This document shows positions 1 through 64,000 of a DNA stretch of 64,000 nt, in pieces. The stretch is from Anaerobacillus sp. CMMVII (GTDB lineage: Bacteria; Bacillota; Bacilli; Bacillales; Anaerobacillaceae): contig NZ_JACEHK010000002.1 in NCBI RefSeq assembly GCF_025377685.1, positions 310,001 to 374,000 on the forward strand, given 5' to 3'. The notes under the pieces were generated by a model. It had not been told where the DNA came from and did not search any database. It saw nothing but the letters and a program-made list of their open reading frames with translations. Both the position numbers and the translations under genes were made by a program. How positions within the stretch are numbered: position 1 is the first letter of the stretch; every line of letters begins with the position of its first letter.

Positions 1-825
1 GATGTCTCGAAAGGTGACTTACAACATTTTCATAATAACCTAAACTACTTTTATCGCGGAAAAGCTGAATATGTCCTAATTTCCGGCAGTCAACATATTT
101 GCAACATTAACTATCAAGAAGTATTTGAACAACATGTAAAAACAAATGCAGACGTTACGGTGATCTACAAAAAAGTTGAAATGCTAGAACCAGAGCATAG
201 ACAGTGCCAAAAATTAGAAACAACAGACGAAGGACGTGTTCTTAAAGTAACGAATGAGGAATATAACAACAATGTCTATATGAACATGTATCTTGTAAGT
301 AAGAAATTGTTATTACAGCTACTTGAACATGGAATAGCACACGGTGCTTCTCATTTCTTTAATGATTGTATCGGGAGTGAATTGTCACACTTGAATGTGC
401 AAGCATTCGAATATACAGGGTTACATTCAGTGATAAATTCTGTACCAAGTTTTTATAAAAATAATTTACAGTTATTAGATCCAGAATTTTATAACCAATT
501 ATTTTTCAGTGATCAAACAATCTTAACAAAAGTCAAAAATGAACCACCTGCAAAATATTTACAAGGAGCCAATGTTGAGAATTCATTGGTAGGGAACGGT
601 TGTATAATTGAAGGCACTGTTGAAAACAGTATTCTCTTTAGAGGTGTAGTTGTCAAAAAAGGTGCCGTTGTTAAAAATTCAATCATCATGCAACGATGTG
701 ACATTCAGGAGAATACCTTGATTGAAAATGTAATTTTAGACAAAGATGTTACCCTAACTGAAGGAAAACGTTTGATTGGTAATGAGCAAATCCCATTTGT
801 AATTCCAAAACAAAAGGTAATTTAG
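1..825 (+). CDS. glgD: GlgD, glucose-1-phosphate adenylyltransferase-like regulatory subunit (3' part only)
   Basis: The frame is open from the first base, so the 5' end lies before the window. About 274 residues are visible. The start of the visible part reads like the end of the nucleotidyltransferase domain, with the GlgD-type segment VLISGSQHICNINY near residue 25. The last third (from about residue 185) is a left-handed beta-helix built of hexapeptide-like repeats (NSLVGNGCIIEGTVENSILF and following), as in ADP-glucose pyrophosphorylases. In Bacillus GlgD partners GlgC to make ADP-glucose for glycogen synthesis. Position just upstream of glgA and glgP fits the glgBCDAP operon. The product is clear; only the missing N terminus is uncertain. 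Confidence 0.93.
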   Translation, partial: DVSKGDLQHFHNNLNYFYRGKAEYVLISGSQHICNINYQEVFEQHVKTNADVTVIYKKVEMLEPEHRQCQKLETTDEGRVLKVTNEEYNNNVYMNMYLVSKKLLLQLLEHGIAHGASHFFNDCIGSELSHLNVQAFEYTGLHSVINSVPSFYKNNLQLLDPEFYNQLFFSDQTILTKVKNEPPAKYLQGANVENSLVGNGCIIEGTVENSILFRGVVVKKGAVVKNSIIMQRCDIQENTLIENVILDKDVTLTEGKRLIGNEQIPFVIPKQKVI

Positions 826-831
826 TTGAGT

Positions 832-935
832 GAATGTCATAGTTACCTTAATCAAGCTATAACCAACTATATGTAGTTACGTAACTGCATATAGAACTTA
901 ATAGCGAAACTAATAAATTATGAAATTCATTTAGT
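832..935. repeat. Family C intergenic repeat, copy 1
   Basis: About 100 bp between glgD and glgA, running from a GAATGTCATAGTTACC-like end to a GAAATTCATTTA end that is its approximate inverse. It holds a near-perfect 28-bp palindrome at 867-894 (CTATATG...CATATAG). Related copies lie at about 33190-33300, 43512-43612 and 55295-55380. It is non-coding. Confidence 0.55.
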
Positions 936-950
936 TTAAATAAAAATTTA

Positions 951-987
951 GAGAACGAGCGATTGATGCGTTCGTTCTCACTTTTGA
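951..987 (+). terminator. Hairpin between glgD and glgA
   Basis: GAGAACGA (951-958) pairs with TCGTTCTC (972-979) and is followed by CACTTTTG. The T-run is short, so this may be an attenuator or a weak terminator inside the glg operon rather than a full stop. Confidence 0.4.
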
Positions 988-1014
988 ATGATTTATAGAG
1001 GAGATGTTGGAGAA

Positions 1015-2445
1015 ATGAAGGTCCTATTCGTTGCTACTGAGTGTACCCCTTTTATTAAAACAGGGGGACTTGCTGATGTTATTGGCGCTTTGCCGCGGGA
1101 ACTTAATAAAGAGGGTGTTGATGTTCGTGTTGTTATTCCAAAATATGAAGCAATCTCTGAAAGCTTTAAAGAAGAAATGACGACAATTTCTACGAGCACA
1201 GTGCCAGTCGGCTGGAGAAACCAGTACCTTGGAGTTGAGATGCTCGTTAAAGATGGAATAACATTTTATTTTATCGACAACGAATATTATTTCAAACGAG
1301 TAGGTCTATATGGTTTTTTTGACGATGCAGAGCGCTTTGCCTATTTTAATCGTGCAGTGTTAGAAATGCTGCCACAAATTGATTTTCAGCCTGATGTGAT
1401 TCATTGTCATGATTGGCAAGCAGCGTTAATCCCATTATTCTTAAAAACACATTATCATAATCATCTATTTTTCCAGGAGATAAAAACAATTTTTACGATT
1501 CATAATTTGAAGTATCAAGGTATTTTTCCAAGAGTGATCCTAGCAGAACTCCTTTCGTTAGGGGACGAGCATTTTGATGGGGTTGAATTTGATGGCTGTG
1601 TAAATTACTTAAAGAGTGCACTTGTTCATTCAGATTTACTTACAACTGTAAGTAAAACATATGCAGAAGAAATTCAAAACCCTTATTATGGTGAAAAGCT
1701 AGATGGACTATTGCGAGAGCGCAGCAACGATTTGTATGGCATTGTGAATGGTCTTGACTATCAAGAGTATGACCCAATGAATGATCCAAATCTTTCGTTT
1801 CCATTCCGCAGTGCAAAAGGCAAAAAGGTAAAAAATAAACGAGAATTACAAGAACAAATAGGTTTACCTGTGGAAGAAGATACACCAATGCTTGCAATTG
1901 TCACACGCTTAGTGGAACAAAAAGGTCTTGATTTAGTTACTCATGTTTTTGAAGAACTTGTCCAAGAAAATATCCAAATTGTGATATTAGGAACAGGTGA
2001 CGAGGTGTATGAACAGTTTTTTCAGGATGCTGCTAGGCGCTATCCTGAAAAAGTATCTACCCATATTACGTTTAATGAAGGCTTTGCGAGAAGGATCTAC
2101 GCAGCTAGTGATTTATTTCTCATGCCTTCCCGTTTTGAACCTTGTGGGATTGGTCAGCTAATTGCACTTCGTTACGCGAGTGCTCCTATTGTTAGAGAAA
2201 CAGGAGGACTCGTAGATACAGTGACACCTTTTAATGAGGAGCTATTACAAGGGAATGGTTTTAGCTTTGCTAATTATAATGCCCATGACTTTCTGTTCAC
2301 GATTCGTCATGCACTTTCTATCTATCAAGATCCGACAACATGGTCTGCATTAATCAAAAACATGACGAAGTCAGATAACAGCTGGAACAAGTCAGCACGG
2401 TGCTATGTTGACCTGTATCAAAGAGTTGCAGGGGGGATTAAATGA
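1015..2445 (+). CDS. glgA: GlgA, glycogen synthase (ADP-glucose type)
   Basis: A 476-residue GT5 glycosyltransferase that adds glucose from ADP-glucose to alpha-1,4-glucan. The N-terminal MKVLFVATECTPFIKTGGLA carries the KTGGL ADP-glucose-binding motif (residues 15-19). The C-terminal half has the conserved segment FEPCGIGQLIALRYASAPIV and a following TGGL (RETGGLVDTV). I chose the ATG at 1015 because family members begin with MKVLFVA-like sequence and GGAG lies just upstream; an in-frame ATG at 988 would add nine residues. The stop overlaps the glgP start as ATGA, indicating translational coupling. Confidence 0.96.
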   Translation: MKVLFVATECTPFIKTGGLADVIGALPRELNKEGVDVRVVIPKYEAISESFKEEMTTISTSTVPVGWRNQYLGVEMLVKDGITFYFIDNEYYFKRVGLYGFFDDAERFAYFNRAVLEMLPQIDFQPDVIHCHDWQAALIPLFLKTHYHNHLFFQEIKTIFTIHNLKYQGIFPRVILAELLSLGDEHFDGVEFDGCVNYLKSALVHSDLLTTVSKTYAEEIQNPYYGEKLDGLLRERSNDLYGIVNGLDYQEYDPMNDPNLSFPFRSAKGKKVKNKRELQEQIGLPVEEDTPMLAIVTRLVEQKGLDLVTHVFEELVQENIQIVILGTGDEVYEQFFQDAARRYPEKVSTHITFNEGFARRIYAASDLFLMPSRFEPCGIGQLIALRYASAPIVRETGGLVDTVTPFNEELLQGNGFSFANYNAHDFLFTIRHALSIYQDPTTWSALIKNMTKSDNSWNKSARCYVDLYQRVAGGIK

Positions 2446-4920
2446 GTTTTCAAAATGAGAATAATAAATTGGTAGGATTAGAAGAATCTAGCTTGTTTAA
2501 CGATAAAGAAACGTTTAAGAAAGAGTTTATTGAGACTTTAGCCAAGAATTCAAGTAAGACTCTTGATGAGGCTACTTCTATCGACTTTTATTATACGTTA
2601 GGTACAATGATCCGTATGCATGTGAGCAAAAATTGGATTAAGACGAATAAACAGTATCAACAAACTGGTGAAAAGCAAGTTTACTACTTTTCAATGGAAT
2701 TTCTAATGGGAAGACTACTACAATCCAACATGCTTAATCTTTCAATTTTGAGTCTTGTTAAAGAGGGGCTCGGTGAATTAGGCATTAATCTTGACTCGAT
2801 AGCTGAGGAAGAACATGATGCTGGTTTGGGTAATGGCGGGTTAGGTCGGCTAGCTGCTTGTTTCTTGGATTCGATGGCGTCTTTACAATTGCCAGGGCAT
2901 GGCTGTGGAATCCGATACAAATATGGGCTTTTTGAGCAAAAACTAATTGATGGTTATCAAGTCGAACTACCAGACTATTGGTTAAAAGAAGAATACGTTT
3001 GGGAATTCCGCCGTTTGGATCGCGCTGTAAATGTTCGATTTGGAGGTTACGTTGAAACGAATGTAAATGACGGTCAAATTTCTTTTGATCATAAAAACTA
3101 TGAAACTGTAATAGCGGTGCCTTATGATGTTCCTGTCGTAGGATTTGAAAACAAGACGGTTAACACCTTACGACTTTGGAGTGCGGAACCTTCTATTCAA
3201 GAAAATGATATCCATACCTGCAATCGTGAAAACTATTATAAATACTTGAATTATAAACGCTCGATAGAATCGATCTCAGAATTTCTATATCCAGACGATT
3301 CTCACTATGACGGTAAAAGCTACGTCTAAAACAACAATACTTTCTCGTTTCTGCAGGTCTTCAAAGTATTTTTGATTCGTATCGGCGAAAATCGATAAGT
3401 TTAAGAGATTTACCTGATAAAGTTGTTTTTCATATCAACGATACCCATCCAGCATTAATCGTTCCAGAGCTTATGCGTTTATTTATTGACGAGGAGGGCT
3501 TCGGTTGGGATGAAGCGTGGGAAATTACTACTAAAATTTGTGCGTACACAAACCATACAACACTAGTTGAAGCGCTAGAAAAGTGGCCAATCAGTTTATT
3601 TCAAGAGCTTCTACCAAGAATTTACATGATTGCCGAAGAGATTAATGAACGTTTCTGTCAGGGGTTGTGGAAAAAATATCCTGGTGAATTTGATCGCATC
3701 AGTGACTTGGCAATTATCGCTCACAACGAAATCCGCATGGCGCATTTAGCTATTGTAGGTAGTTTTAGTGTCAATGGGGTTGCAAAGCTCCATACCGATA
3801 TTCTAAAAGAACGAGAAATGAATAACTTTTATACCATTTTCCCTGAAAAGTTTAATAATAAAACAAACGGAATTACCCATCGTCGTTGGCTAATGAATGC
3901 CAATGCAAAACTGTCATCCTGTATAACTGAGGCAATTGGTCAAAGATGGATTAAGCAACCACGAGATTTAATCGGGATTTTAAAATATGCAAACGATGCT
4001 TCGTTCCAAGAAAAGATTTCAGCAGTAAAACAAGAAAATAAAATCATCCTAGCTAACTATATCAAAGATAAGACGGGTATTTTAGTAGATGAACACTCGA
4101 TATTTGACGTTCAGGTGAAACGTCTTCATGCCTATAAGCGTCAATTACTAAATGTTTTCCATATCATGGAACTATATAATATGTTAAAAGAAAATCCTAA
4201 TATTAATATCGTTCCACGAACTTTTATTTTCGGCGCAAAAGCTGCACCTAGCTACACATTTGCCAAAAAGATCATTAAGTTGATTAATACAGTGGCAAGT
4301 GTTGTTAATAATGATTCGTCGATTCAAGGTAAATTAAAAGTCGTTTTTCTAGAAAATTACAGTGTATCAATGGCTGAAAAAATTATGCCAGCAGCTGATG
4401 TCAGTGAGCAAATTTCAACGGCAAGTAAAGAAGCATCAGGAACTGGAAACATGAAGTTCATGATGAATGGCGCTCTTACGATTGGTACTCTTGATGGAGC
4501 TAACGTAGAAATTTATGATATGGTCGGTCGAGAAAATATCTTTATTTTTGGATTGACGTCAGAGCAAGTGCTCCATTACTACAGCCATGGAGGCTATGTT
4601 GCCAGAGATATTTATAATAATGATCATCGTCTACGGACGATTTTAGATCAACTACTACATGGCTTCTGCGGAAATGATAAAGCAGAATTTAAAGATATCT
4701 ACTATCAAATCCTTTCTAATAATGACGAATATTTTGTCTTAAAGATTTTGACAGTTATGTAGAAGCTCACCAAAAAGTAGACTTAAACTATCGTGATCAA
4801 AAAGAATGGTTGCGAAAATCAATCATTAATATTGCTCATTCGGGGAAATTCTCTAGTGACCGAACAATTAGCGAATACGCTACGGAGATCTGGGGGATAA
4901 GGCCGTTTAAAGTGGAGTAA
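2442..4920 (+). CDS. glgP: GlgP, glycogen phosphorylase (two single-base frameshifts)
   Basis: GT35 phosphorylase that releases glucose-1-phosphate from glycogen. The gene is interrupted twice. The first frame ends at 3329, but adding one A to the run at 3315-3318 continues into KQQYFLVSAGLQSIFDSYRR and HINDTHPA. The second break is at 4741-4743, where one added A restores FDSYVEAHQK through IWGIRPFKVE, stopping at 4920. The repaired protein is about 826 residues, slightly longer than the roughly 800 of Bacillus GlgP. The pyridoxal-phosphate region KEASGTGNMKFMMNGALTIG is intact. Both breaks are short A-run deletions like many others here, so sequencing error is more likely than a pseudogene. 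Confidence 0.9.
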
Positions 4921-4930
4921 GTTTTTTTCT

Positions 4931-4961
4931 GGCTGTTGAGAAAGTCTCAACAGCCATTTTT
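4931..4961 (+). terminator. Terminator of the glg operon
   Basis: A perfect 10-bp stem, GGCTGTTGAG (4931-4940) with CTCAACAGCC (4946-4955), loop AAAGT, followed by TTTTT. Confidence 0.85.
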
Positions 4962-4988
4962 ACATGTAGTTAGAGATCAATGTGCCTT

Positions 4989-5143
4989 GATCCTAAAAAA
5001 TGTAGAATTCGGTCACAAAGAAGGGTTCAATGAGTTTTGATCACCTAAAAAATGTAAAAAGCGGTCTCGTAGAAGAGTTTTACGATCCTTAATCACCTAA
5101 AAAATGTAAAAACAGTCACGTAGAAAATTCTACATGCCTTTTC
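4989..5143. repeat. 52-bp direct tandem repeat, about three copies
   Basis: The core CCTAAAAAATGTA recurs at about 4992, 5044 and 5096, an exact 52-bp period, each followed by a degenerate GGTCNCGTAGAAG-like segment. It lies in the 400-bp gap between glgP and the next gene. No open frame or RNA family is recognised. Confidence 0.8.
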
Positions 5144-5318
5144 TCCATAAAATCTGTCATTTGGGCAGATAACATTTGGGACTAGCTTTTTTTCACTAGT
5201 CTTCCTTACCTACAATAGGGTCAAGAGTATATTTTAAGAGATTCTAGTTCTTTTATCTATTCGGGTTGTCCTTTTGTTTCATATCTTATATATGAGGGAT
5301 ATGGAAGGAGGAAGGCTG

Positions 5319-5633
5319 ATGAAACCTTTTAGAACTCCAATGACAACAATTGGCAATTTGAAAATTACTAATATATCAGGTGGAGCATCTATCAATTTTG
5401 GACCAGCGTTTCATAAAGGGCATCAAGCAAATGCGAAGATTGAAACAGGAGAAATTGTTATCGGTGATGAGATAAACATCGGTTGTCCACCAGCCGATGA
5501 AGAAGAAACCGAAGAAAATGAAAATGAAACAAATGAAGAAATAGACGAAGTGGATGATGGAGAAGAAGATAATGAAGAAGATCTAAAGAAAAGGTGGAAA
5601 TGGAAGGAAGGCAAGTTTCAAAAAGAAGACTAA
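5319..5633 (+). CDS. Small acidic-tailed protein, possibly GerPA/GerPF-like spore germination family
   Basis: Start at 5319 is set by AGGAGG at 5306-5311. The 104-residue product has an N-terminal half GNLKITNISGGASINFG... with a later GDEINIG, which resembles the GerPA/GerPF pattern (short beta-rich segment, Gly-rich turn, GD near its end). Residues from about 60 on are almost only Glu, Asp and Asn, ending in a basic KKRWKWKEGK patch. GerP proteins help germinants cross the spore coat. The family call is by pattern only; the acidic tail is not typical of GerP. It overlaps the following small frame at TAATG. Confidence 0.5.
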   Translation: MKPFRTPMTTIGNLKITNISGGASINFGPAFHKGHQANAKIETGEIVIGDEINIGCPPADEEETEENENETNEEIDEVDDGEEDNEEDLKKRWKWKEGKFQKED

Positions 5634-5749
5634 TGAATGATAATCCAAGGCTATTAATTGAATTAGAGAGTTATCAACCTCAAGTGTGTGTGTGGGCTCT
5701 CGGTATGGTTGAAAACGGAGAAAATTTGTTTATTGATAGAATTAATTAA
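5633..5749 (+). CDS. Hypothetical 38-residue protein, coupled to the upstream gene
   Basis: A short frame starting MNDNPRLLIELESYQPQVCV. Its ATG overlaps the stop of the upstream gene (TAATG), which suggests translational reinitiation, and it ends before a terminator. I recognise no family. Coding status rests on the overlap and on the balanced composition only. Confidence 0.35.
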   Translation: MNDNPRLLIELESYQPQVCVWALGMVENGENLFIDRIN

Positions 5750-5799
5750 AACTAAAGCCACCAGAAAAGAGCCTTATAAATGATCTTTATTGCAATGCG

Positions 5800-5833
5800 A
5801 AAGTGCCAGATCATCAACACCTGGCACTTTTTT
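5800..5833 (+). terminator. Terminator
   Basis: AAAGTGCCAG (5800-5809) pairs perfectly with CTGGCACTTT (5821-5830) and a T-run follows. It ends the 5319-5749 pair and sits between convergent genes. Confidence 0.8.
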
Positions 5834-5852
5834 GAGTAACAAAAGCAAACAC

Positions 5853-6371
5853 TTAATCCCTCGCTTGTAAACCTTTGTAGTATTGTCCTTTCTCTACATA
5901 CTCCCGTCGAATTCTAGCCATATCATTTAGATCTTCTTCGTTTAGTTCACGAACTACTTTAGCCGGTCGTCCAAATGCTAAGCTATTCGGAGGAATTTTT
6001 TTACCTTGTGGTACTAGACTACCGGCACCAATGAATGCGCCTTCTCCAACCTCAGCACCATCCAAAATAATGGAACCCATGCCAATCAATGCGCCTTTAC
6101 GGATACAACAGCTATGTAATAATACTTGATGTCCAACGGTAACGTCATCTTCCAAAATTAAAGGGAATTGAGGACTTTGATGAAGTGTACAATTGTCTTG
6201 AACATTTACACGTTCGCCAATTATTGTTGGAGAAACGTCACCGCGAATAACTGTGTTAAACCAAATGCTTGAATAAGGCCCAATTTTTACATCACCAGTA
6301 ACGGTAACAAAATCTGCAACAAATGCTGTTTCAGCAATTTCTGGATACTTACCCTTATAAGGATAGATCAT
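5853..6371 (-). CDS. ytoA: YtoA-type gamma carbonic anhydrase family protein
   Basis: A 172-residue left-handed beta-helix protein of hexapeptide repeats (IGPYSSIWFNTVIRGDV, IGERVNVQDN, VTVGHQVLLHSCCIRKGALI). The three histidines that bind metal in gamma carbonic anhydrases are present at residues 64, 81 and 86 (LHQ, GHQVLLH). Length and motifs match B. subtilis YtoA. True carbonic anhydrase activity is not established for all members; some are acyltransferase-like. It is divergent from ytpA, as part of a conserved Bacillus neighbourhood. Confidence 0.85.
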   Translation of the reverse strand: MIYPYKGKYPEIAETAFVADFVTVTGDVKIGPYSSIWFNTVIRGDVSPTIIGERVNVQDNCTLHQSPQFPLILEDDVTVGHQVLLHSCCIRKGALIGMGSIILDGAEVGEGAFIGAGSLVPQGKKIPPNSLAFGRPAKVVRELNEEDLNDMARIRREYVEKGQYYKGLQARD

Positions 6372-6491
6372 CGATTTGAATCCCCCTTAAAGTCATGTTA
6401 TTTTTAAATTACTAATATATTTATCAAAGGAACTTAGATCAAATTTTACCAAAAAAATAGGCTAATTGATAGTAAATAGGGGGATGATTGA

Positions 6492-7265
6492 ATGTGGGTT
6501 TGGGAGTGTGAAAAAGCAAAAGGTGTTTTTGTAGTTGTCCACGGTGCAAATGAATATCACGTTCGCTATCAATGGTTAATCCAAAAGTTGATAGACGAAG
6601 GTTACCATGTAGTTATGGGGGATTTGCCTGGCCAAGGTAAAAATCCGAAATCAAGAGGACATATCGATTCTTTCCAGGAATATATCGATATTATTGAAAA
6701 GTGGTACCAACGTGCAGAGCAATATCAATTACCTATTTTTATGTTGGGACATAGCATGGGAGGTCTAGCAGTTATTCAAACGATGCTACAAAAAAAATTA
6801 TCTGTAAACGGCATAATCTTATCTTCTCCTTGTTTAGGACTTGTAGATCCTCCGTCAAAGCTTACGCATATTAGCGCAGTTATCCTAAATAAACTTATAC
6901 CCAAGCTACGGTTGCCAACCAATTTAGCACAAGTCACTCGTTGTGAAGCAATGCTGAAGCGTGATGAAACTGACCTTAATATCGTAAAAAAAGTATCTGT
7001 TCGTTGGTATTTCGAGTTAACAACCGCAATGAAAGAAAGTCATGCCAAAGTTACAAGCTTTCCAAATGTACCACTATTGATTCTACAGGGTGGAGATGAT
7101 TTAATAGTTGATAAAATAGCGGTTTTTAGGTGGTTTAATCAATTATTGCTTACTGATAAATATTATAAAGAATTTCCAAATCTATACCATGAAGTATTTA
7201 ATGAGCCTGAAAAGGAAACAGTGTTTCATGTAGCAAAAGGATTTATTGAGTCCCATCTAAATTAA
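6492..7265 (+). CDS. ytpA: YtpA-like alpha/beta hydrolase (phospholipase/lysophospholipase)
   Basis: A 257-residue serine hydrolase with the nucleophile elbow GHSMGG (Ser88), a late Asp (QGGDDLIVD) and a C-terminal His (YHEVFNE) that complete the triad. It aligns in style with the monoacylglycerol lipase/lysophospholipase group and with B. subtilis YtpA, which is linked to the lysophospholipid bacilysocin. AGGGGGA at about 6478-6484 supports the ATG at 6492. It is followed closely by ytpB, the same order as in B. subtilis. Confidence 0.85.
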   Translation: MWVWECEKAKGVFVVVHGANEYHVRYQWLIQKLIDEGYHVVMGDLPGQGKNPKSRGHIDSFQEYIDIIEKWYQRAEQYQLPIFMLGHSMGGLAVIQTMLQKKLSVNGIILSSPCLGLVDPPSKLTHISAVILNKLIPKLRLPTNLAQVTRCEAMLKRDETDLNIVKKVSVRWYFELTTAMKESHAKVTSFPNVPLLILQGGDDLIVDKIAVFRWFNQLLLTDKYYKEFPNLYHEVFNEPEKETVFHVAKGFIESHLN

Positions 7266-7296
7266 AGAAGTTTTATAATTGAAGGAGTTTAATGAA

Positions 7297-8355
7297 TTGA
7301 GTATTCCAAAGCAGCCATTGACGATGATGGCGAAGATTTATAAAGACGTATTACCTTGTGTTCACAAAAACTTAAAAGAGTGGAAAGAGAAGGCAAGTAA
7401 GATTCCGAATGAGGAACTACGAAAACAAGCATTAGCGAGTATCGATACAAAGACATTTCACTGTGAGGGTGGAAGTATTTATGGAATATTATCTGAAAAA
7501 AACAGTGAGGATGTTATTCGTTTTATCGTTGCCTACCAAACCATAAGTGATTACTTAGATAATCTCTGTGACCGAAGTACTTCTTTAGATCCTACGGATT
7601 TTCGTTCACTACACCAGTCAATGTTGCATGCTCTAACACCTGGTGCAAAGCTAGAAAATTATTATCGTTACCGTGAAGAACAAAATGATGGTGGGTATTT
7701 GCATGAATTAGTGACAACATGCCAAGAGGTTATTGGGAAATTACCAGCCTTAGATAATATTCATGAATTTAATTTAGAACTTGCTCAATATTATTGTGAT
7801 CTTCAGGTGCATAAGCATGTTAAAAAAGAAGAACGTGTGCCTCGACTAGAGAAGTGGTTTAAGCAGTATCAAGATCAGCTCCCAGAAATGAGTTGGTATG
7901 AATTCTCGGCATGTGCTGGTTCAACTTTAGGCATTTTTTGTCTTGTAGCCTATGCCACAAATGAAAACTTTACGAGGACTCAAGCACAAGAAGTAATGAA
8001 TAGTTATTTCCCTTGGGTACAAGGGCTCCATATTATGCTTGATTATTTTATTGATCAAGATGAAGACCGTCAAGGAGGAGATTTAAATTTTTGTTTCTAT
8101 TATGAAAATGAGGAGCATTTAATTAACCGCCTTGAACGATTTGCGATAGAAGCTGATAAAAGCATCGACAGTCTACCGAACCAAGCTTTTCATTCTTTTA
8201 TTACCAAAGGGCTATTAGCGATTTATTTAGCCGATGAAAAAGTTCGCAGACAAGAAAACGTACGTCAACTTTCCAAGCGTCTTCTACGAATTGGTGGAGG
8301 GTCAACGATATTTTTCTATATAAATGGTTGGATGTATCGTCGGTTGAAGAAATAA
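7297..8355 (+). CDS. ytpB: YtpB, tetraprenyl-beta-curcumene synthase
   Basis: A DUF2600 protein that cyclises the C35 tetraprenyl diphosphate on the way to sesquarterpenes, lipids associated with spores. The Asp-rich stretch SDYLDNLCDR (near residue 90) is the likely metal-diphosphate site. I chose TTG at 7297 (MSIPKQPLTMMAK) because AAGGAG at 7282-7287 has proper spacing to it; the earlier in-frame TTG at 7279 would overlap that site. The length (352 residues) is normal. It lies 31 bp after ytpA and is probably cotranscribed. Confidence 0.9.
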   Translation: MSIPKQPLTMMAKIYKDVLPCVHKNLKEWKEKASKIPNEELRKQALASIDTKTFHCEGGSIYGILSEKNSEDVIRFIVAYQTISDYLDNLCDRSTSLDPTDFRSLHQSMLHALTPGAKLENYYRYREEQNDGGYLHELVTTCQEVIGKLPALDNIHEFNLELAQYYCDLQVHKHVKKEERVPRLEKWFKQYQDQLPEMSWYEFSACAGSTLGIFCLVAYATNENFTRTQAQEVMNSYFPWVQGLHIMLDYFIDQDEDRQGGDLNFCFYYENEEHLINRLERFAIEADKSIDSLPNQAFHSFITKGLLAIYLADEKVRRQENVRQLSKRLLRIGGGSTIFFYINGWMYRRLKK

Positions 8356-8438
8356 AAAAGGTGAAACAGAAAAGTAATGTAAGGGCGCTTGCACAATTCT
8401 TACTAAACGTATATCAAGTCGATATGCGTTTTTTTATT

Positions 8439-8623
8439 AGGCTCTTTTTGTAAACTTTGTGGCTTTTAGGTCGTCTTTTGAGAATAAATAAGCTTTTTGG
8501 GACAAATTTATTTGTCCCAATGGCTTATTTATTCTCAAAAGCTTCACGCAAAGCGTGAAGAACCAAGCGTTCGCTTGGTTACGACCTATAAGCTATTAGC
8601 AACAATCTTTTAGAAAAGAGCCT
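8439..8623. repeat. Family A intergenic repeat, copy with full hairpin set
   Basis: 185 bp ending in near-inverted repeats: AGGCTCTTTTTGTAAACTTT at the left and the inverse of TCTTTTAGAAAAGAGCCT at the right. Inside are nested hairpins: GGGACAAA/TTTGTCCC inside AATAAATAAG/CTTATTTATT, then CTTCACGC/GCGTGAAG, then CCAAGCG/CGCTTGG. A second right end, CGAAAAGAGCCT, follows at 8681-8692. Together they fill the 396-bp gap between ytpB and speD. Confidence 0.85.
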
Positions 8624-8751
8624 AAAAAACTCCTGTCTTTTCTAACAACTAGCTAAGTTATCCAACCAAATCTCTGTTTACGAAAAGAGCCTTTGGGTAA
8701 GATAAAAATAATAAACTGAACCTAATATTACGTAGTAAGGGAGTTTTTAAA

Positions 8752-9561
8752 ATGAAACTTACACCAGAGCAAAGAGTAACATTACATGGGTTTAATAATT
8801 TAACGAAATCATTAAGTTTTAATATGTATGATGTTTGTTATACGAAAACAAAAGAAGAGCGTGAGGCATACATAGAGTATATTGACGAACAATATAGTGC
8901 TGAGAGATTGACGCACATTTTAAAGACTGTGTCTGATATCATTGGTGCTCACGTTTTGAATATTGCACAACAAGACTATGTACCACAAGGTGCAAGTGTA
9001 ACGATGTTAATATCTGAAGAGCCAGTAGTAGAAGTACCTACAGACCAATTCGAGGAATCACCAGGACCACTTCCGGATTCGGTTGTAATGGCTTTAGATA
9101 AAAGTCATATTACCGTCCATACGTATCCAGAGTATCATCCAGATGAAGGGATTAGTACGTTTCGAGCAGATATTGATGTTTCAACTTGTGGAGAAATCTC
9201 CCCTTTAAAAGCATTAAATTATTTAATACATTCATTTGAGACGGATGTAATGACAATTGATTATCGTGTTCGTGGATTTACAAGGGATATCCATGGTCAT
9301 AAATTATTTATTGATCATGAAATTAATTCCATTCAAAATTACATTCCAGATGATGTGAAAAATTTATTTGATATGATCGATGTAAATGTATATCAAGAAA
9401 ATATTTTTCACACTAAATGTAAACTAAAAGAGTTTGATTTAAATAATTATTTATTTGGCTATAAAAAAGAAACACTTGATCAAGAAGAAGCAGATGAAAT
9501 TACGGAGAAGTTAACAATGGAAATGGATGAAATTTTTTACGGTAAAAATATGTATAACTAG
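8752..9561 (+). CDS. speD: SpeD, S-adenosylmethionine decarboxylase proenzyme (E. coli-type)
   Basis: Makes decarboxylated SAM, the aminopropyl donor for spermidine. At 269 residues it is the long proteobacterial-style form rather than the about 125-residue SpeH form common in Bacillus. The self-cleavage site that yields the pyruvoyl group is Lys117-Ser118 in [13 protein letters not shown]. Start is supported by AAGGGAG upstream of 8752. It stands alone behind a family A repeat; spermidine synthase is not in the window. Confidence 0.93.
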
Positions 9562-9661
9562 AAACGCGCTATGTTTTCAAATCGATTTCCGCTCTTGCCT
9601 AACCCACATTCACACTTCGTTGCATAGGTTAGAATTAAGGAACAGGGAAGGTGGTGTTATT

Positions 9662-9913
9662 ATGTATGGAGGATTTGGACCGGTAACTGGCGCAGCAGCA
9701 GGTACTACTATGGGTGCGGCTACACCAACTTATGGTGCTCCTATGCATGGGGTTGGCCACGCAGCAGCCCCGCTAGCAGGCTGTGGTTATGGCGCAATGC
9801 CAGTAGGTCATGTGGCTCCTGGATATGGGGCTGGAAGTGGCTTTACGTTAATCATTGTGTTGTTTATTTTATTGGTGATTATAGGTGCTTCTTGGGCAAC
9901 ACCCGCTGTCTAA
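9662..9913 (+). CDS. YjcZ-like small membrane protein, probably sporulation-related
   Basis: 83 residues. The N-terminal 50 are Gly/Ala/Pro-rich and low in charge (MYGGFGPVTGAAAG). The C-terminal GFTLIIVLFILLVIIGASW is a single membrane helix matching the YjcZ-family signature. Start at 9662 is set by AAGGTGG upstream; an open frame extends further 5' but without a site. YjcZ-type proteins are small spore-associated proteins of unknown role. A strong terminator follows directly. Confidence 0.7.
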   Translation: MYGGFGPVTGAAAGTTMGAATPTYGAPMHGVGHAAAPLAGCGYGAMPVGHVAPGYGAGSGFTLIIVLFILLVIIGASWATPAV

Positions 9914-9922
9914 TGAAGAAAA

Positions 9923-9955
9923 GAGAGGCTGACATCTGTCAGCCTCTCAATTTTT
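9923..9955. terminator. Bidirectional terminator between convergent genes
   Basis: GAGAGGCTGA (9923-9932) pairs with TCAGCCTCTC (9939-9948), with TTTTT on the plus side and a T-rich tail on the minus side. It serves the YjcZ-like gene and ytiB. Confidence 0.85.
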
Positions 9956-10529
9956 ATAAACTCATGGTTGTTTGATAGCCATTAACTACTTTTTCCAGTT
10001 TGCCTGTTTCAGGATCGATAATTAGGCCGTGAACAGGGACATTATTAGGTAGTAGCGGATGATTCTTAACGATTTCAACACTATGTTTCACACTATCCTC
10101 TACTTCATTAAACCCCTTTAACCACGAATCGATATTAACGCCTGAATACCGCAGAACCTCTAGAGTTTCTTGATTAATTCCCCTTGATTTTGCTTTATCT
10201 AAAACAGAATTTGCTTCTAATCTAGCCATCCCACAGTTATGATGACCAATGACTAGCACCTCTTGGGCACCTAGTTCATAAATCGCTACGATAATGCTTC
10301 GCATAATACTTCCGAATGGATGAGAGATAACAGCTCCAGCATTTTTGATAATAACTGCATCACCTTTTTGAAGGTTTATAGCTCTAGGAAGTAATTGTTT
10401 TAATCGAGTGTCCATACAAGTTAGGATAACTAATTTTTTGTTTGGAAACTTTGTTGTCATAAATGGTTCATATTGCTTTTCACTAACAAATGCTTCGTTA
10501 AATGATAAAATCTGATCTAATAATGACAT
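9954..10529 (-). CDS. ytiB: YtiB, beta-class carbonic anhydrase
   Basis: 191 residues with the full beta-carbonic-anhydrase zinc site: Cys38 and Asp40 in CMDTRL, and His96 and Cys99 in GHHNCG. It interconverts CO2 and bicarbonate in the cytoplasm. With the gamma-class protein at 5853 the window holds two unrelated carbonic anhydrase families within 5 kb. Matches B. subtilis YtiB in length and motifs. Confidence 0.92.
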   Translation of the reverse strand: MSLLDQILSFNEAFVSEKQYEPFMTTKFPNKKLVILTCMDTRLKQLLPRAINLQKGDAVIIKNAGAVISHPFGSIMRSIIVAIYELGAQEVLVIGHHNCGMARLEANSVLDKAKSRGINQETLEVLRYSGVNIDSWLKGFNEVEDSVKHSVEIVKNHPLLPNNVPVHGLIIDPETGKLEKVVNGYQTTMSL

Positions 10530-10648
10530 TTGACTTCCCCCTTTCTTTAAGTTTTATAGAAAGTAGAAGAGATGTCAATTGCATTATTTAATAATTTTGA
10601 AATTTTTCGTAAACCTTGTTGCTTTTAGAAAAGAGCGTTTTGAAAAAA

Positions 10649-11221
10649 CTATCTTTTTTCAATCGCTACAATAAAAGGTGGATTATTTTTTTGATTTAAA
10701 AATTGATAGCTTAAGACATGACCATCTGTTTGGTTAATGTTACTTACGTAATCTAAAAGTTGAGCTTTTTCCTTTTTGCCTTCTTCATGACCATGATAAA
10801 CGACAAGAACGATGATGCCGCCTTTCTTTAACATCAAGAAAATATCATGAATCGCTTTCAGTGTAGTTTCAGGTGTTGTCACGATACTTTTATCGCCACC
10901 AGGTAGATACCCAAGATTAAAAATAGCACCAGCAAGGTTTCCATGTACATTTGCTGGAACTAATCCGTTAGCCTCTTGGTGTCCTTTTTGAAAAAGAGTT
11001 ACCTGTGTAAGGGCATTATGTTCTAGTAAACGCTCTTTCGTCTTACAAATCGCAGTTTCTTGGATATCAAATGCATAGACACGACCTGCCTCACCCACCA
11101 ATTGAGCCAAAAACAAGGTGTCATGTCCATTTCCGGCAGTGCCATCAATAACACTGTCTCCTTTGGAAACGACATTTTGTAAGAGTTGTCTAGCGAAAGG
11201 TAGGATTCCTAATACATTCAT
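10649..11221 (-). CDS. mnmM: MnmM (YtqB), tRNA wobble-uridine methyltransferase
   Basis: 190-residue class I SAM methyltransferase with motif I VIDGTAGNGHDT near residue 25 and the family motifs FNLGYLPGGDKS and VVYHGHEEGKKEK, as in B. subtilis YtqB. YtqB was shown to methylate nm5(s2)U to mnm5(s2)U in tRNA. It starts 3 bp after the mnmL stop, so the two form an operon. Confidence 0.9.
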   Translation of the reverse strand: MNVLGILPFARQLLQNVVSKGDSVIDGTAGNGHDTLFLAQLVGEAGRVYAFDIQETAICKTKERLLEHNALTQVTLFQKGHQEANGLVPANVHGNLAGAIFNLGYLPGGDKSIVTTPETTLKAIHDIFLMLKKGGIIVLVVYHGHEEGKKEKAQLLDYVSNINQTDGHVLSYQFLNQKNNPPFIVAIEKR

Positions 11222-11224
11222 CTA

Positions 11225-12181
11225 TTAGTTCCCCCTTTGATAATACTTCCCTTGCCAACTGTTTCTACTTTTTAGCTCAGCCTCGATGCCATTTAAGACT
11301 TCCCATTTATTTAAGCTCCACATTGGACCGATCATTAAGTCGGCAGGTCCATCTCCTGTTAATCGGTGGATGACCATTTCTGGTGGAATGACTTCAAGCT
11401 GATCACAGACAAGTTTAATGTAGTCTTGGGCACTCATAAATTCAAGCATTCCTTTTTCATATTGCTTTACCATAGGTGTTTTCTTTAATAAATGGAGCAG
11501 ATGAATTTTTATGCCTTGAACATCAAGCTTTGCAACCTCTCTAGCTGTTTCCATCATCATGTCATAATTCTCAAGTGGAAGTCCATTAATAATATGGGAA
11601 CAAATGCGAATGTTATGTTTTCGTAACTTTTCAACACCATCAACATATGTTTGATAATCGTGGGCGCGATTGATTAAATCCGCGGTCCGCTGGTGAACTG
11701 TTTGTAAGCCTAATTCAACCCATAAATATGTCTTTTTATTCAGTTCACCTAAATACTCTACGACATCATCAGGTAAACAATCGGGTCTTGTTGCGATGGA
11801 AAGACCAACAACACCTTCTTGTTCTAAAATGACTTCATACATTTCTCTTAATTGTTCTACAGGCGCATACGTATTTGTGTATGCCTGAAAATACCCAAGA
11901 TATTTACCGTTTGGCCATTTTGAGTGCATCTTTTCTTTTATGTTATTAAATTGTGTGATGAGGTCATCTTTGCGATCACCTGCAAAATCTCCAGATCCAC
12001 GTTCGCTACAAAAGGTGCAGCCACCACTAGCAACAGAACCATCTCGGTTGGGGCAATCAAAACCAGCATCTAAAGGGATTTTAAAAATCTTTTCACCAAA
12101 CTGTTGGCGAAGGTGAAAATTCCATGAATGGTACCTTTTAACGCCAAACATTAAAGGGACTTGCTCAATTATTTTATTCAT
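11225..12181 (-). CDS. mnmL: MnmL (YtqA), radical SAM protein for mnm5s2U tRNA modification
   Basis: 318-residue radical SAM protein of the YtqA/YhcC type. The cluster-binding cysteines are in the region DCPNRDGSVASGGCTFCS (near residue 45-60). YtqA has been linked genetically to converting cmnm5 to nm5 at the wobble position, with YtqB (MnmM) finishing the modification in bacteria lacking MnmC. The adjacent mnmM here gives the same two-gene unit. Confidence 0.88.
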   Translation of the reverse strand: MNKIIEQVPLMFGVKRYHSWNFHLRQQFGEKIFKIPLDAGFDCPNRDGSVASGGCTFCSERGSGDFAGDRKDDLITQFNNIKEKMHSKWPNGKYLGYFQAYTNTYAPVEQLREMYEVILEQEGVVGLSIATRPDCLPDDVVEYLGELNKKTYLWVELGLQTVHQRTADLINRAHDYQTYVDGVEKLRKHNIRICSHIINGLPLENYDMMMETAREVAKLDVQGIKIHLLHLLKKTPMVKQYEKGMLEFMSAQDYIKLVCDQLEVIPPEMVIHRLTGDGPADLMIGPMWSLNKWEVLNGIEAELKSRNSWQGKYYQRGN

Positions 12182-12238
12182 AAATTAATCCTTCCTAAAA
12201 AGCGATAGTAAATATTAAAATGAAATTACTACGATGCT

Positions 12239-12272
12239 TAAACTCAAAACTCAAAACTCAAAACTCAAAACT
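12239..12272. repeat. AAACTC satellite overlapping the ltaE stop
   Basis: About four tandem AACTCAA heptamers. The last residues and stop codon of the threonine aldolase gene (VLSFEF-stop) are encoded inside the repeat. Similar AGAGTTT/GAGTTTTGAGTTT tracts lie near 24396, 32865, 35650-35745 and 58656-58757. Confidence 0.75.
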
Positions 12273-13273
12273 CTCTCTATAGCTTGTTCAATTTTCTCTC
12301 TATTTAAATCATAATGAGTCGTAAAACGAACTGTTTCTGGGCCGAAAGCTACTGCTAAAATTCCTACGTCTTTAAGTTTTTCGATAAAATGTGATGAATG
12401 CATCCCCGTCTTTTGGATATCAATGAGGACGATGTTTGTATCTACACTATTTGCTACGGTGAGAAGAGGATGATTCGCTAAGCCTTGCGCAAGTACTTTT
12501 GCATTTTCATGATCTTCTGCCAAGCGGTCCACCATTTCAGTTAGAGCGATTAAACCAGCTGCACCTAGAATACCTACCTGTCTTAGGCCTCCCCCTAAAC
12601 GTTTCCGCCATTTTCGTGCCTTCTCAATAAAGTCTCTAGGTCCTGCCAAAATGGAACCAACAGGAGCACCTAGCCCTTTTGACAAACATACCTGAACAGT
12701 CGTTGTATATTGGGTAAATGCTGTTAGTGGCTCTCCTAAAGCAATGGCTGCGTTAAAAAGACGCGCACCATCTAAATGGACAGGGATCTTATGATCTGAT
12801 GCGATTTGATAAAGCTTTTCCATATGACTTGGGGGAATGGCAACGCCACCAGCACGGTTATGGGTATTTTCTAAGCAGATTAAACTAGTATCAGGAAAGT
12901 GAATATCATCCGTCCGGATTGCGTTTTGCAACTTTTGTGGATCGATAAAACCACCTTCTGACTTTATTGTGCGTGGTTGCACTCCTGCAAAAGCAGAAAT
13001 AGCCCCACCTTCATAAAAGACAATATGAGAATCTTCATCTAAAATAATCTCATCACCTTGACGACAGTGGGTTAGGACAGCAATCTGATTTCCTTGTGTT
13101 CCACTTGTTACGAACAATGCAGCCTCTTTGCCTAGCATTTCAGCCGCTAAATTTTCTAGCTCATTGATTGTTGGGTCTTCTCCATAAACATCATCACCAA
13201 CCTCAGCAAGGTACATTGCTTCACGCATCGATTTCGTTGGCCTTGTAATTGTATCACTTCGTAAATCAATCAA
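12251..13273 (-). CDS. ltaE: Low-specificity L-threonine aldolase
   Basis: 340-residue fold-type I PLP enzyme that cleaves L-threonine/allo-threonine to glycine and acetaldehyde. Family features are MIDLRSDTITRPT at the N terminus, VYGEDPTINELE, HLDGARLFNAA with the Asp that contacts the PLP ring nitrogen, and SLSKGLGAP-type CLSKGLGAPVGS with the PLP lysine. A GGAGG-containing site precedes the ATG. The C terminus runs into a heptamer satellite, so the last few residues may be recent. Confidence 0.9.
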   Translation of the reverse strand: MIDLRSDTITRPTKSMREAMYLAEVGDDVYGEDPTINELENLAAEMLGKEAALFVTSGTQGNQIAVLTHCRQGDEIILDEDSHIVFYEGGAISAFAGVQPRTIKSEGGFIDPQKLQNAIRTDDIHFPDTSLICLENTHNRAGGVAIPPSHMEKLYQIASDHKIPVHLDGARLFNAAIALGEPLTAFTQYTTTVQVCLSKGLGAPVGSILAGPRDFIEKARKWRKRLGGGLRQVGILGAAGLIALTEMVDRLAEDHENAKVLAQGLANHPLLTVANSVDTNIVLIDIQKTGMHSSHFIEKLKDVGILAVAFGPETVRFTTHYDLNREKIEQAIERVLSFEF

Positions 13274-13375
13274 TATGAATCCTCCTCATGTAGGCTTTTT
13301 GAGCATTTTATCACAAAATGTCATTAAACTACTAGGAAAAGCTTTATGTATACAACCTAGATTACATGAATTAAA

Positions 13376-13547
13376 AACAGTCTTAGGTAACTATCGTAAA
13401 CAATGTGGCTACTTAAAATAATTCGGTGCATAAACAGATAGTTTTTCCTTTAAACAAATCGTAATTTAGGAAAGATTTCCAAAGATAATAATGTTTCAAG
13501 TTCATCACTCTCTAATTGAAACAACAATCTTTTCGAAAACAGTCTTT
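13376..13547. repeat. Family A-like repeat, diverged copy
   Basis: The 357-bp gap between ltaE and the MFS gene holds a diverged family A copy, from ACAGTCTTAGGTAACTATCG (left) to ACAACAATCTTTTCGAAAAC-AGTCTTT (right). The usual internal hairpins are missing. Nothing else is seen in the gap. Confidence 0.5.
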
Positions 13548-13630
13548 ACTAAAAATAACATTGCTAAATCTAATGGCATAGAATACAATTTTCTTAGAGA
13601 AACGAAATAAAGAGAGAGGTAGAGGTCATT

Positions 13631-14827
13631 ATGCCTAAAGCGTTATGGTTGCTTGTCATCGGAATGGTGATTAACGTAACAGGCGCTTCTTTTTTGTGGC
13701 CGCTTAACACCATTTTTATTCACCAGGAATTGGGTAAATCATTAAGTGTCGCTGGATTAGTGCTCATGCTAAATGCAGGAGCGGGAGTGATTGGTAACTT
13801 AATTGGTGGCAAACTTTTTGATCGAGTTGGTGGCTACAAAACCATTTTATTGGGAATTACCATTACAATGGTAAGTGCGTTTACGTTAGCGTTAAATCAC
13901 AGTTGGTATTATTATGTTGTTTTAATGATTGGATTAGGGTTTGGCTCCGGTGTAACCTTCCCTTCAATGTATGCAATGGCAGGTTCCGTTTGGCCAGAGG
14001 GAGGGAGAAAAGCATTTAACTCAATTTATGTTGCTCAAAATCTTGGCGTTGCCGTAGGGGCAGCTTTAGGTGGTCTTGTCGCATCGATCAGATTTGATTA
14101 TGTATTCTTTGCCAATGGATTTATGTATGTAATCTTCTTCCTAGTAGCTTTTTTCGGTTATAAAAATATGAAGGTAGATACATCAGAAACAGGACAAACG
14201 AATATATTTGATCAAAGCGTTGCAATTGAAAATAAGGCTAGATTCAAAGCACTCATCATTTTATGTGTAGGCTTTATTACTTGTTGGATTGCCTATGTTC
14301 AGTGGCAAACCACGATCTCTGTTCATACTCAATCGTTGGGAATTAGTTTAACTCAGTATAGTGTTATTTGGACAGTTAATGGAGCGTTGATTGTCCTAGG
14401 GCAACCGTTAATCTCTGCATTAATAAAGAAATGGTTCCATACGTTGAAGGGCCAAATTTACTTTGGCTTAGCTATTTTTATGGTTTCATTTTTTGTCGTA
14501 GCCCAGGCAGAGGTATTTGTAGTCTTCGTTGTAGCTATGATTATCTTAACTATTGGTGAAATGTTCGTCTGGCCTGCCGTCCCTACAATCGCTCATCAAT
14601 TAGCACCAAAAGGAAAAGCTGGATTTTACCAAGGGATCGTGAATAGTGTGGCAACAGGCGGAAGAATGATTGGACCGTTCCTTGTTGGTGTCGTCGTTGA
14701 TTTGTTTGGTATGCAGACGTTGTTTTACGGATTAATGATTTTCTTTCTAATTGGTTTCGTAAGTACGTATTTATATGATCGTGGTTTACAAGGAACTGTT
14801 GTCCAGAAAGAATTGAATGTTAGCTAG
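13631..14827 (+). CDS. yttB: MFS transporter, YttB-like
   Basis: 398 residues with twelve predicted membrane segments. The loop between helices 2 and 3 carries the MFS motif GGKLFDRVGGYKT. AGAGAGGTAGAGG lies just upstream of the ATG. It precedes leuS, and in B. subtilis yttB is also beside leuS, which is the reason for the name. Substrate is unknown; it resembles drug/solute antiporters. Confidence 0.75.
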   Translation: MPKALWLLVIGMVINVTGASFLWPLNTIFIHQELGKSLSVAGLVLMLNAGAGVIGNLIGGKLFDRVGGYKTILLGITITMVSAFTLALNHSWYYYVVLMIGLGFGSGVTFPSMYAMAGSVWPEGGRKAFNSIYVAQNLGVAVGAALGGLVASIRFDYVFFANGFMYVIFFLVAFFGYKNMKVDTSETGQTNIFDQSVAIENKARFKALIILCVGFITCWIAYVQWQTTISVHTQSLGISLTQYSVIWTVNGALIVLGQPLISALIKKWFHTLKGQIYFGLAIFMVSFFVVAQAEVFVVFVVAMIILTIGEMFVWPAVPTIAHQLAPKGKAGFYQGIVNSVATGGRMIGPFLVGVVVDLFGMQTLFYGLMIFFLIGFVSTYLYDRGLQGTVVQKELNVS

Positions 14828-14871
14828 TTAATCATCCCAGTTTCCTCGCGACTACTCTATTATGATGTGGC

Positions 14872-15099
14872 TTGATAGAACTTGAAGCAGTTGAAGATGT
14901 TCTGCTTGAAAAGGAACCATCTAATGCGAGAAGTGCATGTAAATTACATGTACTATGTAGTAACCAAAAGCAACTGTTCAGTATAGAATATAAAAACTTT
15001 GACAAGAATGTGAATAAGCTCTTGACTTTTATTCGACAAATTCATACAATACAAATTATGAACGAACTTAACAAGTGTAAAAACAATGATGAGGAGTAG
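14872..15099 (+). CDS. Doubtful 75-residue open frame overlapping the leuS leader
   Basis: TTG-start frame MIELEAVEDVLLEKEPSNAR... with no clear ribosome binding site. It overlaps the leuS promoter (15022-15050) and its last 15 codons lie in the T-box leader. The interior reads fairly protein-like (LFSIEYKNFDKNVNKLLTFI), so a small real protein cannot be excluded. No family is recognised. Confidence 0.25.
   Translation: MIELEAVEDVLLEKEPSNARSACKLHVLCSNQKQLFSIEYKNFDKNVNKLLTFIRQIHTIQIMNELNKCKNNDEE
15022..15050 (+). promoter_or_regulatory. SigA-type promoter of leuS
   Basis: TTGACT at 15022-15027 and TACAAT at 15045-15050 with exactly 17 bp between them, directly upstream of the T-box leader. 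Confidence 0.75.
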
Positions 15100-15328
15100 T
15101 AGTGGAACCTCGTGCCTAGAGAATTGACGGTTGGTGCAAGTCAATCATAGAGATCCGCGAACTCGCCTAAAAGTTGCAAGGGTGAAAGTTTAGTAACTCT
15201 TGTCGTCCGGCCGCGTTAAGGTGTCAAATAAGTGAGTGTATCCAACACTAAATTGGGTGGTACCGCGGGAATAATTATGTTATTAACCTCTCGTCCCTAA
15301 CGTTAACGTTAGTGGTGGGAGGTTTTTT
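15058..15328 (+). promoter_or_regulatory. T-box leader, leucine (specifier CUC)
   Basis: A tRNA-sensing antitermination leader. The T-box GGGTGGTACCGCGG is at 15255-15268. Stem I features include AGAGAATTGACGGTTGGTGC upstream and the specifier context GCGAACTCGCC, with CTC (Leu) at 15162-15164. The terminator is a 20-bp stem with one mismatch at 15286-15325 (ACCTCTCGTCCC.../...GTGGTGGGAGGT) followed by T6. Uncharged tRNA-Leu should favour antitermination and leuS expression. Confidence 0.92.
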
Positions 15329-15441
15329 ATATTGGTGTTAAAAGTTTTAAAGTAAGAGTGATGAGTTCATCTTGGCATAAAAATCTACATTAAGCTCAAA
15401 ACTCAAATTTCATAAGAAAGATAAACAAGGAGGTTATTTAC

Positions 15442-17859
15442 ATGTCTTTTTCACATCAGGAAATAGAAAAAAAGTGGCAAAAGTATTGGGAGGAAAACAA
15501 AACATTTAAAACTGGGGAAGATGAACATAAAGAGAAGTTCTATGCTCTCGATATGTTTCCATTCCCGTCAGGTGCTGGGCTACACGTTGGACATCCTGAA
15601 GGGTATACAGCTACGGATATTCTTTCAAGAATGAAACGTATGCAAGGCTACAATGTTCTTCATCCAATGGGATGGGATGCGTTTGGATTGCCTGCTGAAC
15701 AATATGCACTTGATACGGGAAATGACCCAGCTGAATTTACTCTAAAAAACATAGATACCTTCCGACGTCAAATCAAATCATTAGGTTTTTCATATGATTG
15801 GGATCGTGAAGTAAGTACAATTGATCCTAACTATTATAAATGGACACAATGGATCTTCCTAAAGCTTTATGAAAACGGTCTTGCTTATATTGATGAAGTT
15901 GCGGTTAACTGGTGTCCTACACTTGGAACAGTTCTTGCAAATGAAGAAGTGATCGATGGAAAAAGTGAACGTGGTGGTCATCCAGTTGAACGCCGTCCAA
16001 TGAAACAATGGATGTTAAAAATTACAGCCTATGCAGATCGACTTTTGGATGATTTGGATGAGTTAGACTGGTCTGAGAGCATCAAAGATATGCAACGCAA
16101 TTGGATTGGCCGTTCAGAAGGTGCGGAAATTCACTTTGACATTGAAGGCCATGAGTCATCTTTTACAGTCTTTACGACTCGCCCAGACACATTATTTGGG
16201 GCAACTTATGCAGTGTTAGCTCCTGAACATAAATTAGTTCAATCAATTGTTACTAGTGAGCAAAAAGAAGCAGTTGAAGCGTATCAGAAGAAAATTTCAA
16301 TGAAAAGTGACCTGGAACGTACAGAACTTTCGAAGGAAAAAACGGGTGTTTTTACAGGGGCATACGCGATTAACCCTGCCAATGGAGAAAAGTTGCCAAT
16401 TTGGATTGCAGATTATGTGTTAGTTACTTATGGTACAGGGGCAATTATGGCTGTACCAGCGCACGATGAGCGAGATTATGAATTTGCACGTGCGTTTGAG
16501 TTACCAATCGTTGAAGTTGTTTCTGGTGGAAATATAGATGAAGCGGCTTATACTGGTGATGGTAAATTAGTAAATTCTGATTTCCTTAATGGTTTAACCA
16601 AGAAAGAAGCGATCGCAAAAATGATTGCTTGGTTAGAGGAACAGAATAAAGGAAATGGCAAGGTGACATTCCGTCTACGCGATTGGTTATTTAGTCGTCA
16701 AAGATATTGGGGTGAACCAATCCCAATCATCCACTGGGAAGACGGTACAATGACTGCAGTCCCTGAAGAAGAGCTTCCGCTTCTTTTACCAAAAATGGAT
16801 CAAATTAGACCCTCTGATACTGGGGAATCACCATTAGCCAATAATAAAGAGTGGCTTCATGTCGTTGATCCGGTGACAGGTATGAAAGGCCGACGCGAAA
16901 CAAATACAATGCCTAACTGGGCAGGTAGCTGTTGGTACTATTTACGATATATTGATCCAAACAACTCAGAAGCATTGGCTGACCCAGAAAAGCTAAAGAA
17001 ATGGTTACCAGTCGACATCTATATTGGTGGAGCAGAGCATGCTGTCCTGCATTTACTATATGCACGTTTCTGGCACAAATTTTTATACGATTTAGGTCTA
17101 GTTTCAACAAAAGAACCATTCCAAAAGCTATATAATCAAGGAATGATCCTTGGTGAAAATAATGAAAAAATGAGTAAGTCAAAAGGGAATGTTGTAAACC
17201 CTGATGATATTGTTTCAAGTCATGGTGCTGATACGCTTCGTTTATATGAAATGTTCATGGGCCCACTTGACGCATCCATTGCTTGGAGTGAAAATGGACT
17301 TGACGGGGCAAGACGTTTTCTTGACCGTATCTGGCGATTGTTCATTACTGAAGATGGTAAGTTAAGCTCAACAATTACTGAAACTGAAGGGTCAGAGGCG
17401 TATCAACGTGTGTATCATCAAACCGTGAAAAAAGTTACCGATGATTTATCAGGTCTTCGTTTTAACGTAGCCATTTCACAGCTAATGGTATTTATAAACG
17501 AAAGCTACAAGCAAAGCGAGATTCCAAAAGAGTTTGTAGAAGGGTTTGTTAAGTTACTTGCACCAATTGCTCCACACATTGCTGAAGAGCTTTGGGAGAA
17601 GTTAGGTCATAGTACCACGCTAGCTTATGAAGCATGGCCAGTCTTTGATGAGAAGATGCTTGTCGAAAATGAAGTAGAAGTTGTTGTTCAAGTAAATGGA
17701 AAATTAAAGGGTAAGCTGCTTATGCCGAATGATTCAAGCCGTGAAGAAATGGAAGAACTAGCGAAAGCTGATCCTAAAATTAGTGAAGAAATAGCAGGGA
17801 AAACTATTCGCAAAGTCATTGCAGTTCCTAATAAGTTGGTTAATTTCGTCGCTAACTAA
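15442..17859 (+). CDS. leuS: LeuS, leucyl-tRNA synthetase
   Basis: 805 residues, the normal bacterial length. The HIGH-type motif is HVGH at 48-51 and KMSKS is at 576-580. The editing domain contains the T-rich segment [20 protein letters not shown] precedes the ATG. Control by the leucine T-box upstream is clear from sequence. The gene is intact over 2.4 kb, in contrast to many broken neighbours. Confidence 0.98.
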
Positions 17860-17881
17860 ATGAAAGAATAACGAATAAAAG

Positions 17882-17918
17882 TGGAGGATGAATTATTAAT
17901 TCATCCTCCATTTTTTTT
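17882..17918 (+). terminator. leuS terminator
   Basis: Perfect 13-bp stem TGGAGGATGAATT / AATTCATCCTCCA with a 3-base loop, then eight T. Confidence 0.92.
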
Positions 17919-18145
17919 GTGATTTAGCTTAACAATTTACGATTGGAGTAGGACTTTTGAAAGTGTAAGTTGAAATAACTAATAAACTGTTTAATCGAAA
18001 CTGTCTACTTTAGCTATTAGCTCTGCTGCTCGTTTTGGGTTCATTCGGTAAAAGAATTCCTACGTTTGAAATAATTCTAAAAATCCCATCTTTACTTCTG
18101 TATAGTGTTAATGTCAATTTAGGTGAAATAGTAGAACTTCTTTAG

Positions 18146-18196
18146 AAAAGGTTGTTTTCAAAAAGCAAGTAGCAACAATCTTTTAGAAAAGAGCTT
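18146..18196. repeat. Family A repeat, short deleted copy
   Basis: Only the two ends remain: AAAAGGTTGTTTTCAAAAAG and GCAACAATCTTTTAGAAAAG-AGC, joined with no internal hairpins. It lies in the 410-bp leuS-sigma gap, just upstream of the ECF promoter. Confidence 0.6.
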
Positions 18197-18205
18197 AAAA
18201 AAAAT

Positions 18206-18231
18206 TGAAACTTTTCTATAAGACATACGTC
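18206..18231 (+). promoter_or_regulatory. ECF sigma-type autoregulatory promoter
   Basis: TGAAAC (18206-18211) and CGTC (18228-18231) with 16 bp between them, and T-rich sequence after the -35. This is the SigW/SigX class consensus and stands 39 bp before the start of an ECF sigma gene, so the sigma factor probably drives its own operon. Confidence 0.75.
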
Positions 18232-18269
18232 TTTAGGGTGCATAGATAAAGAAAGAGAGGTGGTATTCT

Positions 18270-18797
18270 TTGGAAGAGGAGCTTGCAAAGGAAAAAATTC
18301 AACAGTGGTACGGCTTATATAGTGATGAGATTTACCGCTTTATTTTAATGATGATCGGTGACCATGCCGAAGCAAAGGATTTGATGCACGATACGTTTCT
18401 TCGGGCGTACAATGGATTGGCCAGTTTTGAGGGAAAGGCTAGTGAGAAAAATTGGTTATATAAGATTGCAAGAAATACGACGATCGATTTTCAGCGAAAG
18501 CGAAGGCCAATTCAGTATGTTGTAGAATCATTTACGACATATCCTTCGGCCGAACGTTGTCCAGAGCAACTAGCAACTTTAGGAGAGGCAGAAGAGATTT
18601 TATATCGTTCGTTAAAAAAGTTAAAGCGGCCCTATCAGGAGGTTATTATATTACGAAAAATAAAAGGACTGACGATTGAGGAGACTGCCGAAATTTTAAA
18701 CTGGAATGAAAGCAAAGTAAAAAATACGTTATTTCGGGGCTTGGCAGCATTAAAACAACAAATGGAAAAGGAGGGATACAATCATGAAACAGCATGA
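18270..18797 (+). CDS. ECF-family RNA polymerase sigma factor (SigX/SigW-like)
   Basis: 175 residues. Region 2 includes the segment IYRFILMMIGDHAEAKDLMHDTFLRAY and region 4 the helix-turn-helix EVIILRKIKGLTIEETAEIL. The start is a TTG after GAGAGGTGG. It overlaps the downstream gene by 14 bp, as usual for sigma/anti-sigma pairs. Which B. subtilis sigma it corresponds to cannot be decided from this sequence alone; the next gene looks RsiX-like. Confidence 0.92.
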   Translation: MEEELAKEKIQQWYGLYSDEIYRFILMMIGDHAEAKDLMHDTFLRAYNGLASFEGKASEKNWLYKIARNTTIDFQRKRRPIQYVVESFTTYPSAERCPEQLATLGEAEEILYRSLKKLKRPYQEVIILRKIKGLTIEETAEILNWNESKVKNTLFRGLAALKQQMEKEGYNHETA

Positions 18798-19803
18798 CAC
18801 TGAATATGAATTGGACCGCACCTTTCAACGCTTTGAAGATCTCCACCTAAATGAGATAGAAAAAAAAGAAACGTATAGAATGTTAATAAACAGCATTGAC
18901 CGTACAAACAAAAAAGCAAAATTGGCTCGTTTTTTCCACTCGGCAATTCCTGTGGCTCTGACCACGTTTCTCCTGATAATCGGAGGTTTGTTCGGAGCGC
19001 ATCTATTATTTACGAATGAACAAGTTGTCCCAGGGACGGAGTTGATGGATGAAGAAACGGCTATTAATGAGTTAAAGCCAACGGATTTTTATGAGTTTCG
19101 CCTCGTTGCCTTTTTTGAAGAAATCCCGTATGAATCTTGGAGTGAGGATGAAAGCCTAGATCCGGAGTTGAAAAGACAATTCCAAATTTATGAAGAGTTG
19201 ATGACAATTGATTCACTTGATAGGCTAGAGGAATTTCATATATTAATTCCTGACTCTGAATATGTAGAGGCGTTCGGCGTGACAGAATTTCCAACGTTTA
19301 TTGGTTTCGACCACACTGGCATTTACATGACAACCAACGAATTAGAGGATGTTGAGAGTTTTATGGATTTTGTACAACAGCAACAATCAATGTCAGGAGC
19401 TATCGCAATAAGTAAAATTGAGGATTTTCCTTATGATATTAAAAAGCCTGCCATAATGCCATTTGAGCCCACATGGACACAAGTAGAGGGTAGTATTGTT
19501 CCATATAGGTCTTCTTATTTGAACATTGATTATAGTGACGAAGAAAATAGAATGCAAGTCTTTATTTTGTCACATATTTCAATTGAAGATCCACCGGGTG
19601 AACACGAACTACCGAGGGAATCTTTTCAACAAGTACAACTGAGTGACGGCAGAAAGGCACTTTATATCTTAGATGGCCGGACACAAGTTCTGCTCTGGGA
19701 TGACGGTGAGTTGAATTACAGGATTATTATGTATTTAGATGAAAGAGACGTCGAGAAATATACCATCGCGGAATTAGTTGAAATTGCCGATTCGTTTGAA
19801 TAA
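18784..19803 (+). CDS. Membrane anti-sigma factor (RsiX-like)
   Basis: 339 residues: a cytoplasmic N-terminal part of about 45 residues, one membrane helix at about 47-75 (IPVALTTFLLIIGGLFGAHL), and an extracytoplasmic acidic domain of about 260 residues. No Zn-binding HxxxCxxC anti-sigma motif is visible at the N terminus. Overlap with the sigma gene gives the functional link: it should hold the sigma factor at the membrane until an envelope signal. Confidence 0.8.
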   Translation: MKQHDTEYELDRTFQRFEDLHLNEIEKKETYRMLINSIDRTNKKAKLARFFHSAIPVALTTFLLIIGGLFGAHLLFTNEQVVPGTELMDEETAINELKPTDFYEFRLVAFFEEIPYESWSEDESLDPELKRQFQIYEELMTIDSLDRLEEFHILIPDSEYVEAFGVTEFPTFIGFDHTGIYMTTNELEDVESFMDFVQQQQSMSGAIAISKIEDFPYDIKKPAIMPFEPTWTQVEGSIVPYRSSYLNIDYSDEENRMQVFILSHISIEDPPGEHELPRESFQQVQLSDGRKALYILDGRTQVLLWDDGELNYRIIMYLDERDVEKYTIAELVEIADSFE

Positions 19804-19814
19804 GCTGTGGAAAA

Positions 19815-19846
19815 AATCGCCAGGAATTGCTTCCTGGCGATTACTT
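19815..19846 (+). terminator. Terminator of the sigma/anti-sigma operon
   Basis: AATCGCCAGGAA (19815-19826) pairs perfectly with TTCCTGGCGATT (19831-19842) around TTGC. The T-run after it is weak. Confidence 0.7.
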
Positions 19847-19929
19847 TATCAATTACTAATAGCGTTTAGTTAGGATTAGTAGTGTACTGACTAGTATCTA
19901 AGAAAGGTATCGATCAAATGTAACCGCTT

Positions 19930-20319
19930 TCAATTATTGTAATCAAACTGGTCATTATTTAGGAGGTCAAAGATGGCGATATAAAGCTCTTCGTGCACAA
20001 GTCCGTCATTTTTTTCTTCTAGAAGTGATAAATCTGCTTCGTTAAAGCCTAGGAACGTTAATGGTACTTTTACCTTGTTCACAATTCTCTCAGGTAACTT
20101 TACCTCTCCAGTTAAAAGGCCTTTAATATCTAAGGTTGATTTCATACTTTCAGTTAAATAAACTAGATCGAGATCTGATAGCCCAAACTCTTTTAATAGA
20201 AAGCCTACAGGAGAATAACGTGGCTCTTTTTCAACATTTACATCGATATAAACACCTTTAGCTATCTCCCCAGAAAATAAGTATTCTCTTAGTTTTATTA
20301 ACAACTCAGTTTTCTCCAT
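19930..20319 (-). CDS. Hypothetical cytoplasmic protein, 129 residues
   Basis: Begins MEKTELLIKLREYLFSGEIA after a GGGGGAAAAAG site. No signal peptide or membrane segment. Rich in acidic residues and leucine, with several short helices predicted by eye. I recognise no family. It stands alone between the anti-sigma gene and ytfP. Confidence 0.65.
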   Translation of the reverse strand: MEKTELLIKLREYLFSGEIAKGVYIDVNVEKEPRYSPVGFLLKEFGLSDLDLVYLTESMKSTLDIKGLLTGEVKLPERIVNKVKVPLTFLGFNEADLSLLEEKNDGLVHEELYIAIFDLLNNDQFDYNN

Positions 20320-20348
20320 CTTTTTCCCCCTTACACGACTCTTTAGTT

Positions 20349-20547
20349 AAAGGTTGTTTTCGTAAAGTTTATTGCTTAAGTGAACACTAAGATTTCACTA
20401 CTTATTTAGTAAGCATTGCTCTTTTCTTACTTATTTTACTGGGTGAATTCTTCAACTAAGGGATTTTTCTAATTATCTTTGGTTAAATAGCAACAAGTTT
20501 TTTTGTGCGACGAGTAACCGCAGGAGCAATGTTTACGAAAAGAGCCT
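20349..20547. repeat. Family A repeat, long variant A2, copy 1
   Basis: 199 bp with ends AAAGGTTGTTTTCGTAAAG and GTTTACGAAAAGAGCCT. The middle (ACACTAAGATTTCACTACTT, TTTAGTAAG..TGCTCTTTTCTTACT) matches the reverse complement of 52807-52975 over its length but lacks the hairpins of the other family A copies. At 20506-20528 it carries a GC-rich insert, TGCGACGAGTAACCGCAGG-AGCA, also found in 32981-33041. Confidence 0.8.
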
Positions 20548-20591
20548 AGTTAAAATATAGCAATAAAATTCTAATAATTCAATTTATTATA

Positions 20592-20635
20592 CAAAAAAGT
20601 ATGAAAAGAAAAATTTTCCCATCATACTTTTTTAA
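20592..20635 (-). terminator. Hairpin downstream of ytfP
   Basis: AAAAAAGTATG and CATACTTTTTT form an 11-bp stem. On the minus strand it ends in a T-run and would terminate ytfP after passage through the family B repeat. Confidence 0.5.
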
Positions 20636-20796
20636 AAGATAAGAATGTATAAAATTTCAACGTAATAACTGTCTAGCTCCACCGCCCAGCCCCTCGAGGT
20701 CAAATAACCTTCGAGAATAAAAGTGAAAGAGCACACTTTTTTTCTCGAAGAACATTTGCTAGTCGGGGCTTAACAGGGCGCTTGCGCTTTTCTTAA
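20634..20796. repeat. Family B intergenic repeat, copy 1
   Basis: Starts AAAAGATAAG, contains GTCTAGCTCCACCGCCCAGC and CCCTCGAGGTCAAATAACC, and ends GGGCGCTTGCGCTTTTCTTA. The two halves fold back on each other: CGCCCAGCCCC with GGGGCT..GGGCG, and AACCTTCGAG with CTCGAAG. Other copies are at 32925, 45657 and 59459. Confidence 0.88.
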
Positions 20797-20809
20797 TAGT
20801 GTGAACTAA

Positions 20810-22066
20810 CTATATAATTTCTGCAGCACCTTTTCCAGCTGTATAGCCTGTAGAAAAGGCAACCGTGATATTATAACCACCTGTATAGCCATGGATATCT
20901 AATACCTCTCCACAAAAGAACAGGCCTTTCATTAATTTAGATTCCATTGTTTTGGGATTTATTTCTTTAACAGAAACTCCACCACCTGTAACGAAAGCTT
21001 TTTCTATAGAAAGCGTCCCATTAACATTGAAAGCAAAATGTTTGATGAGTGCCGCAAGCTGTCGAAGAGAATCATTTGAGACAGTAGCAAAAGTTTGGTT
21101 CGGGTCTATCGTTGCCTTTTCTAAATAGAAGTGTAGAAGGCGTTCAGTCATGTATCCTTTAAGGCCGTTTTTTACTGACTTTTTCTCACCTTCCTTTGCT
21201 ATGTTCTTTAATTCTTGGAACACTTCCTCGCTATTTTTCTGTGGGAAAAGATCACTACTCATTTCTATTTGATCAACCTTGAATTTTTTTAAGGCCTTTA
21301 CAACATACTGACTACATCGAAGGGCGATTGGACCTGAAACCCCAAAATGGGTAAAAATCATGTCACCTTCATGACGAATAATGGTTTTCCCTTTTGGATT
21401 AATTACAGAAAGGCCAACGTCTCGCAGTGATATTCCTTGGAGGACTTTTTCCTTGATGAATCGTTCATTTGATGTAATAGGTACTTCAGTAGGAAATAGA
21501 TCAGTAATGGTGTGTCCAGCCTTTATAGCCCAAGGATAGCCATCACCAGTGCTACCAGTATGAGGCACGCTCTTTCCACCTACAGCAACAATGACGGCTT
21601 TACTTTTAATATCTTTTCCATCTTCTGTTTTAATCCCTACTACTTTCCCATCTTCATAACGGACAGTTTTGACTGGTGTATTTGTCCACATCTGCACATT
21701 CGAGTCTCGGAGTTTTTTTAACAAAGTATCTACAACGGTAGATGCTTTATCACTAATCGGAAACATCCGACCACGATCTTCTTCCTTTAGTTTAATTCCT
21801 AGTTTTTCAAAAAAAAGAATAATATCCTCATTATTAAAGACGGAGAACGGACTATACATAAATCTCCCGTTCCCTGGAATATGAGCAATTAACTCTTTTT
21901 CATCCATTCGGTTCGTAACATTGCAACGCCCCCCACCAGAAATCGCTAGTTTTCTACCTAATTTGTCTCCCTTGTCTACAAGAAGAACTTTAGCACCATG
22001 CTGACTAGCAGAAATAGCTGCCATTAGCCCTGAAGGACCGCCACCAATTACAATAACATCATACAT
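20810..22066 (-). CDS. ytfP: YtfP, HI0933-family FAD-dependent oxidoreductase
   Basis: 418-residue flavoprotein with the N-terminal dinucleotide-binding motif [10 protein letters not shown], then [20 protein letters not shown], typical of the BaiN/HI0933 family, and a C-terminal motif [17 protein letters not shown]. The physiological substrate is not firmly known. Single-gene unit; minus strand. Confidence 0.88.
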
Positions 22067-22217
22067 ATGTATCCACCTACCAGATTCCTTCTAATTAATT
22101 TACGTATTATAACATAGTATTTCCACTCTAGCTAAGTCTAGCCTGTTAATGAAGATGCCTGACATTTAGATAGGCACTACCCTAAAAGCTTCAATCTGCA
22201 AGTAAAATTTTTAAAAA

Positions 22218-22290
22218 CTTTAGGTCGTCTTCTTGAGATGAAAAGAGCCGTAGAGACAAATTCATTTGTTTCTACGGCTAACATTAAGAA
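22218..22290. repeat. Family A fragment in the ytfP-lipoprotein gap
   Basis: The 321-bp gap 22067-22387 holds a partial family A core (TTTAGGTCGTCTTCTTGAG) with the hairpin AGCCGTAGAGACAAAT / ATTTGTTTCTACGGCT around 22248-22280. The rest shows no gene. Confidence 0.5.
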
Positions 22291-22387
22291 AAAGCAGCGA
22301 CCATACAAGGATGACCGCTGCATTATGATTGGTTCTGGAGTCTAGCAATTGGCATGAAGCGCATCTAAACTAGTCTTAGAAGATATT

Positions 22388-22906
22388 TTAAAAATGATAT
22401 TCAATTTGATCTTCGTATTTAGCTAACAGCTCATTGCGGATTTTCTCAACCTCGCTCTGAACGTCCTCTGGTTGCAATGATTGGAAATCAATAAACTCAG
22501 CTAGATAGTTATTTGCGATTAACTTTTTACGTAATCCATCTCTCCATATTGTTTCAATATATTCCTCTGGTGAAATGTTGTATAATTCACTTTTAGCATT
22601 TAGAAAAGAAATTGCTTCCTGGTCGTATTCAAAAAGTTGTTGTGTTTGGTTTACTAATGCATCTAGATCAAACTGATCAAAGCTAATTCCAGCTTGTTCT
22701 GCTTCTACCAACATCATCTCTTGAAACAATAAATCTTTTGCAGCATCTTCCAAAGTCTCTTCAGGTGTAACACGTGCATTTTCTGCATCTTTTTCTGTAA
22801 TTGTTTCATCTAAAAACGTGATTAATGTACCTTCAGTATTTGACCCGCCACAAGCTACTAGGAAACTAAGTAGAAAACAGGTAAGTAGGTAACCTATTTT
22901 TTTCAT
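22388..22906 (-). CDS. Putative lipoprotein with SurA/PrsA-N-like domain
   Basis: 172 residues. A lipoprotein signal ends in the lipobox LVAC (Cys19), so the protein should be anchored on the outer face of the membrane. The remaining helical region (TPEETLEDAAKDLLFQEMML ... EYIETIWRDGLRKKL) resembles the N-terminal chaperone domain of SurA/PrsA proteins, but no peptidyl-prolyl isomerase domain follows and no frame continues it. Function unknown. Confidence 0.65.
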   Translation of the reverse strand: MKKIGYLLTCFLLSFLVACGGSNTEGTLITFLDETITEKDAENARVTPEETLEDAAKDLLFQEMMLVEAEQAGISFDQFDLDALVNQTQQLFEYDQEAISFLNAKSELYNISPEEYIETIWRDGLRKKLIANNYLAEFIDFQSLQPEDVQSEVEKIRNELLAKYEDQIEYHF

Positions 22907-22933
22907 TATTTATCACTCCAATCTAAATTGTAT

Positions 22934-23013
22934 AAGGCTCATTTCGTAATCATTGTTTAGAATTAAAACAAATTGGTTGCTCGATATACAAGTTGTAGTT
23001 AGAAAAAGAGCCC
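22934..23013. repeat. Family A repeat, short copy
   Basis: 80 bp with ends AAGGCTCATTTCGTAATCATTG and AGTTGTAGTTAGAAAAAGAGCC. No internal hairpins. Lies just upstream of the lipoprotein gene. Confidence 0.55.
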
Positions 23014-23151
23014 TGAAAACTTGAAATATTGGTATAACCTATTTATTTGAACTACAACAAACTGAAGAAACAGCCTTGTTTTGGAACCTTAATAACTTTA
23101 CCATAAATTTCGTCAAAAAATCCAGAATTAAAAGACAACCATTTAGGTTAC

Positions 23152-24221
23152 CTAATCTATAATTTCGTTTACACTTGTTTGTTTATCTTCTAAGGCAAGA
23201 CAATTTTGGTTTACCATATTTGTAATAAATACGGTAGGTAACTCTGATAAATTAAATTCTTGAACATCTAATGTAATAGCCTCTTCTTTTTGAAAATCAC
23301 CTTCAAAAACACCTACAACTGGTCTAGTTGGTAAGGCGGGATTTTGTCTAATAACTAAGCCTTGTTTTCCATTACTTAGTGCTACTGCATGTCCATTTGG
23401 ATACGCAGAGAAAGTTCTAATAAATGCGTTCATTACGTCAATATGTACAACTTTTCCAGTTAAAATCATCATAAATTCAATAGAATCGTTTGGACTTAAC
23501 GTTGGATATGACGTAAATTGGGATGAAAGATTATCTATGCAATCAGCTACTGTTAGAATTTCTGCATATAATTGAACCTCCTTATTGGGATGGCTCTTAT
23601 ATGGGGGAAAGGGTATATGATCACTTAAAAAGAAATCTACTCTTTGCTTTCTCTCTCGGAACAAGGAATAAACGTCTGCACTGATTTTGTTTATTTCAAT
23701 TAAATGCTTTTTACTACTATTGTTTTTGATCATCTCATGTAGAAGGGCTGTAGTAGCTACGATCTTTAAACCTTCTTTTGTCATTCCTAGCTTTGCACCA
23801 ATTGTTGTAGCAACAATACAGACTTGTAATGTATGAATAAAGACTTCATTTTCTCTTGATCGAATATCAGTAAATTGAACTAGAAGATCTTTATGGAGCT
23901 CAATTTCCTGAATTAATTTATCTACATTTTTTTTAATATGTGACAAATCTATTTCCTGGTCACTATTAATCATATCAAAGACATAATAAAGACAAGCTAA
24001 TGTTTCAAGCTTTGTTTCCTGTGAGACGTTTTCTTCAAGTTCGATAGTAGGAAAATTTTTATTTTTACAAAGATACCGCTAACGCCCAACTTTTTAAGCT
24101 TTGAAATCATTCCTACAGTTAAAGTAATATCTTCTTTCACTAAAATTGTCTTTTTGGCACCGTAAATATTTCTACCGTTACAGTCACCTGAGGTAACTTC
24201 AGCTATCGGTCTGTAAAGCAT
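23152..24221 (-). CDS. Degenerate HD-GYP-like protein (one frameshift)
   Basis: The N-terminal piece (24221-23997, MLYRPIAEVTSGDCNGRNIY) ends early; one added A in the run at about 24056-24060 joins it through FPTIELEENVSQETKLETLA to the larger frame ending at 23152, about 356 residues in all. The layout matches HD-GYP proteins of Bacillaceae (N-terminal extension, then an all-helical domain, then YPNGHAVALSNGKQGLV). The catalytic HD is replaced by HE (LLHEMIK) and the GYP loop is absent, so cyclic-di-GMP hydrolysis is unlikely. A sensory or binding role is inference. Confidence 0.75.
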
Positions 24222-24490
24222 TCTTGGACCTCTCCTTAAAAAACAAGCATAAATAACAGTTCAATTATATAGTACAAATTTCTAGAAGTGATAGCCTTTT
24301 CTATTAAATTTAAAAAACTAGACAATTACTACTATAATTTATCCCGTCTGTGATTGTACGTTCTGATGCAAACTGCTAAAATGAATGTCAGAAGTTTAGA
24401 GTTTAGAGTTTCACGGAAAAAGCTTTAGAGCTAAACCACGGACAACTATACACTTTAAAGTATTCACTATAAACTAAAAAGAGGTGTCTT

Positions 24491-26125
24491 ATGGCCGACT
24501 CGAAGTTAGTAAGAGGTACATTGATTTTAACGGCCTCAATTTTTATTTCGAAAATATTGGGACTGATCTACATATTTCCTTTTAAGGCTATTGTGGGCTT
24601 AGAAGGACTAGCATTATATACATATGGCTATGTACCGTATACTGTGTTATTAAGCGTAGCTACACTAGGAATACCACTTGCTGTTTCAAAGTTTGTTTCA
24701 AAATATAATGCTCTTGGAGATTACGAAACGGGTCGGAGATTATTTAAATCAGGCTTAGTTGTTATGTCCGTAACGGGCATGATAGCTTTTCTACTATTAT
24801 TTTTATTAGCGGGACCAATTGCTTACCAGGTAGTAGACGGAAAAGATTTAAAAGGAAATTCTATTGAAGATGTCATCTTAACAATCCGCATGGTTAGCGT
24901 AGCACTCCTAATCGTGCCAATCATGTCATTGATTCGTGGTTACTTCCAAGGACACCAATCAATGGGACCAACTGCGGTTTCTCAGGTTGTTGAACAATTA
25001 GTTAGAATCATTTTTATCCTTTGTTTAACATTTATTATTGTTTATATGTTGAATGGTTCTATTGGATGGGCAGTAGCTTTTGCTACGTTCGGAGCATTTG
25101 TTGGAGCCTTAGGTGGTTTAACAGTTCTACTTATTTATTGGTATAAAAGAAAAGCGCACTTGGAACAACAACTTCTTGAAAGTAAGGTTAATCATAACCT
25201 GCCACTTAGAACGATTTACAAAGAGCTTGTTTCATACGCGTTGCCATTATCGTTTATCGGGCTTGCAATTCCACTTTATCAAACAATAGATTTGATGACG
25301 TTTAATAAAGCATTAATGGGGATCGGCTTTAGTCAATTTGCAGCAGAAGAAGCATTTGGTGCTTTTGCTCAAGCAGCACATAAGCTAATCTTAATTCCAG
25401 TCTCAATCGCAACGGCAATGTCACTTACGCTATTACCGACAATAACTAAATCATTTATAAATGATGATCACTTATCACTACAACGACAAGTAACTCAAAC
25501 CTATCAAATCATTCTTTACTTAACTTTGCCAGCAGCGATAGGCTTGTCCATTTTGGCATATCCTGCTTATGGAACATTGTTTGGTTTAGGGGCAGATTTA
25601 CAGATTGGAGCGTTAATTTTAAGGTACTATGCACCTGTAGCTGTTCTATTTTCGTTATTTGCTGTTACATCAGCAATTTTACAAGGAATTAATCGGCAAC
25701 GAATTGCGGTTATCGGATTGGTAGCTGGTTTACTAGTCAAACTTACTTTAAATGTTCTTTTCATATCTCAATTTGAAGCAATCGGAGCAATTTACGCTAC
25801 TGGATTAGGATATCTAACTTCCTTAGGAGTAAACGTATGGGCGATTGGCAATTACGGTAACTATAATTATCGCTTTATCCTTAAACGTTTCATCTTAATT
25901 TTTATTTTTACCGTCATTATGGCAGGAGTAGTTGTAGCGGTCAAAGAGCTTCTCATGTTTGCTTTACCATTAGAAAATCGACTTAATGCCCTAATTGTTT
26001 TATTAGCATCAGTTGGTGCAGGTGGTCTTGCATATTTATATTTAGGGGTAAGAACGAATTTAGCTGGACAAATTTTAGGAGCACGATTTAAATTTCTAAA
26101 AAAGAAGCAAAGAGTAGAGAGTTGA
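24491..26125 (+). CDS. murJ: YtgP/MurJ, MATE-like lipid II flippase
   Basis: 544 residues, fourteen membrane helices by eye, starting KLVRGTLILTASIFISKILGLIYIFPF, which is typical of the polysaccharide biosynthesis/MurJ-SpoVB family. B. subtilis YtgP is a lipid II flippase partly redundant with Amj. GAGGTGTC precedes the ATG. Close SEDS genes downstream (26654, 29947) make a wall-synthesis neighbourhood. SpoVB cannot be excluded from the sequence alone. Confidence 0.85.
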   Translation: MADSKLVRGTLILTASIFISKILGLIYIFPFKAIVGLEGLALYTYGYVPYTVLLSVATLGIPLAVSKFVSKYNALGDYETGRRLFKSGLVVMSVTGMIAFLLLFLLAGPIAYQVVDGKDLKGNSIEDVILTIRMVSVALLIVPIMSLIRGYFQGHQSMGPTAVSQVVEQLVRIIFILCLTFIIVYMLNGSIGWAVAFATFGAFVGALGGLTVLLIYWYKRKAHLEQQLLESKVNHNLPLRTIYKELVSYALPLSFIGLAIPLYQTIDLMTFNKALMGIGFSQFAAEEAFGAFAQAAHKLILIPVSIATAMSLTLLPTITKSFINDDHLSLQRQVTQTYQIILYLTLPAAIGLSILAYPAYGTLFGLGADLQIGALILRYYAPVAVLFSLFAVTSAILQGINRQRIAVIGLVAGLLVKLTLNVLFISQFEAIGAIYATGLGYLTSLGVNVWAIGNYGNYNYRFILKRFILIFIFTVIMAGVVVAVKELLMFALPLENRLNALIVLLASVGAGGLAYLYLGVRTNLAGQILGARFKFLKKKQRVES

Positions 26126-26168
26126 AAGTAGCTAATAGAGCTACCTTCAACTTAACTCTATACAAAAA

Positions 26169-26399
26169 TTAGTATTGAGGGCCACCAATACCGAAGCCTA
26201 GTTGACGCTCTAAACGACTAAGACGGCGGTTTAATCGTTCAATTTCTTGCGATTGCCGTTGGACGGTTCTTTCTAATTGAGTTACACGTCGCTCTAGATC
26301 ACGAGGACCAGGTCCGGGTCCAGGTCCAGGACCTGGTGTTGGTGGAAATGGAAACCCAGGGAAGAATTGAGTATCTGGAAATTGTCGGTAATCGTACAT
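26169..26399 (-). CDS. Small Pro-Gly-repeat and coiled-coil protein
   Basis: 76 residues from the ATG at 26399, which follows AAAAGGAGAGATCT; an upstream in-frame start lacks a site. Residues 1-20 are aromatic (MYDYRQFPDTQFFPGFPF), then a (GP)n run at about 22-32, then a heptad-patterned coiled coil (LERRVTQLERTVQRQSQEIE) and a GFGIGG tail. The design resembles small spore coat or exosporium-associated proteins of Bacillaceae, which is inference. Confidence 0.65.
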   Translation of the reverse strand: MYDYRQFPDTQFFPGFPFPPTPGPGPGPGPGPRDLERRVTQLERTVQRQSQEIERLNRRLSRLERQLGFGIGGPQY

Positions 26400-26653
26400 A
26401 AGATCTCTCCTTTTAAAATAGGTATCTGTCACTCAGTAAACAGTCTATGCCTAGCGACAATGAAAGGCGTTAGATAAAAGCCTAATTTTGAATGAAATGG
26501 GCATTGTTAAGCGCCGTTGTTTAATAATTTACCATATTGTTAGTAAAAAATTATTTTTCAGATTAATTATCTAGTAGAACGAAATCCCTTTTTCTAGAAA
26601 TAACAGTCTGCTATAATGAAACCAATCAGAAAGTCAAAAGGAGGGGTGGTAGA

Positions 26654-27793
26654 ATGGAAGTTTCATTAAAAAAAGAAAATGATTGGATTTTGATTGCTGC
26701 TGTTATTTTACTAGCCTCATTTGGTCTTATCATGATTTACAGTTCTAGTTATGTCATTGGCTACGATCGACATAATGGTGATTATTTATGGTTTTTTAAA
26801 AAACAACTTCAGTGGATTTCGATATCAACCATCCTCTTTTTGTTTTTCATGATGTTTCCTTACCGTTTATATCAAAAGTTGGTCTTTCTAATTGTCTTAG
26901 TATCGTTTATATCATTAGGCTTAGTCTTAACACCATTAGGAGTGGAAGTAAAAGGGGCAACACGCTGGATCAATGTCGGTTTCACCAACATTCAACCTTC
27001 AGAATTTGTAAAGTTATGGATGATTATCTATCTCGCACATGTCTACTCAAGAAAGCAAATGTACATAAATCAGTTTGGTAGAGGTGTATTACCGCCACTA
27101 ATTATTATCGTTGGCATTTTCGCACTGATTATGAAACAACCGGATTTAGGGACTGCTTCCTTGATCTTGGCTGTTGCAGGTTTAATGGTATTTTGTTCAG
27201 GGGCCAAAATGTTTCATCTTGTATCTTTAGCAAGTATTTCTGGTTTTGTCGTCTGGACATATGCAAAGTCAGAAGAGTACCGAATGAATAGGCTTACTGG
27301 GTACATGGACCCTTTTGCTGATGAGACTGGGACAGGGTATCAATTAATCCAATCGTATATTGCGATGGCACATGGAGGGGTAACTGGAGCAGGATTTGGC
27401 CAAAGTGTACAGAAATTATTTTATTTACCCGAAGCTCATACGGACTTTATTATGGCAATTGTTGCAGAAGAGTTAGGTATGTTTGGAGTTTTATTTGTTT
27501 TCACTTGTTTAGGGCTGATTGTATTTCGCGGGATTGTGATAGGGACCCGAGCTAATACACCATTTGGAAGCTTGTTAGCATTTGGGATTTCATTTCAAAT
27601 CGCACTTCAGGTATGTCTGAATGTAGGGGCAGTTTCCGGAGTGCTACCGATAACAGGTATTCCTCTTCCGTTTATGAGTTACGGCGGTTCGTCACTAATG
27701 ATAACAGCAATAAGCTTAGGAATATTAGCTAACATTGCTAGGTGCTCTCCAAGAAAAGTCAAACAGAATATTGAACTTGAAAAAGTTGGCTAA
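26654..27793 (+). CDS. SEDS-family protein FtsW/RodA/SpoVE (first copy)
   Basis: 379 residues with about ten membrane helices. SEDS motifs: GATRWINVGFTNIQPSEFVK, KQPDLGTASLI, EAHTDFIMAIVAEELG, and GIPLPFMSYGGSS near the C terminus. SEDS proteins polymerise lipid II into glycan strands with a partner class B PBP. No PBP gene is adjacent. GGAGGGGTGG precedes the ATG. It differs from the second SEDS gene at 29947, so they are paralogues, not a duplicated assembly segment. FtsW versus RodA/SpoVE cannot be decided here. Confidence 0.88.
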   Translation: MEVSLKKENDWILIAAVILLASFGLIMIYSSSYVIGYDRHNGDYLWFFKKQLQWISISTILFLFFMMFPYRLYQKLVFLIVLVSFISLGLVLTPLGVEVKGATRWINVGFTNIQPSEFVKLWMIIYLAHVYSRKQMYINQFGRGVLPPLIIIVGIFALIMKQPDLGTASLILAVAGLMVFCSGAKMFHLVSLASISGFVVWTYAKSEEYRMNRLTGYMDPFADETGTGYQLIQSYIAMAHGGVTGAGFGQSVQKLFYLPEAHTDFIMAIVAEELGMFGVLFVFTCLGLIVFRGIVIGTRANTPFGSLLAFGISFQIALQVCLNVGAVSGVLPITGIPLPFMSYGGSSLMITAISLGILANIARCSPRKVKQNIELEKVG

Positions 27794-27796
27794 CCA

Positions 27797-27832
27797 AAAG
27801 GTGTTTTAGTAGATTACTAAAACATCTTTTTT
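27797..27832 (+). terminator. Terminator of the first SEDS gene
   Basis: AGGTGTTTTAGTA pairs with TACTAAAACATCT around GAT, with one G-T pair, then T6. Confidence 0.8.
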
Positions 27833-28020
27833 AGTATGATTATTGGTAATATAAGTTTATATTAAATTGGTTTTTTCTACTTAATAGATTAGTTTTAGAC
27901 GACAGCTACAAAAGGGCATTTTTTTTCAATATTAAGTTCTATTTATTGACAAACTATTATAAAGGAGATTGACGATTGGTGTCTAATTATAGAGTTAATG
28001 TTAATTCAGGAGGAAATAAA

Positions 28021-29804
28021 ATGGATACAACTTTATTTAATGCGATGTTCCAAAAGTCTGCAATCTCCATAGTATTTACTCGATTAGATGGTAGGTTCCT
28101 ATATATGAACGAGGCTTTCTCTAAATTTTTAGGCTACAAGAAGGAAGAACTGATTAACGAAACATATAAAAGCTTTACCCATGAAGATGATATAGAGGAA
28201 ACCGAGCGTAAAATAGAAGCTTTAATTAGCGGTAGAATTAACAACTACCAATTGGAAAAACGCTTTGTTCACAAAAGCGGTCATATTGTTTGGGGTATGG
28301 TTAGTGTAAGTTTAATCCATGATCAATCAAGTTCAGTCTTATACATGATGGGGCAAATAGAAAATATAACTGAGAAGAAACAAGTGGAAGCTAAACTAGT
28401 GGAGAGCGAGAGAAGATTTCGATTAATTGCAGAGAATTCATCCGACCGAATTATCATTCTGACTCAAGAAGGAAAATACGACTATGTTTCTCCAGCATTA
28501 ACAGATCATTTAGGCTACGAAAATAACGAATTAAAAGGTCTAGGACCATTAGATTTGATCTATGTAGATGATAAACCAATTTTCGAAAAAGCACTTAGAA
28601 AAGTAATAGACTCTAATGTAACTGTTTCTATCAGTTACCGAATTCAACATAAAGAAGGTTATTATCGTTGGTCAGAGACGAATATAAAAAGCATAAAAAA
28701 AGATGATGACTGTAAAGAGATCTTACTAATTAGTCGCGATATTAGTGAACGGAAAAAGATAGAGGAAAAGCTTCATGACTCCATCGAAAGAATTCATATT
28801 ATACTAGAGAGTATATCAGATGGATTTGTTGCACTGGACAATGAAGCTCGTTTTATTTATGTAAACAGAGCGGCAGTATCGCTACTGAATAAAAGTCGTG
28901 ATAAATTACTAGGCTATAAATGTATGGATGTTCTGCCTGAATTTATCACGACTGAGCTCCTACAATACTATGAAAGCGTAAAGGCTCAAAATGTTGCCGT
29001 GAAGTTTGAAATTTACAGTGAATTATTAGATGCAACGTTTGCAGTTAGAATGTACCCTATGAAAGATATTGTTTCAGTTTATTTTTTGGATATAACAGAA
29101 CAAAAAAGATGGAAGTATGGTTAAGGAAAACAGAGAAACTTTCATTAGTAGGACAGCTTGCAGCAGGTGTTGCCCATGAGATACGAAACCCATTGACATC
29201 GATCAAGGGCTTTATGCAACTAGTAAAATCAACTAAAGAATGCAAAGATTTTTATATTGATATTATTCTATCTGAACTAGAGCGGACAGAATCTATCATT
29301 TATGAGTTTTTATCATTAGCCAAGCCTAATGAAATAAAGCACATGGAAAAAACTAATATAACAGAAATATTAGTAAAGGTTATTCAATTACTTGAAGCTC
29401 AAGCGCACCTACAAGGTGTGACAATCAATACAAGCTTTCAAGAAGACTATGTTATACAATGTAACAAAAATGAAATGAAACAGGTGTTTCTTAATCTGAT
29501 CCAAAATGCTATTGAAGCATGCCATTCAAATGGATGCATCCAGATTCAATTGAAGGAAAAAGATTTAAATCATATTATCATTCAAATTCAAGATGATGGT
29601 TGTGGAATACCTAGAGAACGTCTACATAAACTAGGTGAACCTTTCTACTCAACGAAAGAAAAAGGAACTGGATTAGGACTTTTAGTTACGTACAAAATAA
29701 TTGAAGGACATAAGGGTAAGGTTAACTTTACGAGTGAAGTAGGTAAAGGAACAACTGTGGAGATTGTCTTACCGAAGCGAATTTATACTCTTGTAGGATC
29801 ATAA
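28021..29804 (+). CDS. Multi-PAS sporulation-type sensor histidine kinase (one frameshift)
   Basis: The ATG at 28021 follows CAGGAGG. The first frame ends at 29124; one added A in A6 at 29102-29107 joins it (DITEQKKMEVWLRKTEKLSL) to the kinase core, about 594 residues in all. Three PAS domains (about 1-120, 130-250, 255-360) with PAC-like ends (ISRDISERKK), no membrane segment, then HisKA with the phospho-His in AHEIRNPLTSIKGF and HATPase motifs NAIEAC, DDGCGIP, GTGLGL. This is the soluble KinA/KinE-like layout that feeds the Spo0F-Spo0A relay in Bacillus. No response regulator is adjacent. Confidence 0.87.
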
Positions 29805-29946
29805 AGAGCATTAATTCCAAAATGTTGTAAGTGTTTCCTCAAAAATACCTTTGTTTAAATAAAGGGGCTATGTTAACATTAGTAGTTAGGAATTTTAAAC
29901 AATCCACTATGGATGTTTTTGATAAATTATGGAGGAAACTAGTGCC

Positions 29947-31124
29947 ATGAATGAGCGTAAAACTTATTTTCAACAGTTAGATTATACATTACTTTTTTTA
30001 ATCTTTTTATTAATGTGCATATCCTTGCTAGCAATTTACAGCGCTGCAATGGCAGGACAATATAATGTCGAACCAGCTGCTTTTGTTAAACGACAAGTGA
30101 TTTGGTTTATATTAGGGACGATTTTAATGGTTGCCGCTATGGTGATTGATTACGACATGTTTAAGAATTTTACAATCCCTCTTTATGTCATTGGGATTAT
30201 TTTATTAGTAATCGTACAGTTCTATGGAATTGAACGAAATGGATCGCAACGCTGGATCAGCATTGCTGGCAACGAGTTTCAGCCATCAGAATTTGTAAAA
30301 ATCTTTTAGTGCTAGCGCTAGCGCATTTGCTCTTCTTAATTACGAAAGAACATCGCGAACGCACACTAGAAGAGGATATTATCGTTGTTTTGAAAGTACT
30401 TGCTGTTGGCTTCCCACCATTTTTTCTAATTTTAATTCAGCCTGACTTAGGCACAGCATTGGTTATCGCAAGTATTATGGGGACGATGCTATTAATGGCT
30501 GGTATCTCATGGAAAATTTTTGCTGTACTTGGATCGGTGATAGTTACGTTTTTGACCACTTTGGTTTGGCTGCATAACAATTACTTTGACATCTTTATAA
30601 AAATCATTAAACCCCATCAGCTAAAAAGGATTTATGGCTGGTTAGACCCTGAAAGTGATCCAGGAGATATGGGGTATCAATTATTAAACGCGATGCAGGG
30701 CATAGGTTCTGGAAAACTTTATGGTAAAGGTTTTTCTGAAGGCGTATTATCCAAAAGTGGTGCAGTACCAGAAATTCACACAGATTTTATTTTCACAGTT
30801 ATTGGTGAAGAGTTTGGTTTTCTAGGTGCGACAGTTTTAATTGTTATTTATTTCTTACTTTTTTATCGGATGATCATAATTGCTTTTAGCTGTAATAATA
30901 TGTATGGCAGCTATTTAGTTGCAGGTATCATTGGACTTCTTGTCTTCCAGATCTTTCAAAATATTGGCATGACTATTGGTCTTATGCCAATTACCGGTTT
31001 AGCTCTTCCATTTATTAGCTACGGCGGTAGCGCGCTATTAACCAATATGATAGCTATCGGAATTGTGCTTAATGTAAACATACGAACCCGACACTATATG
31101 TTTGGTTCAGAGGAATTAGCTTAG
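29947..31124 (+). CDS. SEDS-family protein FtsW/RodA (second copy, one frameshift)
   Basis: The ATG at 29947 has GGAGG at 29931-29935. The frame stops at 30309 after QPSEFVKIF; one added T in TTTT at 30304-30307 continues as LVLALAHLLF to 31124, giving about 393 residues. Motifs are as in SEDS proteins: GSQRWISIAGNEFQPSEF, QPDLGTALVI, PEIHTDFIFTVIGEEFG, LALPFISYGGSA. The sequence PEIHTDFIFTVIGEE is closer to the RodA/FtsW core than the first copy. The pair flanks a sensor kinase. Confidence 0.88.
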
Positions 31125-31452
31125 AATAAGTTAAAGGTTGTTAATCTTATGATTGCAGCCTTTCTTCTTTTTTTTACGCTATTTTCGTAATCTTTGTGCT
31201 ATTCACTAGCTTTAATTGTTGTTCCCGCTAACATGCTTTACTCATTCAAATAACAAGTTAGGAAAAAATGCCCGCCAAACTTTGGATTATGCTATAGGCT
31301 GCATAGTTGAAAAGCAACCATCTATGCTAAAATAGCTTTTGAAAATGGTTGATTGAGTAACTATTCCCTATCACTTTTTCTTTTTTCAGTTTAGGAATTG
31401 GTTAGTATAAAACAACTAGTAGGAACAATCTTTAAAAAGGAAGGTGAAAAAG

Positions 31453-32105
31453 ATGTATTTAGTAGTTGGAATTGGTAAACTTGCCCAAAGTATTTTAAAA
31501 TTAAATTCGTACCAAGAAAAAATATATGTATATTCACGTACCAAAACCAAGGTAGATGAGATTGAAGACGAGCGGGTATCCTACATAGGGAAAGATGAGT
31601 TTCACAAAGCTAGTCATGTCTTTCTTATGCTACCCGCTTCAGAAATTGTGCCATTTTTAGAAAGCAATCATAGCTATTTTAAAGAAGATGTCATATTTTA
31701 TTCTTTTGCAACAGCACTGCTAACAAAGGATGTCTCAACGATACGAAACGTTATTCCTTGTAAGTTAGCTGGGCATGCTAAACAAATGGTTGAGGATCAG
31801 AGTGGACTTTTTGTTGTGCCAGAGGGGGTAAATTGTGACCCGTTAGTCCATTTTTTGGTGCAAATTTTATAATTATGACCGGGACAGAAGAAGAAGTATT
31901 AGTAGGGAATACATTAGCAACCAAGGCAGCAATTGAAATGATCATTAATTTAGAAGAAAAGCTAATAGAAGCCGGGGTACAAAAGCCGGTTATAGAGCAG
32001 GTGCTTTGCCAAGGGACACGGGGCAGCATTAAAACCTTTCTAAACAATGAATTAGGAGGCTTTGCCCAAAAAATCGTTGCTGATATTAGGAAAGAGAGGA
32101 TTTAG
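31453..32105 (+). CDS. ProC-like NAD(P)-binding protein (one frameshift)
   Basis: Starts MYLVVGIGKLAQSILKLNSY, a Rossmann GxG motif, after AAGGAAGG. The frame stops at 31872; one added T in TTTT at 31865-31868 gives VQIFIIMTGTEEEVLVGNTL and runs to 32105 (about 218 residues). The second part (TKAAIEMIINLEEKLIEAGV) looks like the helical dimer domain of pyrroline-5-carboxylate reductases, but the protein is shorter and diverged from the true proC at 57811. Role unknown; it precedes the pseudouridine synthase gene by one base. Confidence 0.7.
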
Positions 32106-32106
32106 G

Positions 32107-32819
32107 ATGAGGTTAGACAAATTTTTGGCCAATATGGGCTTTGGTAGTAGAAAAGAAGTAAAAAAGTTACTTAAAACAGGTGCTGTTCGAGTAAATGATG
32201 TAACTGTAAAGATGCAAAAGCACATCTTGAAGTAGATAAGGACGAAGTTTTCGTAAACGGAGAAGCAATAGAATACAAGGAATATATTTACTTAATGATG
32301 AACAAACCACAAGGGGTTATCTCTGCAACGGAAGATTCTAAGGATGAAACAGTTGTAGATTTATTGGAGTTTGAGGATGCACGTTACGAACCATTTCCTG
32401 TAGGAAGATTGGATAAAGATACAGAAGGCTTTGTTTTACTAACGAATAACGGTAAATTAGCTCATGAACTGCTAGCGCCTAAAAAACATGTACCAAAAAC
32501 TTACTACGCTAAAATCCAAGGAATTGTTACTGAAGAAGATGCGGCTAAGTTCAAACAGGGAGTTACTCTTGATGACGGATACGTAACAAAACCAGGCGAC
32601 CTCGTAATATTAAAAAGCGGGGATACGTCAGAAATTGAATTAACAATTACTGAAGGGAAGTTTCATCAAGTAAAGAGGATGTTCCTTGCCGTAGGAAAAA
32701 AAGTTACATATCTAAAACGCCTCACGATCGGTCCACTTGAATTAGATCCCACACTTGAATTGGGGGAGTATCGTGAGCTTACCGATGAAGAGGTTGAGAG
32801 GTTAGTGAATAGAGATTAG
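32107..32819 (+). CDS. RsuA-family pseudouridine synthase (YtzG-like, one frameshift)
   Basis: Begins MRLDKFLANMGFGSRKEVKK, an S4 RNA-binding domain. The frame breaks at AAA 32208-32210; one added A restores VKDAKAHLEVDKDEVFVNGE and continues to 32819, about 237 residues. The catalytic motif GRLDKDTEGFVLLTNNG (Asp in GRLD) is intact. Family members modify 16S U516 or 23S U2605; the single S4 domain and size suit the RsuA (16S) branch. ATG at 32107 follows GAGAGGA and nearly touches the upstream stop. Confidence 0.88.
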
Positions 32820-32859
32820 AGTGTAGAGTTAGTGTAAGTGATGGCTACGAAGCTAAACC

Positions 32860-32892
32860 AAAACCAAAACTCAAAACTCAAAACTCAAAAAA
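32860..32892. repeat. AAACTC satellite
   Basis: Tandem CAAAACT-type heptamers, the same unit as at 12239-12272, immediately before a terminator. Confidence 0.65.
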
Positions 32893-32894
32893 AG

Positions 32895-32926
32895 CCCCAA
32901 CTCTAAACGAGTCGGGGGAGTTTTTT
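32895..32926 (+). terminator. Terminator of the pseudouridine synthase gene
   Basis: CCCCAACTC (32895-32903) pairs with GAGTCGGGG (32909-32917) with one mismatch, then T6. Confidence 0.75.
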
Positions 32927-33177
32927 AAAAGATAAGAAAGCATATGCGCTTTTAGAACTTGGTGTCTAGCTTCAGGCGCCATCTGCTCCTGCGGTTACTC
33001 GTCGCAAAAAAACATCTGCTCCTGCGGTTACTCGTCGCAAAGGTGCAGAGAAGGTTGACTCATGGAAGTTCTTGGCTCGAGGTCAAATAACCTGCCAGAT
33101 ATAAAAGTGAAAAGCGCACTTTTAATCTGACAGAACATTTGCTTGTCGCCGATAGGCGGGCGCCTTGCGCTTTTTTT
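32925..33177. repeat. Family B repeat, copy 2, with an internal duplication
   Basis: Longest family B copy. It starts AAAAGATAAGAAAGCATATGC, has GTCTAGCTTCAGGCGCC and CTCGAGGTCAAATAACCTGCC, and ends GCGGGCGCCTTGCGCTTTT. Between the arms it holds two 28-bp copies, 33 bp apart (32981-33008 and 33014-33041), of a unit containing CTGCTCCTGCGGTTACTCG; the same unit is inverted in the family A copy at 20506-20528. Confidence 0.85.
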
Positions 33178-33189
33178 ACTATATTACAT

Positions 33190-33300
33190 TTAGTGAACTT
33201 CATAATTCATTAATCCTGCTATTAGGTTCTATAATTAGTTGCTTATACACATTCTCAACTACTATAGCTTGATTAAGGGATTTATGAAATTTACTCACAT
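33190..33300. repeat. Family C repeat, copy 2
   Basis: Runs from AGTGAACTTCATAATTCATT to GGATTTATGAAATTTACTC. The part ACTACTATAGCTTGATTAAG is shared, inverted, with copy 1 (CTTAATCAAGCTATA at 847-861). It lies against the ytzE stop. Confidence 0.55.
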
Positions 33301-33518
33301 TACGACACTTTTGTTTTTTTGTTTGTTGTGGTCCACTTGCCGCGACTAGGACTTCTGACGAGCTTGTTGTACTCTAGTACATTGAGATCACGTTGAATGG
33401 TCCTAGGGGTTATTCCAAATTCTTCAACTAATTCATTCGTCGAAACAGTTCCCCTTTTTTTAATATAGAGGTAGACGGACTTAATTCGGTTTAACATCCG
33501 ATCAGTTGAAGTTTCCAA
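33300..33518 (-). CDS. ytzE: YtzE-like short DeoR-type HTH regulator
   Basis: 72 residues from the TTG at 33518, which has AAGGAG seven bases upstream. It is only a winged-helix DeoR N-terminal domain: RGTVSTNELVEEFGITPRTIQRDLNVLEYN. The sugar-phosphate sensing domain of full DeoR proteins is absent, as in B. subtilis YtzE, so this is the normal size and not a truncation. Targets unknown. Confidence 0.8.
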   Translation of the reverse strand: METSTDRMLNRIKSVYLYIKKRGTVSTNELVEEFGITPRTIQRDLNVLEYNKLVRSPSRGKWTTTNKKTKVS

Positions 33519-33944
33519 AATACCACTCCTTATCATTTTTCATTTCTTCAAGCATAAAGAAATACAGTGTATTTCTAATACAACTTAAGGCAGCTGCATA
33601 AATGAAGGTTACTTCATTTTTATGGTGAATACATGAGCTTTATACGCCTTTTTTTGAGCTTTGCAGGGAACAGCACACAATACTTTTTTTCAGGGCGCTT
33701 TGCACTTTTCTGATAGTAAAACTTTCATGCTGGTTTGTTAGTTTAACGCATGGATATTTTCTTATCTCAATTTCCTTTGCTTCACAACAAAGTAATCTTC
33801 ATTGTAATTGTACAATAATTCCAACTATTTAGCAAAGGAAAGCGACGAATTGGGTGTTACTGTTATGTTAAAGTATTACAGTTTTGTTAAATCGTTTGCA
33901 TAGTAAATTATTAATGGTAAAGATAATGGAAGTTCACGTTCGCC

Positions 33945-33984
33945 AATATACATCAATATACATTAATATACATCGATATACATG
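33945..33984. repeat. 10-bp tandem repeat, four copies
   Basis: AATATACATC repeated four times with minor changes (AATATACATT, GATATACATG) in the 735-bp gap between ytzE and pepV, next to a family A repeat. The gap holds no other gene that I can support. Confidence 0.85.
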
Positions 33985-33990
33985 ATTAAT

Positions 33991-34178
33991 AAAGGTTGTT
34001 TTCATAAACGTTGTTGCTTTTAAGGTCGTCTTTTTAGAATAAATAAGCTTTTTGGGACAAATTTATTTGTCCCAATGGCTTATTTATTCTCAAAAGCTTC
34101 ACGCAAAGCGTGAAGAACCGAGCATTCGCTTGGTTACGACCTAAAAGCTAATAGCAACAATTTTTTAGAAAAGAGCGT
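33991..34178. repeat. Family A repeat, full copy
   Basis: 188 bp nearly identical inside to 8439-8623: ends AAAGGTTGTTTTCATAAACG and AACAATTTTTTAGAAAAGAG, with the GGGACAAA/TTTGTCCC, CTTCACGC/GCGTGAAG and AGCATTCGCTTGG hairpins. Lies about 75 bp upstream of pepV. Confidence 0.88.
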
Positions 34179-34253
34179 TAATAAAAGAGAAAGTGTATCT
34201 CACTAGATGTTCCTATTACTGATAAAAAATACATATAGTCAGGAGAGAAATAA

Positions 34254-35645
34254 ATGCATATTAACTGGAAAGAAGAAGTTGAACTTAGAAAAGAAAACTT
34301 ATTGAAGGATACGTGTGGTTTATTGAAAATTAAAAGTGTCTTGGATGAAAAAGGAGCGACTGCAAATGCTCCATTTGGTGAAGAAATTAATAAGGCACTT
34401 CTGTTTATGCTCCAAAAAGGTGAAGAAACTGGGTTCGATACCAAAAATGTAGATGGTTATGCTGGACATATTGAGTTTGGTGCTGGCGAGGAGTTAGTAG
34501 GGATTTTAGGTCATATTGATGTTGTTCCAGAAGGGGATGGTTGGTCAAATGACCCGTATGGAGCAGAAATTCGTGATGGAAAAATATATGCTCGTGGTGC
34601 TATTGATGATAAAGGGCCGACGATGGCTGCCTTTTATGGAATGAAGATTATTAATGAATTAGGTCTACCGCTTTCGAAACGTGTTCGGTTAATTATCGGA
34701 GCAGATGAAGAGAGCCAGTGGCGTTGTGTCGATCGTTATTTTCAAACAGAAGAAATGCCATCAATCGGTTTTGCCCCTGATGCTGATTTTCCAATCATAA
34801 ATGCAGAAAAAGGTATTTGTGATTTTGAAATTGTTTTTCCAAACGGAAGTGAGAGTGGTACTTTAAGATTTTTTGAAGCAGGTAGGAGATTTAATATGGT
34901 ACCTGATTTTGCAACGGCTACTCTTCATACTAACAAAACAGAAGAGCTGAGAGAGCAATTTTCGCTATTCTTGCAACAAAATCAGCTTCAAGGCGAAACA
35001 ACGGTGAATGGCAAAGAGCTAACCTTTACGCTTTTTGGAATTTCAGCTCATGGAATGGAGCCTAATAAGGGGATAAATGCAGGGATTTACCTTGCCCATT
35101 ACTTGCAATCTCTACAAATTGAGGGGAGCGGTGCAGATTTCGTTGCATTTATCGATCAGCACTTCTATAACGATTCAAGAGGAGCAAAGTTTGGACTTGA
35201 ATATGAGGATGAACAAACTGGACCTCTGACTATGAATTTGGGTACGATGAAGTTTGAGGAGAATAGTGGCAAATTGGGAGTAAATTGGCGATATCCAGTA
35301 ACCTATAATTTTGAGGCAGGACTAATGGCCTTAGAAGCTATTATTGCTGAAAATGGTCTTGTCATTGATTTGAAGACACATGCAAAGCCGCACTATGTAA
35401 AAGAGGATCATCCCTTAATCCAAAAATTGCAACAAGTCTATGAAAGGCAAACAGGTGAAAAAGCTACACTTCTATCAACTGGTGGAGGGACTTATGCTAG
35501 AAGTCTAAAAGCAGGAGTTGCCTTCGGTGCGTTATTTCCTGGTCGCCCAGAATTAGCTCATCAAAAGGATGAATACATCGAGGTAGAAGATTTGCTAAAG
35601 GCGACAGCTATTTACGCAGAAGCGATATACGAGTTAGCAAAATAG
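34254..35645 (+). CDS. pepV: PepV, M20-family dipeptidase
   Basis: 463-residue zinc dipeptidase (B. subtilis YtjP type). Metal-site motifs are GHIDVVPEGDGW (His), AIDDKGP (bridging Asp), ADEES (catalytic Glu) and the C-terminal HQKDEYIEVEDLL (His). A lid domain with SAHGMEPNKGINA lies in the middle. GGAGAG precedes the ATG. It hydrolyses dipeptides in the cytoplasm. Confidence 0.93.
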   Translation: MHINWKEEVELRKENLLKDTCGLLKIKSVLDEKGATANAPFGEEINKALLFMLQKGEETGFDTKNVDGYAGHIEFGAGEELVGILGHIDVVPEGDGWSNDPYGAEIRDGKIYARGAIDDKGPTMAAFYGMKIINELGLPLSKRVRLIIGADEESQWRCVDRYFQTEEMPSIGFAPDADFPIINAEKGICDFEIVFPNGSESGTLRFFEAGRRFNMVPDFATATLHTNKTEELREQFSLFLQQNQLQGETTVNGKELTFTLFGISAHGMEPNKGINAGIYLAHYLQSLQIEGSGADFVAFIDQHFYNDSRGAKFGLEYEDEQTGPLTMNLGTMKFEENSGKLGVNWRYPVTYNFEAGLMALEAIIAENGLVIDLKTHAKPHYVKEDHPLIQKLQQVYERQTGEKATLLSTGGGTYARSLKAGVAFGALFPGRPELAHQKDEYIEVEDLLKATAIYAEAIYELAK

Positions 35646-35750
35646 TTAAGAGCGTAGAGTGTAGAGTTAGAAGTTGCTCAAAGGGAGGCTTTGGAGTCCC
35701 TTCTTTACAACAACTCTTCACTTTACACTCTAAACTCTACAATATAAAAG
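35646..35750. repeat. Inverted pair of GTAGAGTTTAGAGT-type satellites
   Basis: GAGCGTAGAGTGTAGAGTTAG after pepV faces ACTTTACACTCTAAACTCTAC before the next gene, so the spacer can fold into a hairpin. The heptamer units belong to the same satellite class as 12239 and 58656. Confidence 0.6.
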
Positions 35751-35760
35751 GATGAGGTTC

Positions 35761-36924
35761 ATGGCGCAAAAGCGTGAAGTCACGATTTTTAAATCGGTCT
35801 ATTTTTTAATATTTTTTAGTTTTGGAGGATTATTTCCTCTTTTAAGTGTGTATTTACGAGATGAGGTAGGTCTAACGGGAGCAGAGATTGGTACGATCAT
35901 TTCCATTGGGCCGATAATTATGATTTTTGCTCAGCCATTGTGGGGCATGTTTAGTGACTATACCCAGAAGCCACGAGAGATATTGACGATCACGATGATC
36001 ATTACAGGTGGCATAGCACTTCTGTACCTACCTCTCTCAAGTTATTTAGCTTTTGTTCTCGTTGCAGCCTTAGTGGCTTTGTTTCAGGGCTCTATTGTAC
36101 CAATATCGGATAGTATAACCCTAAATTATGTTCATCAAAAAAAGGGAGATTACGGAAGTATTCGTCTATGGGGAGCAGCCGGATTCGCTATTTCAGTATT
36201 ACTGATTGGAAGCCTATCTGATTTGTTCGGTTTATCAGTCATTTTTTATGCATTTGCTTTGTCTCTTTGGTTCTGTGCCTTCTTTACCAGGAAAATGCCG
36301 AAAGAGGGCCAACTTCCTAAGGTAGAGCTAAAAAAAGGGATTTCACAGCTCTTTCAAAATAAGCAATTTATCTTGTTTATGTTAACAACATTTTTTGTTT
36401 TTGGGCCGATATTTGCTAATAATTTTTACTTTGGATTATTTATTCAAGATGCCGGAGGTACTTTAACTGGGGTCGGAATTGCTTTCTTACTAGCGGCTGG
36501 TAGTGAGGTTCCATTCATGAAGTGGGTTGGCTATTGGATTGAGAAAACAGGGTTAGTTAAGATTATTCTATTTGCAACGGTCGTTTCAAGCTTACGCTGG
36601 TTTTTCTATGCGTTTGAACCATCACCATTTTTGATCTATATAACTACTTTTTCTCAAGGCTTATCAATTGGTTTGTTCATCCCGGCGGCGTTACAATATG
36701 TGAGGGAAATTTCACCGCAAGATGTTAGGGCGACTGCAGTTTCCGTTTATTCTTCTGTTGGTGGAGGAATTGGTACTTCCTTTTGTACATTTATGGCGGG
36801 CTTCATCCTAGATAAGTATGATATTTTTACTGTTTATTTGTTTTTTGGAGTTTTAACGACAATGGGTATTCTAACGTTAGTCATAATTTTGGTAGGAAAA
36901 AGCAGAAGTATAGTGGGAACATAG
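35761..36924 (+). CDS. MFS transporter, PPP/nucleoside-symporter-like (MFS_1_like)
   Basis: 387-388 residues with twelve membrane helices. The segments GSIRLWGAAGFAISVLLIGS and LQYVREISPQDVRATAVSVY are typical of the LacY/HcaT-like MFS_1_like group (annotated 3-phenylpropionate transporter in many genomes). Substrate is unknown. The start is ambiguous between 35752 and 35761; GGATGAGG favours 35761. Confidence 0.8.
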   Translation: MAQKREVTIFKSVYFLIFFSFGGLFPLLSVYLRDEVGLTGAEIGTIISIGPIIMIFAQPLWGMFSDYTQKPREILTITMIITGGIALLYLPLSSYLAFVLVAALVALFQGSIVPISDSITLNYVHQKKGDYGSIRLWGAAGFAISVLLIGSLSDLFGLSVIFYAFALSLWFCAFFTRKMPKEGQLPKVELKKGISQLFQNKQFILFMLTTFFVFGPIFANNFYFGLFIQDAGGTLTGVGIAFLLAAGSEVPFMKWVGYWIEKTGLVKIILFATVVSSLRWFFYAFEPSPFLIYITTFSQGLSIGLFIPAALQYVREISPQDVRATAVSVYSSVGGGIGTSFCTFMAGFILDKYDIFTVYLFFGVLTTMGILTLVIILVGKSRSIVGT

Positions 36925-37048
36925 AAAGCTTGCGCTGTATTGGATATCTTTCATACCTATGATAACAATTAATGAAAAAAATCAATGTTTTATTTTTGTT
37001 TCAAGTATGCCTCAATTATGGTTGAGACTTAATTAACCGTTTTTACAA

Positions 37049-37334
37049 CTAAATGAGCCGAAAGACAAATAAATTTGTCTTTCGGCTCATTTAGTTTGTA
37101 AAGCTTTACACGTAGTGTGAAGAGACAAGCATTGCTTTGCTTCGGTCATAATGCAAATAATAATTTGATATAGCTGTTATTTCAAAGATAGTTGCTTTTA
37201 AATTAGTTGGTAATGAAAAAAATCCCAAAAAATCAGGGGCATTTTTCTTAACATTTAAAGGGTTTGTAGGAAGAAATATGGATTATTTATTGGATTATTG
37301 TCCATAAAGCCACATAGTACGAAAAGAGCCTTTG
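37049..37334. repeat. Family A-derived repeat with 22-bp perfect hairpin
   Basis: The 449-bp gap between MFS and DUF4129 genes contains CTAAATGAGCCGAAAGACAA (37049-) folding perfectly on its inverse up to 37094 with a two-base loop, then CTTTACACGTAGTGTGAAG, AAGCATTGCTTTGCTT, and a right end ACGAAAAGAGCCTTT at about 37319-37334. It is a diverged family A copy. It would also terminate transcription of the MFS gene. Confidence 0.65.
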
Positions 37335-37373
37335 ATAAAACAAGCTCGAGAATTAGCATGGTGACTTTAACAA

Positions 37374-38570
37374 CTATACGTTGTTAAAGTCCATTTTTAA
37401 TTTCTTTTTTATTTCTTTTAAAGAACGTCGATACCGTTCTTTATCATCTTTGGAGATTTCTTGGTTACCGTATCTAACATTTCGATAAGTTCTTGCAACA
37501 TAATCTTTTAACTCTTGGCTCGCGTTAACTCTTGAAAACCAATCCTCAATTGTTTCGTGGAATTTTCGTCCTTCCCCGTGTTTTGCCATGTATTTCTCAA
37601 AGTCATAGAAAAGACGTCGGATTTCATTTTTAGGTCGGTTGCTACGAAACCAATTTTTCTTGACGTCCTCATGCAAAATAGCATCCAAATTTTCTTGATC
37701 GTTCGTCTTAATGTACTCACGAAGAATAAAAGGGCCTGAACGTTTGAAAATGAAGAATAACATGACGATTAAAGCAATTGCCCCGAAAATCCACGGCAAC
37801 CAGTCAAGGTTGGTTACTGTAGCTTCATCAAGGATATTTTGATTTTCACCACTATTAAAAAAACCGCCTTCTTCTTTTGGTCCTTGTCGTCTAAGTTCAA
37901 AATTAAGTAAAGAGGCTAAATAGACAAAAGGAACTCCTAGTAAAGAAATACCTAGTATAACGATCTTTAAAATGAAGGAAATCATATTATGGATGAGCTC
38001 ATAGGAAAAAAATGCAATAGTAGTAATAGCTCCTAAAGCTGCAACACTTCCAAGCTGCCATTTTAATTGAACCCATTTCAGAGCCCTAGTTTTAGATGAT
38101 TGGAAAGTCAATTTCAATGTTTTTAAGGTTATTACTAGAAAGAATTGAAGTAACGTAATGAGTAAGAACCATTCATTTGATCCTAGGTAGAAAAAGTGAA
38201 GATAAAAAACAACACCTATGACGAAAGTAGCGATAAATAAGCTCATTTCATTTGGATCGTTATCTTTATTGTGAAATAATACTCTCCCAAAAACGATAGT
38301 CGCAATCAAGAGTGAAAAAAAGAAATGGTAGCCAACGGACATTCCTACAATTGTAATGATCGGAATTAAAAACAAGCCGACCTTTTCAGTTTTAAACTTT
38401 TGGATAAACGGATCGTAAAATATGATAGCTGTAGCTACTAAAATACTAAATGCAATAGTCGGTAGCTCTTTTCCCTCCATAAAATAAAATGGCATGGCGA
38501 TTAGAAATAATAGGACCATTTCTAGGCTAAGGTGGAAATAGCGAGTCAGTTTAATTTGCCAGGGCTTCAT
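37374..38570 (-). CDS. DUF4129-domain membrane protein
   Basis: 398 residues from the ATG at 38570 (GGAGGTG upstream; the earlier TTG at 38585 lies in that site). About nine membrane helices cover the first 270 residues, then a cytoplasmic DUF4129 region (FYDFEKYMAKHGEGRKFHET...WFSRV). In Bacillus this domain is usually the C-terminal part of a transglutaminase-like protein (YebA); no transglutaminase domain is visible here. Third gene of the MoxR-DUF58 operon. Confidence 0.75.
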   Translation of the reverse strand: MKPWQIKLTRYFHLSLEMVLLFLIAMPFYFMEGKELPTIAFSILVATAIIFYDPFIQKFKTEKVGLFLIPIITIVGMSVGYHFFFSLLIATIVFGRVLFHNKDNDPNEMSLFIATFVIGVVFYLHFFYLGSNEWFLLITLLQFFLVITLKTLKLTFQSSKTRALKWVQLKWQLGSVAALGAITTIAFFSYELIHNMISFILKIVILGISLLGVPFVYLASLLNFELRRQGPKEEGGFFNSGENQNILDEATVTNLDWLPWIFGAIALIVMLFFIFKRSGPFILREYIKTNDQENLDAILHEDVKKNWFRSNRPKNEIRRLFYDFEKYMAKHGEGRKFHETIEDWFSRVNASQELKDYVARTYRNVRYGNQEISKDDKERYRRSLKEIKKKLKMDFNNV

Positions 38571-38618
38571 TTTTTCCACCTCCAATCGGAGCTACTTGTC
38601 CTATAGCTTCGGTTGATT

Positions 38619-39758
38619 CTACTCGGTACACAGTTGCGCCAGTTCTTCGCCATTCTCGATAAATACCTTCTTCTTCTTGGCTATATGAACCAAAATGAAT
38701 AATAAACGGGTTAATCCCTGTTCTTTTCTGACCATTTTCAATACTTCGGTCGGGTGAGTAGTGATCGTGTATTTACTGACTCTAGCTAGAAGTTCCAGCG
38801 CTTTTAATAGATGATCTTTCCCATTTCCAGGAGGTAAATGAATAAAAATTAATTTAGGAACTCGAGTATTAATATAAATTTCAAAAGATATATGGTGTTT
38901 CGTAGCAAATTGACAGACAAAGGCAACGTGACTTAAAATTTCTTCTAAATTCTCTACAGTTAATTTTGAACGGTCCTGATGATAGATGTTTACGACTATT
39001 GTCCATTTTAAAATCGTCGTTTTTTCGTAAATTTTGGTTTGCAAGGAGTTTGTTCTTGCTGAAGCTTTCCAATGAACACGATTAAACGGATCGCCAGAAA
39101 CATATTCTCTTGTTCCCATTGTCATCATGACATCTTCATGAAGTGATCTTTGCCTTGGTAGATCACCTTGCTTTTGCTGCACTACTTGATCAAGTCCATT
39201 TACCGGATTAGGTGTAGGATAAACGATCAACTCACGCCGGAAATAATCCCTATAATGAAGACGTAAGTGACTGAGTTTTAATAAATCGTGGACCGTAAAT
39301 TCGATTGTGCGTATTTGTGCAACCCCGCGCTTCATAGCTTTCACTTCTATTTCTCTCTTTTTTCTTGTTAGAGGTAAAAGAGTGAATGGAAAAATATAAG
39401 CTTCTTGCTTCATTCCACTAGTTTCGACTAGTTCAATTGCTCCATCGTAGTCGTAGAATGTAAATGATATTTCTCCATTTAAAATAGGGAGCTTCCCTTT
39501 ATTTTCTAAAGGTATGGTAATATTTCTTGTATCATTTGGAAACATCCTGATAACTTCAATTTCATCGAATACATCCGTTTTTTCAGCTACATATTGTAAG
39601 TAGTAATGATTCATCAAAATAAAGATGGCGAAAAGCAACCCTAAACTAAAAATTAATGGAGATTTAAGCATTAGAGCAATAAAAAATAAAATTGGTACGG
39701 ACCAAAACAGTGTCCCATAAATTTTTTTCGGAAGGCTATGCTCTTGATTCCAACCCAT
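38619..39758 (-). CDS. DUF58 protein (YeaD-like)
   Basis: 379 residues: two N-terminal membrane helices (about 13-50), then the DUF58 motif TMGTREYVSGDPFNRVHWKA near residue 212, which places a vWA-like fold. DUF58 proteins partner MoxR ATPases. Its ATG overlaps the upstream stop (TAATG), so translation is coupled to the MoxR gene. Confidence 0.88.
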   Translation of the reverse strand: MGWNQEHSLPKKIYGTLFWSVPILFFIALMLKSPLIFSLGLLFAIFILMNHYYLQYVAEKTDVFDEIEVIRMFPNDTRNITIPLENKGKLPILNGEISFTFYDYDGAIELVETSGMKQEAYIFPFTLLPLTRKKREIEVKAMKRGVAQIRTIEFTVHDLLKLSHLRLHYRDYFRRELIVYPTPNPVNGLDQVVQQKQGDLPRQRSLHEDVMMTMGTREYVSGDPFNRVHWKASARTNSLQTKIYEKTTILKWTIVVNIYHQDRSKLTVENLEEILSHVAFVCQFATKHHISFEIYINTRVPKLIFIHLPPGNGKDHLLKALELLARVSKYTITTHPTEVLKMVRKEQGLTRLLFILVHIAKKKKVFIENGEELAQLCTE

Positions 39759-40708
39759 TAAGAAACAGCTCCGGCTTCTACAGGAACTTCAACCTTATTC
39801 AAAATCTCCAATAGTACTTCTTCTTTCGTTTTACGCATTGACCCTTCAATAGATAGGACAAGACGGTGAGAAAGGACATAGGGTGCCATAACTTTTACAT
39901 CTTCTGGGACACAATAGTCTCTACCATGAATATACGCACGTGCTTGAATAGCCCTCATTAGACCTAGGGTACCCCGCGGACTAACGCCGACTTCAACAAA
40001 CTCGGATTGTCTAGTAGCGGCAACGATTTTCAACATATAGGTTTCAATATCGTCTGATAGTGTCACCTTTTTTAGTTCATTTTGCATTTCTTCAATTTCA
40101 TTAAGTGTGAGGACAACTTTAAGAGAGTCAATTGGTTCGGACTCACGATACATTGAAAGCATTTGTTTTTCTTCTGTAAACGTTGGATAGCCCACTCTAA
40201 TCTGCAGTAAAAAGCGGTCCATTTGCGCTTCTGGCAATGAAAATGTACCTTGCTGAGTGTCAATTGGATTTTGAGTAGCAATAACAATAAATGGTTTTGG
40301 AAGAGTTAGTGTTTCTCCATCGATGGTTACCTGTCTTTCTTCCATTACCTCTAGTAAACTAGATTGGGTTCTTGGTGTTGCTCTATTAATTTCATCAGCT
40401 AATAAAATATTTGTCATAACTGGTCCGGGTCTAAGCTCAAAAGCTTGCTCTTTAGGATTGAAGAATTGGATACCAGTAACATCACTAGGTAACACATCTG
40501 GTGTAAACTGGACACGACGAAATTTCGCATCAAGGCACTTGGCAATAGATTTAGCTAACATTGTTTTTCCTGTTCCAGGAACATCTTCGAGTAGAATATG
40601 TCCACGGGCAAGGATCGAAATTACTACTAGTTCAGTCATTTGTTCTTTTCCAACTAAGACTGTTGAAATCGAGGATTTTATATTGGCAATCTTTTCTTGT
40701 CTATTCAT
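39758..40708 (-). CDS. MoxR-family AAA+ ATPase (YeaC-like)
   Basis: 316 residues. Walker A is GTGKTML (in DVPGTGKTMLAKSIAKCL), Walker B LLADEINRA, sensor I in ATQNPIDT, followed by the C-terminal lid. MoxR ATPases act as chaperones that help assemble or activate partner proteins with vWA domains, here the DUF58 protein. First gene of a three-gene operon. Confidence 0.92.
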   Translation of the reverse strand: MNRQEKIANIKSSISTVLVGKEQMTELVVISILARGHILLEDVPGTGKTMLAKSIAKCLDAKFRRVQFTPDVLPSDVTGIQFFNPKEQAFELRPGPVMTNILLADEINRATPRTQSSLLEVMEERQVTIDGETLTLPKPFIVIATQNPIDTQQGTFSLPEAQMDRFLLQIRVGYPTFTEEKQMLSMYRESEPIDSLKVVLTLNEIEEMQNELKKVTLSDDIETYMLKIVAATRQSEFVEVGVSPRGTLGLMRAIQARAYIHGRDYCVPEDVKVMAPYVLSHRLVLSIEGSMRKTKEEVLLEILNKVEVPVEAGAVS

Positions 40709-40869
40709 CTTGTTTACCCCTTATCTAATAGTGTATTTATTATTCTCCTAAACTATTATTTCATGATTTTCTGATAAAGTCGAATATTTTAAAAGTTTAT
40801 AAAAGAACTATTTACTAGATTTTCAAAAATACGTAGTAGGAACCAAAACAGGAATGTTAGGAATCGCAA

Positions 40870-40898
40870 AATAAAACGAGTTGCCAAAGGCAACTCGT
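40870..40898 (-). terminator. Terminator of the PP2C-like gene
   Basis: ACGAGTTGCC / GGCAACTCGT perfect 10-bp stem with AAA loop, followed on the minus strand by TTTATTTT. Confidence 0.8.
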
Positions 40899-40940
40899 AA
40901 AAAGTAAAGTTGATTCAAATAAATTCAAGTAACTAGAATT

Positions 40941-41741
40941 TTAAATACTTGGTAGGCTCGCAACTTCTGATATATCGACCTTCCAACTAATTATGGTAGT
41001 ACTATCCATCACATTGTTTTCCTTTATTATTTGAAATAAGAGCTGAATTGCTTGCTTATTATGCTTATTTTTAAATACCTTAACTATTTCCCTCGGGTTA
41101 GTAAATGGTCCATTTGGGCATTCGATTAATCCATCTGTCGTTAAAAAAAGATGATTAACGCCTTTCCTTAATTCGGTTGTTCCGGTGCTGTAACAGGGTA
41201 CTTTGTTAGCAAAAGTATTCACTTGTCCAACCCATTCATAGAAATGTCTTTGATTTAGCTGGTATTGCCCAAGTGCAGCAAGCTCTGGATGAAATAAAAA
41301 AAGAAGACAATCTCCTATCGATAACCACCAAACAAACTTGTGTTTTCTAACTACAATTAAACAAGATGTTTCACCTTTAATGTTTTTACAACTAGAAAGG
41401 AATTCTTCATCCTGAAAAACTTTTAACACTTCAGCTTCGAGTTTTCTGAAAGTAAGAGAATTTGTAGGACTAGATAAGATAGTTTTCACAGATTCTTTTT
41501 TTTGTTGAAAATGACTCAGAACTAGTTTAGCACTTTCTGCTGTATGGTGGGCATCAAGGACAATTGCAAGCTCCCAATCTTCATTATCCATTGACCACAG
41601 TAAGCAGCCATCTTCGTTTTTGTTTTGCCCTGCTATGGAATTGCCGCCATAACGCCCAATGACTAATTGGTTAATTTCTAGACAGGAAGGATAATCGATA
41701 AAATCCTCTTCACTGCCAACCCAGCTGAACTCTTTAAACAT
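40941..41741 (-). CDS. PP2C-like protein phosphatase (diverged)
   Basis: 266 residues with the PP2C order of motifs but weak matches: AGQNKNEDG (metal Asp), VLDAHHTAES in place of FDGHGG, GETSCLIVV, LSIGDCLLFL (GD of the acidic site) and LFLTTDGLIE (TDGL). The metal aspartates are present, the DGHGG motif is altered. It overlaps the HIT gene by 8 bp, so the two form one operon. Substrate unknown. Confidence 0.75.
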   Translation of the reverse strand: MFKEFSWVGSEEDFIDYPSCLEINQLVIGRYGGNSIAGQNKNEDGCLLWSMDNEDWELAIVLDAHHTAESAKLVLSHFQQKKESVKTILSSPTNSLTFRKLEAEVLKVFQDEEFLSSCKNIKGETSCLIVVRKHKFVWWLSIGDCLLFLFHPELAALGQYQLNQRHFYEWVGQVNTFANKVPCYSTGTTELRKGVNHLFLTTDGLIECPNGPFTNPREIVKVFKNKHNKQAIQLLFQIIKENNVMDSTTIISWKVDISEVASLPSI

Positions 41742-42183
41742 AATGATTTTCTAGGTAGGTTTTAACGCGTTGACAAAGTTGCTCGACTTCGCTATTACTA
41801 CCAAAAGGAGCGTTTTCCCAATCATAAACAGCCGTCGGTCCCCAATACTTTTTTGGTGTATTGGGGTAACGAGGAACTATGTGTAAATGTAGATGGGGAA
41901 CTGCATCACCTAAAACATAAGAATAGATGTGTTCAGCTTTCTCAATTGCTAGTAAGGCTTTACTTACTCGGGCCTGGGCAATTCCAAATGCTTTGGCTTC
42001 TTCCATGGTCATATCCCCAAGTGAGGGGACGTGTCTTTTTAAGTCAACCATAATATGACCTAAGTAGTTTAGGCTACCGCTTTTATCAATATGGCCCACA
42101 TATACATAATCGTCTTCATAGATCCGAATACCGGAAGTTTGAATGGCTCCAGCATGTTTTTTACATATAAAGCAGTTCTCCAT
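41734..42183 (-). CDS. HIT-family protein (nucleotide hydrolase)
   Basis: 149 residues from the ATG at 42183, after AAAGGAGGC. The His triad is HLHLHIVPRY near residue 111. An N-terminal CFICKK with later His suggests the zinc-containing form. HIT proteins hydrolyse dinucleoside polyphosphates or AMP-X compounds. It overlaps the PP2C-like gene. Confidence 0.9.
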   Translation of the reverse strand: MENCFICKKHAGAIQTSGIRIYEDDYVYVGHIDKSGSLNYLGHIMVDLKRHVPSLGDMTMEEAKAFGIAQARVSKALLAIEKAEHIYSYVLGDAVPHLHLHIVPRYPNTPKKYWGPTAVYDWENAPFGSNSEVEQLCQRVKTYLENHYV

Positions 42184-42256
42184 ACTATAGCCTCCTTTTT
42201 TCTTTTCTAAAAGTATAATATACATATAATTTTATTGGTATATATTTCTATATATA

Positions 42257-42490
42257 AGACTGTTCTCCTAAACTTTGTTGCTTTTAGATCGTCTTTTGAA
42301 AGCGTGAAGAACCAAGCATTTGCTTGGTTACGATCTAAAAGCTAATACAACAATCTTTTAGAAAGGCTGTTTTTGCATAGATTGTTGTCTTTCAATTACT
42401 CAGTATAAGGCTTACTGCTTCCGATCAACTATCTGTCCGTACCGGATTTAAACGATTGAATAACAACAAAGTTTGTGAAAAGAGAGTTAT
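42257..42490. repeat. Family A repeats, nested pair
   Basis: First unit 42257-42370 with GACTGTTCTCCTAAACTTTG and CAATCTTTTAGAAAGGCTGT ends, missing the GGGACAAA hairpin but keeping GCGTGAAGAACCAAGCATTT. A second unit to about 42490 starts inside the first's right end (GAAAGGCTGTTTTTGC) and closes with CAACAAAGTTTGTGAAAAGAG. Nesting implies successive insertions. Confidence 0.65.
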
Positions 42491-42493
42491 ATA

Positions 42494-42519
42494 AAAAAAC
42501 ACCCCAGTTAGAGGTGTTT
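42494..42519 (-). terminator. Terminator of ytkP
   Basis: On the minus strand AAACACC ... GGTGTTT followed by T-run. Confidence 0.7.
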
Positions 42520-42530
42520 AGTATTATTAT

Positions 42531-43465
42531 TTATTTCTCGAAATCAAATAAATCCGTAGATAAATAACGTTCGCCTGTATCACAGGCAATGGCAACAACT
42601 ACATCATTTGGTGATAGTCGTTTCGCTACTTCTAGAGCTGCAAAACAAGCGGCACCAGAGGAAGGTCCGACTAGAATTCCTTCTTCGCGGGCGAGTCGTC
42701 TTGTTACGTTGTAGGCATCTTCATCTTCTATTTTAAAGATTTCACCATAGACGTTTTCATTTAAAATTGGTGGGATAAACCCAGGGCTTGTTCCGACAAG
42801 TTTATGAGGACCTGGTTTTCCTCCCGATAAGACAGGGGAACCAGCAGGCTCAACGACATGAATACTAACTTCAGGATACAGTTCTTTTAATTTTTCACCT
42901 GTCCCTGTAATTGTTCCACCTGTTCCTGAAGCAGCCACGAATGCATTCAGTGTTTTTCCGATGCTATCCAAAGCATCTTTGATTTCTAAAGCTGTTGTTA
43001 AACGATGCGCCTCAGGATTGGCATCATTTTCAAATTGCATAGGCATAAAGCTGTTTGGGGTTTCTTTTACAAGCTCATGTGCTCTTTGAATCGCCCCAGG
43101 CATTTTTTCATCTCCAGGAGTTAAGACAACTTCTGCGCCATATGCCTTTAATATATTAATTCGTTCTTTTGACATGGTATCCGGCATCGTTAAAATTGCT
43201 TTATAGCCTCGAGCCGCAGCGTTCATAGCTAGTCCAATACCGGTATTTCCACTCGTCGGTTCAATAATTGTTGAACCTTTTTGGAGTAATCCATCTTTTC
43301 AGCTTGTAATATCATCTGAAAGGCCGCCCGATCTTTAACACTTCCACTTGGGTTCATAAACTCAAGTTTTAAGTACACATCAGCACCCGTTTTACTTGGA
43401 AGATGATTTAATTTTACTAATGGTGTATTACCAATTAAATCTGCAATATTGTCTACAATACGCAT
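42531..43465 (-). CDS. ytkP: YtkP-like cysteine synthase A family protein (one frameshift)
   Basis: OASS-type PLP enzyme. ATG at 43465 (MRIVDNIADLIGNTPLVKLN). PLP lysine is in NPSGSVKDRAA, and SGTGGTITGTGEKLKE and GPSSGAAC close the cofactor site. The frame breaks at TTTT 43296-43299 (AAAA on the coding strand); one added base restores EKDGLLQKGSTIIEPTSGNT. Repaired length is 311 residues. Position between ytlP and pepV/ytjP matches B. subtilis ytkP rather than cysK; the two cannot be separated by motif. Confidence 0.85.
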
Positions 43466-43511
43466 AAACGAACACATCCTTTATTAAGAGCTTATTTTAC
43501 TTTTATTATAT

Positions 43512-43612
43512 GAGTGAATTTCATAATTACCCTAACCGAGCCATATCGTTTTTACGCCACTACATTAATTTCTTAGTAGCGAAATAATGAATGATGAAAT
43601 TCATTAATATAC
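43512..43612. repeat. Family C repeat, copy 3
   Basis: GAGTGAATTTCATAATTACC at the left and TAGCGAAATAATGAATGATG-AAATTCATT at the right. Shares the TAGCGAAAN(0-2)AATAAAT..GAAATTCATT end with copy 1. Confidence 0.65.
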
Positions 43613-43755
43613 ATAACAGTTTATCATAATTATTATGATAATTCCTATCATTTAAATTGGGATTAAAAATAATGGTTAGAAAAAAGCGTGAATGAACTCA
43701 CGATTGTAGACTAAAATTAAGATCGTAATTTATCGAAAAGTATACTAAAAAAAGA

Positions 43756-43790
43756 TGTTGTTTTATAACAGCTAGTGTTGTATTATAACA
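43756..43790 (+). promoter_or_regulatory. Two 15-bp near-palindromes before ytlP
   Basis: TGTTGTTTTATAACA (43756-43770) and TGTTGTATTATAACA (43776-43790), 20 bp apart centre to centre, ending just before the GGTTGGTGG site of ytlP. The spacing of two helical turns suits a protein operator. No regulator is identified. Confidence 0.55.
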
Positions 43791-43809
43791 AAAAAGGGTT
43801 GGTGGAAGA

Positions 43810-44370
43810 ATGACTGCGTTACCTCATTATTTTATTGCCGTTCCCGCTGATAAAATAGTTAAAGAAAAGCTTGCTAATTGGGTTAAAAGAGAGGGACCAC
43901 CTTTTCAAAAGTTCGTCGACCAAGATGATTACCATATTACACTTGTATTTTTAGGGGCTGTGGAACCCCTAATGCTTGAAAAACTCAAAACGAAACTAGA
44001 AATTATCGCGAAGGAACATCAACAATTCTTATTAACTCTTGAGAGTATTGGGTCTTTTGGACAAAAACAGGCTCCGCGAGTGTTTTGGGCTAGTGTTGAA
44101 AAAGAAAAAAAACTATATGACCTTCAAGCAGAGGTATACAAAACGTGTCAGGAGCTCGGATTTAAGCTTGAGAAAAGAGAGTTTAGTCCACATATTACAA
44201 TAGCTCGAAAATATTTAGGAGAAGGTTCCTACGTTGACGAACAGTTGAAAAGAACTTTTCAATCTTCTTTTAAAAAAGAAACCTGGACAGTTTCCTCTTT
44301 TGTGATTTATCAAACTCACCTAAAGAGAACGCCAAAATATGAAGTTATCGCTTCATTCGACTTAAAATAA
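43810..44370 (+). CDS. thpR: YtlP, RNA 2',3'-cyclic phosphodiesterase (2H family, ThpR)
   Basis: 186 residues with both HxT/Sx motifs of the 2H phosphoesterase fold: HITLVFLG near residue 42 and HITIARKYLG near residue 131. LigT/ThpR proteins hydrolyse 2',3'-cyclic phosphates or join 2'-5' RNA ends in vitro. GGTGG precedes the ATG. Confidence 0.9.
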   Translation: MTALPHYFIAVPADKIVKEKLANWVKREGPPFQKFVDQDDYHITLVFLGAVEPLMLEKLKTKLEIIAKEHQQFLLTLESIGSFGQKQAPRVFWASVEKEKKLYDLQAEVYKTCQELGFKLEKREFSPHITIARKYLGEGSYVDEQLKRTFQSSFKKETWTVSSFVIYQTHLKRTPKYEVIASFDLK

Positions 44371-44396
44371 TATTAACGAATGAGGTGTAAAGAATC

Positions 44397-44761
44397 GTGA
44401 AACTTATTCAAACTATTTTACAGATAGCCGTCTTATATGGATTTTATTTAACTGGAGAATGGTTACAAATGACCTTTGGGTTAATGATCCCTGGTAGTAT
44501 TATTGGCATGGGAATTTTTTTCAGCATGCTAGTAACTGGGCTATTTCCTACAAGATGGTTTGAGGAAGGAACACAAATGTTGCTTAGCCATATGCCTCTC
44601 ATGTTTTTACCAGTCACTGTCGGAGTGTTAAACTATTATCAATTTTTCAAGGGAAAGGCTTTCTATTAGTAATCATTGTACTTATGAGTACGATGATCGT
44701 TATGGTGAGTTCAGCATTTATTGGTCAAATGGTCGTTATACGAAAGGAAAAACACCAATGA
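44397..44761 (+). CDS. CidA/LrgA-family holin-like protein (one frameshift)
   Basis: Starts GTG after GAGGTG. Hydrophobic with four membrane helices (IAVLYGFYLTGEWLQMTFGL). It breaks at AAA 44654-44656; one added A restores YYQFFKGKGFLLVIIVLMST and the frame runs to 44761. Repaired length 121 residues, normal for the family. CidA/LrgA modulates murein hydrolase activity or carbohydrate metabolite transport. Its stop overlaps the next start as ATGA. Confidence 0.87.
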
Positions 44762-45444
44762 AGTTAGGAATTACGTTGACTGCAATAGTTGTAACTTTAG
44801 TTATTTATTATATTTCCAAGAGATTCTATCTACGTTTTCCAACCCCTTTAACAATTCCTTTAGTAATTGGAACGTTACTAATCATTGTGTTATTAACAGT
44901 AAGCGGCATCCCATACGAAACTTATATGGTTGGAGGCAAGTGGATCGAGCAGCTCTTAGGACCAGCAGTTGTAGCCTTGGCATTCCCCCTTTACAAACAT
45001 CGGCAGGTTCTAAAAACTTACATGTTCCCACTCTGTTTAGGAGTATCCACGGGTGCATTGCTAGGTGTATTAACTGGTGTTCAGTTATCGAGACTATTTG
45101 GAATTGAGGATGTTCTAATTTATTCTATTTTGCCTAAATCAGTGACGACCCCTGTGGCTATGGAGGTTGCTGCAACACTTGGAGGTATCCCCGCGTTAGC
45201 AGCTATTTTTGTAATGATCGCTGGAATTGGAGGTGTAATAATTGGTCCATTCTTATTAAAGCTCTTTCAGATTGATCACGTTATTGGTAAGGGGATAGGA
45301 CTAGGGAGTGCCGCACACGCCATTGGTACATCAAAAGCACTAGAATTTGGTGAGTTAGAAGGAGCGATTAGCTCAGTTTCTATGACGTTAACTGCAATTT
45401 TCGTTTCTTGTTTAACACCAGCAATGATTTACCTGTTCCTGTAG
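44758..45444 (+). CDS. CidB/LrgB-family membrane protein
   Basis: 228 residues, about seven membrane helices. Family segment SILPKSVTTPVAMEVAATLG is clear, as is IGLGSAAHAIGTSKALEFGE. Partner of the CidA/LrgA protein with overlapping ATGA. Which of the cid, lrg or ysbAB systems it belongs to cannot be told; no LysR-type regulator (CidR) is next to it. Confidence 0.9.
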   Translation: MKLGITLTAIVVTLVIYYISKRFYLRFPTPLTIPLVIGTLLIIVLLTVSGIPYETYMVGGKWIEQLLGPAVVALAFPLYKHRQVLKTYMFPLCLGVSTGALLGVLTGVQLSRLFGIEDVLIYSILPKSVTTPVAMEVAATLGGIPALAAIFVMIAGIGGVIIGPFLLKLFQIDHVIGKGIGLGSAAHAIGTSKALEFGELEGAISSVSMTLTAIFVSCLTPAMIYLFL

Positions 45445-45454
45445 TAAGTTTCTC

Positions 45455-45610
45455 AAGGGTTGTTGCTATTGAAATAGCTAGTAATGATTAACACGCTAAG
45501 GTCACGGGCCATCTTTTCAAGGTTTATTGAAGCTTCACGCAAAGCGTGACGTTATGCATTCACTTAGTTTCGAACAAAAAGATAATACAATAACTTAAAG
45601 AATAAAGCCT
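45455..45610. repeat. Family A repeat, diverged copy
   Basis: AGGGTTGTTGCTATT at the left and AACTTAAAGAATAAAGCCT at the right, with GAAGCTTCACGCAAAGCGTG inside. Part of the 594-bp gap between cidB and the NERD gene, which is made up of repeats. Confidence 0.55.
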
Positions 45611-45656
45611 AAAAAAACTATATTACGTCTGCAAATTAGGAAAAGGTTGTGATACT

Positions 45657-45822
45657 ATTTTAAAAGATAAGAAAGCATATGCGTTTTTAGTATTTGTTGT
45701 CTAGCTCCACCGCCCAGCCCCTCGAGGTCAAATAACCTTCGAGAATAAAAGTGAAAGAACACACTTTTTTCTCGAAGAAGATTTGCTTTTCGGGGCTAAA
45801 ATGGGCGCATACGCTTTTCTTA
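45657..45822. repeat. Family B repeat, copy 3
   Basis: Close to copy 1: AAAAGATAAGAAAGCATATG, GTCTAGCTCCACCGCCCAGC, CCCTCGAGGTCAAATAACC, and an end ATGGGCGCATACGCTTTTCT. Arms fold as in copy 1. Confidence 0.88.
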
Positions 45823-45877
45823 TTGCAATCTTTTTTATGTTTTAATTATACTTTTGAGGGATTTTCATTATTGTGAC

Positions 45878-45978
45878 GTTTTCGAAAGACTGTTGCTTTT
45901 GGGTTCGTCACGTAAAGCGTTCGCTTGGCTACGCACAAAAAAGCTATTAGCAAAACTCTCTTCAGAAATGAGCTTTTA
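45878..45978. repeat. Family A repeat, short copy
   Basis: GTTTTCGAAAGACTGTTGCT to TTCAGAAATGAGC, with CACGTAAAGCGTTCGCTTGG between; the long hairpins are gone. Confidence 0.5.
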
Positions 45979-46038
45979 AGCTCCTTGAACAATTCTACAC
46001 TCTAGAATTTAAATTTTAGACTACATGGAGGAAGATCC

Positions 46039-46959
46039 GTGGCTCACTTAATCAAAATAGAAGACTATGTTTCTCGTTATCAATATGATATGTACCGGTA
46101 CCCAGGGCAATTTTCACGCTTAAAGCGAGAACGGTGGGATAGACTGAAACAAGAATGGGAAGCTTCATATCAAAATGGTATTCCGTCTGTAATTCAGGAA
46201 GCCGAGGAACAAAGAAAACCTTTAAAAGGTCCTTTGGCTGTGTTTAGAAAATGGCCAAAGCGAAAGTCTGGGGAACCAAGCGTTAAAGAGGTTAAACCAT
46301 TTCAATTTAAATATAGAACTTTAGCTGAGGTAAAGAGTTCTTTCCTCAGAGATCTTTTTGAATTTCAACTAAATTGGGCGAGTTCTACCTTGCGGGAAAA
46401 ATCAACAATTAAGACTGATTATTTTTATGATGAACCTTTAAAGTGGTTTTTACAATCGTTTCCGGATAACTGTTTTGTTCTTTATTATCCAATTGTAACG
46501 TACCCAAAAGCAACCGTTCAGTTTGATATTCTGATAATCTCCCCAACAGATGTATGGTGCATCGTAAATCTCGATGGTTCAGAAAATACAATCTATCAAA
46601 CATTTTCAGAACGCTATTGGCTAAAAGTCGAAGCTGATACTGAGAAGAAAATCATTAATCCTTTGTTATCATTAAATAGGATGAGTACGATCGTTAAAAG
46701 GATCTTAACTGATAAAGACTTAGACATGAAGGTACGAAAAGTAGTGCTTACGAAAAAAGGATATATAGACGTAGATGCACAGCGAAGTGGCATCTTGCTA
46801 TTAGACCAGCGAAGCGTTTATGATTGGAACGAAAAGATGAAGAATAACTCATCCCCGATAAAATCAGTACAACTTAAGTTTTCACAATCATTACTGGACG
46901 TATGCAATACAACTTCAAAGCTAAGAGATGACTTTATTGTTGATGACGATGATTTTTAA
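46039..46959 (+). CDS. NERD-domain-like protein
   Basis: 306 residues. Residues about 105-260 resemble a nuclease-related NERD domain (FDILIISPTDVWCIVNLDGS is the central strand pattern with the conserved D). Flanks are helical and charged. No membrane segment. In B. subtilis, ytlQ occupies the same position next to ytlP; equivalence is likely but not provable here. Start after GGAGGAAGATCC. Confidence 0.65.
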   Translation: MAHLIKIEDYVSRYQYDMYRYPGQFSRLKRERWDRLKQEWEASYQNGIPSVIQEAEEQRKPLKGPLAVFRKWPKRKSGEPSVKEVKPFQFKYRTLAEVKSSFLRDLFEFQLNWASSTLREKSTIKTDYFYDEPLKWFLQSFPDNCFVLYYPIVTYPKATVQFDILIISPTDVWCIVNLDGSENTIYQTFSERYWLKVEADTEKKIINPLLSLNRMSTIVKRILTDKDLDMKVRKVVLTKKGYIDVDAQRSGILLLDQRSVYDWNEKMKNNSSPIKSVQLKFSQSLLDVCNTTSKLRDDFIVDDDDF

Positions 46960-47085
46960 GAACACTTTTATACAATATTGTTATGTTCGCTGTCTTAGAT
47001 CAAAAAATATCATGTAGAAAGAAACCTATGGAGTTTGATATAGATACTTATAAGAGATATAATAAAGGCAAGTAAATATAGCGGT

Positions 47086-47111
47086 GTAACCCTCCTCTTG
47101 TGGAGGGTTAC
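47086..47111 (+). terminator. Hairpin between the NERD and HicB-like genes
   Basis: GTAACCCTCC / GGAGGGTTAC perfect 10-bp stem with loop TCTTGT; T-poor tail, so a partial terminator or attenuator. Confidence 0.55.
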
Positions 47112-47131
47112 TTATTGGAAGGACGTATCTG

Positions 47132-47445
47132 ATGGGAAAGCAAGTAGTTCAAGAGAGTTCTTATCATTCATACACTTGGATTGTTCGGAAACAACTCAAC
47201 TTCTTTGATGGTACAGAATATATGATTGAAATCAAAGAATTAGAGGGTTGTGTTAGTTACGGAAAAACATTTGCTGAAGCCAAAAAGGTATACAGGAATC
47301 AATCGAACTCTGGTTTAAGCATCGTTATAAAAATAAAGCGATACCAGCAAAATCCCAAAAACATATTATCCATCTAGAACCAAACATGACAAAAGAAGAA
47401 TTTGAGCAAATAAATAAACGCCTTTTGCATATCTTACTAACCTAG
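47132..47445 (+). CDS. HicB-like antitoxin-family protein, orphan (one frameshift)
   Basis: The N terminus YTWIVRKQLNFFDGTEYMIEI...ELEGCVSYGKTFAEAKK has the partial RNase H-like fold of HicB (beta strand, E-x-x-G-C, G-x-T-x-x-E-A). One added A in AAAAA 47282-47286 replaces the early stop by KGIQESIELWFKHRYKNKAI and extends the frame to 47445 (about 104 residues). No DNA-binding tail and no HicA toxin is adjacent, so it may be a solitary HicB-type protein. Start at 47132 follows GGAAGGA. Confidence 0.7.
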
Positions 47446-47485
47446 AGGATCAGTTAAAGAATAAACTTTAACTGATCCTCTTTTT
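47445..47485 (+). terminator. Terminator overlapping the HicB-like stop
   Basis: Perfect 15-bp stem GAGGATCAGTTAAAG / CTTTAACTGATCCTC with a six-base loop and T5. The stem starts on the last base of the stop codon. Confidence 0.9.
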
Positions 47486-47490
47486 CTGGT

Positions 47491-47708
47491 CTATCGATCA
47501 TTTCTAATTAGTAAGTAAATAATCAATCCTAGAACTGGAAAGAATAGAGTCGCTATCAATACAATTATTGCGTACTCTTTGCTGTTCCCTCTGCGTAGTG
47601 CATCGCGATACGCCCAAATACTTGTAACAATATTTAAAATAAGCAAGCCAAAGCTGATGAGGATAACTAAAAGAAGATTCCAAATCCAAAATGCGCTTCG
47701 TAAAACAT
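47491..47708 (-). CDS. Small phospholipase D-nuclease-type membrane protein hidden by a frameshift
   Basis: ATG at 47708 after AAGGTGG reads MFYEAHF and then breaks in AAAA 47688-47691. One added base restores WIWNLLLVILISFGLLILNI, VTSIWAYRDALRRGNSKEYA, IIVLIATLFFPVLGLIIYLL, IRNDR, stop at 47491. The result, about 72 residues with two membrane helices and a basic loop, matches the PLDc_N superfamily of short membrane proteins (N-terminal region of cardiolipin synthases). Role unknown. A different frame, open over 47504-47689, is a shadow. Confidence 0.75.
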
Positions 47709-47961
47709 CAGATTAATCCACCTTTCGTAAATAATTTTTTGAAGTACACATGAATCAATTGTTACAATTTTGATTTACCTTTGAGTTAACTGTTACGCAA
47801 ATGGAAACAAGTGAAAGCGAAGAAAAAAATGGATTTAAGAGAATAAGAAAAATACTATTATAGAAAAAACTGGTATAAGATAAAGAAACATGTTCAATCT
47901 ATTTTCATATAAATATATGAGATAAATAACCAATTTAATCCAAGTAGAGAGGAGAGTTTGT

Positions 47962-50085
47962 GTGGAAAAATATGCATATATTGATGAAATAACGTTGATT
48001 ACTATTCCCTTATCAGAAGTAGAAGAAGAACTCTCCGATTTGATGGTAATAGATGCGTTAACCAAAACGGAAATTCCTTTGATTAATTGGGAAAAGCGAG
48101 ACGATCGTTGGCGTTATGAGATTTATCTAAAAATCCAATTCAATTCGGTCGCGAATATAAATTAATTGCAAACCAACGACTCAGCTATGCAATAAAAATT
48201 GGACAGGTGGTTAGAACGCCTTCCTTTGATGATCTATTTTTTATGATGAGCAGGATTTGGGTGTTAAATACTCTAAAAAGCACTCTACGTTCAAACTTTG
48301 GGCACCAACTGCAACTGAGGTTGATCTCGTTCTCTATGAAGAAAGTGGGGAACGTATTTTTTCCCTTGTGCGATCAAATCGAGGTATATGGGAACAGATT
48401 GTGGAAGGGGATTTAGATGAAACAGCCTATATGTATCGAGTTCGAGTAGATGGGTTATGGCGAGAAGCGGTTGATCCTTATGCTAAGGCGGTCACCTTAA
48501 ATGGTGAAAAAGGAGTAGTCGTTAATCTAAAAGAAACAAACCCAAAAGACTGGATAAAAAATGAAAAGCCGGTTTTAAAGCAAATGACAGATGCGATTAT
48601 TTATGAAGTTAACATTCGAGATTTTTCGATTGATGAAAATAGTGGAATTACTCATAAGGGTAAGTATAAAGGGTTAATCGAGAAAAGTACAAAAGGCCCA
48701 TGGGAAACCATTACCGGTTTAGACTATTTGGTTGATTTAGGTGTTACTCATATCCAATTGTTACCAATTCAAGACTTTGGCAGTGTTGATGAAACGAAGC
48801 AATTTGAATCATATAATTGGGGTTATGACACCATTCATTATAATGCAGTTGAAGGTAGTTATTCATTGGATCCCGCTAATCCTAAAGCCAGAATAATGGA
48901 ATTAAAGGAAGTTATTCAGACTTATCATCAAAGTGGGTTACGAGTTATCTTTGATGTTGTCTACAATCATGTGTATATTCATGAGAAATCTAATCTTGAA
49001 AAAATCGTTCCAGGATACTATTTTCGCTATAATTTAGACGGTAGTTTGGCAAATGGGACAGGAGTGGGAAATGACATTGCATCTGAGCGCAAAATGGTCC
49101 GTAAACTGATCGTTGACTCTGTGACCTATTTTGCGAAAGAATATCAAACAGATGGGTTTAGGTTTGACTTAATGGGAATTCTGGATATTGAAACGATGAA
49201 ACAAATTCGCATGAACCTTTCTGAATTAGACTCGTCGATATTAGTAATCGGTGAAGGATGGGATTTAGATACTGCATTGGCCGGAGATAGAAAGGCAACT
49301 ATTGTGAATTCAAACCATTTATCTGGAATTGGCTACTTTAATGACAAATTCCGTGATACGTTAAAAGGGAGTATTTTCAACCAAGAGTTAAAAGGATTTT
49401 GTAATGGAAACTGGCATTTAAAAGAAGACCTTAAATGTTAGTTAGTGGAAGTACAAATGAATTTTATCAGGTACCCGGAATTTTTAGTGACCCATATAAA
49501 TCCGTAAATTACGTCGAATGTCATGATAATCACACTCTATGGGATAAATTGACGCTGGCAAATCCCACACAATCTGATAACGTTAGAGCTTCGATGCACC
49601 GTTTAGCAACAGCGCTAACAATCTTAAGTCAAGGTATTCCTTTTTTGCATGCTGGGCAAGAGTTTTACAGAACGAAACAAGGAGTAGAAAATAGCTATTG
49701 TTCCCCAGATGAGATCAACAAACTAGATTGGACACAAAAAGCGTTGCATATGGATACAGTTGAGTATGTCAAAGGTCTAATTGCAATAAGAAAACACCAT
49801 TCTGTTTTTCGTATGCTGACAAAGGAAGAAGTTAAAAAAAATATGTACCTACTAGATACTCCAGCTTTTGTAATAGCCTATATGCTAAAGACAGCTAACG
49901 GGATGTTTGTAGTAGCACATAATAGCGCAGAAGAAACCAAAGAATTGATTCTACCTTCAAGCGGGATGTGGGATATTCTCGTTGAGGACGATCGTTCATC
50001 AGTAACTCCATTTCGCTCCATTGAAGGGTCAAGAATTACTTTGTTCCCAATAAGTACAACAGTACTTTTTCACCCAAAAGGATAA
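47962..50085 (+). CDS. amyX: AmyX-type pullulanase, type I (three frameshifts)
   Basis: GH13 debranching enzyme that cleaves alpha-1,6 bonds of pullulan and glycogen-like glucan. The frame is broken at A5 48129-48133, T6 48237-48242 and AAA 49433-49435. One base at each restores continuous protein of about 708 residues, with the CBM48 region (YSKKHSTFKLWAPTATEVDL) followed by the catalytic barrel: YNWGYD, DVVYNHVY, GFRFDLMG, GEGWD and YVECHDNHT. The N terminus has the small AmyX-type extension. No signal peptide, so it acts inside the cell; together with GlgP it could degrade glycogen. Confidence 0.9.
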
Positions 50086-50096
50086 TAATGAAACTG

Positions 50097-50145
50097 AAAT
50101 GTAGAATGAAATTTGTATTTAAATGAATTTTATTCTACATTTTTC
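50097..50145 (+). terminator. Terminator of amyX
   Basis: AAATGTAGAAT / ATTCTACATTT with a 24-base loop, then T-run. The loop is longish, so confidence is moderate. Confidence 0.6.
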
Positions 50146-50332
50146 TACATGTAAATTACATCTTTTAGCAATTTCCGTTTTTTTTCATATGTTCTTTACA
50201 AAAAATGCGTTATACTAGTATTATTAAAGTTTACTGAGGATTTTAAATAACATTTGATTGACTTAAGACAAGACTGTTAAAGTTTTTGAGCATAGAGGCA
50301 CGGTACATTATCGGAAATTGAGGGTGAAGTTG

Positions 50333-51129
50333 TTGGAACATTTATTAGGAGAAGGGTGGCAGGTTATTCCTGCTGGAGGTGCAACAGGAGAAGCATACTA
50401 TGCCCAGCACGGTGAAGAGAAGTTGTTTTTAAAACGGAATTCTTCCCCTTTTCTAGCTGTTTTATCAGCTGAAGGCATTGTGCCTAAGTTGTTATGGACA
50501 AGACGCTTAGAAAATGGAGATGTTATCACTGCGCAACGTTGGGTTAACGGAAGAGAGTTAAAGTCTTTCGAGATGCAAGAAGAGCTAGTTGCCCAACTTT
50601 TACGGAAAATCCATGCTTCTAAAGAACTTCTAGAAATGTTTAAGCGAATTGGTAATGAACCACTCACACCCCAATTGATTGTAAATGAGCTTACTGAAAG
50701 ATTACAGAATATAGATTTGGACCTAGTGATCATTAATGAAGCAATAGAGTTTTAAAGAAGCAGATAGAAGAAATAGAACCAGAACATTTTGTCGTCTGTC
50801 ATTGTGACATTAACCATAATAACTGGGTAATTAGTGAAGAAGGGGATCTATTCTTGATTGACTGGGATGGAGCAATGGTTGCAGATCCTGCCTTAGATCT
50901 AGGCTTGCTATTATATTGGTATATCCCTAGGGAGGATTGGGGACAATGGTTAACCAAATATGGGGTTTTATTAACTGACGATTTATGCAAACGAATGCGC
51001 TGGTATGTAATTTCCCAAACAATTTATGCAATCATATGGCATAAGCAGCGAAGTGCAGAAGACGAAGTAAATTATTGGAATTCGTATTTAGCTGGACTTT
51101 TAGACGTTTCAACAGTTGCTGAAAAATAA
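50333..51129 (+). CDS. ytmP: YtmP, aminoglycoside phosphotransferase-like kinase (one frameshift)
   Basis: APH/choline-kinase fold. The first piece ends at 50755; one added T in T4 50750-50753 gives EFLKKQIEEIEPEHFVVCHC and joins the catalytic motif CHCDINHNNW and the metal motif LIDWDGAMVADPALDLG. About 265 residues. The start is uncertain: TTG at 50333 has GAGGGTG five bases upstream, and other TTG codons lie nearby. In B. subtilis ytmP lies between amyX and trmB, as here. Substrate unknown. Confidence 0.85.
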
Positions 51130-51155
51130 ATGACATTCTTTAAAAGGGATCATCC

Positions 51156-51183
51156 AAAAGCACTCATAAATGAGTGCTTTTTC
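51156..51183 (+). terminator. Terminator of ytmP
   Basis: AAAAGCACTCA / TGAGTGCTTTT with a TAAA loop and T5. Confidence 0.85.
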
Positions 51184-51256
51184 TATGCATATCTTTTGAT
51201 TGAAAAGTGTATCTATTATAGAGGTGAGGATCAAAAACGAAAGAGGAGTATAAAAA

Positions 51257-51675
51257 ATGAAATACATACTGCTTTTTTTCTTAGTTACCGGAATGATATT
51301 CTCTCAAATGGACTTTGCCTATGCACATAAAATGGTCATTGAAACAGTAGAGGCAGGGAAAATAAGAGTTGTCTATGAGGATGGAAGCTTTTCAAGAAGA
51401 ACGATTGTAATTCTTTATGATGCCAATGGGAATGAATTAAGTAGAGGCAGTCTTGACCATGAAGGGTATTTTTTTTATGATCCAAAGAAAGTATCATTGG
51501 TTGTAGCAAATGACGGAATTGGTCACCGAGCTGAATGGGAAGTTGGAACGATAAATCAAAAAAAATCGCACCCAATCGATGGTTTATAGCCAGTATTGTC
51601 GTATTTATTCTAAGCGGTGTCGCATGGATAACCTCATTACGGACAAATAGGAAAAAACAGCAACGTCTAGATTAG
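51257..51675 (+). CDS. Secreted, membrane-anchored NikL-like protein (one frameshift)
   Basis: Signal peptide about 1-23 (LLFFLVTGMIFSQMDFAYA-HK), a domain of about 80 residues with HK-MVIETVEAGKIRVVYEDG, AND-GIGHRAEW, and a C-terminal membrane helix restored by one added A in A8 51558-51565 (NRWFIASIVVFILSGVAWIT). The pattern resembles the NikL/CbiL-type accessory proteins of nickel/cobalt ECF transporters (His after the signal peptide, GHR), but no transporter subunits are adjacent. About 139 residues. Function is inference. Confidence 0.6.
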
Positions 51676-51690
51676 ACTGTTGCTGTTTTT
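51656..51690 (+). terminator. Terminator overlapping the end of the NikL-like gene
   Basis: AACAGCAACGTCTA / TAGAC-T-GTTGCTGTT with one bulged T, then T5. It includes the stop codon region. Confidence 0.75.
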
Positions 51691-51830
51691 ATTTGCCATT
51701 TTGTTACTTGTATTTGAATTCATTAACTTTTAAAGCTTTATGCCAAAAGCCAAAAAGTAACATTATTTTTGTCCGAGTGACTATTTTTGACATATTTCCT
51801 AGGTAATATTATCCTGCTCTGCATCGTAAG

Positions 51831-52097
51831 TTACTCATGTGGATATGGAACTGTAAGGTCTTCAATTGATTGAAGCCATTGATTAATATCTGGTCCATAC
51901 TCAGCACAATTTCCGTTAGTACAATACTCAGAAATATTTGCTAATGTTTGTTGCATGCTAGTATCAAGTTGCTCTTGTCCTTGAAGAGCTTCTGCAAGCC
52001 GGTGTAATTGACTATATTCGTCTGTAGTTCCATAACCCATTTGTTGTTGATTTTTTAAAATATCATAAAGTAAAGTTAATTGATTTTGATAATTCAT
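51831..52097 (-). CDS. ytzH: YtzH-like small protein
   Basis: 88 residues, MNYQNQLTLLYDILKNQQQM..., helical and Gln-rich, with a Cys pair (YCTNGNC) near residue 58. Length, composition and position near ytmP and trmB match B. subtilis YtzH, whose function is unknown. The start follows AAAGGATGTG. Confidence 0.75.
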   Translation of the reverse strand: MNYQNQLTLLYDILKNQQQMGYGTTDEYSQLHRLAEALQGQEQLDTSMQQTLANISEYCTNGNCAEYGPDINQWLQSIEDLTVPYPHE

Positions 52098-52167
52098 AAA
52101 TACACATCCTTTATGTAACTAAATTTACATGTTAGTTTGTGTACGTTGAGGCTCTTTTATCCACTGG

Positions 52168-52655
52168 CTAGTAATAGGTGAGATATGTTTTCGTTAATTT
52201 GTCTGCGAGAGATTGTTTGTTTTTTGTTAAGGTAAGGATCATCCCCGGAAACAAAACCCACTTAATAATTTCTCTTTTAAAATATGTGATTCGTGAAATT
52301 TCACTTGCATTGTCCTTTAAGAGCTTTGTACCAGCAATCATCATTCCGAATGATCGTGGTATTTTAAAAGTTAATGGCAATACAAATACATACAATAGCA
52401 AAACTAAAATTTGAATAACTATACCTGTATAAAATAATTGAGGTTCATTTTCCAAAATGTAGGCTCGGATATAAGCGAAATCATTACTTGGAGAGTTTGA
52501 AGATGTTATCATCCAAGTAGTAGTAAGTACTCCTACCATAATCCATAAGAAAAACATCGCAGTGATATCATAAAAAAAACCCAAAAACCTACTCCAAACA
52601 CCTGCACGATATTGAGTTGCAGTGAGTTTTTGTATCCAATAATCATTAGAGCCAT
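52168..52655 (-). CDS. RDD-family membrane protein (possible N-terminal frameshift)
   Basis: About 160-173 residues with three membrane helices (FFLWIMVGVLTTTWMI, LFYTGIVIQILVLLLYVFVL). An RDD-like start AGVWSRFLGFFYDITAM and the SFGMMIAGTKLL motif are visible. The best start is the ATG at 52655, five bases after GGGAGGTG, in a frame that would need one added A in AAAAA (52626-52631) to join; otherwise the frame extends to 52689 without a site. RDD proteins have been linked to ion or solute movement; role here unknown. Confidence 0.65.
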
Positions 52656-52806
52656 AAATACACCTCCCAATATAATAAATATAATACATTTACGTAATAT
52701 CAGCAGAAAGGTTTCTTAATTTTCACTTTTTTTTGAAAGGGATTTTTAAATACTATAACTTTCACGAAAGAGTGAACCTAATTTATTTATTACTATGTTC
52801 TTTTCT

Positions 52807-52975
52807 AAAGGCTCTTTTCGTAAACATTGTGGCTTTTTAACGTAAAATAATTGGAAAAATTCCTTAGATGAAGATATCACTCAATACATTGAGTAAGAAA
52901 AGAGCACTACTTACTAAATAAGTTGTGAAATCTTAGTATTTTTACGAAAGCAACAAACTTTCCGAAAACAGCCTT
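52807..52975. repeat. Family A repeat, long variant A2, copy 2 (inverted)
   Basis: Reverse complement of the 20349-20547 element: AAAGGCTCTTTTCGTAAAC at one end and TCCGAAAACAGCCTTT at the other, sharing the ACTTACTAAATAAGTTGTG and AGTAAGAAAAGAGCACTAC core. Part of the 466-bp gap 52690-53155. Confidence 0.8.
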
Positions 52976-53153
52976 TCTAAAAGATTGTTGTTATTAGCTT
53001 TTAGGTAGTAACCAAGCGAATGCTAGGTTCTTCACGCTGTGCGTGAAGCTTTCGGGAAAAAATAAGCCATTGGGACAAGTGAAATTGGTCCCAATGACTT
53101 ATTTTTTCTCAAAAGACGACCTAAAAGCAACAAAGTTTACGAAAATAGCTTTG
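52976..53153. repeat. Family A repeat, full copy (inverted), abutting the previous one
   Basis: TTCTAAAAGATTGTTGTT... to CGACCTAAAAGCAACAAAG-TTTACGAAAATAGC, with AACCAAGCGAATGC, CTTCACGCTGTGCGTGAAG and TGGGACAAG/TTGGTCCCA hairpins. The last bases lie within 5 bp of the next gene's stop. Confidence 0.85.
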
Positions 53154-53155
53154 CA

Positions 53156-53965
53156 CTAATAAGCGACTTGTAAATCAAAGCTGTAGATGTCATCAATCGT
53201 CACTTTTTTTACATGTTTTAAATAGTTTAGCTTAGAAAATATTTTCAGTAGTGCACGTTCACGTCCTTTTAATGTTGAAAATTGATTTTTTTTGTTTCTT
53301 TTAAAAGCTTATCAACTTCTATAAAGAGAAGTGGATAGTGTGGTTGTAGTTGTTTTTTATATCGATGAAACAAATCCTCATCTACATATGCTAGGAAGAA
53401 GAGCTTAGTTAATAAGAATAACCCATGTTCATTTTCATAAGGGGAGAATTCTCGAATAGCGCTCCATTGAACAGCGTTTTCTAAAATATCAGTTGCTAAA
53501 AGTTCTTCACGATCGATAATTCGGTACCCCTCTTTTTTAAGCCGTTTGGCAATATGGATTTCTTCCATCGTTTGTTGAATGTCATCAATAAAAATTTGGA
53601 TTGTATCTGATGTATTTTCGCTGTATAAAAACGAAAGAAATTCTTTTTTTCCAATAAGAGAATTTTCTCTAATTCTTGGGCAATCGCAATATCTAGAAGT
53701 TCATATGTATATTCGATTAAATCCTTCGTTCCAATAATGATCGTTGCTTTTTCTTTATCAAATAATGTCGTTGTGATTTCACCAAAATCAATAGAGATTG
53801 GGTGTAACGTCCCAGATATCATCATGACGTTTTCTTTTTTTATCGCCTGTAAATATTTTTCATATGTTTTTCTGAAACGAAAAGCTCGTTTAATTCTCCT
53901 TCTAGAGATGTGTAATAAGGAATGGTATAGCTATATACTGGATCAGGTTGATTTATCATTTTCAT
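53156..53965 (-). CDS. Unrecognised protein of about 270 residues, broken by three frameshifts
   Basis: ATG at 53965 (MKMINQPDPVYSYTIPYYTS) after AAAGGGGCGG. Three pieces join when one base is added at T5 53867-53871, T7 53644-53650 and T8 53286-53293, giving a continuous protein ending HVKKVTIDDIYSFDLQVAY at 53156. Highlights are MMISGTLHPISIDFGEITTT, ATIIIGTKDLIEYTYELLDI and WSAIREFSPYENEHGLFLLT. Mixed alpha/beta, no membrane segment, no signal peptide. I do not recognise a family; its place between ytzH/RDD and trmB and its length suggest a conserved Bacillaceae hypothetical. Confidence 0.7.
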
Positions 53966-54079
53966 CCGCCCCTTTCTCTTTCCATCATTTCCTATTTTAA
54001 CGGTAATTAACGAAATGTTAAACATTCTGTTTCTTTATGTTAAAATTACCTTTGGAATAATGAAAGTGAGGGCGAAAAT

Positions 54080-54430
54080 TTGATTTTTTCTAACGCAGTA
54101 ATCGATACTATTTTTGCTGAAGCAGGTACATTGCTACCAAATGTCAAAATGCATCAAAATGAACTTATTGAAGAAATAAAAATGTTCGAATTTACGATGA
54201 CTCAAGTAAAACAACATCCATGGCAAAATGTTTCTATAGAACAAGTCCAACGGGATCAATTCAGTACATTGTATCAAAATATCCAAAGTTCTTATGTTGG
54301 TGATGATCCAGAGGAAGATTACAAGGAAGTTATTGTATGGAAAATTAAGGATATGCTTTATGTAACGGCAGCAGTAGATCACGATCCTAGTATTAGTGTT
54401 AAATGGGATGTTGTCGTTTTCAACGGTTAG
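54080..54430 (+). CDS. Hypothetical protein, 116 residues
   Basis: TTG start (MIFSNAVIDTIFAEAGTLLP) after GAGGGCG. The C-terminal half is beta-rich: EVIVWKIKDMLYVTAAVDHD, SVKWDVVVFNG. No membrane segment. No family recognised. It points away from the unrecognised gene at 53156 and toward trmB. Confidence 0.6.
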   Translation: MIFSNAVIDTIFAEAGTLLPNVKMHQNELIEEIKMFEFTMTQVKQHPWQNVSIEQVQRDQFSTLYQNIQSSYVGDDPEEDYKEVIVWKIKDMLYVTAAVDHDPSISVKWDVVVFNG

Positions 54431-54528
54431 AATAGTAATAACTAAGCAAAAAGTAAAAAAACAGTCTTCTTTAGCAGGAATTTAAATAAAAAAATTGAAT
54501 TTTACATTTTAAGTGAGGATGACGAAAT

Positions 54529-55167
54529 ATGAGATTAAGGAATAAACCAGGTGCGACAGAGGAGCTTTTACAGCATCCTACGATCGTAATTCAAAATGCT
54601 GAAACTAGAAAAGGGAAATGGCATGAAATATTTGGAAATAACCATCCGATTCATATTGAGGTAGGTACAGGAAAAGGACAATTTTTAACCGGAATGTCTG
54701 AACTACATCCGACGATTAATTATATTGGTGTTGAAAAGTATGATAGTGTCATTATTAGCGCATTAGAGCGTATTCAAGAAAGTGGAAGACAAAACTTTAA
54801 ACTATTAAATGAAGATGTGAATAATTTGACAAGTTACTTTCTAACAGGGGAAATTGACCGGGTGTATATCAACTTTACTGATCCATGGCCGAAAAATCGT
54901 CATGAAAAACGTCGCTTAACACATGAAGGTTTCTTAAAAATGTACGAAGAAGTTTTGAAGAAGAATGGTGAAATACACTTTAAAACAGATAACCAAGCTT
55001 TGTTTGAATATTCATTACACAGTTTTTCGAAATACGGCATGATCTTAAACAACGTCAGCCTAGATCTACACAATAGTGATATTGAAGGTAACATAATGAC
55101 AGAGTACGAAGAAAAGTTTTCACGTAAAGGGATGAGAATTTATCGTTGTGAAGCTCAATTCCGGTAA
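54529..55167 (+). CDS. trmB: TrmB, tRNA (guanine-46-N7)-methyltransferase
   Basis: 212 residues. SAM motif I is [12 protein letters not shown] (near residue 44), the family motif [14 protein letters not shown] is near residue 117, and the C-terminal [16 protein letters not shown] is typical. It methylates G46 in the tRNA variable loop. Length is normal and the gene is intact. Confidence 0.96.
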
Positions 55168-55294
55168 AACTAGAATTTTCTTACGTTACTTTTAGCCTTT
55201 TAAGTCGTGGCCAAGCATATGCTTGGCTCTTCATTCTTTGCGTGAAGCTATTGAGATATGACCTCTGTTTAACGAAAACATTTATGTGAACTTT

Positions 55295-55380
55295 GTATTT
55301 TAATGAATTTCATCATTCATTATTTTCGCAACTACATTTAGATTGTTATAGCTCGGTTTTTAGCTAAAAAAGTATTTAAT
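55295..55380. repeat. Family C repeat, copy 4 (inverted)
   Basis: TTTTAATGAATTTCATCATT at the left and an AGCTCGGTTTTTAGC-type right end; the inverse holds TGCGAAAATAATGAATGATG as in copy 3. A family A remnant (CTTTTAAGTCGTGGCCAAGC, about 55174-55280) lies just before it. Confidence 0.55.
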
Positions 55381-55395
55381 AAAGGGGGATAAACT

Positions 55396-56253
55396 GTGGA
55401 ACATTTGAAAGTAGGAGATTTAACATTAACTTGGTTAAATGGAGGGGTAACCCATATGGATGGAGGAGCTATGTTTGGAGTAGTCCCAAAGCCATTATGG
55501 TCAAGAACATATCCTCACAATGAACAAAATCAAATTGAGCTTAGAACGGATCCGATTTTAATTCAAGTGGATGGTAAAAATATTTTAATTGAAACTGGTA
55601 TCGGAAATGGGAAGTTTTCTGATAAACAAAAACGCAACTATGGAATTACTGAGGAAGCTTCTCTCATAGAAAACCTTAGCCAATTAGGGTTAACAACTAA
55701 GGATATTGATTTCGTCTTAATGACCCACATGCATTTTGACCATGCTAGTGGAATAGCCAAATGGGAGAAAGAAGAGCTTGTTCCTACTTTTGAAAATGCC
55801 ACAATTTATACGAGTGAAGTTGAATGGAACGAATGTAAAAACCCTAACATTCGTTCACGTAATACGTATTGGGAACAAAACTGGAAACCAATAGAGCATC
55901 AAGTTTCTACATTTAAAGAGATGGTAGAGGTCGTTCCTGGAATCGAAATGCATCATACTGGTGGCCATAGTGATGGCCATAGTATTGTTACAATCTCACG
56001 AAATGATGAATATTTTATTCATATGGCTGACTTAATGCCTACACATGCCCATCAAAATTCACTTTGGGTCCTAGCATATGATGACTATCCTCTTGATTCA
56101 ATCTTTGCAAAGGAAAAATGGGTAAAGCTTGGTTTAGAAAAGCAAGCTTGGTTTATTTTTTATCATGACTATAAGTATCGCGCTTTAAAGTGGGATCAAG
56201 CTGGTAGGGAAATAGTGCAAGAAGTTTTACGAAGTGAACTACCCACCACTTAA
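55396..56253 (+). CDS. ytnP: YtnP, metallo-beta-lactamase-fold lactonase-like hydrolase
   Basis: 285 residues. The metal motif is [10 protein letters not shown] (HxHxDH) near residue 113, followed by GGHSDGHS and a later [10 protein letters not shown]-type His. The family includes quorum-quenching lactonases; B. subtilis YtnP degrades a Streptomyces signal and AHLs. GGGGGATAAACT sets the start. A TnpB element is inserted immediately downstream. Confidence 0.9.
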
Positions 56254-56340
56254 TGCTCTAACTAAAATTTGAAGTGGGGGCTTCCTAAGAACATAAACCA
56301 AACAGTTCATTATAGATTAGGCGATCCCTGCCGTTCCGAC
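56254..56340 (-). ncRNA. Candidate omega RNA 3' end and guide
   Basis: By analogy with other IS605 elements the guide scaffold covers the tnpB 3' region and the right end, and the guide is the next 16-20 nt beyond the element. On the minus strand that guide begins ATTTTAGTTAGAGCATTAAG directly after GCCCCCACTTCAA. The scaffold's 5' limit is not visible; this is inference from family knowledge. Confidence 0.45.
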
Positions 56341-57616
56341 AGTTAATCGTAACGCTTCGCTACGAAGATTTATACTTGCGTTAACGTCTCTTTGGTGATG
56401 AGTCCTACACGATGGGCAGTCCCACTCACGTAAAGCAAGATGTTTCACGTCTTTATGTTTGTAGCCACAACACGAACACAATTGGCTACTGGCAAAGTTC
56501 TTGGCTACAACTACCACTTGTTTTCCATACCACCTTGCTTTGTATTCCAGCATCTTGCGAAATTGATACCAAGATACTTCACAAATTGCTTTGGAAAGGT
56601 TGTTGTTCTTTAACATGTTTTGGACTGACAAATCTTCAATCCCAATAATGTCGTGGTTTTTGACAATATGAGTTGAAAGTTTGTGCAAAAAGTCAGTACG
56701 GGCGTTGGTAATTTTTTCGTGGATCTGAGCAACTTTTCTTTGTTGTTTGTGCCAGTTTGAGGAACCTATGGTTCTTCTAGAAAGGGTACGTTGTGCCTTC
56801 ACTAACTTTTGTTCAAGCGAGTGAAACCACTTTGGATTTTGATAGATAGACCCATTCGAAAGGGTTGCGAAAACTTTAATTCCAACATCCACACCAATAG
56901 ACGAATGTGTTTTAGGATATGCCTCTACTTCTGTCTCTACCAAAATACTAACAAAGTATTTACCACTCGGATTACGTCTAATCGTCGCATTCAAAATACG
57001 CCCACTGATATCACGATTTTTTGCATAACGGACGTAACCTAGTTTTGGCAATTTTATGTGACGATCTAATACGACGATATTGCCGTTAGTCTGTTTAGTG
57101 GTATAGGACTGAACCTTATTCTTCTTTGACTTAAAACGAGGTGCATTAGTCTGTTTTTTGTAGTAACGGGTGTAAGCATCACTTAAGTTCTCTACAGATT
57201 TTTGAAGAGCTATACTATCGACTTCTTTTAGAAAAGGGTACTGTTTCTTTAACAAACGAACACCTTTTACTGCGTCATACTTTTGAAAAAATTCACCTTT
57301 CCAATTATTTGAGGGAAGCTGCCCGGATTGCTTTAGTTCTTCAACAATATACCAATAGGCATCTTTATCTTTTTGCTTGCTCAGAAAAAAATTGAACACA
57401 AATCGGGCACAGCCAATCGTTTTATTAATGAGCTCCGCTTGCGATTTTGTTGGATAGATACGGAATTTATAGGCCTTATGTACACCCAAGATCTCACCTC
57501 CTTTTTTATCCATATTATACCACAAATAAGAACCCTTGTTCTTATTTTTTTAAAAAAGCCATAAATCCCCCACTTACTCGCAAACTCCTTGAAGTGGGGT
57601 TCTTCTGGCTAAAATG
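56269..57616. mobile_element. IS200/IS605-group TnpB-only element (about 1.35 kb)
   Basis: TnpB on the minus strand with no TnpA. The right end, downstream of tnpB, is the conserved GGAAGCCCCCACTTCAA read on the minus strand (56269-56285), a TCAA-type IS605 end. The left end (57571-57600) has CCCCACTT ... AAGTGGGG as a subterminal hairpin on the minus strand. The left boundary at 57616, just inside TTTAT (57617-57621 on the plus strand as ATAAA), is inference. No target duplication is expected for this group. Confidence 0.75.
56317..57489 (-). CDS. tnpB: TnpB RNA-guided endonuclease
   Basis: 390 residues from the TTG at 57489 (AAAGGAGGTGAG upstream). RuvC residues Asp201 ([10 protein letters not shown]), Glu285 (GIEDLSV) and Asp368 (RDVNASINL) are present, and the zinc ribbon has CSCCG (338-342) and CPSC (358-361). 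All catalytic positions look intact, so cleavage is possible. TnpB uses an RNA from the 3' end of its own element as guide. Confidence 0.95.
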
Positions 57617-57639
57617 ATAAATAGCTAAATAAAGTATTG

Positions 57640-57670
57640 AGAGCCGATATCTTAGCGTATCGGCTCTATT
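57640..57670 (+). terminator. Terminator, probably of ytnP before insertion
   Basis: AGAGCCGATA / TATCGGCTCT perfect 10-bp stem with an 8-base loop and ATTATTT tail. It lies just past the TnpB element, so it would have followed ytnP closely before the insertion. Confidence 0.65.
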
Positions 57671-57810
57671 ATTTAGATTAGCAACAAATGGTTGCGTTTT
57701 CATTCACTATCTCGACTTAATACACATGACTTCACTAAAACCGGTTGTTTTCTTGTTTAACACCATGATAGCATGATAAAGCATGGAAAAAGATAGGAGA
57801 GTGACAGTTG

Positions 57811-58655
57811 ATGTTTAAAAACGAAACGATTGCATTTATAGGTGCTGGTTCAATGGCTGAAGCAATGATTGCTGGTTTATTAAAAAATGAAATTGTCACT
57901 TCTGATCAAATTATCGTAACAAATAAAAGGAATAAACAGCGTAAAAGCGAACTCAAAGAAAAGTACAAAGTAGTAGTTAGTGATGATCTAGATTACGCAG
58001 TAGAGCAATCAAGCATTATCATTCTAGCGATAAAGCCAAAAGATGTTACTTCAGTAACTACAGCACTAAGACAAAAAGTGCAAAACGACCAGGTGATACT
58101 GTCTGTTTTGGCCGGTATTAGTACCCCATTTTTAGAGGAAGAGCTTGGGATTGAAGCGCCTGTCATCAGGGTCATGCCGAATACGTCAAGCATGATTGGA
58201 GAGTCAGCTACTGCCATATCTGGTGGTAAGTATGTAGGAATGCCGCATATTATGTTAGCAAAAAAACTTTTACTAGCGATTGGTGATGTATTTGTCATTC
58301 CTGAAGAGGAAATGGATGTTTTTACAGGTGTAGCTGGGAGTGGTCCAGCCTACTTTTATAAGCTTATTGAGCATTTGCAAAAGCTGGTTGTGACGGGGGG
58401 TTAAATCCAGCGTTAGCAAAAGAGATTGCTGTTCAAACGATTGTTGGGGCTGCAAAAATGTTGGCTGAAACGAGAACTGATCCAGCAACATTACGAGAAA
58501 ATATAACATCCCCGAACGGTACGACAGAAGCTGGACTAAAAGCACTAGACGATGCCGGAGGTTGCACTGCAATAGAAGCTGCTGTCAAAGGTGCAACTCT
58601 TCGTTCAAAAGAACTACGAACCGAGTTTGAGAGCATAACTGTTAGGGAGTTATGA
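57811..58655 (+). CDS. proC: ProC, pyrroline-5-carboxylate reductase (one frameshift)
   Basis: Last step of proline synthesis. Begins MFKNETIAFIGAGSMAEAMI with the Rossmann GAGSMAEA. The frame breaks at AAAA 58379-58382; one added A restores EHLQKAGCDGGLNPALAKEI and the rest (TSPNGTTEAGLKALDDAG) to 58655. Repaired length is about 281 residues. ATG at 57811 follows TAGGAGAGTG. Confidence 0.92.
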
Positions 58656-58757
58656 GTGTTGAGTTTTGAGTTAGTGAAAGTAGTGCTTCGAAGTCCTTCG
58701 GGGTTTGCTTCGGAGCTTTACTAAAAAATCACTCAAAACTCTTCACTCAAAACTCTA
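58656..58757. repeat. Inverted heptamer satellite between convergent genes
   Basis: GTGTTGAGTTTTGAGTTAGTG at the left and ACTCAAAACTCTTCACTCAA at the right flank CTTCGAAGTCC. It can fold back on itself and may serve as terminator for proC. Confidence 0.65.
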
Positions 58758-59309
58758 CACTTCCTTTATCCATTCCTCTTTTAGCATCCCGTAGACGATG
58801 TGGTCAACATAGTGATCGTAAAGCCACTCACCGTTACGAATTTTCCCTTCATTTGTAAAATTGAGTCTTTCTGGGATTGCTCTACTTTTAAAATTACCCT
58901 CTGCAGCGCGAATATCAACTCGATTTAGTTTAAGGTCATTAAAGGCATAACTAATTAATGATTTGGTAACTTTCGTCATAATTCCCTTTCCTTGATACTC
59001 GTGACCAAGCCAATAGCCGATATAGGCAATTTTGTTTGACCAATCAAGCTCATTAAAACCGACAACCCCGACAATGTTCCCTTTGTGTAAAATGACAGTG
59101 TTTAAGCCTTTATTTTCAGCATAATTTTTTAAACAAAATTTAATAAATTCTCTAGTATCTTCAACTTTCGTTGTTTGATCTAACCATGGAAGCCATTCTC
59201 TTAAATAGGAGCGTGATCTTTCGGTTAACTTAAATAGTTCTTGGTCATCTAGTAAGCTAATTAATCTAATCGCAATGTCATCGTCAATTTTGTGTACAAA
59301 CATTTCCAT
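58755..59309 (-). CDS. GNAT acetyltransferase, RimJ/RimL-like
   Basis: 184 residues. GNAT pattern: an N-terminal TKVEDTREFIKFCLKN, then VGFNELDWSNKIAYIGYWLG, acetyl-CoA loop YQGKGIMTKV, and a C-terminal NRVDIRAAEGNFKSRAIPER. It resembles ribosomal-protein N-acetyltransferases (RimL/YdaF type). The target is unknown. Divergent from the TetR gene. Confidence 0.88.
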   Translation of the reverse strand: MEMFVHKIDDDIAIRLISLLDDQELFKLTERSRSYLREWLPWLDQTTKVEDTREFIKFCLKNYAENKGLNTVILHKGNIVGVVGFNELDWSNKIAYIGYWLGHEYQGKGIMTKVTKSLISYAFNDLKLNRVDIRAAEGNFKSRAIPERLNFTNEGKIRNGEWLYDHYVDHIVYGMLKEEWIKEV

Positions 59310-59395
59310 TCCCCCTTTAAGTTTTTATGTAGAGTAACACACAATGGTATGTAGTGCATTAAAATATTTTCAAACTAGTGGATATTATGACAGTG

Positions 59396-59440
59396 TTGTC
59401 ATATAATTTAAATATGACAACACTGTCATATAGTCCGTGC
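59396..59440. promoter_or_regulatory. Tandem palindromic operator for the TetR gene
   Basis: Two identical-type palindromes, ATGACAGTGTTGTCAT (59397-59412) and its inverse form ATGACAACACTGTCAT (59424-59439), together a 45-bp inverted repeat. A TATAAT lies at 59412-59417 between them. It is the likely binding site of the TetR protein encoded at 59635. Confidence 0.7.
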
Positions 59441-59458
59441 GCACCGGTACTTGCGTTT

Positions 59459-59619
59459 ATTTTAAAAGATAAGTATAAAATTTCGTCTTAAAAAATGTCT
59501 AGCTTCAGTGCCCAGCCCCTCGAGGTCAAATAACCTTCCAGTTAAAAAGTGAAAAAACCACTTTTTACTGGAAGAACATTTGCTTGTCGGGGCTAAATGA
59601 GCGCTTGCGCTTTTCTTAG
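59459..59619. repeat. Family B repeat, copy 4, in the TetR leader
   Basis: AAAAGATAAGTATAAAATT, GTCTAGCTTCAGTGCCCAGC, CCCTCGAGGTCAAATAACC, and an end GAGCGCTTGCGCTTTTCTTA. It lies between the promoter-operator region and the TetR start and would be transcribed as a 5' hairpin. It accounts for half of the 325-bp gap. Confidence 0.88.
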
Positions 59620-59634
59620 GAAGGAAGGATTGTC

Positions 59635-60270
59635 TTGCCAACACAAACATTTTTTAATTTACCTGTAGATAAGCGAGAGCGAATTACAAGTGCTGCTATC
59701 AGTGAATTTGCTGCTAATTCTCTTAATCAAGCCAGTATTGCTAGAATTATTGAAGCCTCGGGCATTTCGCGTGGCAGTTTTTATCAATATTTCACAGATA
59801 TTAAGGATCTTTATAAGTACATCTTTGAAAAAGTAGGTCAAGAAAAGCTCGTCTATATATATGAAGTTGTTGGGAAAATTGAAGAATTGAATACTTTTGT
59901 GTTCATGAAAGAGATCTATAAAGCTGGAATTCGCTTTGCAAGTGATCATCCGAAATTAGCTCAAATGGGAAATAAGTTTTATAAGGAAGAAACGAGTGTC
60001 AAAAATGAAATCATGGAAGATATTGTTGAAAAGTCTCAGCAATTTTATGAAGGTTTATTAATAAAAGGCATTGAGAAAGGAGACGTGGATCCAAATATCG
60101 ATGTCAAAATCGCCTCAAAGTTATTTTATACGATGAACCTAGCTGTCGTAGACAATTTTTTAGCTAAGACAGAACACGAGCACTTTCTTGATGATGTCGA
60201 AGCTTATTTACAGGAAGTAGACAAAATGCTTTACATGCTAGAGCATGGGCTAAAAAAGAAAGACTACTAA
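59635..60270 (+). CDS. TetR/AcrR-family transcriptional regulator
   Basis: 211 residues. HTH: ISEFAANSLNQASIARIIEA-SGISRGSFYQYF near residue 20-45. TTG start after AAGGAAGGA. It leads directly into an ABC exporter (4-bp to about 20-bp gap), so it likely represses its own operon through the palindromes at 59396-59440. Confidence 0.9.
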   Translation: MPTQTFFNLPVDKRERITSAAISEFAANSLNQASIARIIEASGISRGSFYQYFTDIKDLYKYIFEKVGQEKLVYIYEVVGKIEELNTFVFMKEIYKAGIRFASDHPKLAQMGNKFYKEETSVKNEIMEDIVEKSQQFYEGLLIKGIEKGDVDPNIDVKIASKLFYTMNLAVVDNFLAKTEHEHFLDDVEAYLQEVDKMLYMLEHGLKKKDY

Positions 60271-60289
60271 CCTAATGGGGGAATTTAGA

Positions 60290-61143
60290 ATGTTCCAAGT
60301 AAAAGATTTAAGCTTTAAGTACCCAAAAAATAAAGAAAATACAATTGAAAAGATTAGTTTTGAAATTAAAGAGGGGGAAGTGTTTGGATTATTAGGACCA
60401 AGTGGTGTTGGCAAAAGTACGACGCAAAAAATTCTAATTAAACTGTTAACAAATTATCAGGGAGAGGTGCTTTACAAAGGCCAAGATCTTACTTCATATG
60501 GAAAAGAATTTTATCAGGAGATTGGCGTTGGGTTTGAGATGCCTGTTCATTTCTCTAAACTTACGGCAAATGAAAATTTAACATTCTTTAAAAAATTATA
60601 CAAAACAAGTGCTAATACAGATGAACTTCTACAACAAGTTGGGTTATACGAAGATCGTAATAAACTTGTAAATGAGTTTTCAAAAGGAATGAAGGCAAGG
60701 TTAAATTTTGTAAGAGCATTAATAAATAAGCCTAAAATCCTTTTTTTAGATGAGCCAACAAATGGACTTGATCCAAAAAATGCGAGGACGATTAAAGCAA
60801 TCATTAAACAATTCCAAGAAGAAGGCGGAACTGTTTTACTAACGACCCATTTAATGAATGATGTTGATGAGCTTTGTGATCGAGTTGCGTTTATGGCTAA
60901 TGGGAAAATTGCGGAAATCGATACACCGAAAATTTAAAGTTAAAACATGGAGATCGTAGAGTAGAAGTAGAATATAAGGAAAATAAAGATGTTGCCAAGA
61001 GGTCCTTTGATTTAGATGGAATCAGCACGAGTGATGAATTTATGGAAATTGTCAAAAAGCGAGAGATCATCACAATTCACAGTAAAGAAACAACCCTTGA
61101 TGATATTTTCATAAAAGTGACTGGGGTGGAGAATAATGAGTAA
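60290..61143 (+). CDS. ABC exporter ATPase subunit (one frameshift)
   Basis: Walker A GPSGVGKST, signature FSKGMKARLNF, Walker B ILFLDEPTNGLDP, H-loop TTHLM. The frame stops early at 60937; one added A in AAAA 60929-60932 restores PKNLKLKHGDRRVEVEYKEN to 61143. About 284 residues. ATG at 60290 is preceded by GGGGGA. The stop overlaps the first permease start at 61136. Confidence 0.92.
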
Positions 61144-61861
61144 CTTTCTCATTTTATTCGGTGGAGAACTCCAGCGAATGAAAAAGTATCACATATTAGG
61201 TGCTAGCTTCATCATCGCCTTCCTATGGATCGGGGTTTTACACTTAACAGAAATTCAAAATGTTAGTACTATTTTTCCGTTACTATTATTCTTAGATGCT
61301 ACGTCAATGTCAATTTTAATGATTGGCGTGACGATGTTTTTTGAGAAACAAGAAGGAAGTATGAAAAGCTTGCTAGTTTCACCAATCCATAAACTAGAAT
61401 ATATTGCAGCAAAAACAAGTGCAAACATCGTTTCAAATCTAATTACCTTAGGTATTTTGTATGCGTATGCTTTATTCTTTAAAGATCTGGATCTAAACAT
61501 TATATGGCTTATTTTTGCAGTTATTTTCGTTTCCTTTTTTCATTCTTTATTAGGGTTCTTGTTTACGTATTATTCCAAAGATTTTACAGATTTACTGATG
61601 GCGATGATGAAGTATGCTTTTGTCTTTATCATACCGGTATTACTCGAACAAGTCGGCTTAATAACGAATGATTTCTTTGTAAAACTATTGTATGCAATTC
61701 CCACGAAGGCTTCGATGATCTTACTAAATGCTTCAATTGGGGCAGTTGAGACATGGGAGATTGTTCTTTCTATTATCTATTTGTTTGTCATTTCTAGTGG
61801 AGTATTGATTGTTGTTTTAAAAAAGCACGATGAATTTGCTCTAAAAGAAAGTGGTGTATAA
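61136..61861 (+). CDS. ABC transporter permease 1 (fluoroquinolone-export type)
   Basis: 241 residues, six membrane helices. The segment MKSLLVSPIHKLEYIAAKTS and KDFTDLLMAMMKYAFVFIIP match ABC-2 type permeases. In mycobacteria the three-gene set with this layout exports fluoroquinolones; for this protein the substrate is unknown. Its start overlaps the upstream stop by 8 bp. Confidence 0.82.
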   Translation: MSNFLILFGGELQRMKKYHILGASFIIAFLWIGVLHLTEIQNVSTIFPLLLFLDATSMSILMIGVTMFFEKQEGSMKSLLVSPIHKLEYIAAKTSANIVSNLITLGILYAYALFFKDLDLNIIWLIFAVIFVSFFHSLLGFLFTYYSKDFTDLLMAMMKYAFVFIIPVLLEQVGLITNDFFVKLLYAIPTKASMILLNASIGAVETWEIVLSIIYLFVISSGVLIVVLKKHDEFALKESGV

Positions 61862-61862
61862 C

Positions 61863-62585
61863 ATGTACAAAAGCTTTTTAACTAGTGAATGGAAAAAATG
61901 GCTAAGGGACCCGCTTTTGAAATTTATGGTGTTTTACCCGATTTTATTTGGAGTTATTGGTCGCTATGTTTTACCGCTGATTGCGGAAAATACAGGATTT
62001 AGTATTGAGTATTTTGCTGATTTAATCATCGTTATCCTAGTTCTTTTAGTCCCACATGTCTACGGAGCTCTGATAGGGTTTTCTATTTTAGATGATCGAG
62101 ATGATCACATCCTAACATCGATCCATGTTACACCATTAGGCATTCATCAATTTCTTTCATTTCGAATAACAGTTGTTCTACTCCTCTCGTTTGTAGCTAC
62201 CGCCTATGTCATTTGGTTTTCGAATATTGCAGATTTAAGTATCGCAAATATCTTGATGATTTCATTATTAGTTTCATTAGCAGCACCAATGACCGGTCTT
62301 TTTATCAACGCCCTGGCCAAAAATAAAATTGAAGGATTTGCGGTGATGAAAGGCTCTGGAATGATCATCATTTTTCCAATCGTGTCATTGTTTTTTCTTG
62401 ATAAGAAAGAATTGCTTTTTTCATTTGCCCCTGGTTTTTGGCCAGCAAAGGCAATTAGTAGTCTGATCCGCGGAGAAGAGATTATGCTTCTTACGTTTAG
62501 TCAATATTATCTGATCGGTTTCGTCTATATCCTTTTATTAAATTTCATTGTCTACAAAATATTTCTCTCAAAAGTAAAAGTATAA
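61863..62585 (+). CDS. ABC transporter permease 2
   Basis: 240 residues, six membrane helices (VFYPILFGVIGRYVLPLIAE). The ATG at 61863 follows AAGTGGTG; an in-frame GTG at 61851 is the alternative. Second half of the pair with the permease at 61136 and the ATPase, a two-permease ABC-2 exporter. Confidence 0.82.
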   Translation: MYKSFLTSEWKKWLRDPLLKFMVFYPILFGVIGRYVLPLIAENTGFSIEYFADLIIVILVLLVPHVYGALIGFSILDDRDDHILTSIHVTPLGIHQFLSFRITVVLLLSFVATAYVIWFSNIADLSIANILMISLLVSLAAPMTGLFINALAKNKIEGFAVMKGSGMIIIFPIVSLFFLDKKELLFSFAPGFWPAKAISSLIRGEEIMLLTFSQYYLIGFVYILLLNFIVYKIFLSKVKV

Positions 62586-62606
62586 TGGACTAAAAAAAAT
62601 TATAAG

Positions 62607-62645
62607 GAAAGCGCATGTAATTATTCATTACATGCGCTTTCTTGT
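62607..62645 (+). terminator. Terminator of the TetR-ABC operon
   Basis: Perfect 15-bp stem GAAAGCGCATGTAAT / ATTACATGCGCTTTC with a five-base loop, then TTGTT. Confidence 0.88.
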
Positions 62646-62725
62646 TAAAAAGTTATACTTTTCTGAGAAGTTAGTATATTATTTTAGTAGATTTATTAAA
62701 TCCGAGAAGGATGTGCAATTCCTAT

Positions 62726-64000
62726 ATGAGCGGTATTGAAACATTTCTAATAAATATATTTTTTATCAGTGTATTCCTGTTACTCGTACCGTTACTTATA
62801 GAAAGATCGCCTAAGCTACTTTCAGTAACTCAGAAAAAAACGATCGTAACAGTTTCTGCTGGCTTAGGAATTATTAGTTGCATGGTATTTCCGATTACCA
62901 TTCTTGAGGGATTTTTCTTTGATTTAAGGTGGATTCCTGCTATTGTGGGTGGTTTATACGGAGGGGTCCCAGCAAGTATTATTCTAATTGCAATTACGTT
63001 AGCTTTTAGGATTTTGATTGGTGGAGGAGGTATATATCCGACAATCATTATGGGTGTAGTTGTCTTAGTATTTCTCATAATTCTAACGAAGACTTTTAAT
63101 GAGTCCTCAAGGAAGAAAAAATTGATTATTGGAAGTTGTTTTTCGTTAGTTATAGGCATAGTAGTTTTAGTGGTACTAAATTCTTTATTTTATATTTCAA
63201 TAAGTCCATCGTTAATTTTAGTGTATTTAATTTTAACACCATCTACTACCTTACTCGTAATTTACATAATAGAGGTGATCCACGAAACGATTATCCTAAA
63301 TGAAAAATTGATAAAGGCTGAAAAAATGGAGGTTGTAAGTCACTTGGCTTCTTCCATCTCTCATGAGGTTCGGAATCCTTTAGCTGTAGTGCGAGGCTTT
63401 CTACAAATGATGGAACAGATGAACGTGTCTGACGAAAAAAGAGCTGAATTTTTAAAGATATCGATAGCTGAGATCGATCGAGCAAACGATATTATTAGAA
63501 ATTACCTAACCTTTGCAAAGCCTTCATTAGAAAATATTGAAATAATGGATATAAGAGAAGAATTAGAGAAAGTTGTAAATATGATTTCACCGTTGGCTAA
63601 CATGAACTGCGTTGAACTAAAAGGTAAGATTGATCAATCTTATTTCATTAAAGGAGAACCACAACTAATTCAACAATGTTTACTAAACATTACAAAAAAC
63701 TGCTTAGAAGCCATGCCTGATGGCGGAACACTTTCTATTAAAACTTCACAGGTTCATAAGGAACTTAGAATTGAAATAACTGATAGTGGGCAAGGAATGA
63801 CTGAGGAGCAACTCTCTCGAATAGGAGAACCATACTTTACAACGAAGGGCCGTGAGGGAACAGGCCTCGGTATGATGACAGCAATACAAATTATAAAAAT
63901 GATGAAGGGCAGGATAAATGTTAAAAGTAAACTGAAAAAAGGAACTACTTTCTATATATTTTTACCTTTAGTAGATAAAGAATTTAGTGAAGTAGCAGCA
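62726..64000 (+). CDS. KinB-like membrane sensor histidine kinase (3' end outside window)
   Basis: Open to the last base. About 425 residues are visible: five to six N-terminal membrane helices with the 5TM-LYT pattern (IPAIVGGLYGGVPASIILIA, RILIGGGGIYPTIIMG), then HisKA with the phospho-His in ISHEVRNPLAVVRGF, and HATPase motifs NITKNCLEAM, DSGQGMTEEQL, GTGLGM. This is the KinB layout (membrane kinase of the Spo0 phosphorelay). A start at 62711 is also in frame; I prefer 62726. No response regulator is seen before the edge. Confidence 0.88.
   Translation, partial: MSGIETFLINIFFISVFLLLVPLLIERSPKLLSVTQKKTIVTVSAGLGIISCMVFPITILEGFFFDLRWIPAIVGGLYGGVPASIILIAITLAFRILIGGGGIYPTIIMGVVVLVFLIILTKTFNESSRKKKLIIGSCFSLVIGIVVLVVLNSLFYISISPSLILVYLILTPSTTLLVIYIIEVIHETIILNEKLIKAEKMEVVSHLASSISHEVRNPLAVVRGFLQMMEQMNVSDEKRAEFLKISIAEIDRANDIIRNYLTFAKPSLENIEIMDIREELEKVVNMISPLANMNCVELKGKIDQSYFIKGEPQLIQQCLLNITKNCLEAMPDGGTLSIKTSQVHKELRIEITDSGQGMTEEQLSRIGEPYFTTKGREGTGLGMMTAIQIIKMMKGRINVKSKLKKGTTFYIFLPLVDKEFSEVAA

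Follow-up and report, generated by a model that had tools for sequence, protein, structure and literature searches.

Does a short, gene-free repeat that recurs in gaps between genes of Anaerobacillus sp. CMMVII represent a mobile element, and if so, what moves it? The repeat, here termed Family A, was examined in a 64-kb window (the whole stretch of 64,000 nucleotides analyzed, numbered from its first letter) and, beyond it, across the host genome and in further genomes from the same order. Its consensus is about 183 bp long, with inverted ends of the GGCTSTTTTCGTAAA type enclosing three hairpins in a fixed order, and no open reading frame (ORF) of at least 70 amino acids (aa) lies inside the full copies. 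The element folds strongly: the copy at 8440-8622 has an RNA fold of -96.5 kcal/mol (z = -15.7), and the copy at 33994-34177 has a DNA fold of -54 kcal/mol (z = -12.9). RNAalifold applied to a MAFFT alignment of the copies gave a poor consensus of only -16.5, and the structure was taken instead from the consensus fold and the two single-copy folds. The paired ends and three ordered hairpins described in the initial annotation were seen in these folds, but the leading A of AGGCTC lies outside the element and belongs to the flanking target.

Copies in the window were aligned to the 183-nt consensus, with the best score of 300 shuffles per segment as the control. Near full-length alignments were obtained at 8440-8621, 33994-34177, and 52974-53149 (minus strand), with scores of 334, 331, and 275 versus shuffle maxima of 29, 39, and 31, respectively. 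The first full copy, placed by alignment and fold at 8440-8622 on the plus strand, has no clearly matching target duplication (2/8), and a motif scan located an extra end motif, GGCTCTTTTCGTAAA, directly outside it (8677-8691, minus strand). The second (33994-34177, plus strand; alignment, fold, and flank comparison) is bordered by an 8/8 duplication of TTAATAAA. The third, which spans 52796-53150 on the minus strand according to its alignment and flanks, is interrupted near its right end by an element of a second family, Family B, which has ends in common with Family A and a different interior; the flanks of the interrupted copy match at 5/8 positions, with no clear duplication. Another Family B element with the same kind of ends and an 8/8 duplication in its flanks is located at 20352-20546.

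Ten places in the window had initially been listed as Family A copies, and Family A sequence was found at eight of them. In addition to the full copies, these comprise a deletion derivative at 42258-42486 (plus strand), which lacks hairpin 1, aligns to the Family A core at 42299-42364 (score of 117 versus a shuffle maximum of 31), and has flanks that, read from the sequence, agree at 7/8 positions; a diverged interior at 37064-37137 (49 versus 34); diverged right parts at 45530-45608 (66 versus 27) and 45915-45973 (59 versus 26); and a right end at 18161-18194 (58 versus 28), all on the plus strand. The remaining two places, 13376 and 22934, have only related ends. At 13376, the score of 32 stood against a shuffle maximum of 29, and the end motif identified a lone related end without a Family A interior (13522-13544, minus strand); at 22934, the score was 24 versus 25, and the end motif and flanks delimit a short element with related ends, a different interior, and no duplication (22936-23012, plus strand; 4/8). 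A fragment missing from the original list was recognized by sequence match at 55191-55257 on the minus strand, and it is probably the source of the highest background scores (82) seen with the consensus.

The nesting and the variation by deletion that had been read as signs of transposition were both borne out. The Family B element inside the third full copy (52810-52973) is bordered by an 8/8 duplication of TTTCTAAA in its flanks, and an uninterrupted version of its target is present elsewhere in the host genome; the derivative at 42258-42486 holds a further end within it. Computed comparison indicates that Family A inserts precisely into other copies of the superfamily. Deletion is exemplified by 97-bp copies that retain just the third hairpin, one of which (G000:C10:347316-347412) has an 8/8 duplication.

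The genome-wide search that had been proposed turned up numerous copies: a 40-nt Family A core has 68 occurrences in the host and none in six congeners, which makes this species a clean natural case for studying how a mini-transposon multiplies where its enzyme is not found. Duplicated target bases were likewise detected, with facing ends bordered by direct duplications of exactly 8 bp. Perfect 8-bp duplications occurred at 24 of 120 end pairs (1.06 expected), with two of 7 bp and none of 9 bp. Among 28 full Family A copies, the duplication was perfect in 9 and matched at 7/8 or better in 17; the 11 full copies without a match of at least 7/8 include some that are interrupted or truncated. The duplicated sequences vary from copy to copy.

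Evidence for empty sites came from within the host and from relatives. Five informative insertions, one of them Family A, were found to have an uninterrupted copy of their target among 40 insertions examined. Gap lengths in relatives favored an empty state for 8 of 9 and for 8 of 10 of the sites compared; the mean gap in the comparison with the congener G003 was reversed (26 nt with the element and 165 nt without it) because of two large inserts in G003. In a base-by-base comparison with G001 and G003, the gaps were not alignable.

The strong fold raises a different reading, namely, that the host keeps the copies as structured RNA or DNA signals, such as terminators or mRNA ends, and that mobility belongs to the past. 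In keeping with it, the fold is very stable, 34 of 35 copies are intergenic, and divergence across 17 copies is lower in the interior than at the ends (2.9% versus 4.8%; P = 0.008). However, evidence for a host function was sought in covariation, gene arrangement, and Rfam, and none was found: 3 compensatory changes were counted versus 1.8 expected, which places hairpin covariation within chance; the arrangement of genes around the copies shows no preference; and Rfam gave no match at the gathering score. The absence of Family A from the congeners also argues against this reading, which we regard as improbable. The three-hairpin interior may rather be a product of the foldback makeup of the element itself.

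The annotation had also proposed looking for a transposase gene with matching ends on either side. Such genes exist in other genomes of the order, in elements of the IS1595 family, but no IS1595 transposase was found in the host. At 14 of 22 loci from one IS1595-family clade, both ends and a duplication of at least 7/8 were found, versus 0 of 8 loci from another IS1595 subgroup. In two loci of that clade (L118 and L119), the right end is identical to the Family A left end over 25/25 nt, and one genome (G199) carries two intact IS1595-family elements with these ends and 8/8 duplications. Named plasmid elements of the family also have these ends, three with 8/8 duplications and a decayed one with 7/8. 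The transposases were assigned with the NCBIfam IS1595 model (208.6 and 195.6 bits). An 8-bp duplication is also described for the IS1016 group of the IS1595 family in the available part of PMC10045372; the corresponding part of PMC10969869 holds nothing on IS1595.

The ends reach well beyond these loci. Within the order, 154 of 397 genomes contain the exact end motif, and in six genomes in which ends were sampled, 12 of 20 border short elements with duplications. A search of plasmid and phage records for DNA similarity to Family A gave 0 matches at an E value of 1e-5. A 39-nt end query at an E value of 1 returned eight plasmid records, and of seven examined, one led to a decayed IS1595 element in Priestia flexa. 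Members of the IS1595 family may carry passenger genes. Beyond the ends, the Family A interior bears no convincing resemblance to the fetched IS1595 loci; since only the ends match, Family A is classed by its ends, as a MITE with IS1595 ends.

The many copies in the host and the lack of an IS1595 gene in its draft assembly of 21 contigs (the congeners also have none except for a fragment in G002) could instead point to a different, unsampled transposase family of the host that shares these ends and moves Family A now, and the scan for large elements with these ends covered only 828 kb of the host. Within those 828 kb, end pairs spaced 400 to 4,000 bp apart yielded one chance-like pair and no transposase, and elements elsewhere with these ends encode IS1595-family transposases, so that we consider such an enzyme quite unlikely. 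An ISL3-family transposase was the first guess from the ends. ISL3 elements have ends that begin with GGCTCTT and make an 8-bp duplication; the first bases are thus alike, and G003 has six ISL3 copies with ends starting GGCTCTTCGCTAATTT. Yet the host has no ISL3, just 7 of the 33 genomes in which the ends abound have one, and in none of 38 fetched ISL3 loci does the gene lie between a pair of these ends with a 7/8 duplication. As the exact ends are those of IS1595 elements, ISL3 was rejected as the mobilizer, and we give it very little credence. The palindromic interior and intergenic sites could recall hairpin-guided, single-strand transposition of the REP/RAYT or IS200/IS605 type, but Family A shows inverted ends and 8-bp duplications, which those systems are not known to make, leaving this reading scarcely credible.

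We therefore conclude that Family A is very probably a MITE, that is, a non-autonomous, gene-less DNA transposon bearing IS1595-family terminal inverted repeats. It is short, lacks a transposase gene, and has inverted ends, duplications of fixed length, many dispersed copies, and empty sites. The MITE reading of the initial annotation is thus supported by copy number, 8-bp duplications, empty targets, shorter gaps in relatives at most sites, and IS1595 elements elsewhere. We propose that the Family A ends would be recognized in trans by a DDE transposase of the IS1595 family, which would bind them and move the element into AT-rich intergenic DNA, and that the mobilizing enzyme may since have been lost from the host lineage or may visit on plasmids. 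A broader picture, which we offer as an outside chance, is an order-wide pool of mini-transposons with IS1595 ends, in which genomes without a transposase undergo bursts of copies, enzymes pass through on plasmids, and the foldback core is selected for movement or for shielding neighboring genes. The IS1595 assignment ties an enzyme family to short intergenic repeats that are widespread in Bacillus-like bacteria.

IS1595-derived MITEs are a known kind of element, of which Family A is a new example; neither its end sequence nor any report of the family was found in the literature searched, which excludes most subscription papers and ISfinder. The accessible part of PMC6542083 describes the repeats bcr1 to bcr18 as specific to the Bacillus cereus group and linked to a TTTAT motif, with bcr1 present in tens of copies. 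Like Family A, they are short, recur at scattered sites, and show signs of mobility; in contrast to their TTTAT linkage, Family A has IS1595 ends and varying 8-bp duplications, a separation that is based on the descriptions of the bcr repeats in that part of the source rather than on their sequences. The Bacillales IS1595 elements (e.g., L138 and L139 on Niallia sp. Man26 plasmids, of which L139 has both ends and an 8/8 duplication) have the ends and 8-bp duplications in common with Family A but encode a transposase of about 335 aa and in many cases a passenger gene as well, whereas full Family A copies have no ORF of even 70 aa. A further counterpart, as far as the accessible part of PMC3852290 describes it, is a Haloquadratum walsbyi MITE related to ISHwa6 of the IS1595 family, 165 bp long and listed with seven copies. 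Both it and Family A are non-autonomous and of the IS1595 type, with inverted repeats (25 bp in the walsbyi MITE) and 8-bp direct repeats; the walsbyi MITE is archaeal and, in that description, has 7 copies, whereas Family A resides in a Bacillus-like host with 68 core copies and has a three-hairpin interior.

Family A, a gene-free element of about 183 bp that the initial annotation had read as a MITE, is a transposon. From the outside inward, it consists of the end GGCTGTTTTCGTAAACTTTGTTGCTTTTAGGTCGT with an imperfect inverted partner, followed by hairpin 1 (a long palindrome), hairpin 2 (CTTCACGC-AAA-GCGTGAAG), and hairpin 3 (AACCAAGC-ATTC-GCTTGGTT). Its strand was predicted to fold into a closed stem bearing three arms, with z-scores of −12.9 and −15.7 for single copies, and 97-bp copies arising from internal deletion retain hairpin 3 only. 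The three full copies initially annotated in the window were placed correctly to within a few bases; of the seven diverged or short places, five contain parts of Family A, and those at 13376 and 22934 resemble it in their ends without having its interior. An additional fragment, not listed then, lies at 55191-55257. A 183-nt consensus was built from copies within 828 kb of the host genome (a 4.87-Mb draft in 21 contigs, with the window at C2:310001-374000), and the genome-wide search that had been proposed yielded 68 matches to the core (hairpins 2 and 3, 40 nt, at most 3 mismatches). Under the same mismatch limit, the core was absent from six other genomes of the genus; among the matches listed by BLAST (E 1e-8, at most 13 candidates scored per genome), the congener G003 had one 87% copy, and G005, G006, and G016 had short matches. 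The 28 full copies share a mean mutual identity of 91%, and the one nearest to the consensus diverges from it by 0.6%.

Duplicated target bases, likewise suggested as a check, were found at Family A copies as 8-bp duplications. Among 120 pairs of facing ends 60 to 400 bp apart, a count that includes rival pairings where several ends share one place, the 8-bp flanks were identical in 24 and differed by at most one mismatch in 38, versus 1.06 and 3.2 expected from randomly re-paired flanks; 7-bp flanks gave 2 perfect pairs (0.35 expected) and 9-bp flanks gave none. The duplication is 8/8 in 9 of the 28 full copies, at least 7/8 in 17, and below that in 11, among which are interrupted and truncated copies. 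For six of 40 insertions flanked by a duplication of 7/8 or better, the uninterrupted target was present elsewhere in the sampled genome; one such target is a TAA repeat and was discounted, leaving five informative cases, including the Family A copy at C10:220992-221173, whose target is the end of another element. The clearest empty target belongs to the element at 52810-52973, of a second family (Family B), which interrupts a Family A copy within its right end and is flanked by the duplication TTTCTAAA. Where aligned gaps hold an element, the host gap is longer than that of its congener G001 in 8 of 9 (158 to 454 nt) and longer than that of G003 in 8 of 10 (136 to 419 nt). Gap medians with versus without an element were 229 versus 53 nt for G001 and 191 versus 121 nt for G003; the G003 means were reversed (26 nt with, 165 nt without) because of two large inserts in that genome. 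Base-by-base alignment of these gaps with the relatives was not possible, and the gap lengths are therefore support, short of proof.

Across the order, 154 of 397 genomes, representing 64 of 135 genera, contain the exact end motif. In many of them it occurs just once or twice, and as a reversed control pattern also yielded single matches (15 by our count, among the matches listed), single matches mean little; by our count from the list, 42 genomes carry the motif at least 10 times. Twelve of 20 ends sampled from six genomes, five of them outside the genus, bound an element of 83 to 577 bp whose duplication matches at 7 or more of 8 positions (0.5 expected): three of four each in G136, G323, and G001, both in G338, one of three in G377, and none of three in G086. 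The few interiors looked at (L073 and Family B) are unlike that of Family A, which indicates that the same set of ends is common to several families of elements. Family B elements, of about 160 to 225 bp, have Family A-type ends and 8/8 duplications (20352-20546 and 52810-52973 in the window), and G001 probably has many of them, judging from its exact-end counts and the elements sampled there. At locus L073 (2619-2799, genome G312), a 181-bp element with such ends, an 8/8 duplication, and a G+C-rich interior adjoins an ISL3 gene.

ISL3, first suggested as the mobilizer by the ends, was rejected: none was found in the host, of 33 genomes in which these ends are abundant, 7 have it, and none of 38 fetched ISL3 loci had an end pair with a 7/8 duplication enclosing the gene.

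A transposase gene between Family A-type ends, which the initial annotation had noted as absent from the window, was found in other genomes and belongs to the IS1595 family. A plasmid match to the end sequence led to a decayed 1303-bp Priestia flexa element, flanked by such ends and a 7/8 duplication, that contains pieces of an IS1595-like transposase. An IS1595 domain search of 38 genomes gave matches in 8, including G339, where the match is a 335-aa transposase; in G199, a 1554-bp element is present in two copies with Family A-type ends and 8/8 duplications. The G339 and G199 transposases scored 208.6 and 195.6 bits against the NCBIfam IS1595 model. With the G339 protein as the query, 93 of the 397 genomes had a match at E 1e-30. 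Thirty loci were fetched, 22 of them with at least 50% identity to this protein (some partial), and 14 of the 22 combine both ends with a duplication of 7/8 or better (8/8 in 13). The others have two ends without a duplication (L108, L109, with a poor right end, and L111), the left end only (L120 and L127), the right end only (L126 and L114, the latter at a contig end), or neither (L136). Such ends were seen at none of the eight loci of another IS1595 subgroup (40 to 45% identity). In L118 and L119, the right end, GGCTGTTTTCGTAAACTTTGTTGCT, is the same as the Family A left end over 25 nt, and the right end in L108 and L115, GGCTGTTTTCTAAAAGATTGTTGCT, is of the Family A right-end type. Three plasmid elements (two in Niallia sp. 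Man26 and one in Cytobacillus solani) also have Family A-type ends and 8/8 duplications. Unrelated passenger genes lie between transposase and end in L118 (771-1436, HAD-like by eye), L119 (2578-3291, alpha/beta-hydrolase-like by eye), and L139 (3042-3566, annotated as a DinB-family protein).

The host itself seems to be without the enzyme: the IS1595 domain search found no transposase there, the search with the G339 protein gave no candidate at first look, and the NCBIfam IS1595 model had no match in the host at E 0.01, its match in the congener G002 being a fragment only. An IS1595 copy may have collapsed at a contig end of the draft assembly. We infer that the Family A burst could have been driven in trans by an enzyme that was later lost or was brought by a passing plasmid.

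No host function was found for the hairpins. Compensatory double changes numbered 3 versus 1.8 expected, and Rfam returned no family at gathering score. By crude ORF calls, 34 of 35 copies are intergenic, with no preference in gene arrangement (24 tandem, 5 convergent, and 5 divergent). In 17 copies, the interior is less divergent than the ends (2.9% versus 4.8%; p = 0.008), a difference that could reflect selection or more than one source element.

The window also holds another dispersed repeat of the TTTTAAAAGATAAGAA...GTCTAGCTCCA type (families D1, D2, and D4; 20624-20798, 32923-33181, 45652-45826, and 59450-59568), a 52-nt repeat in two tandem copies that are 73% identical (4992-5095), and a T-box leader (15077-15301) upstream of an 805-aa ORF that, by eye, probably encodes leucyl-tRNA synthetase.

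A literature search found no report of Family A or its end sequence. It was less expected that the shared ends would extend so far through the order and that the burst would be so large in a genome where the enzyme was not found. IS1595-related MITEs as such are a known kind of element, since one with 8-bp repeats appears among the elements listed for Haloquadratum walsbyi (PMC3852290).
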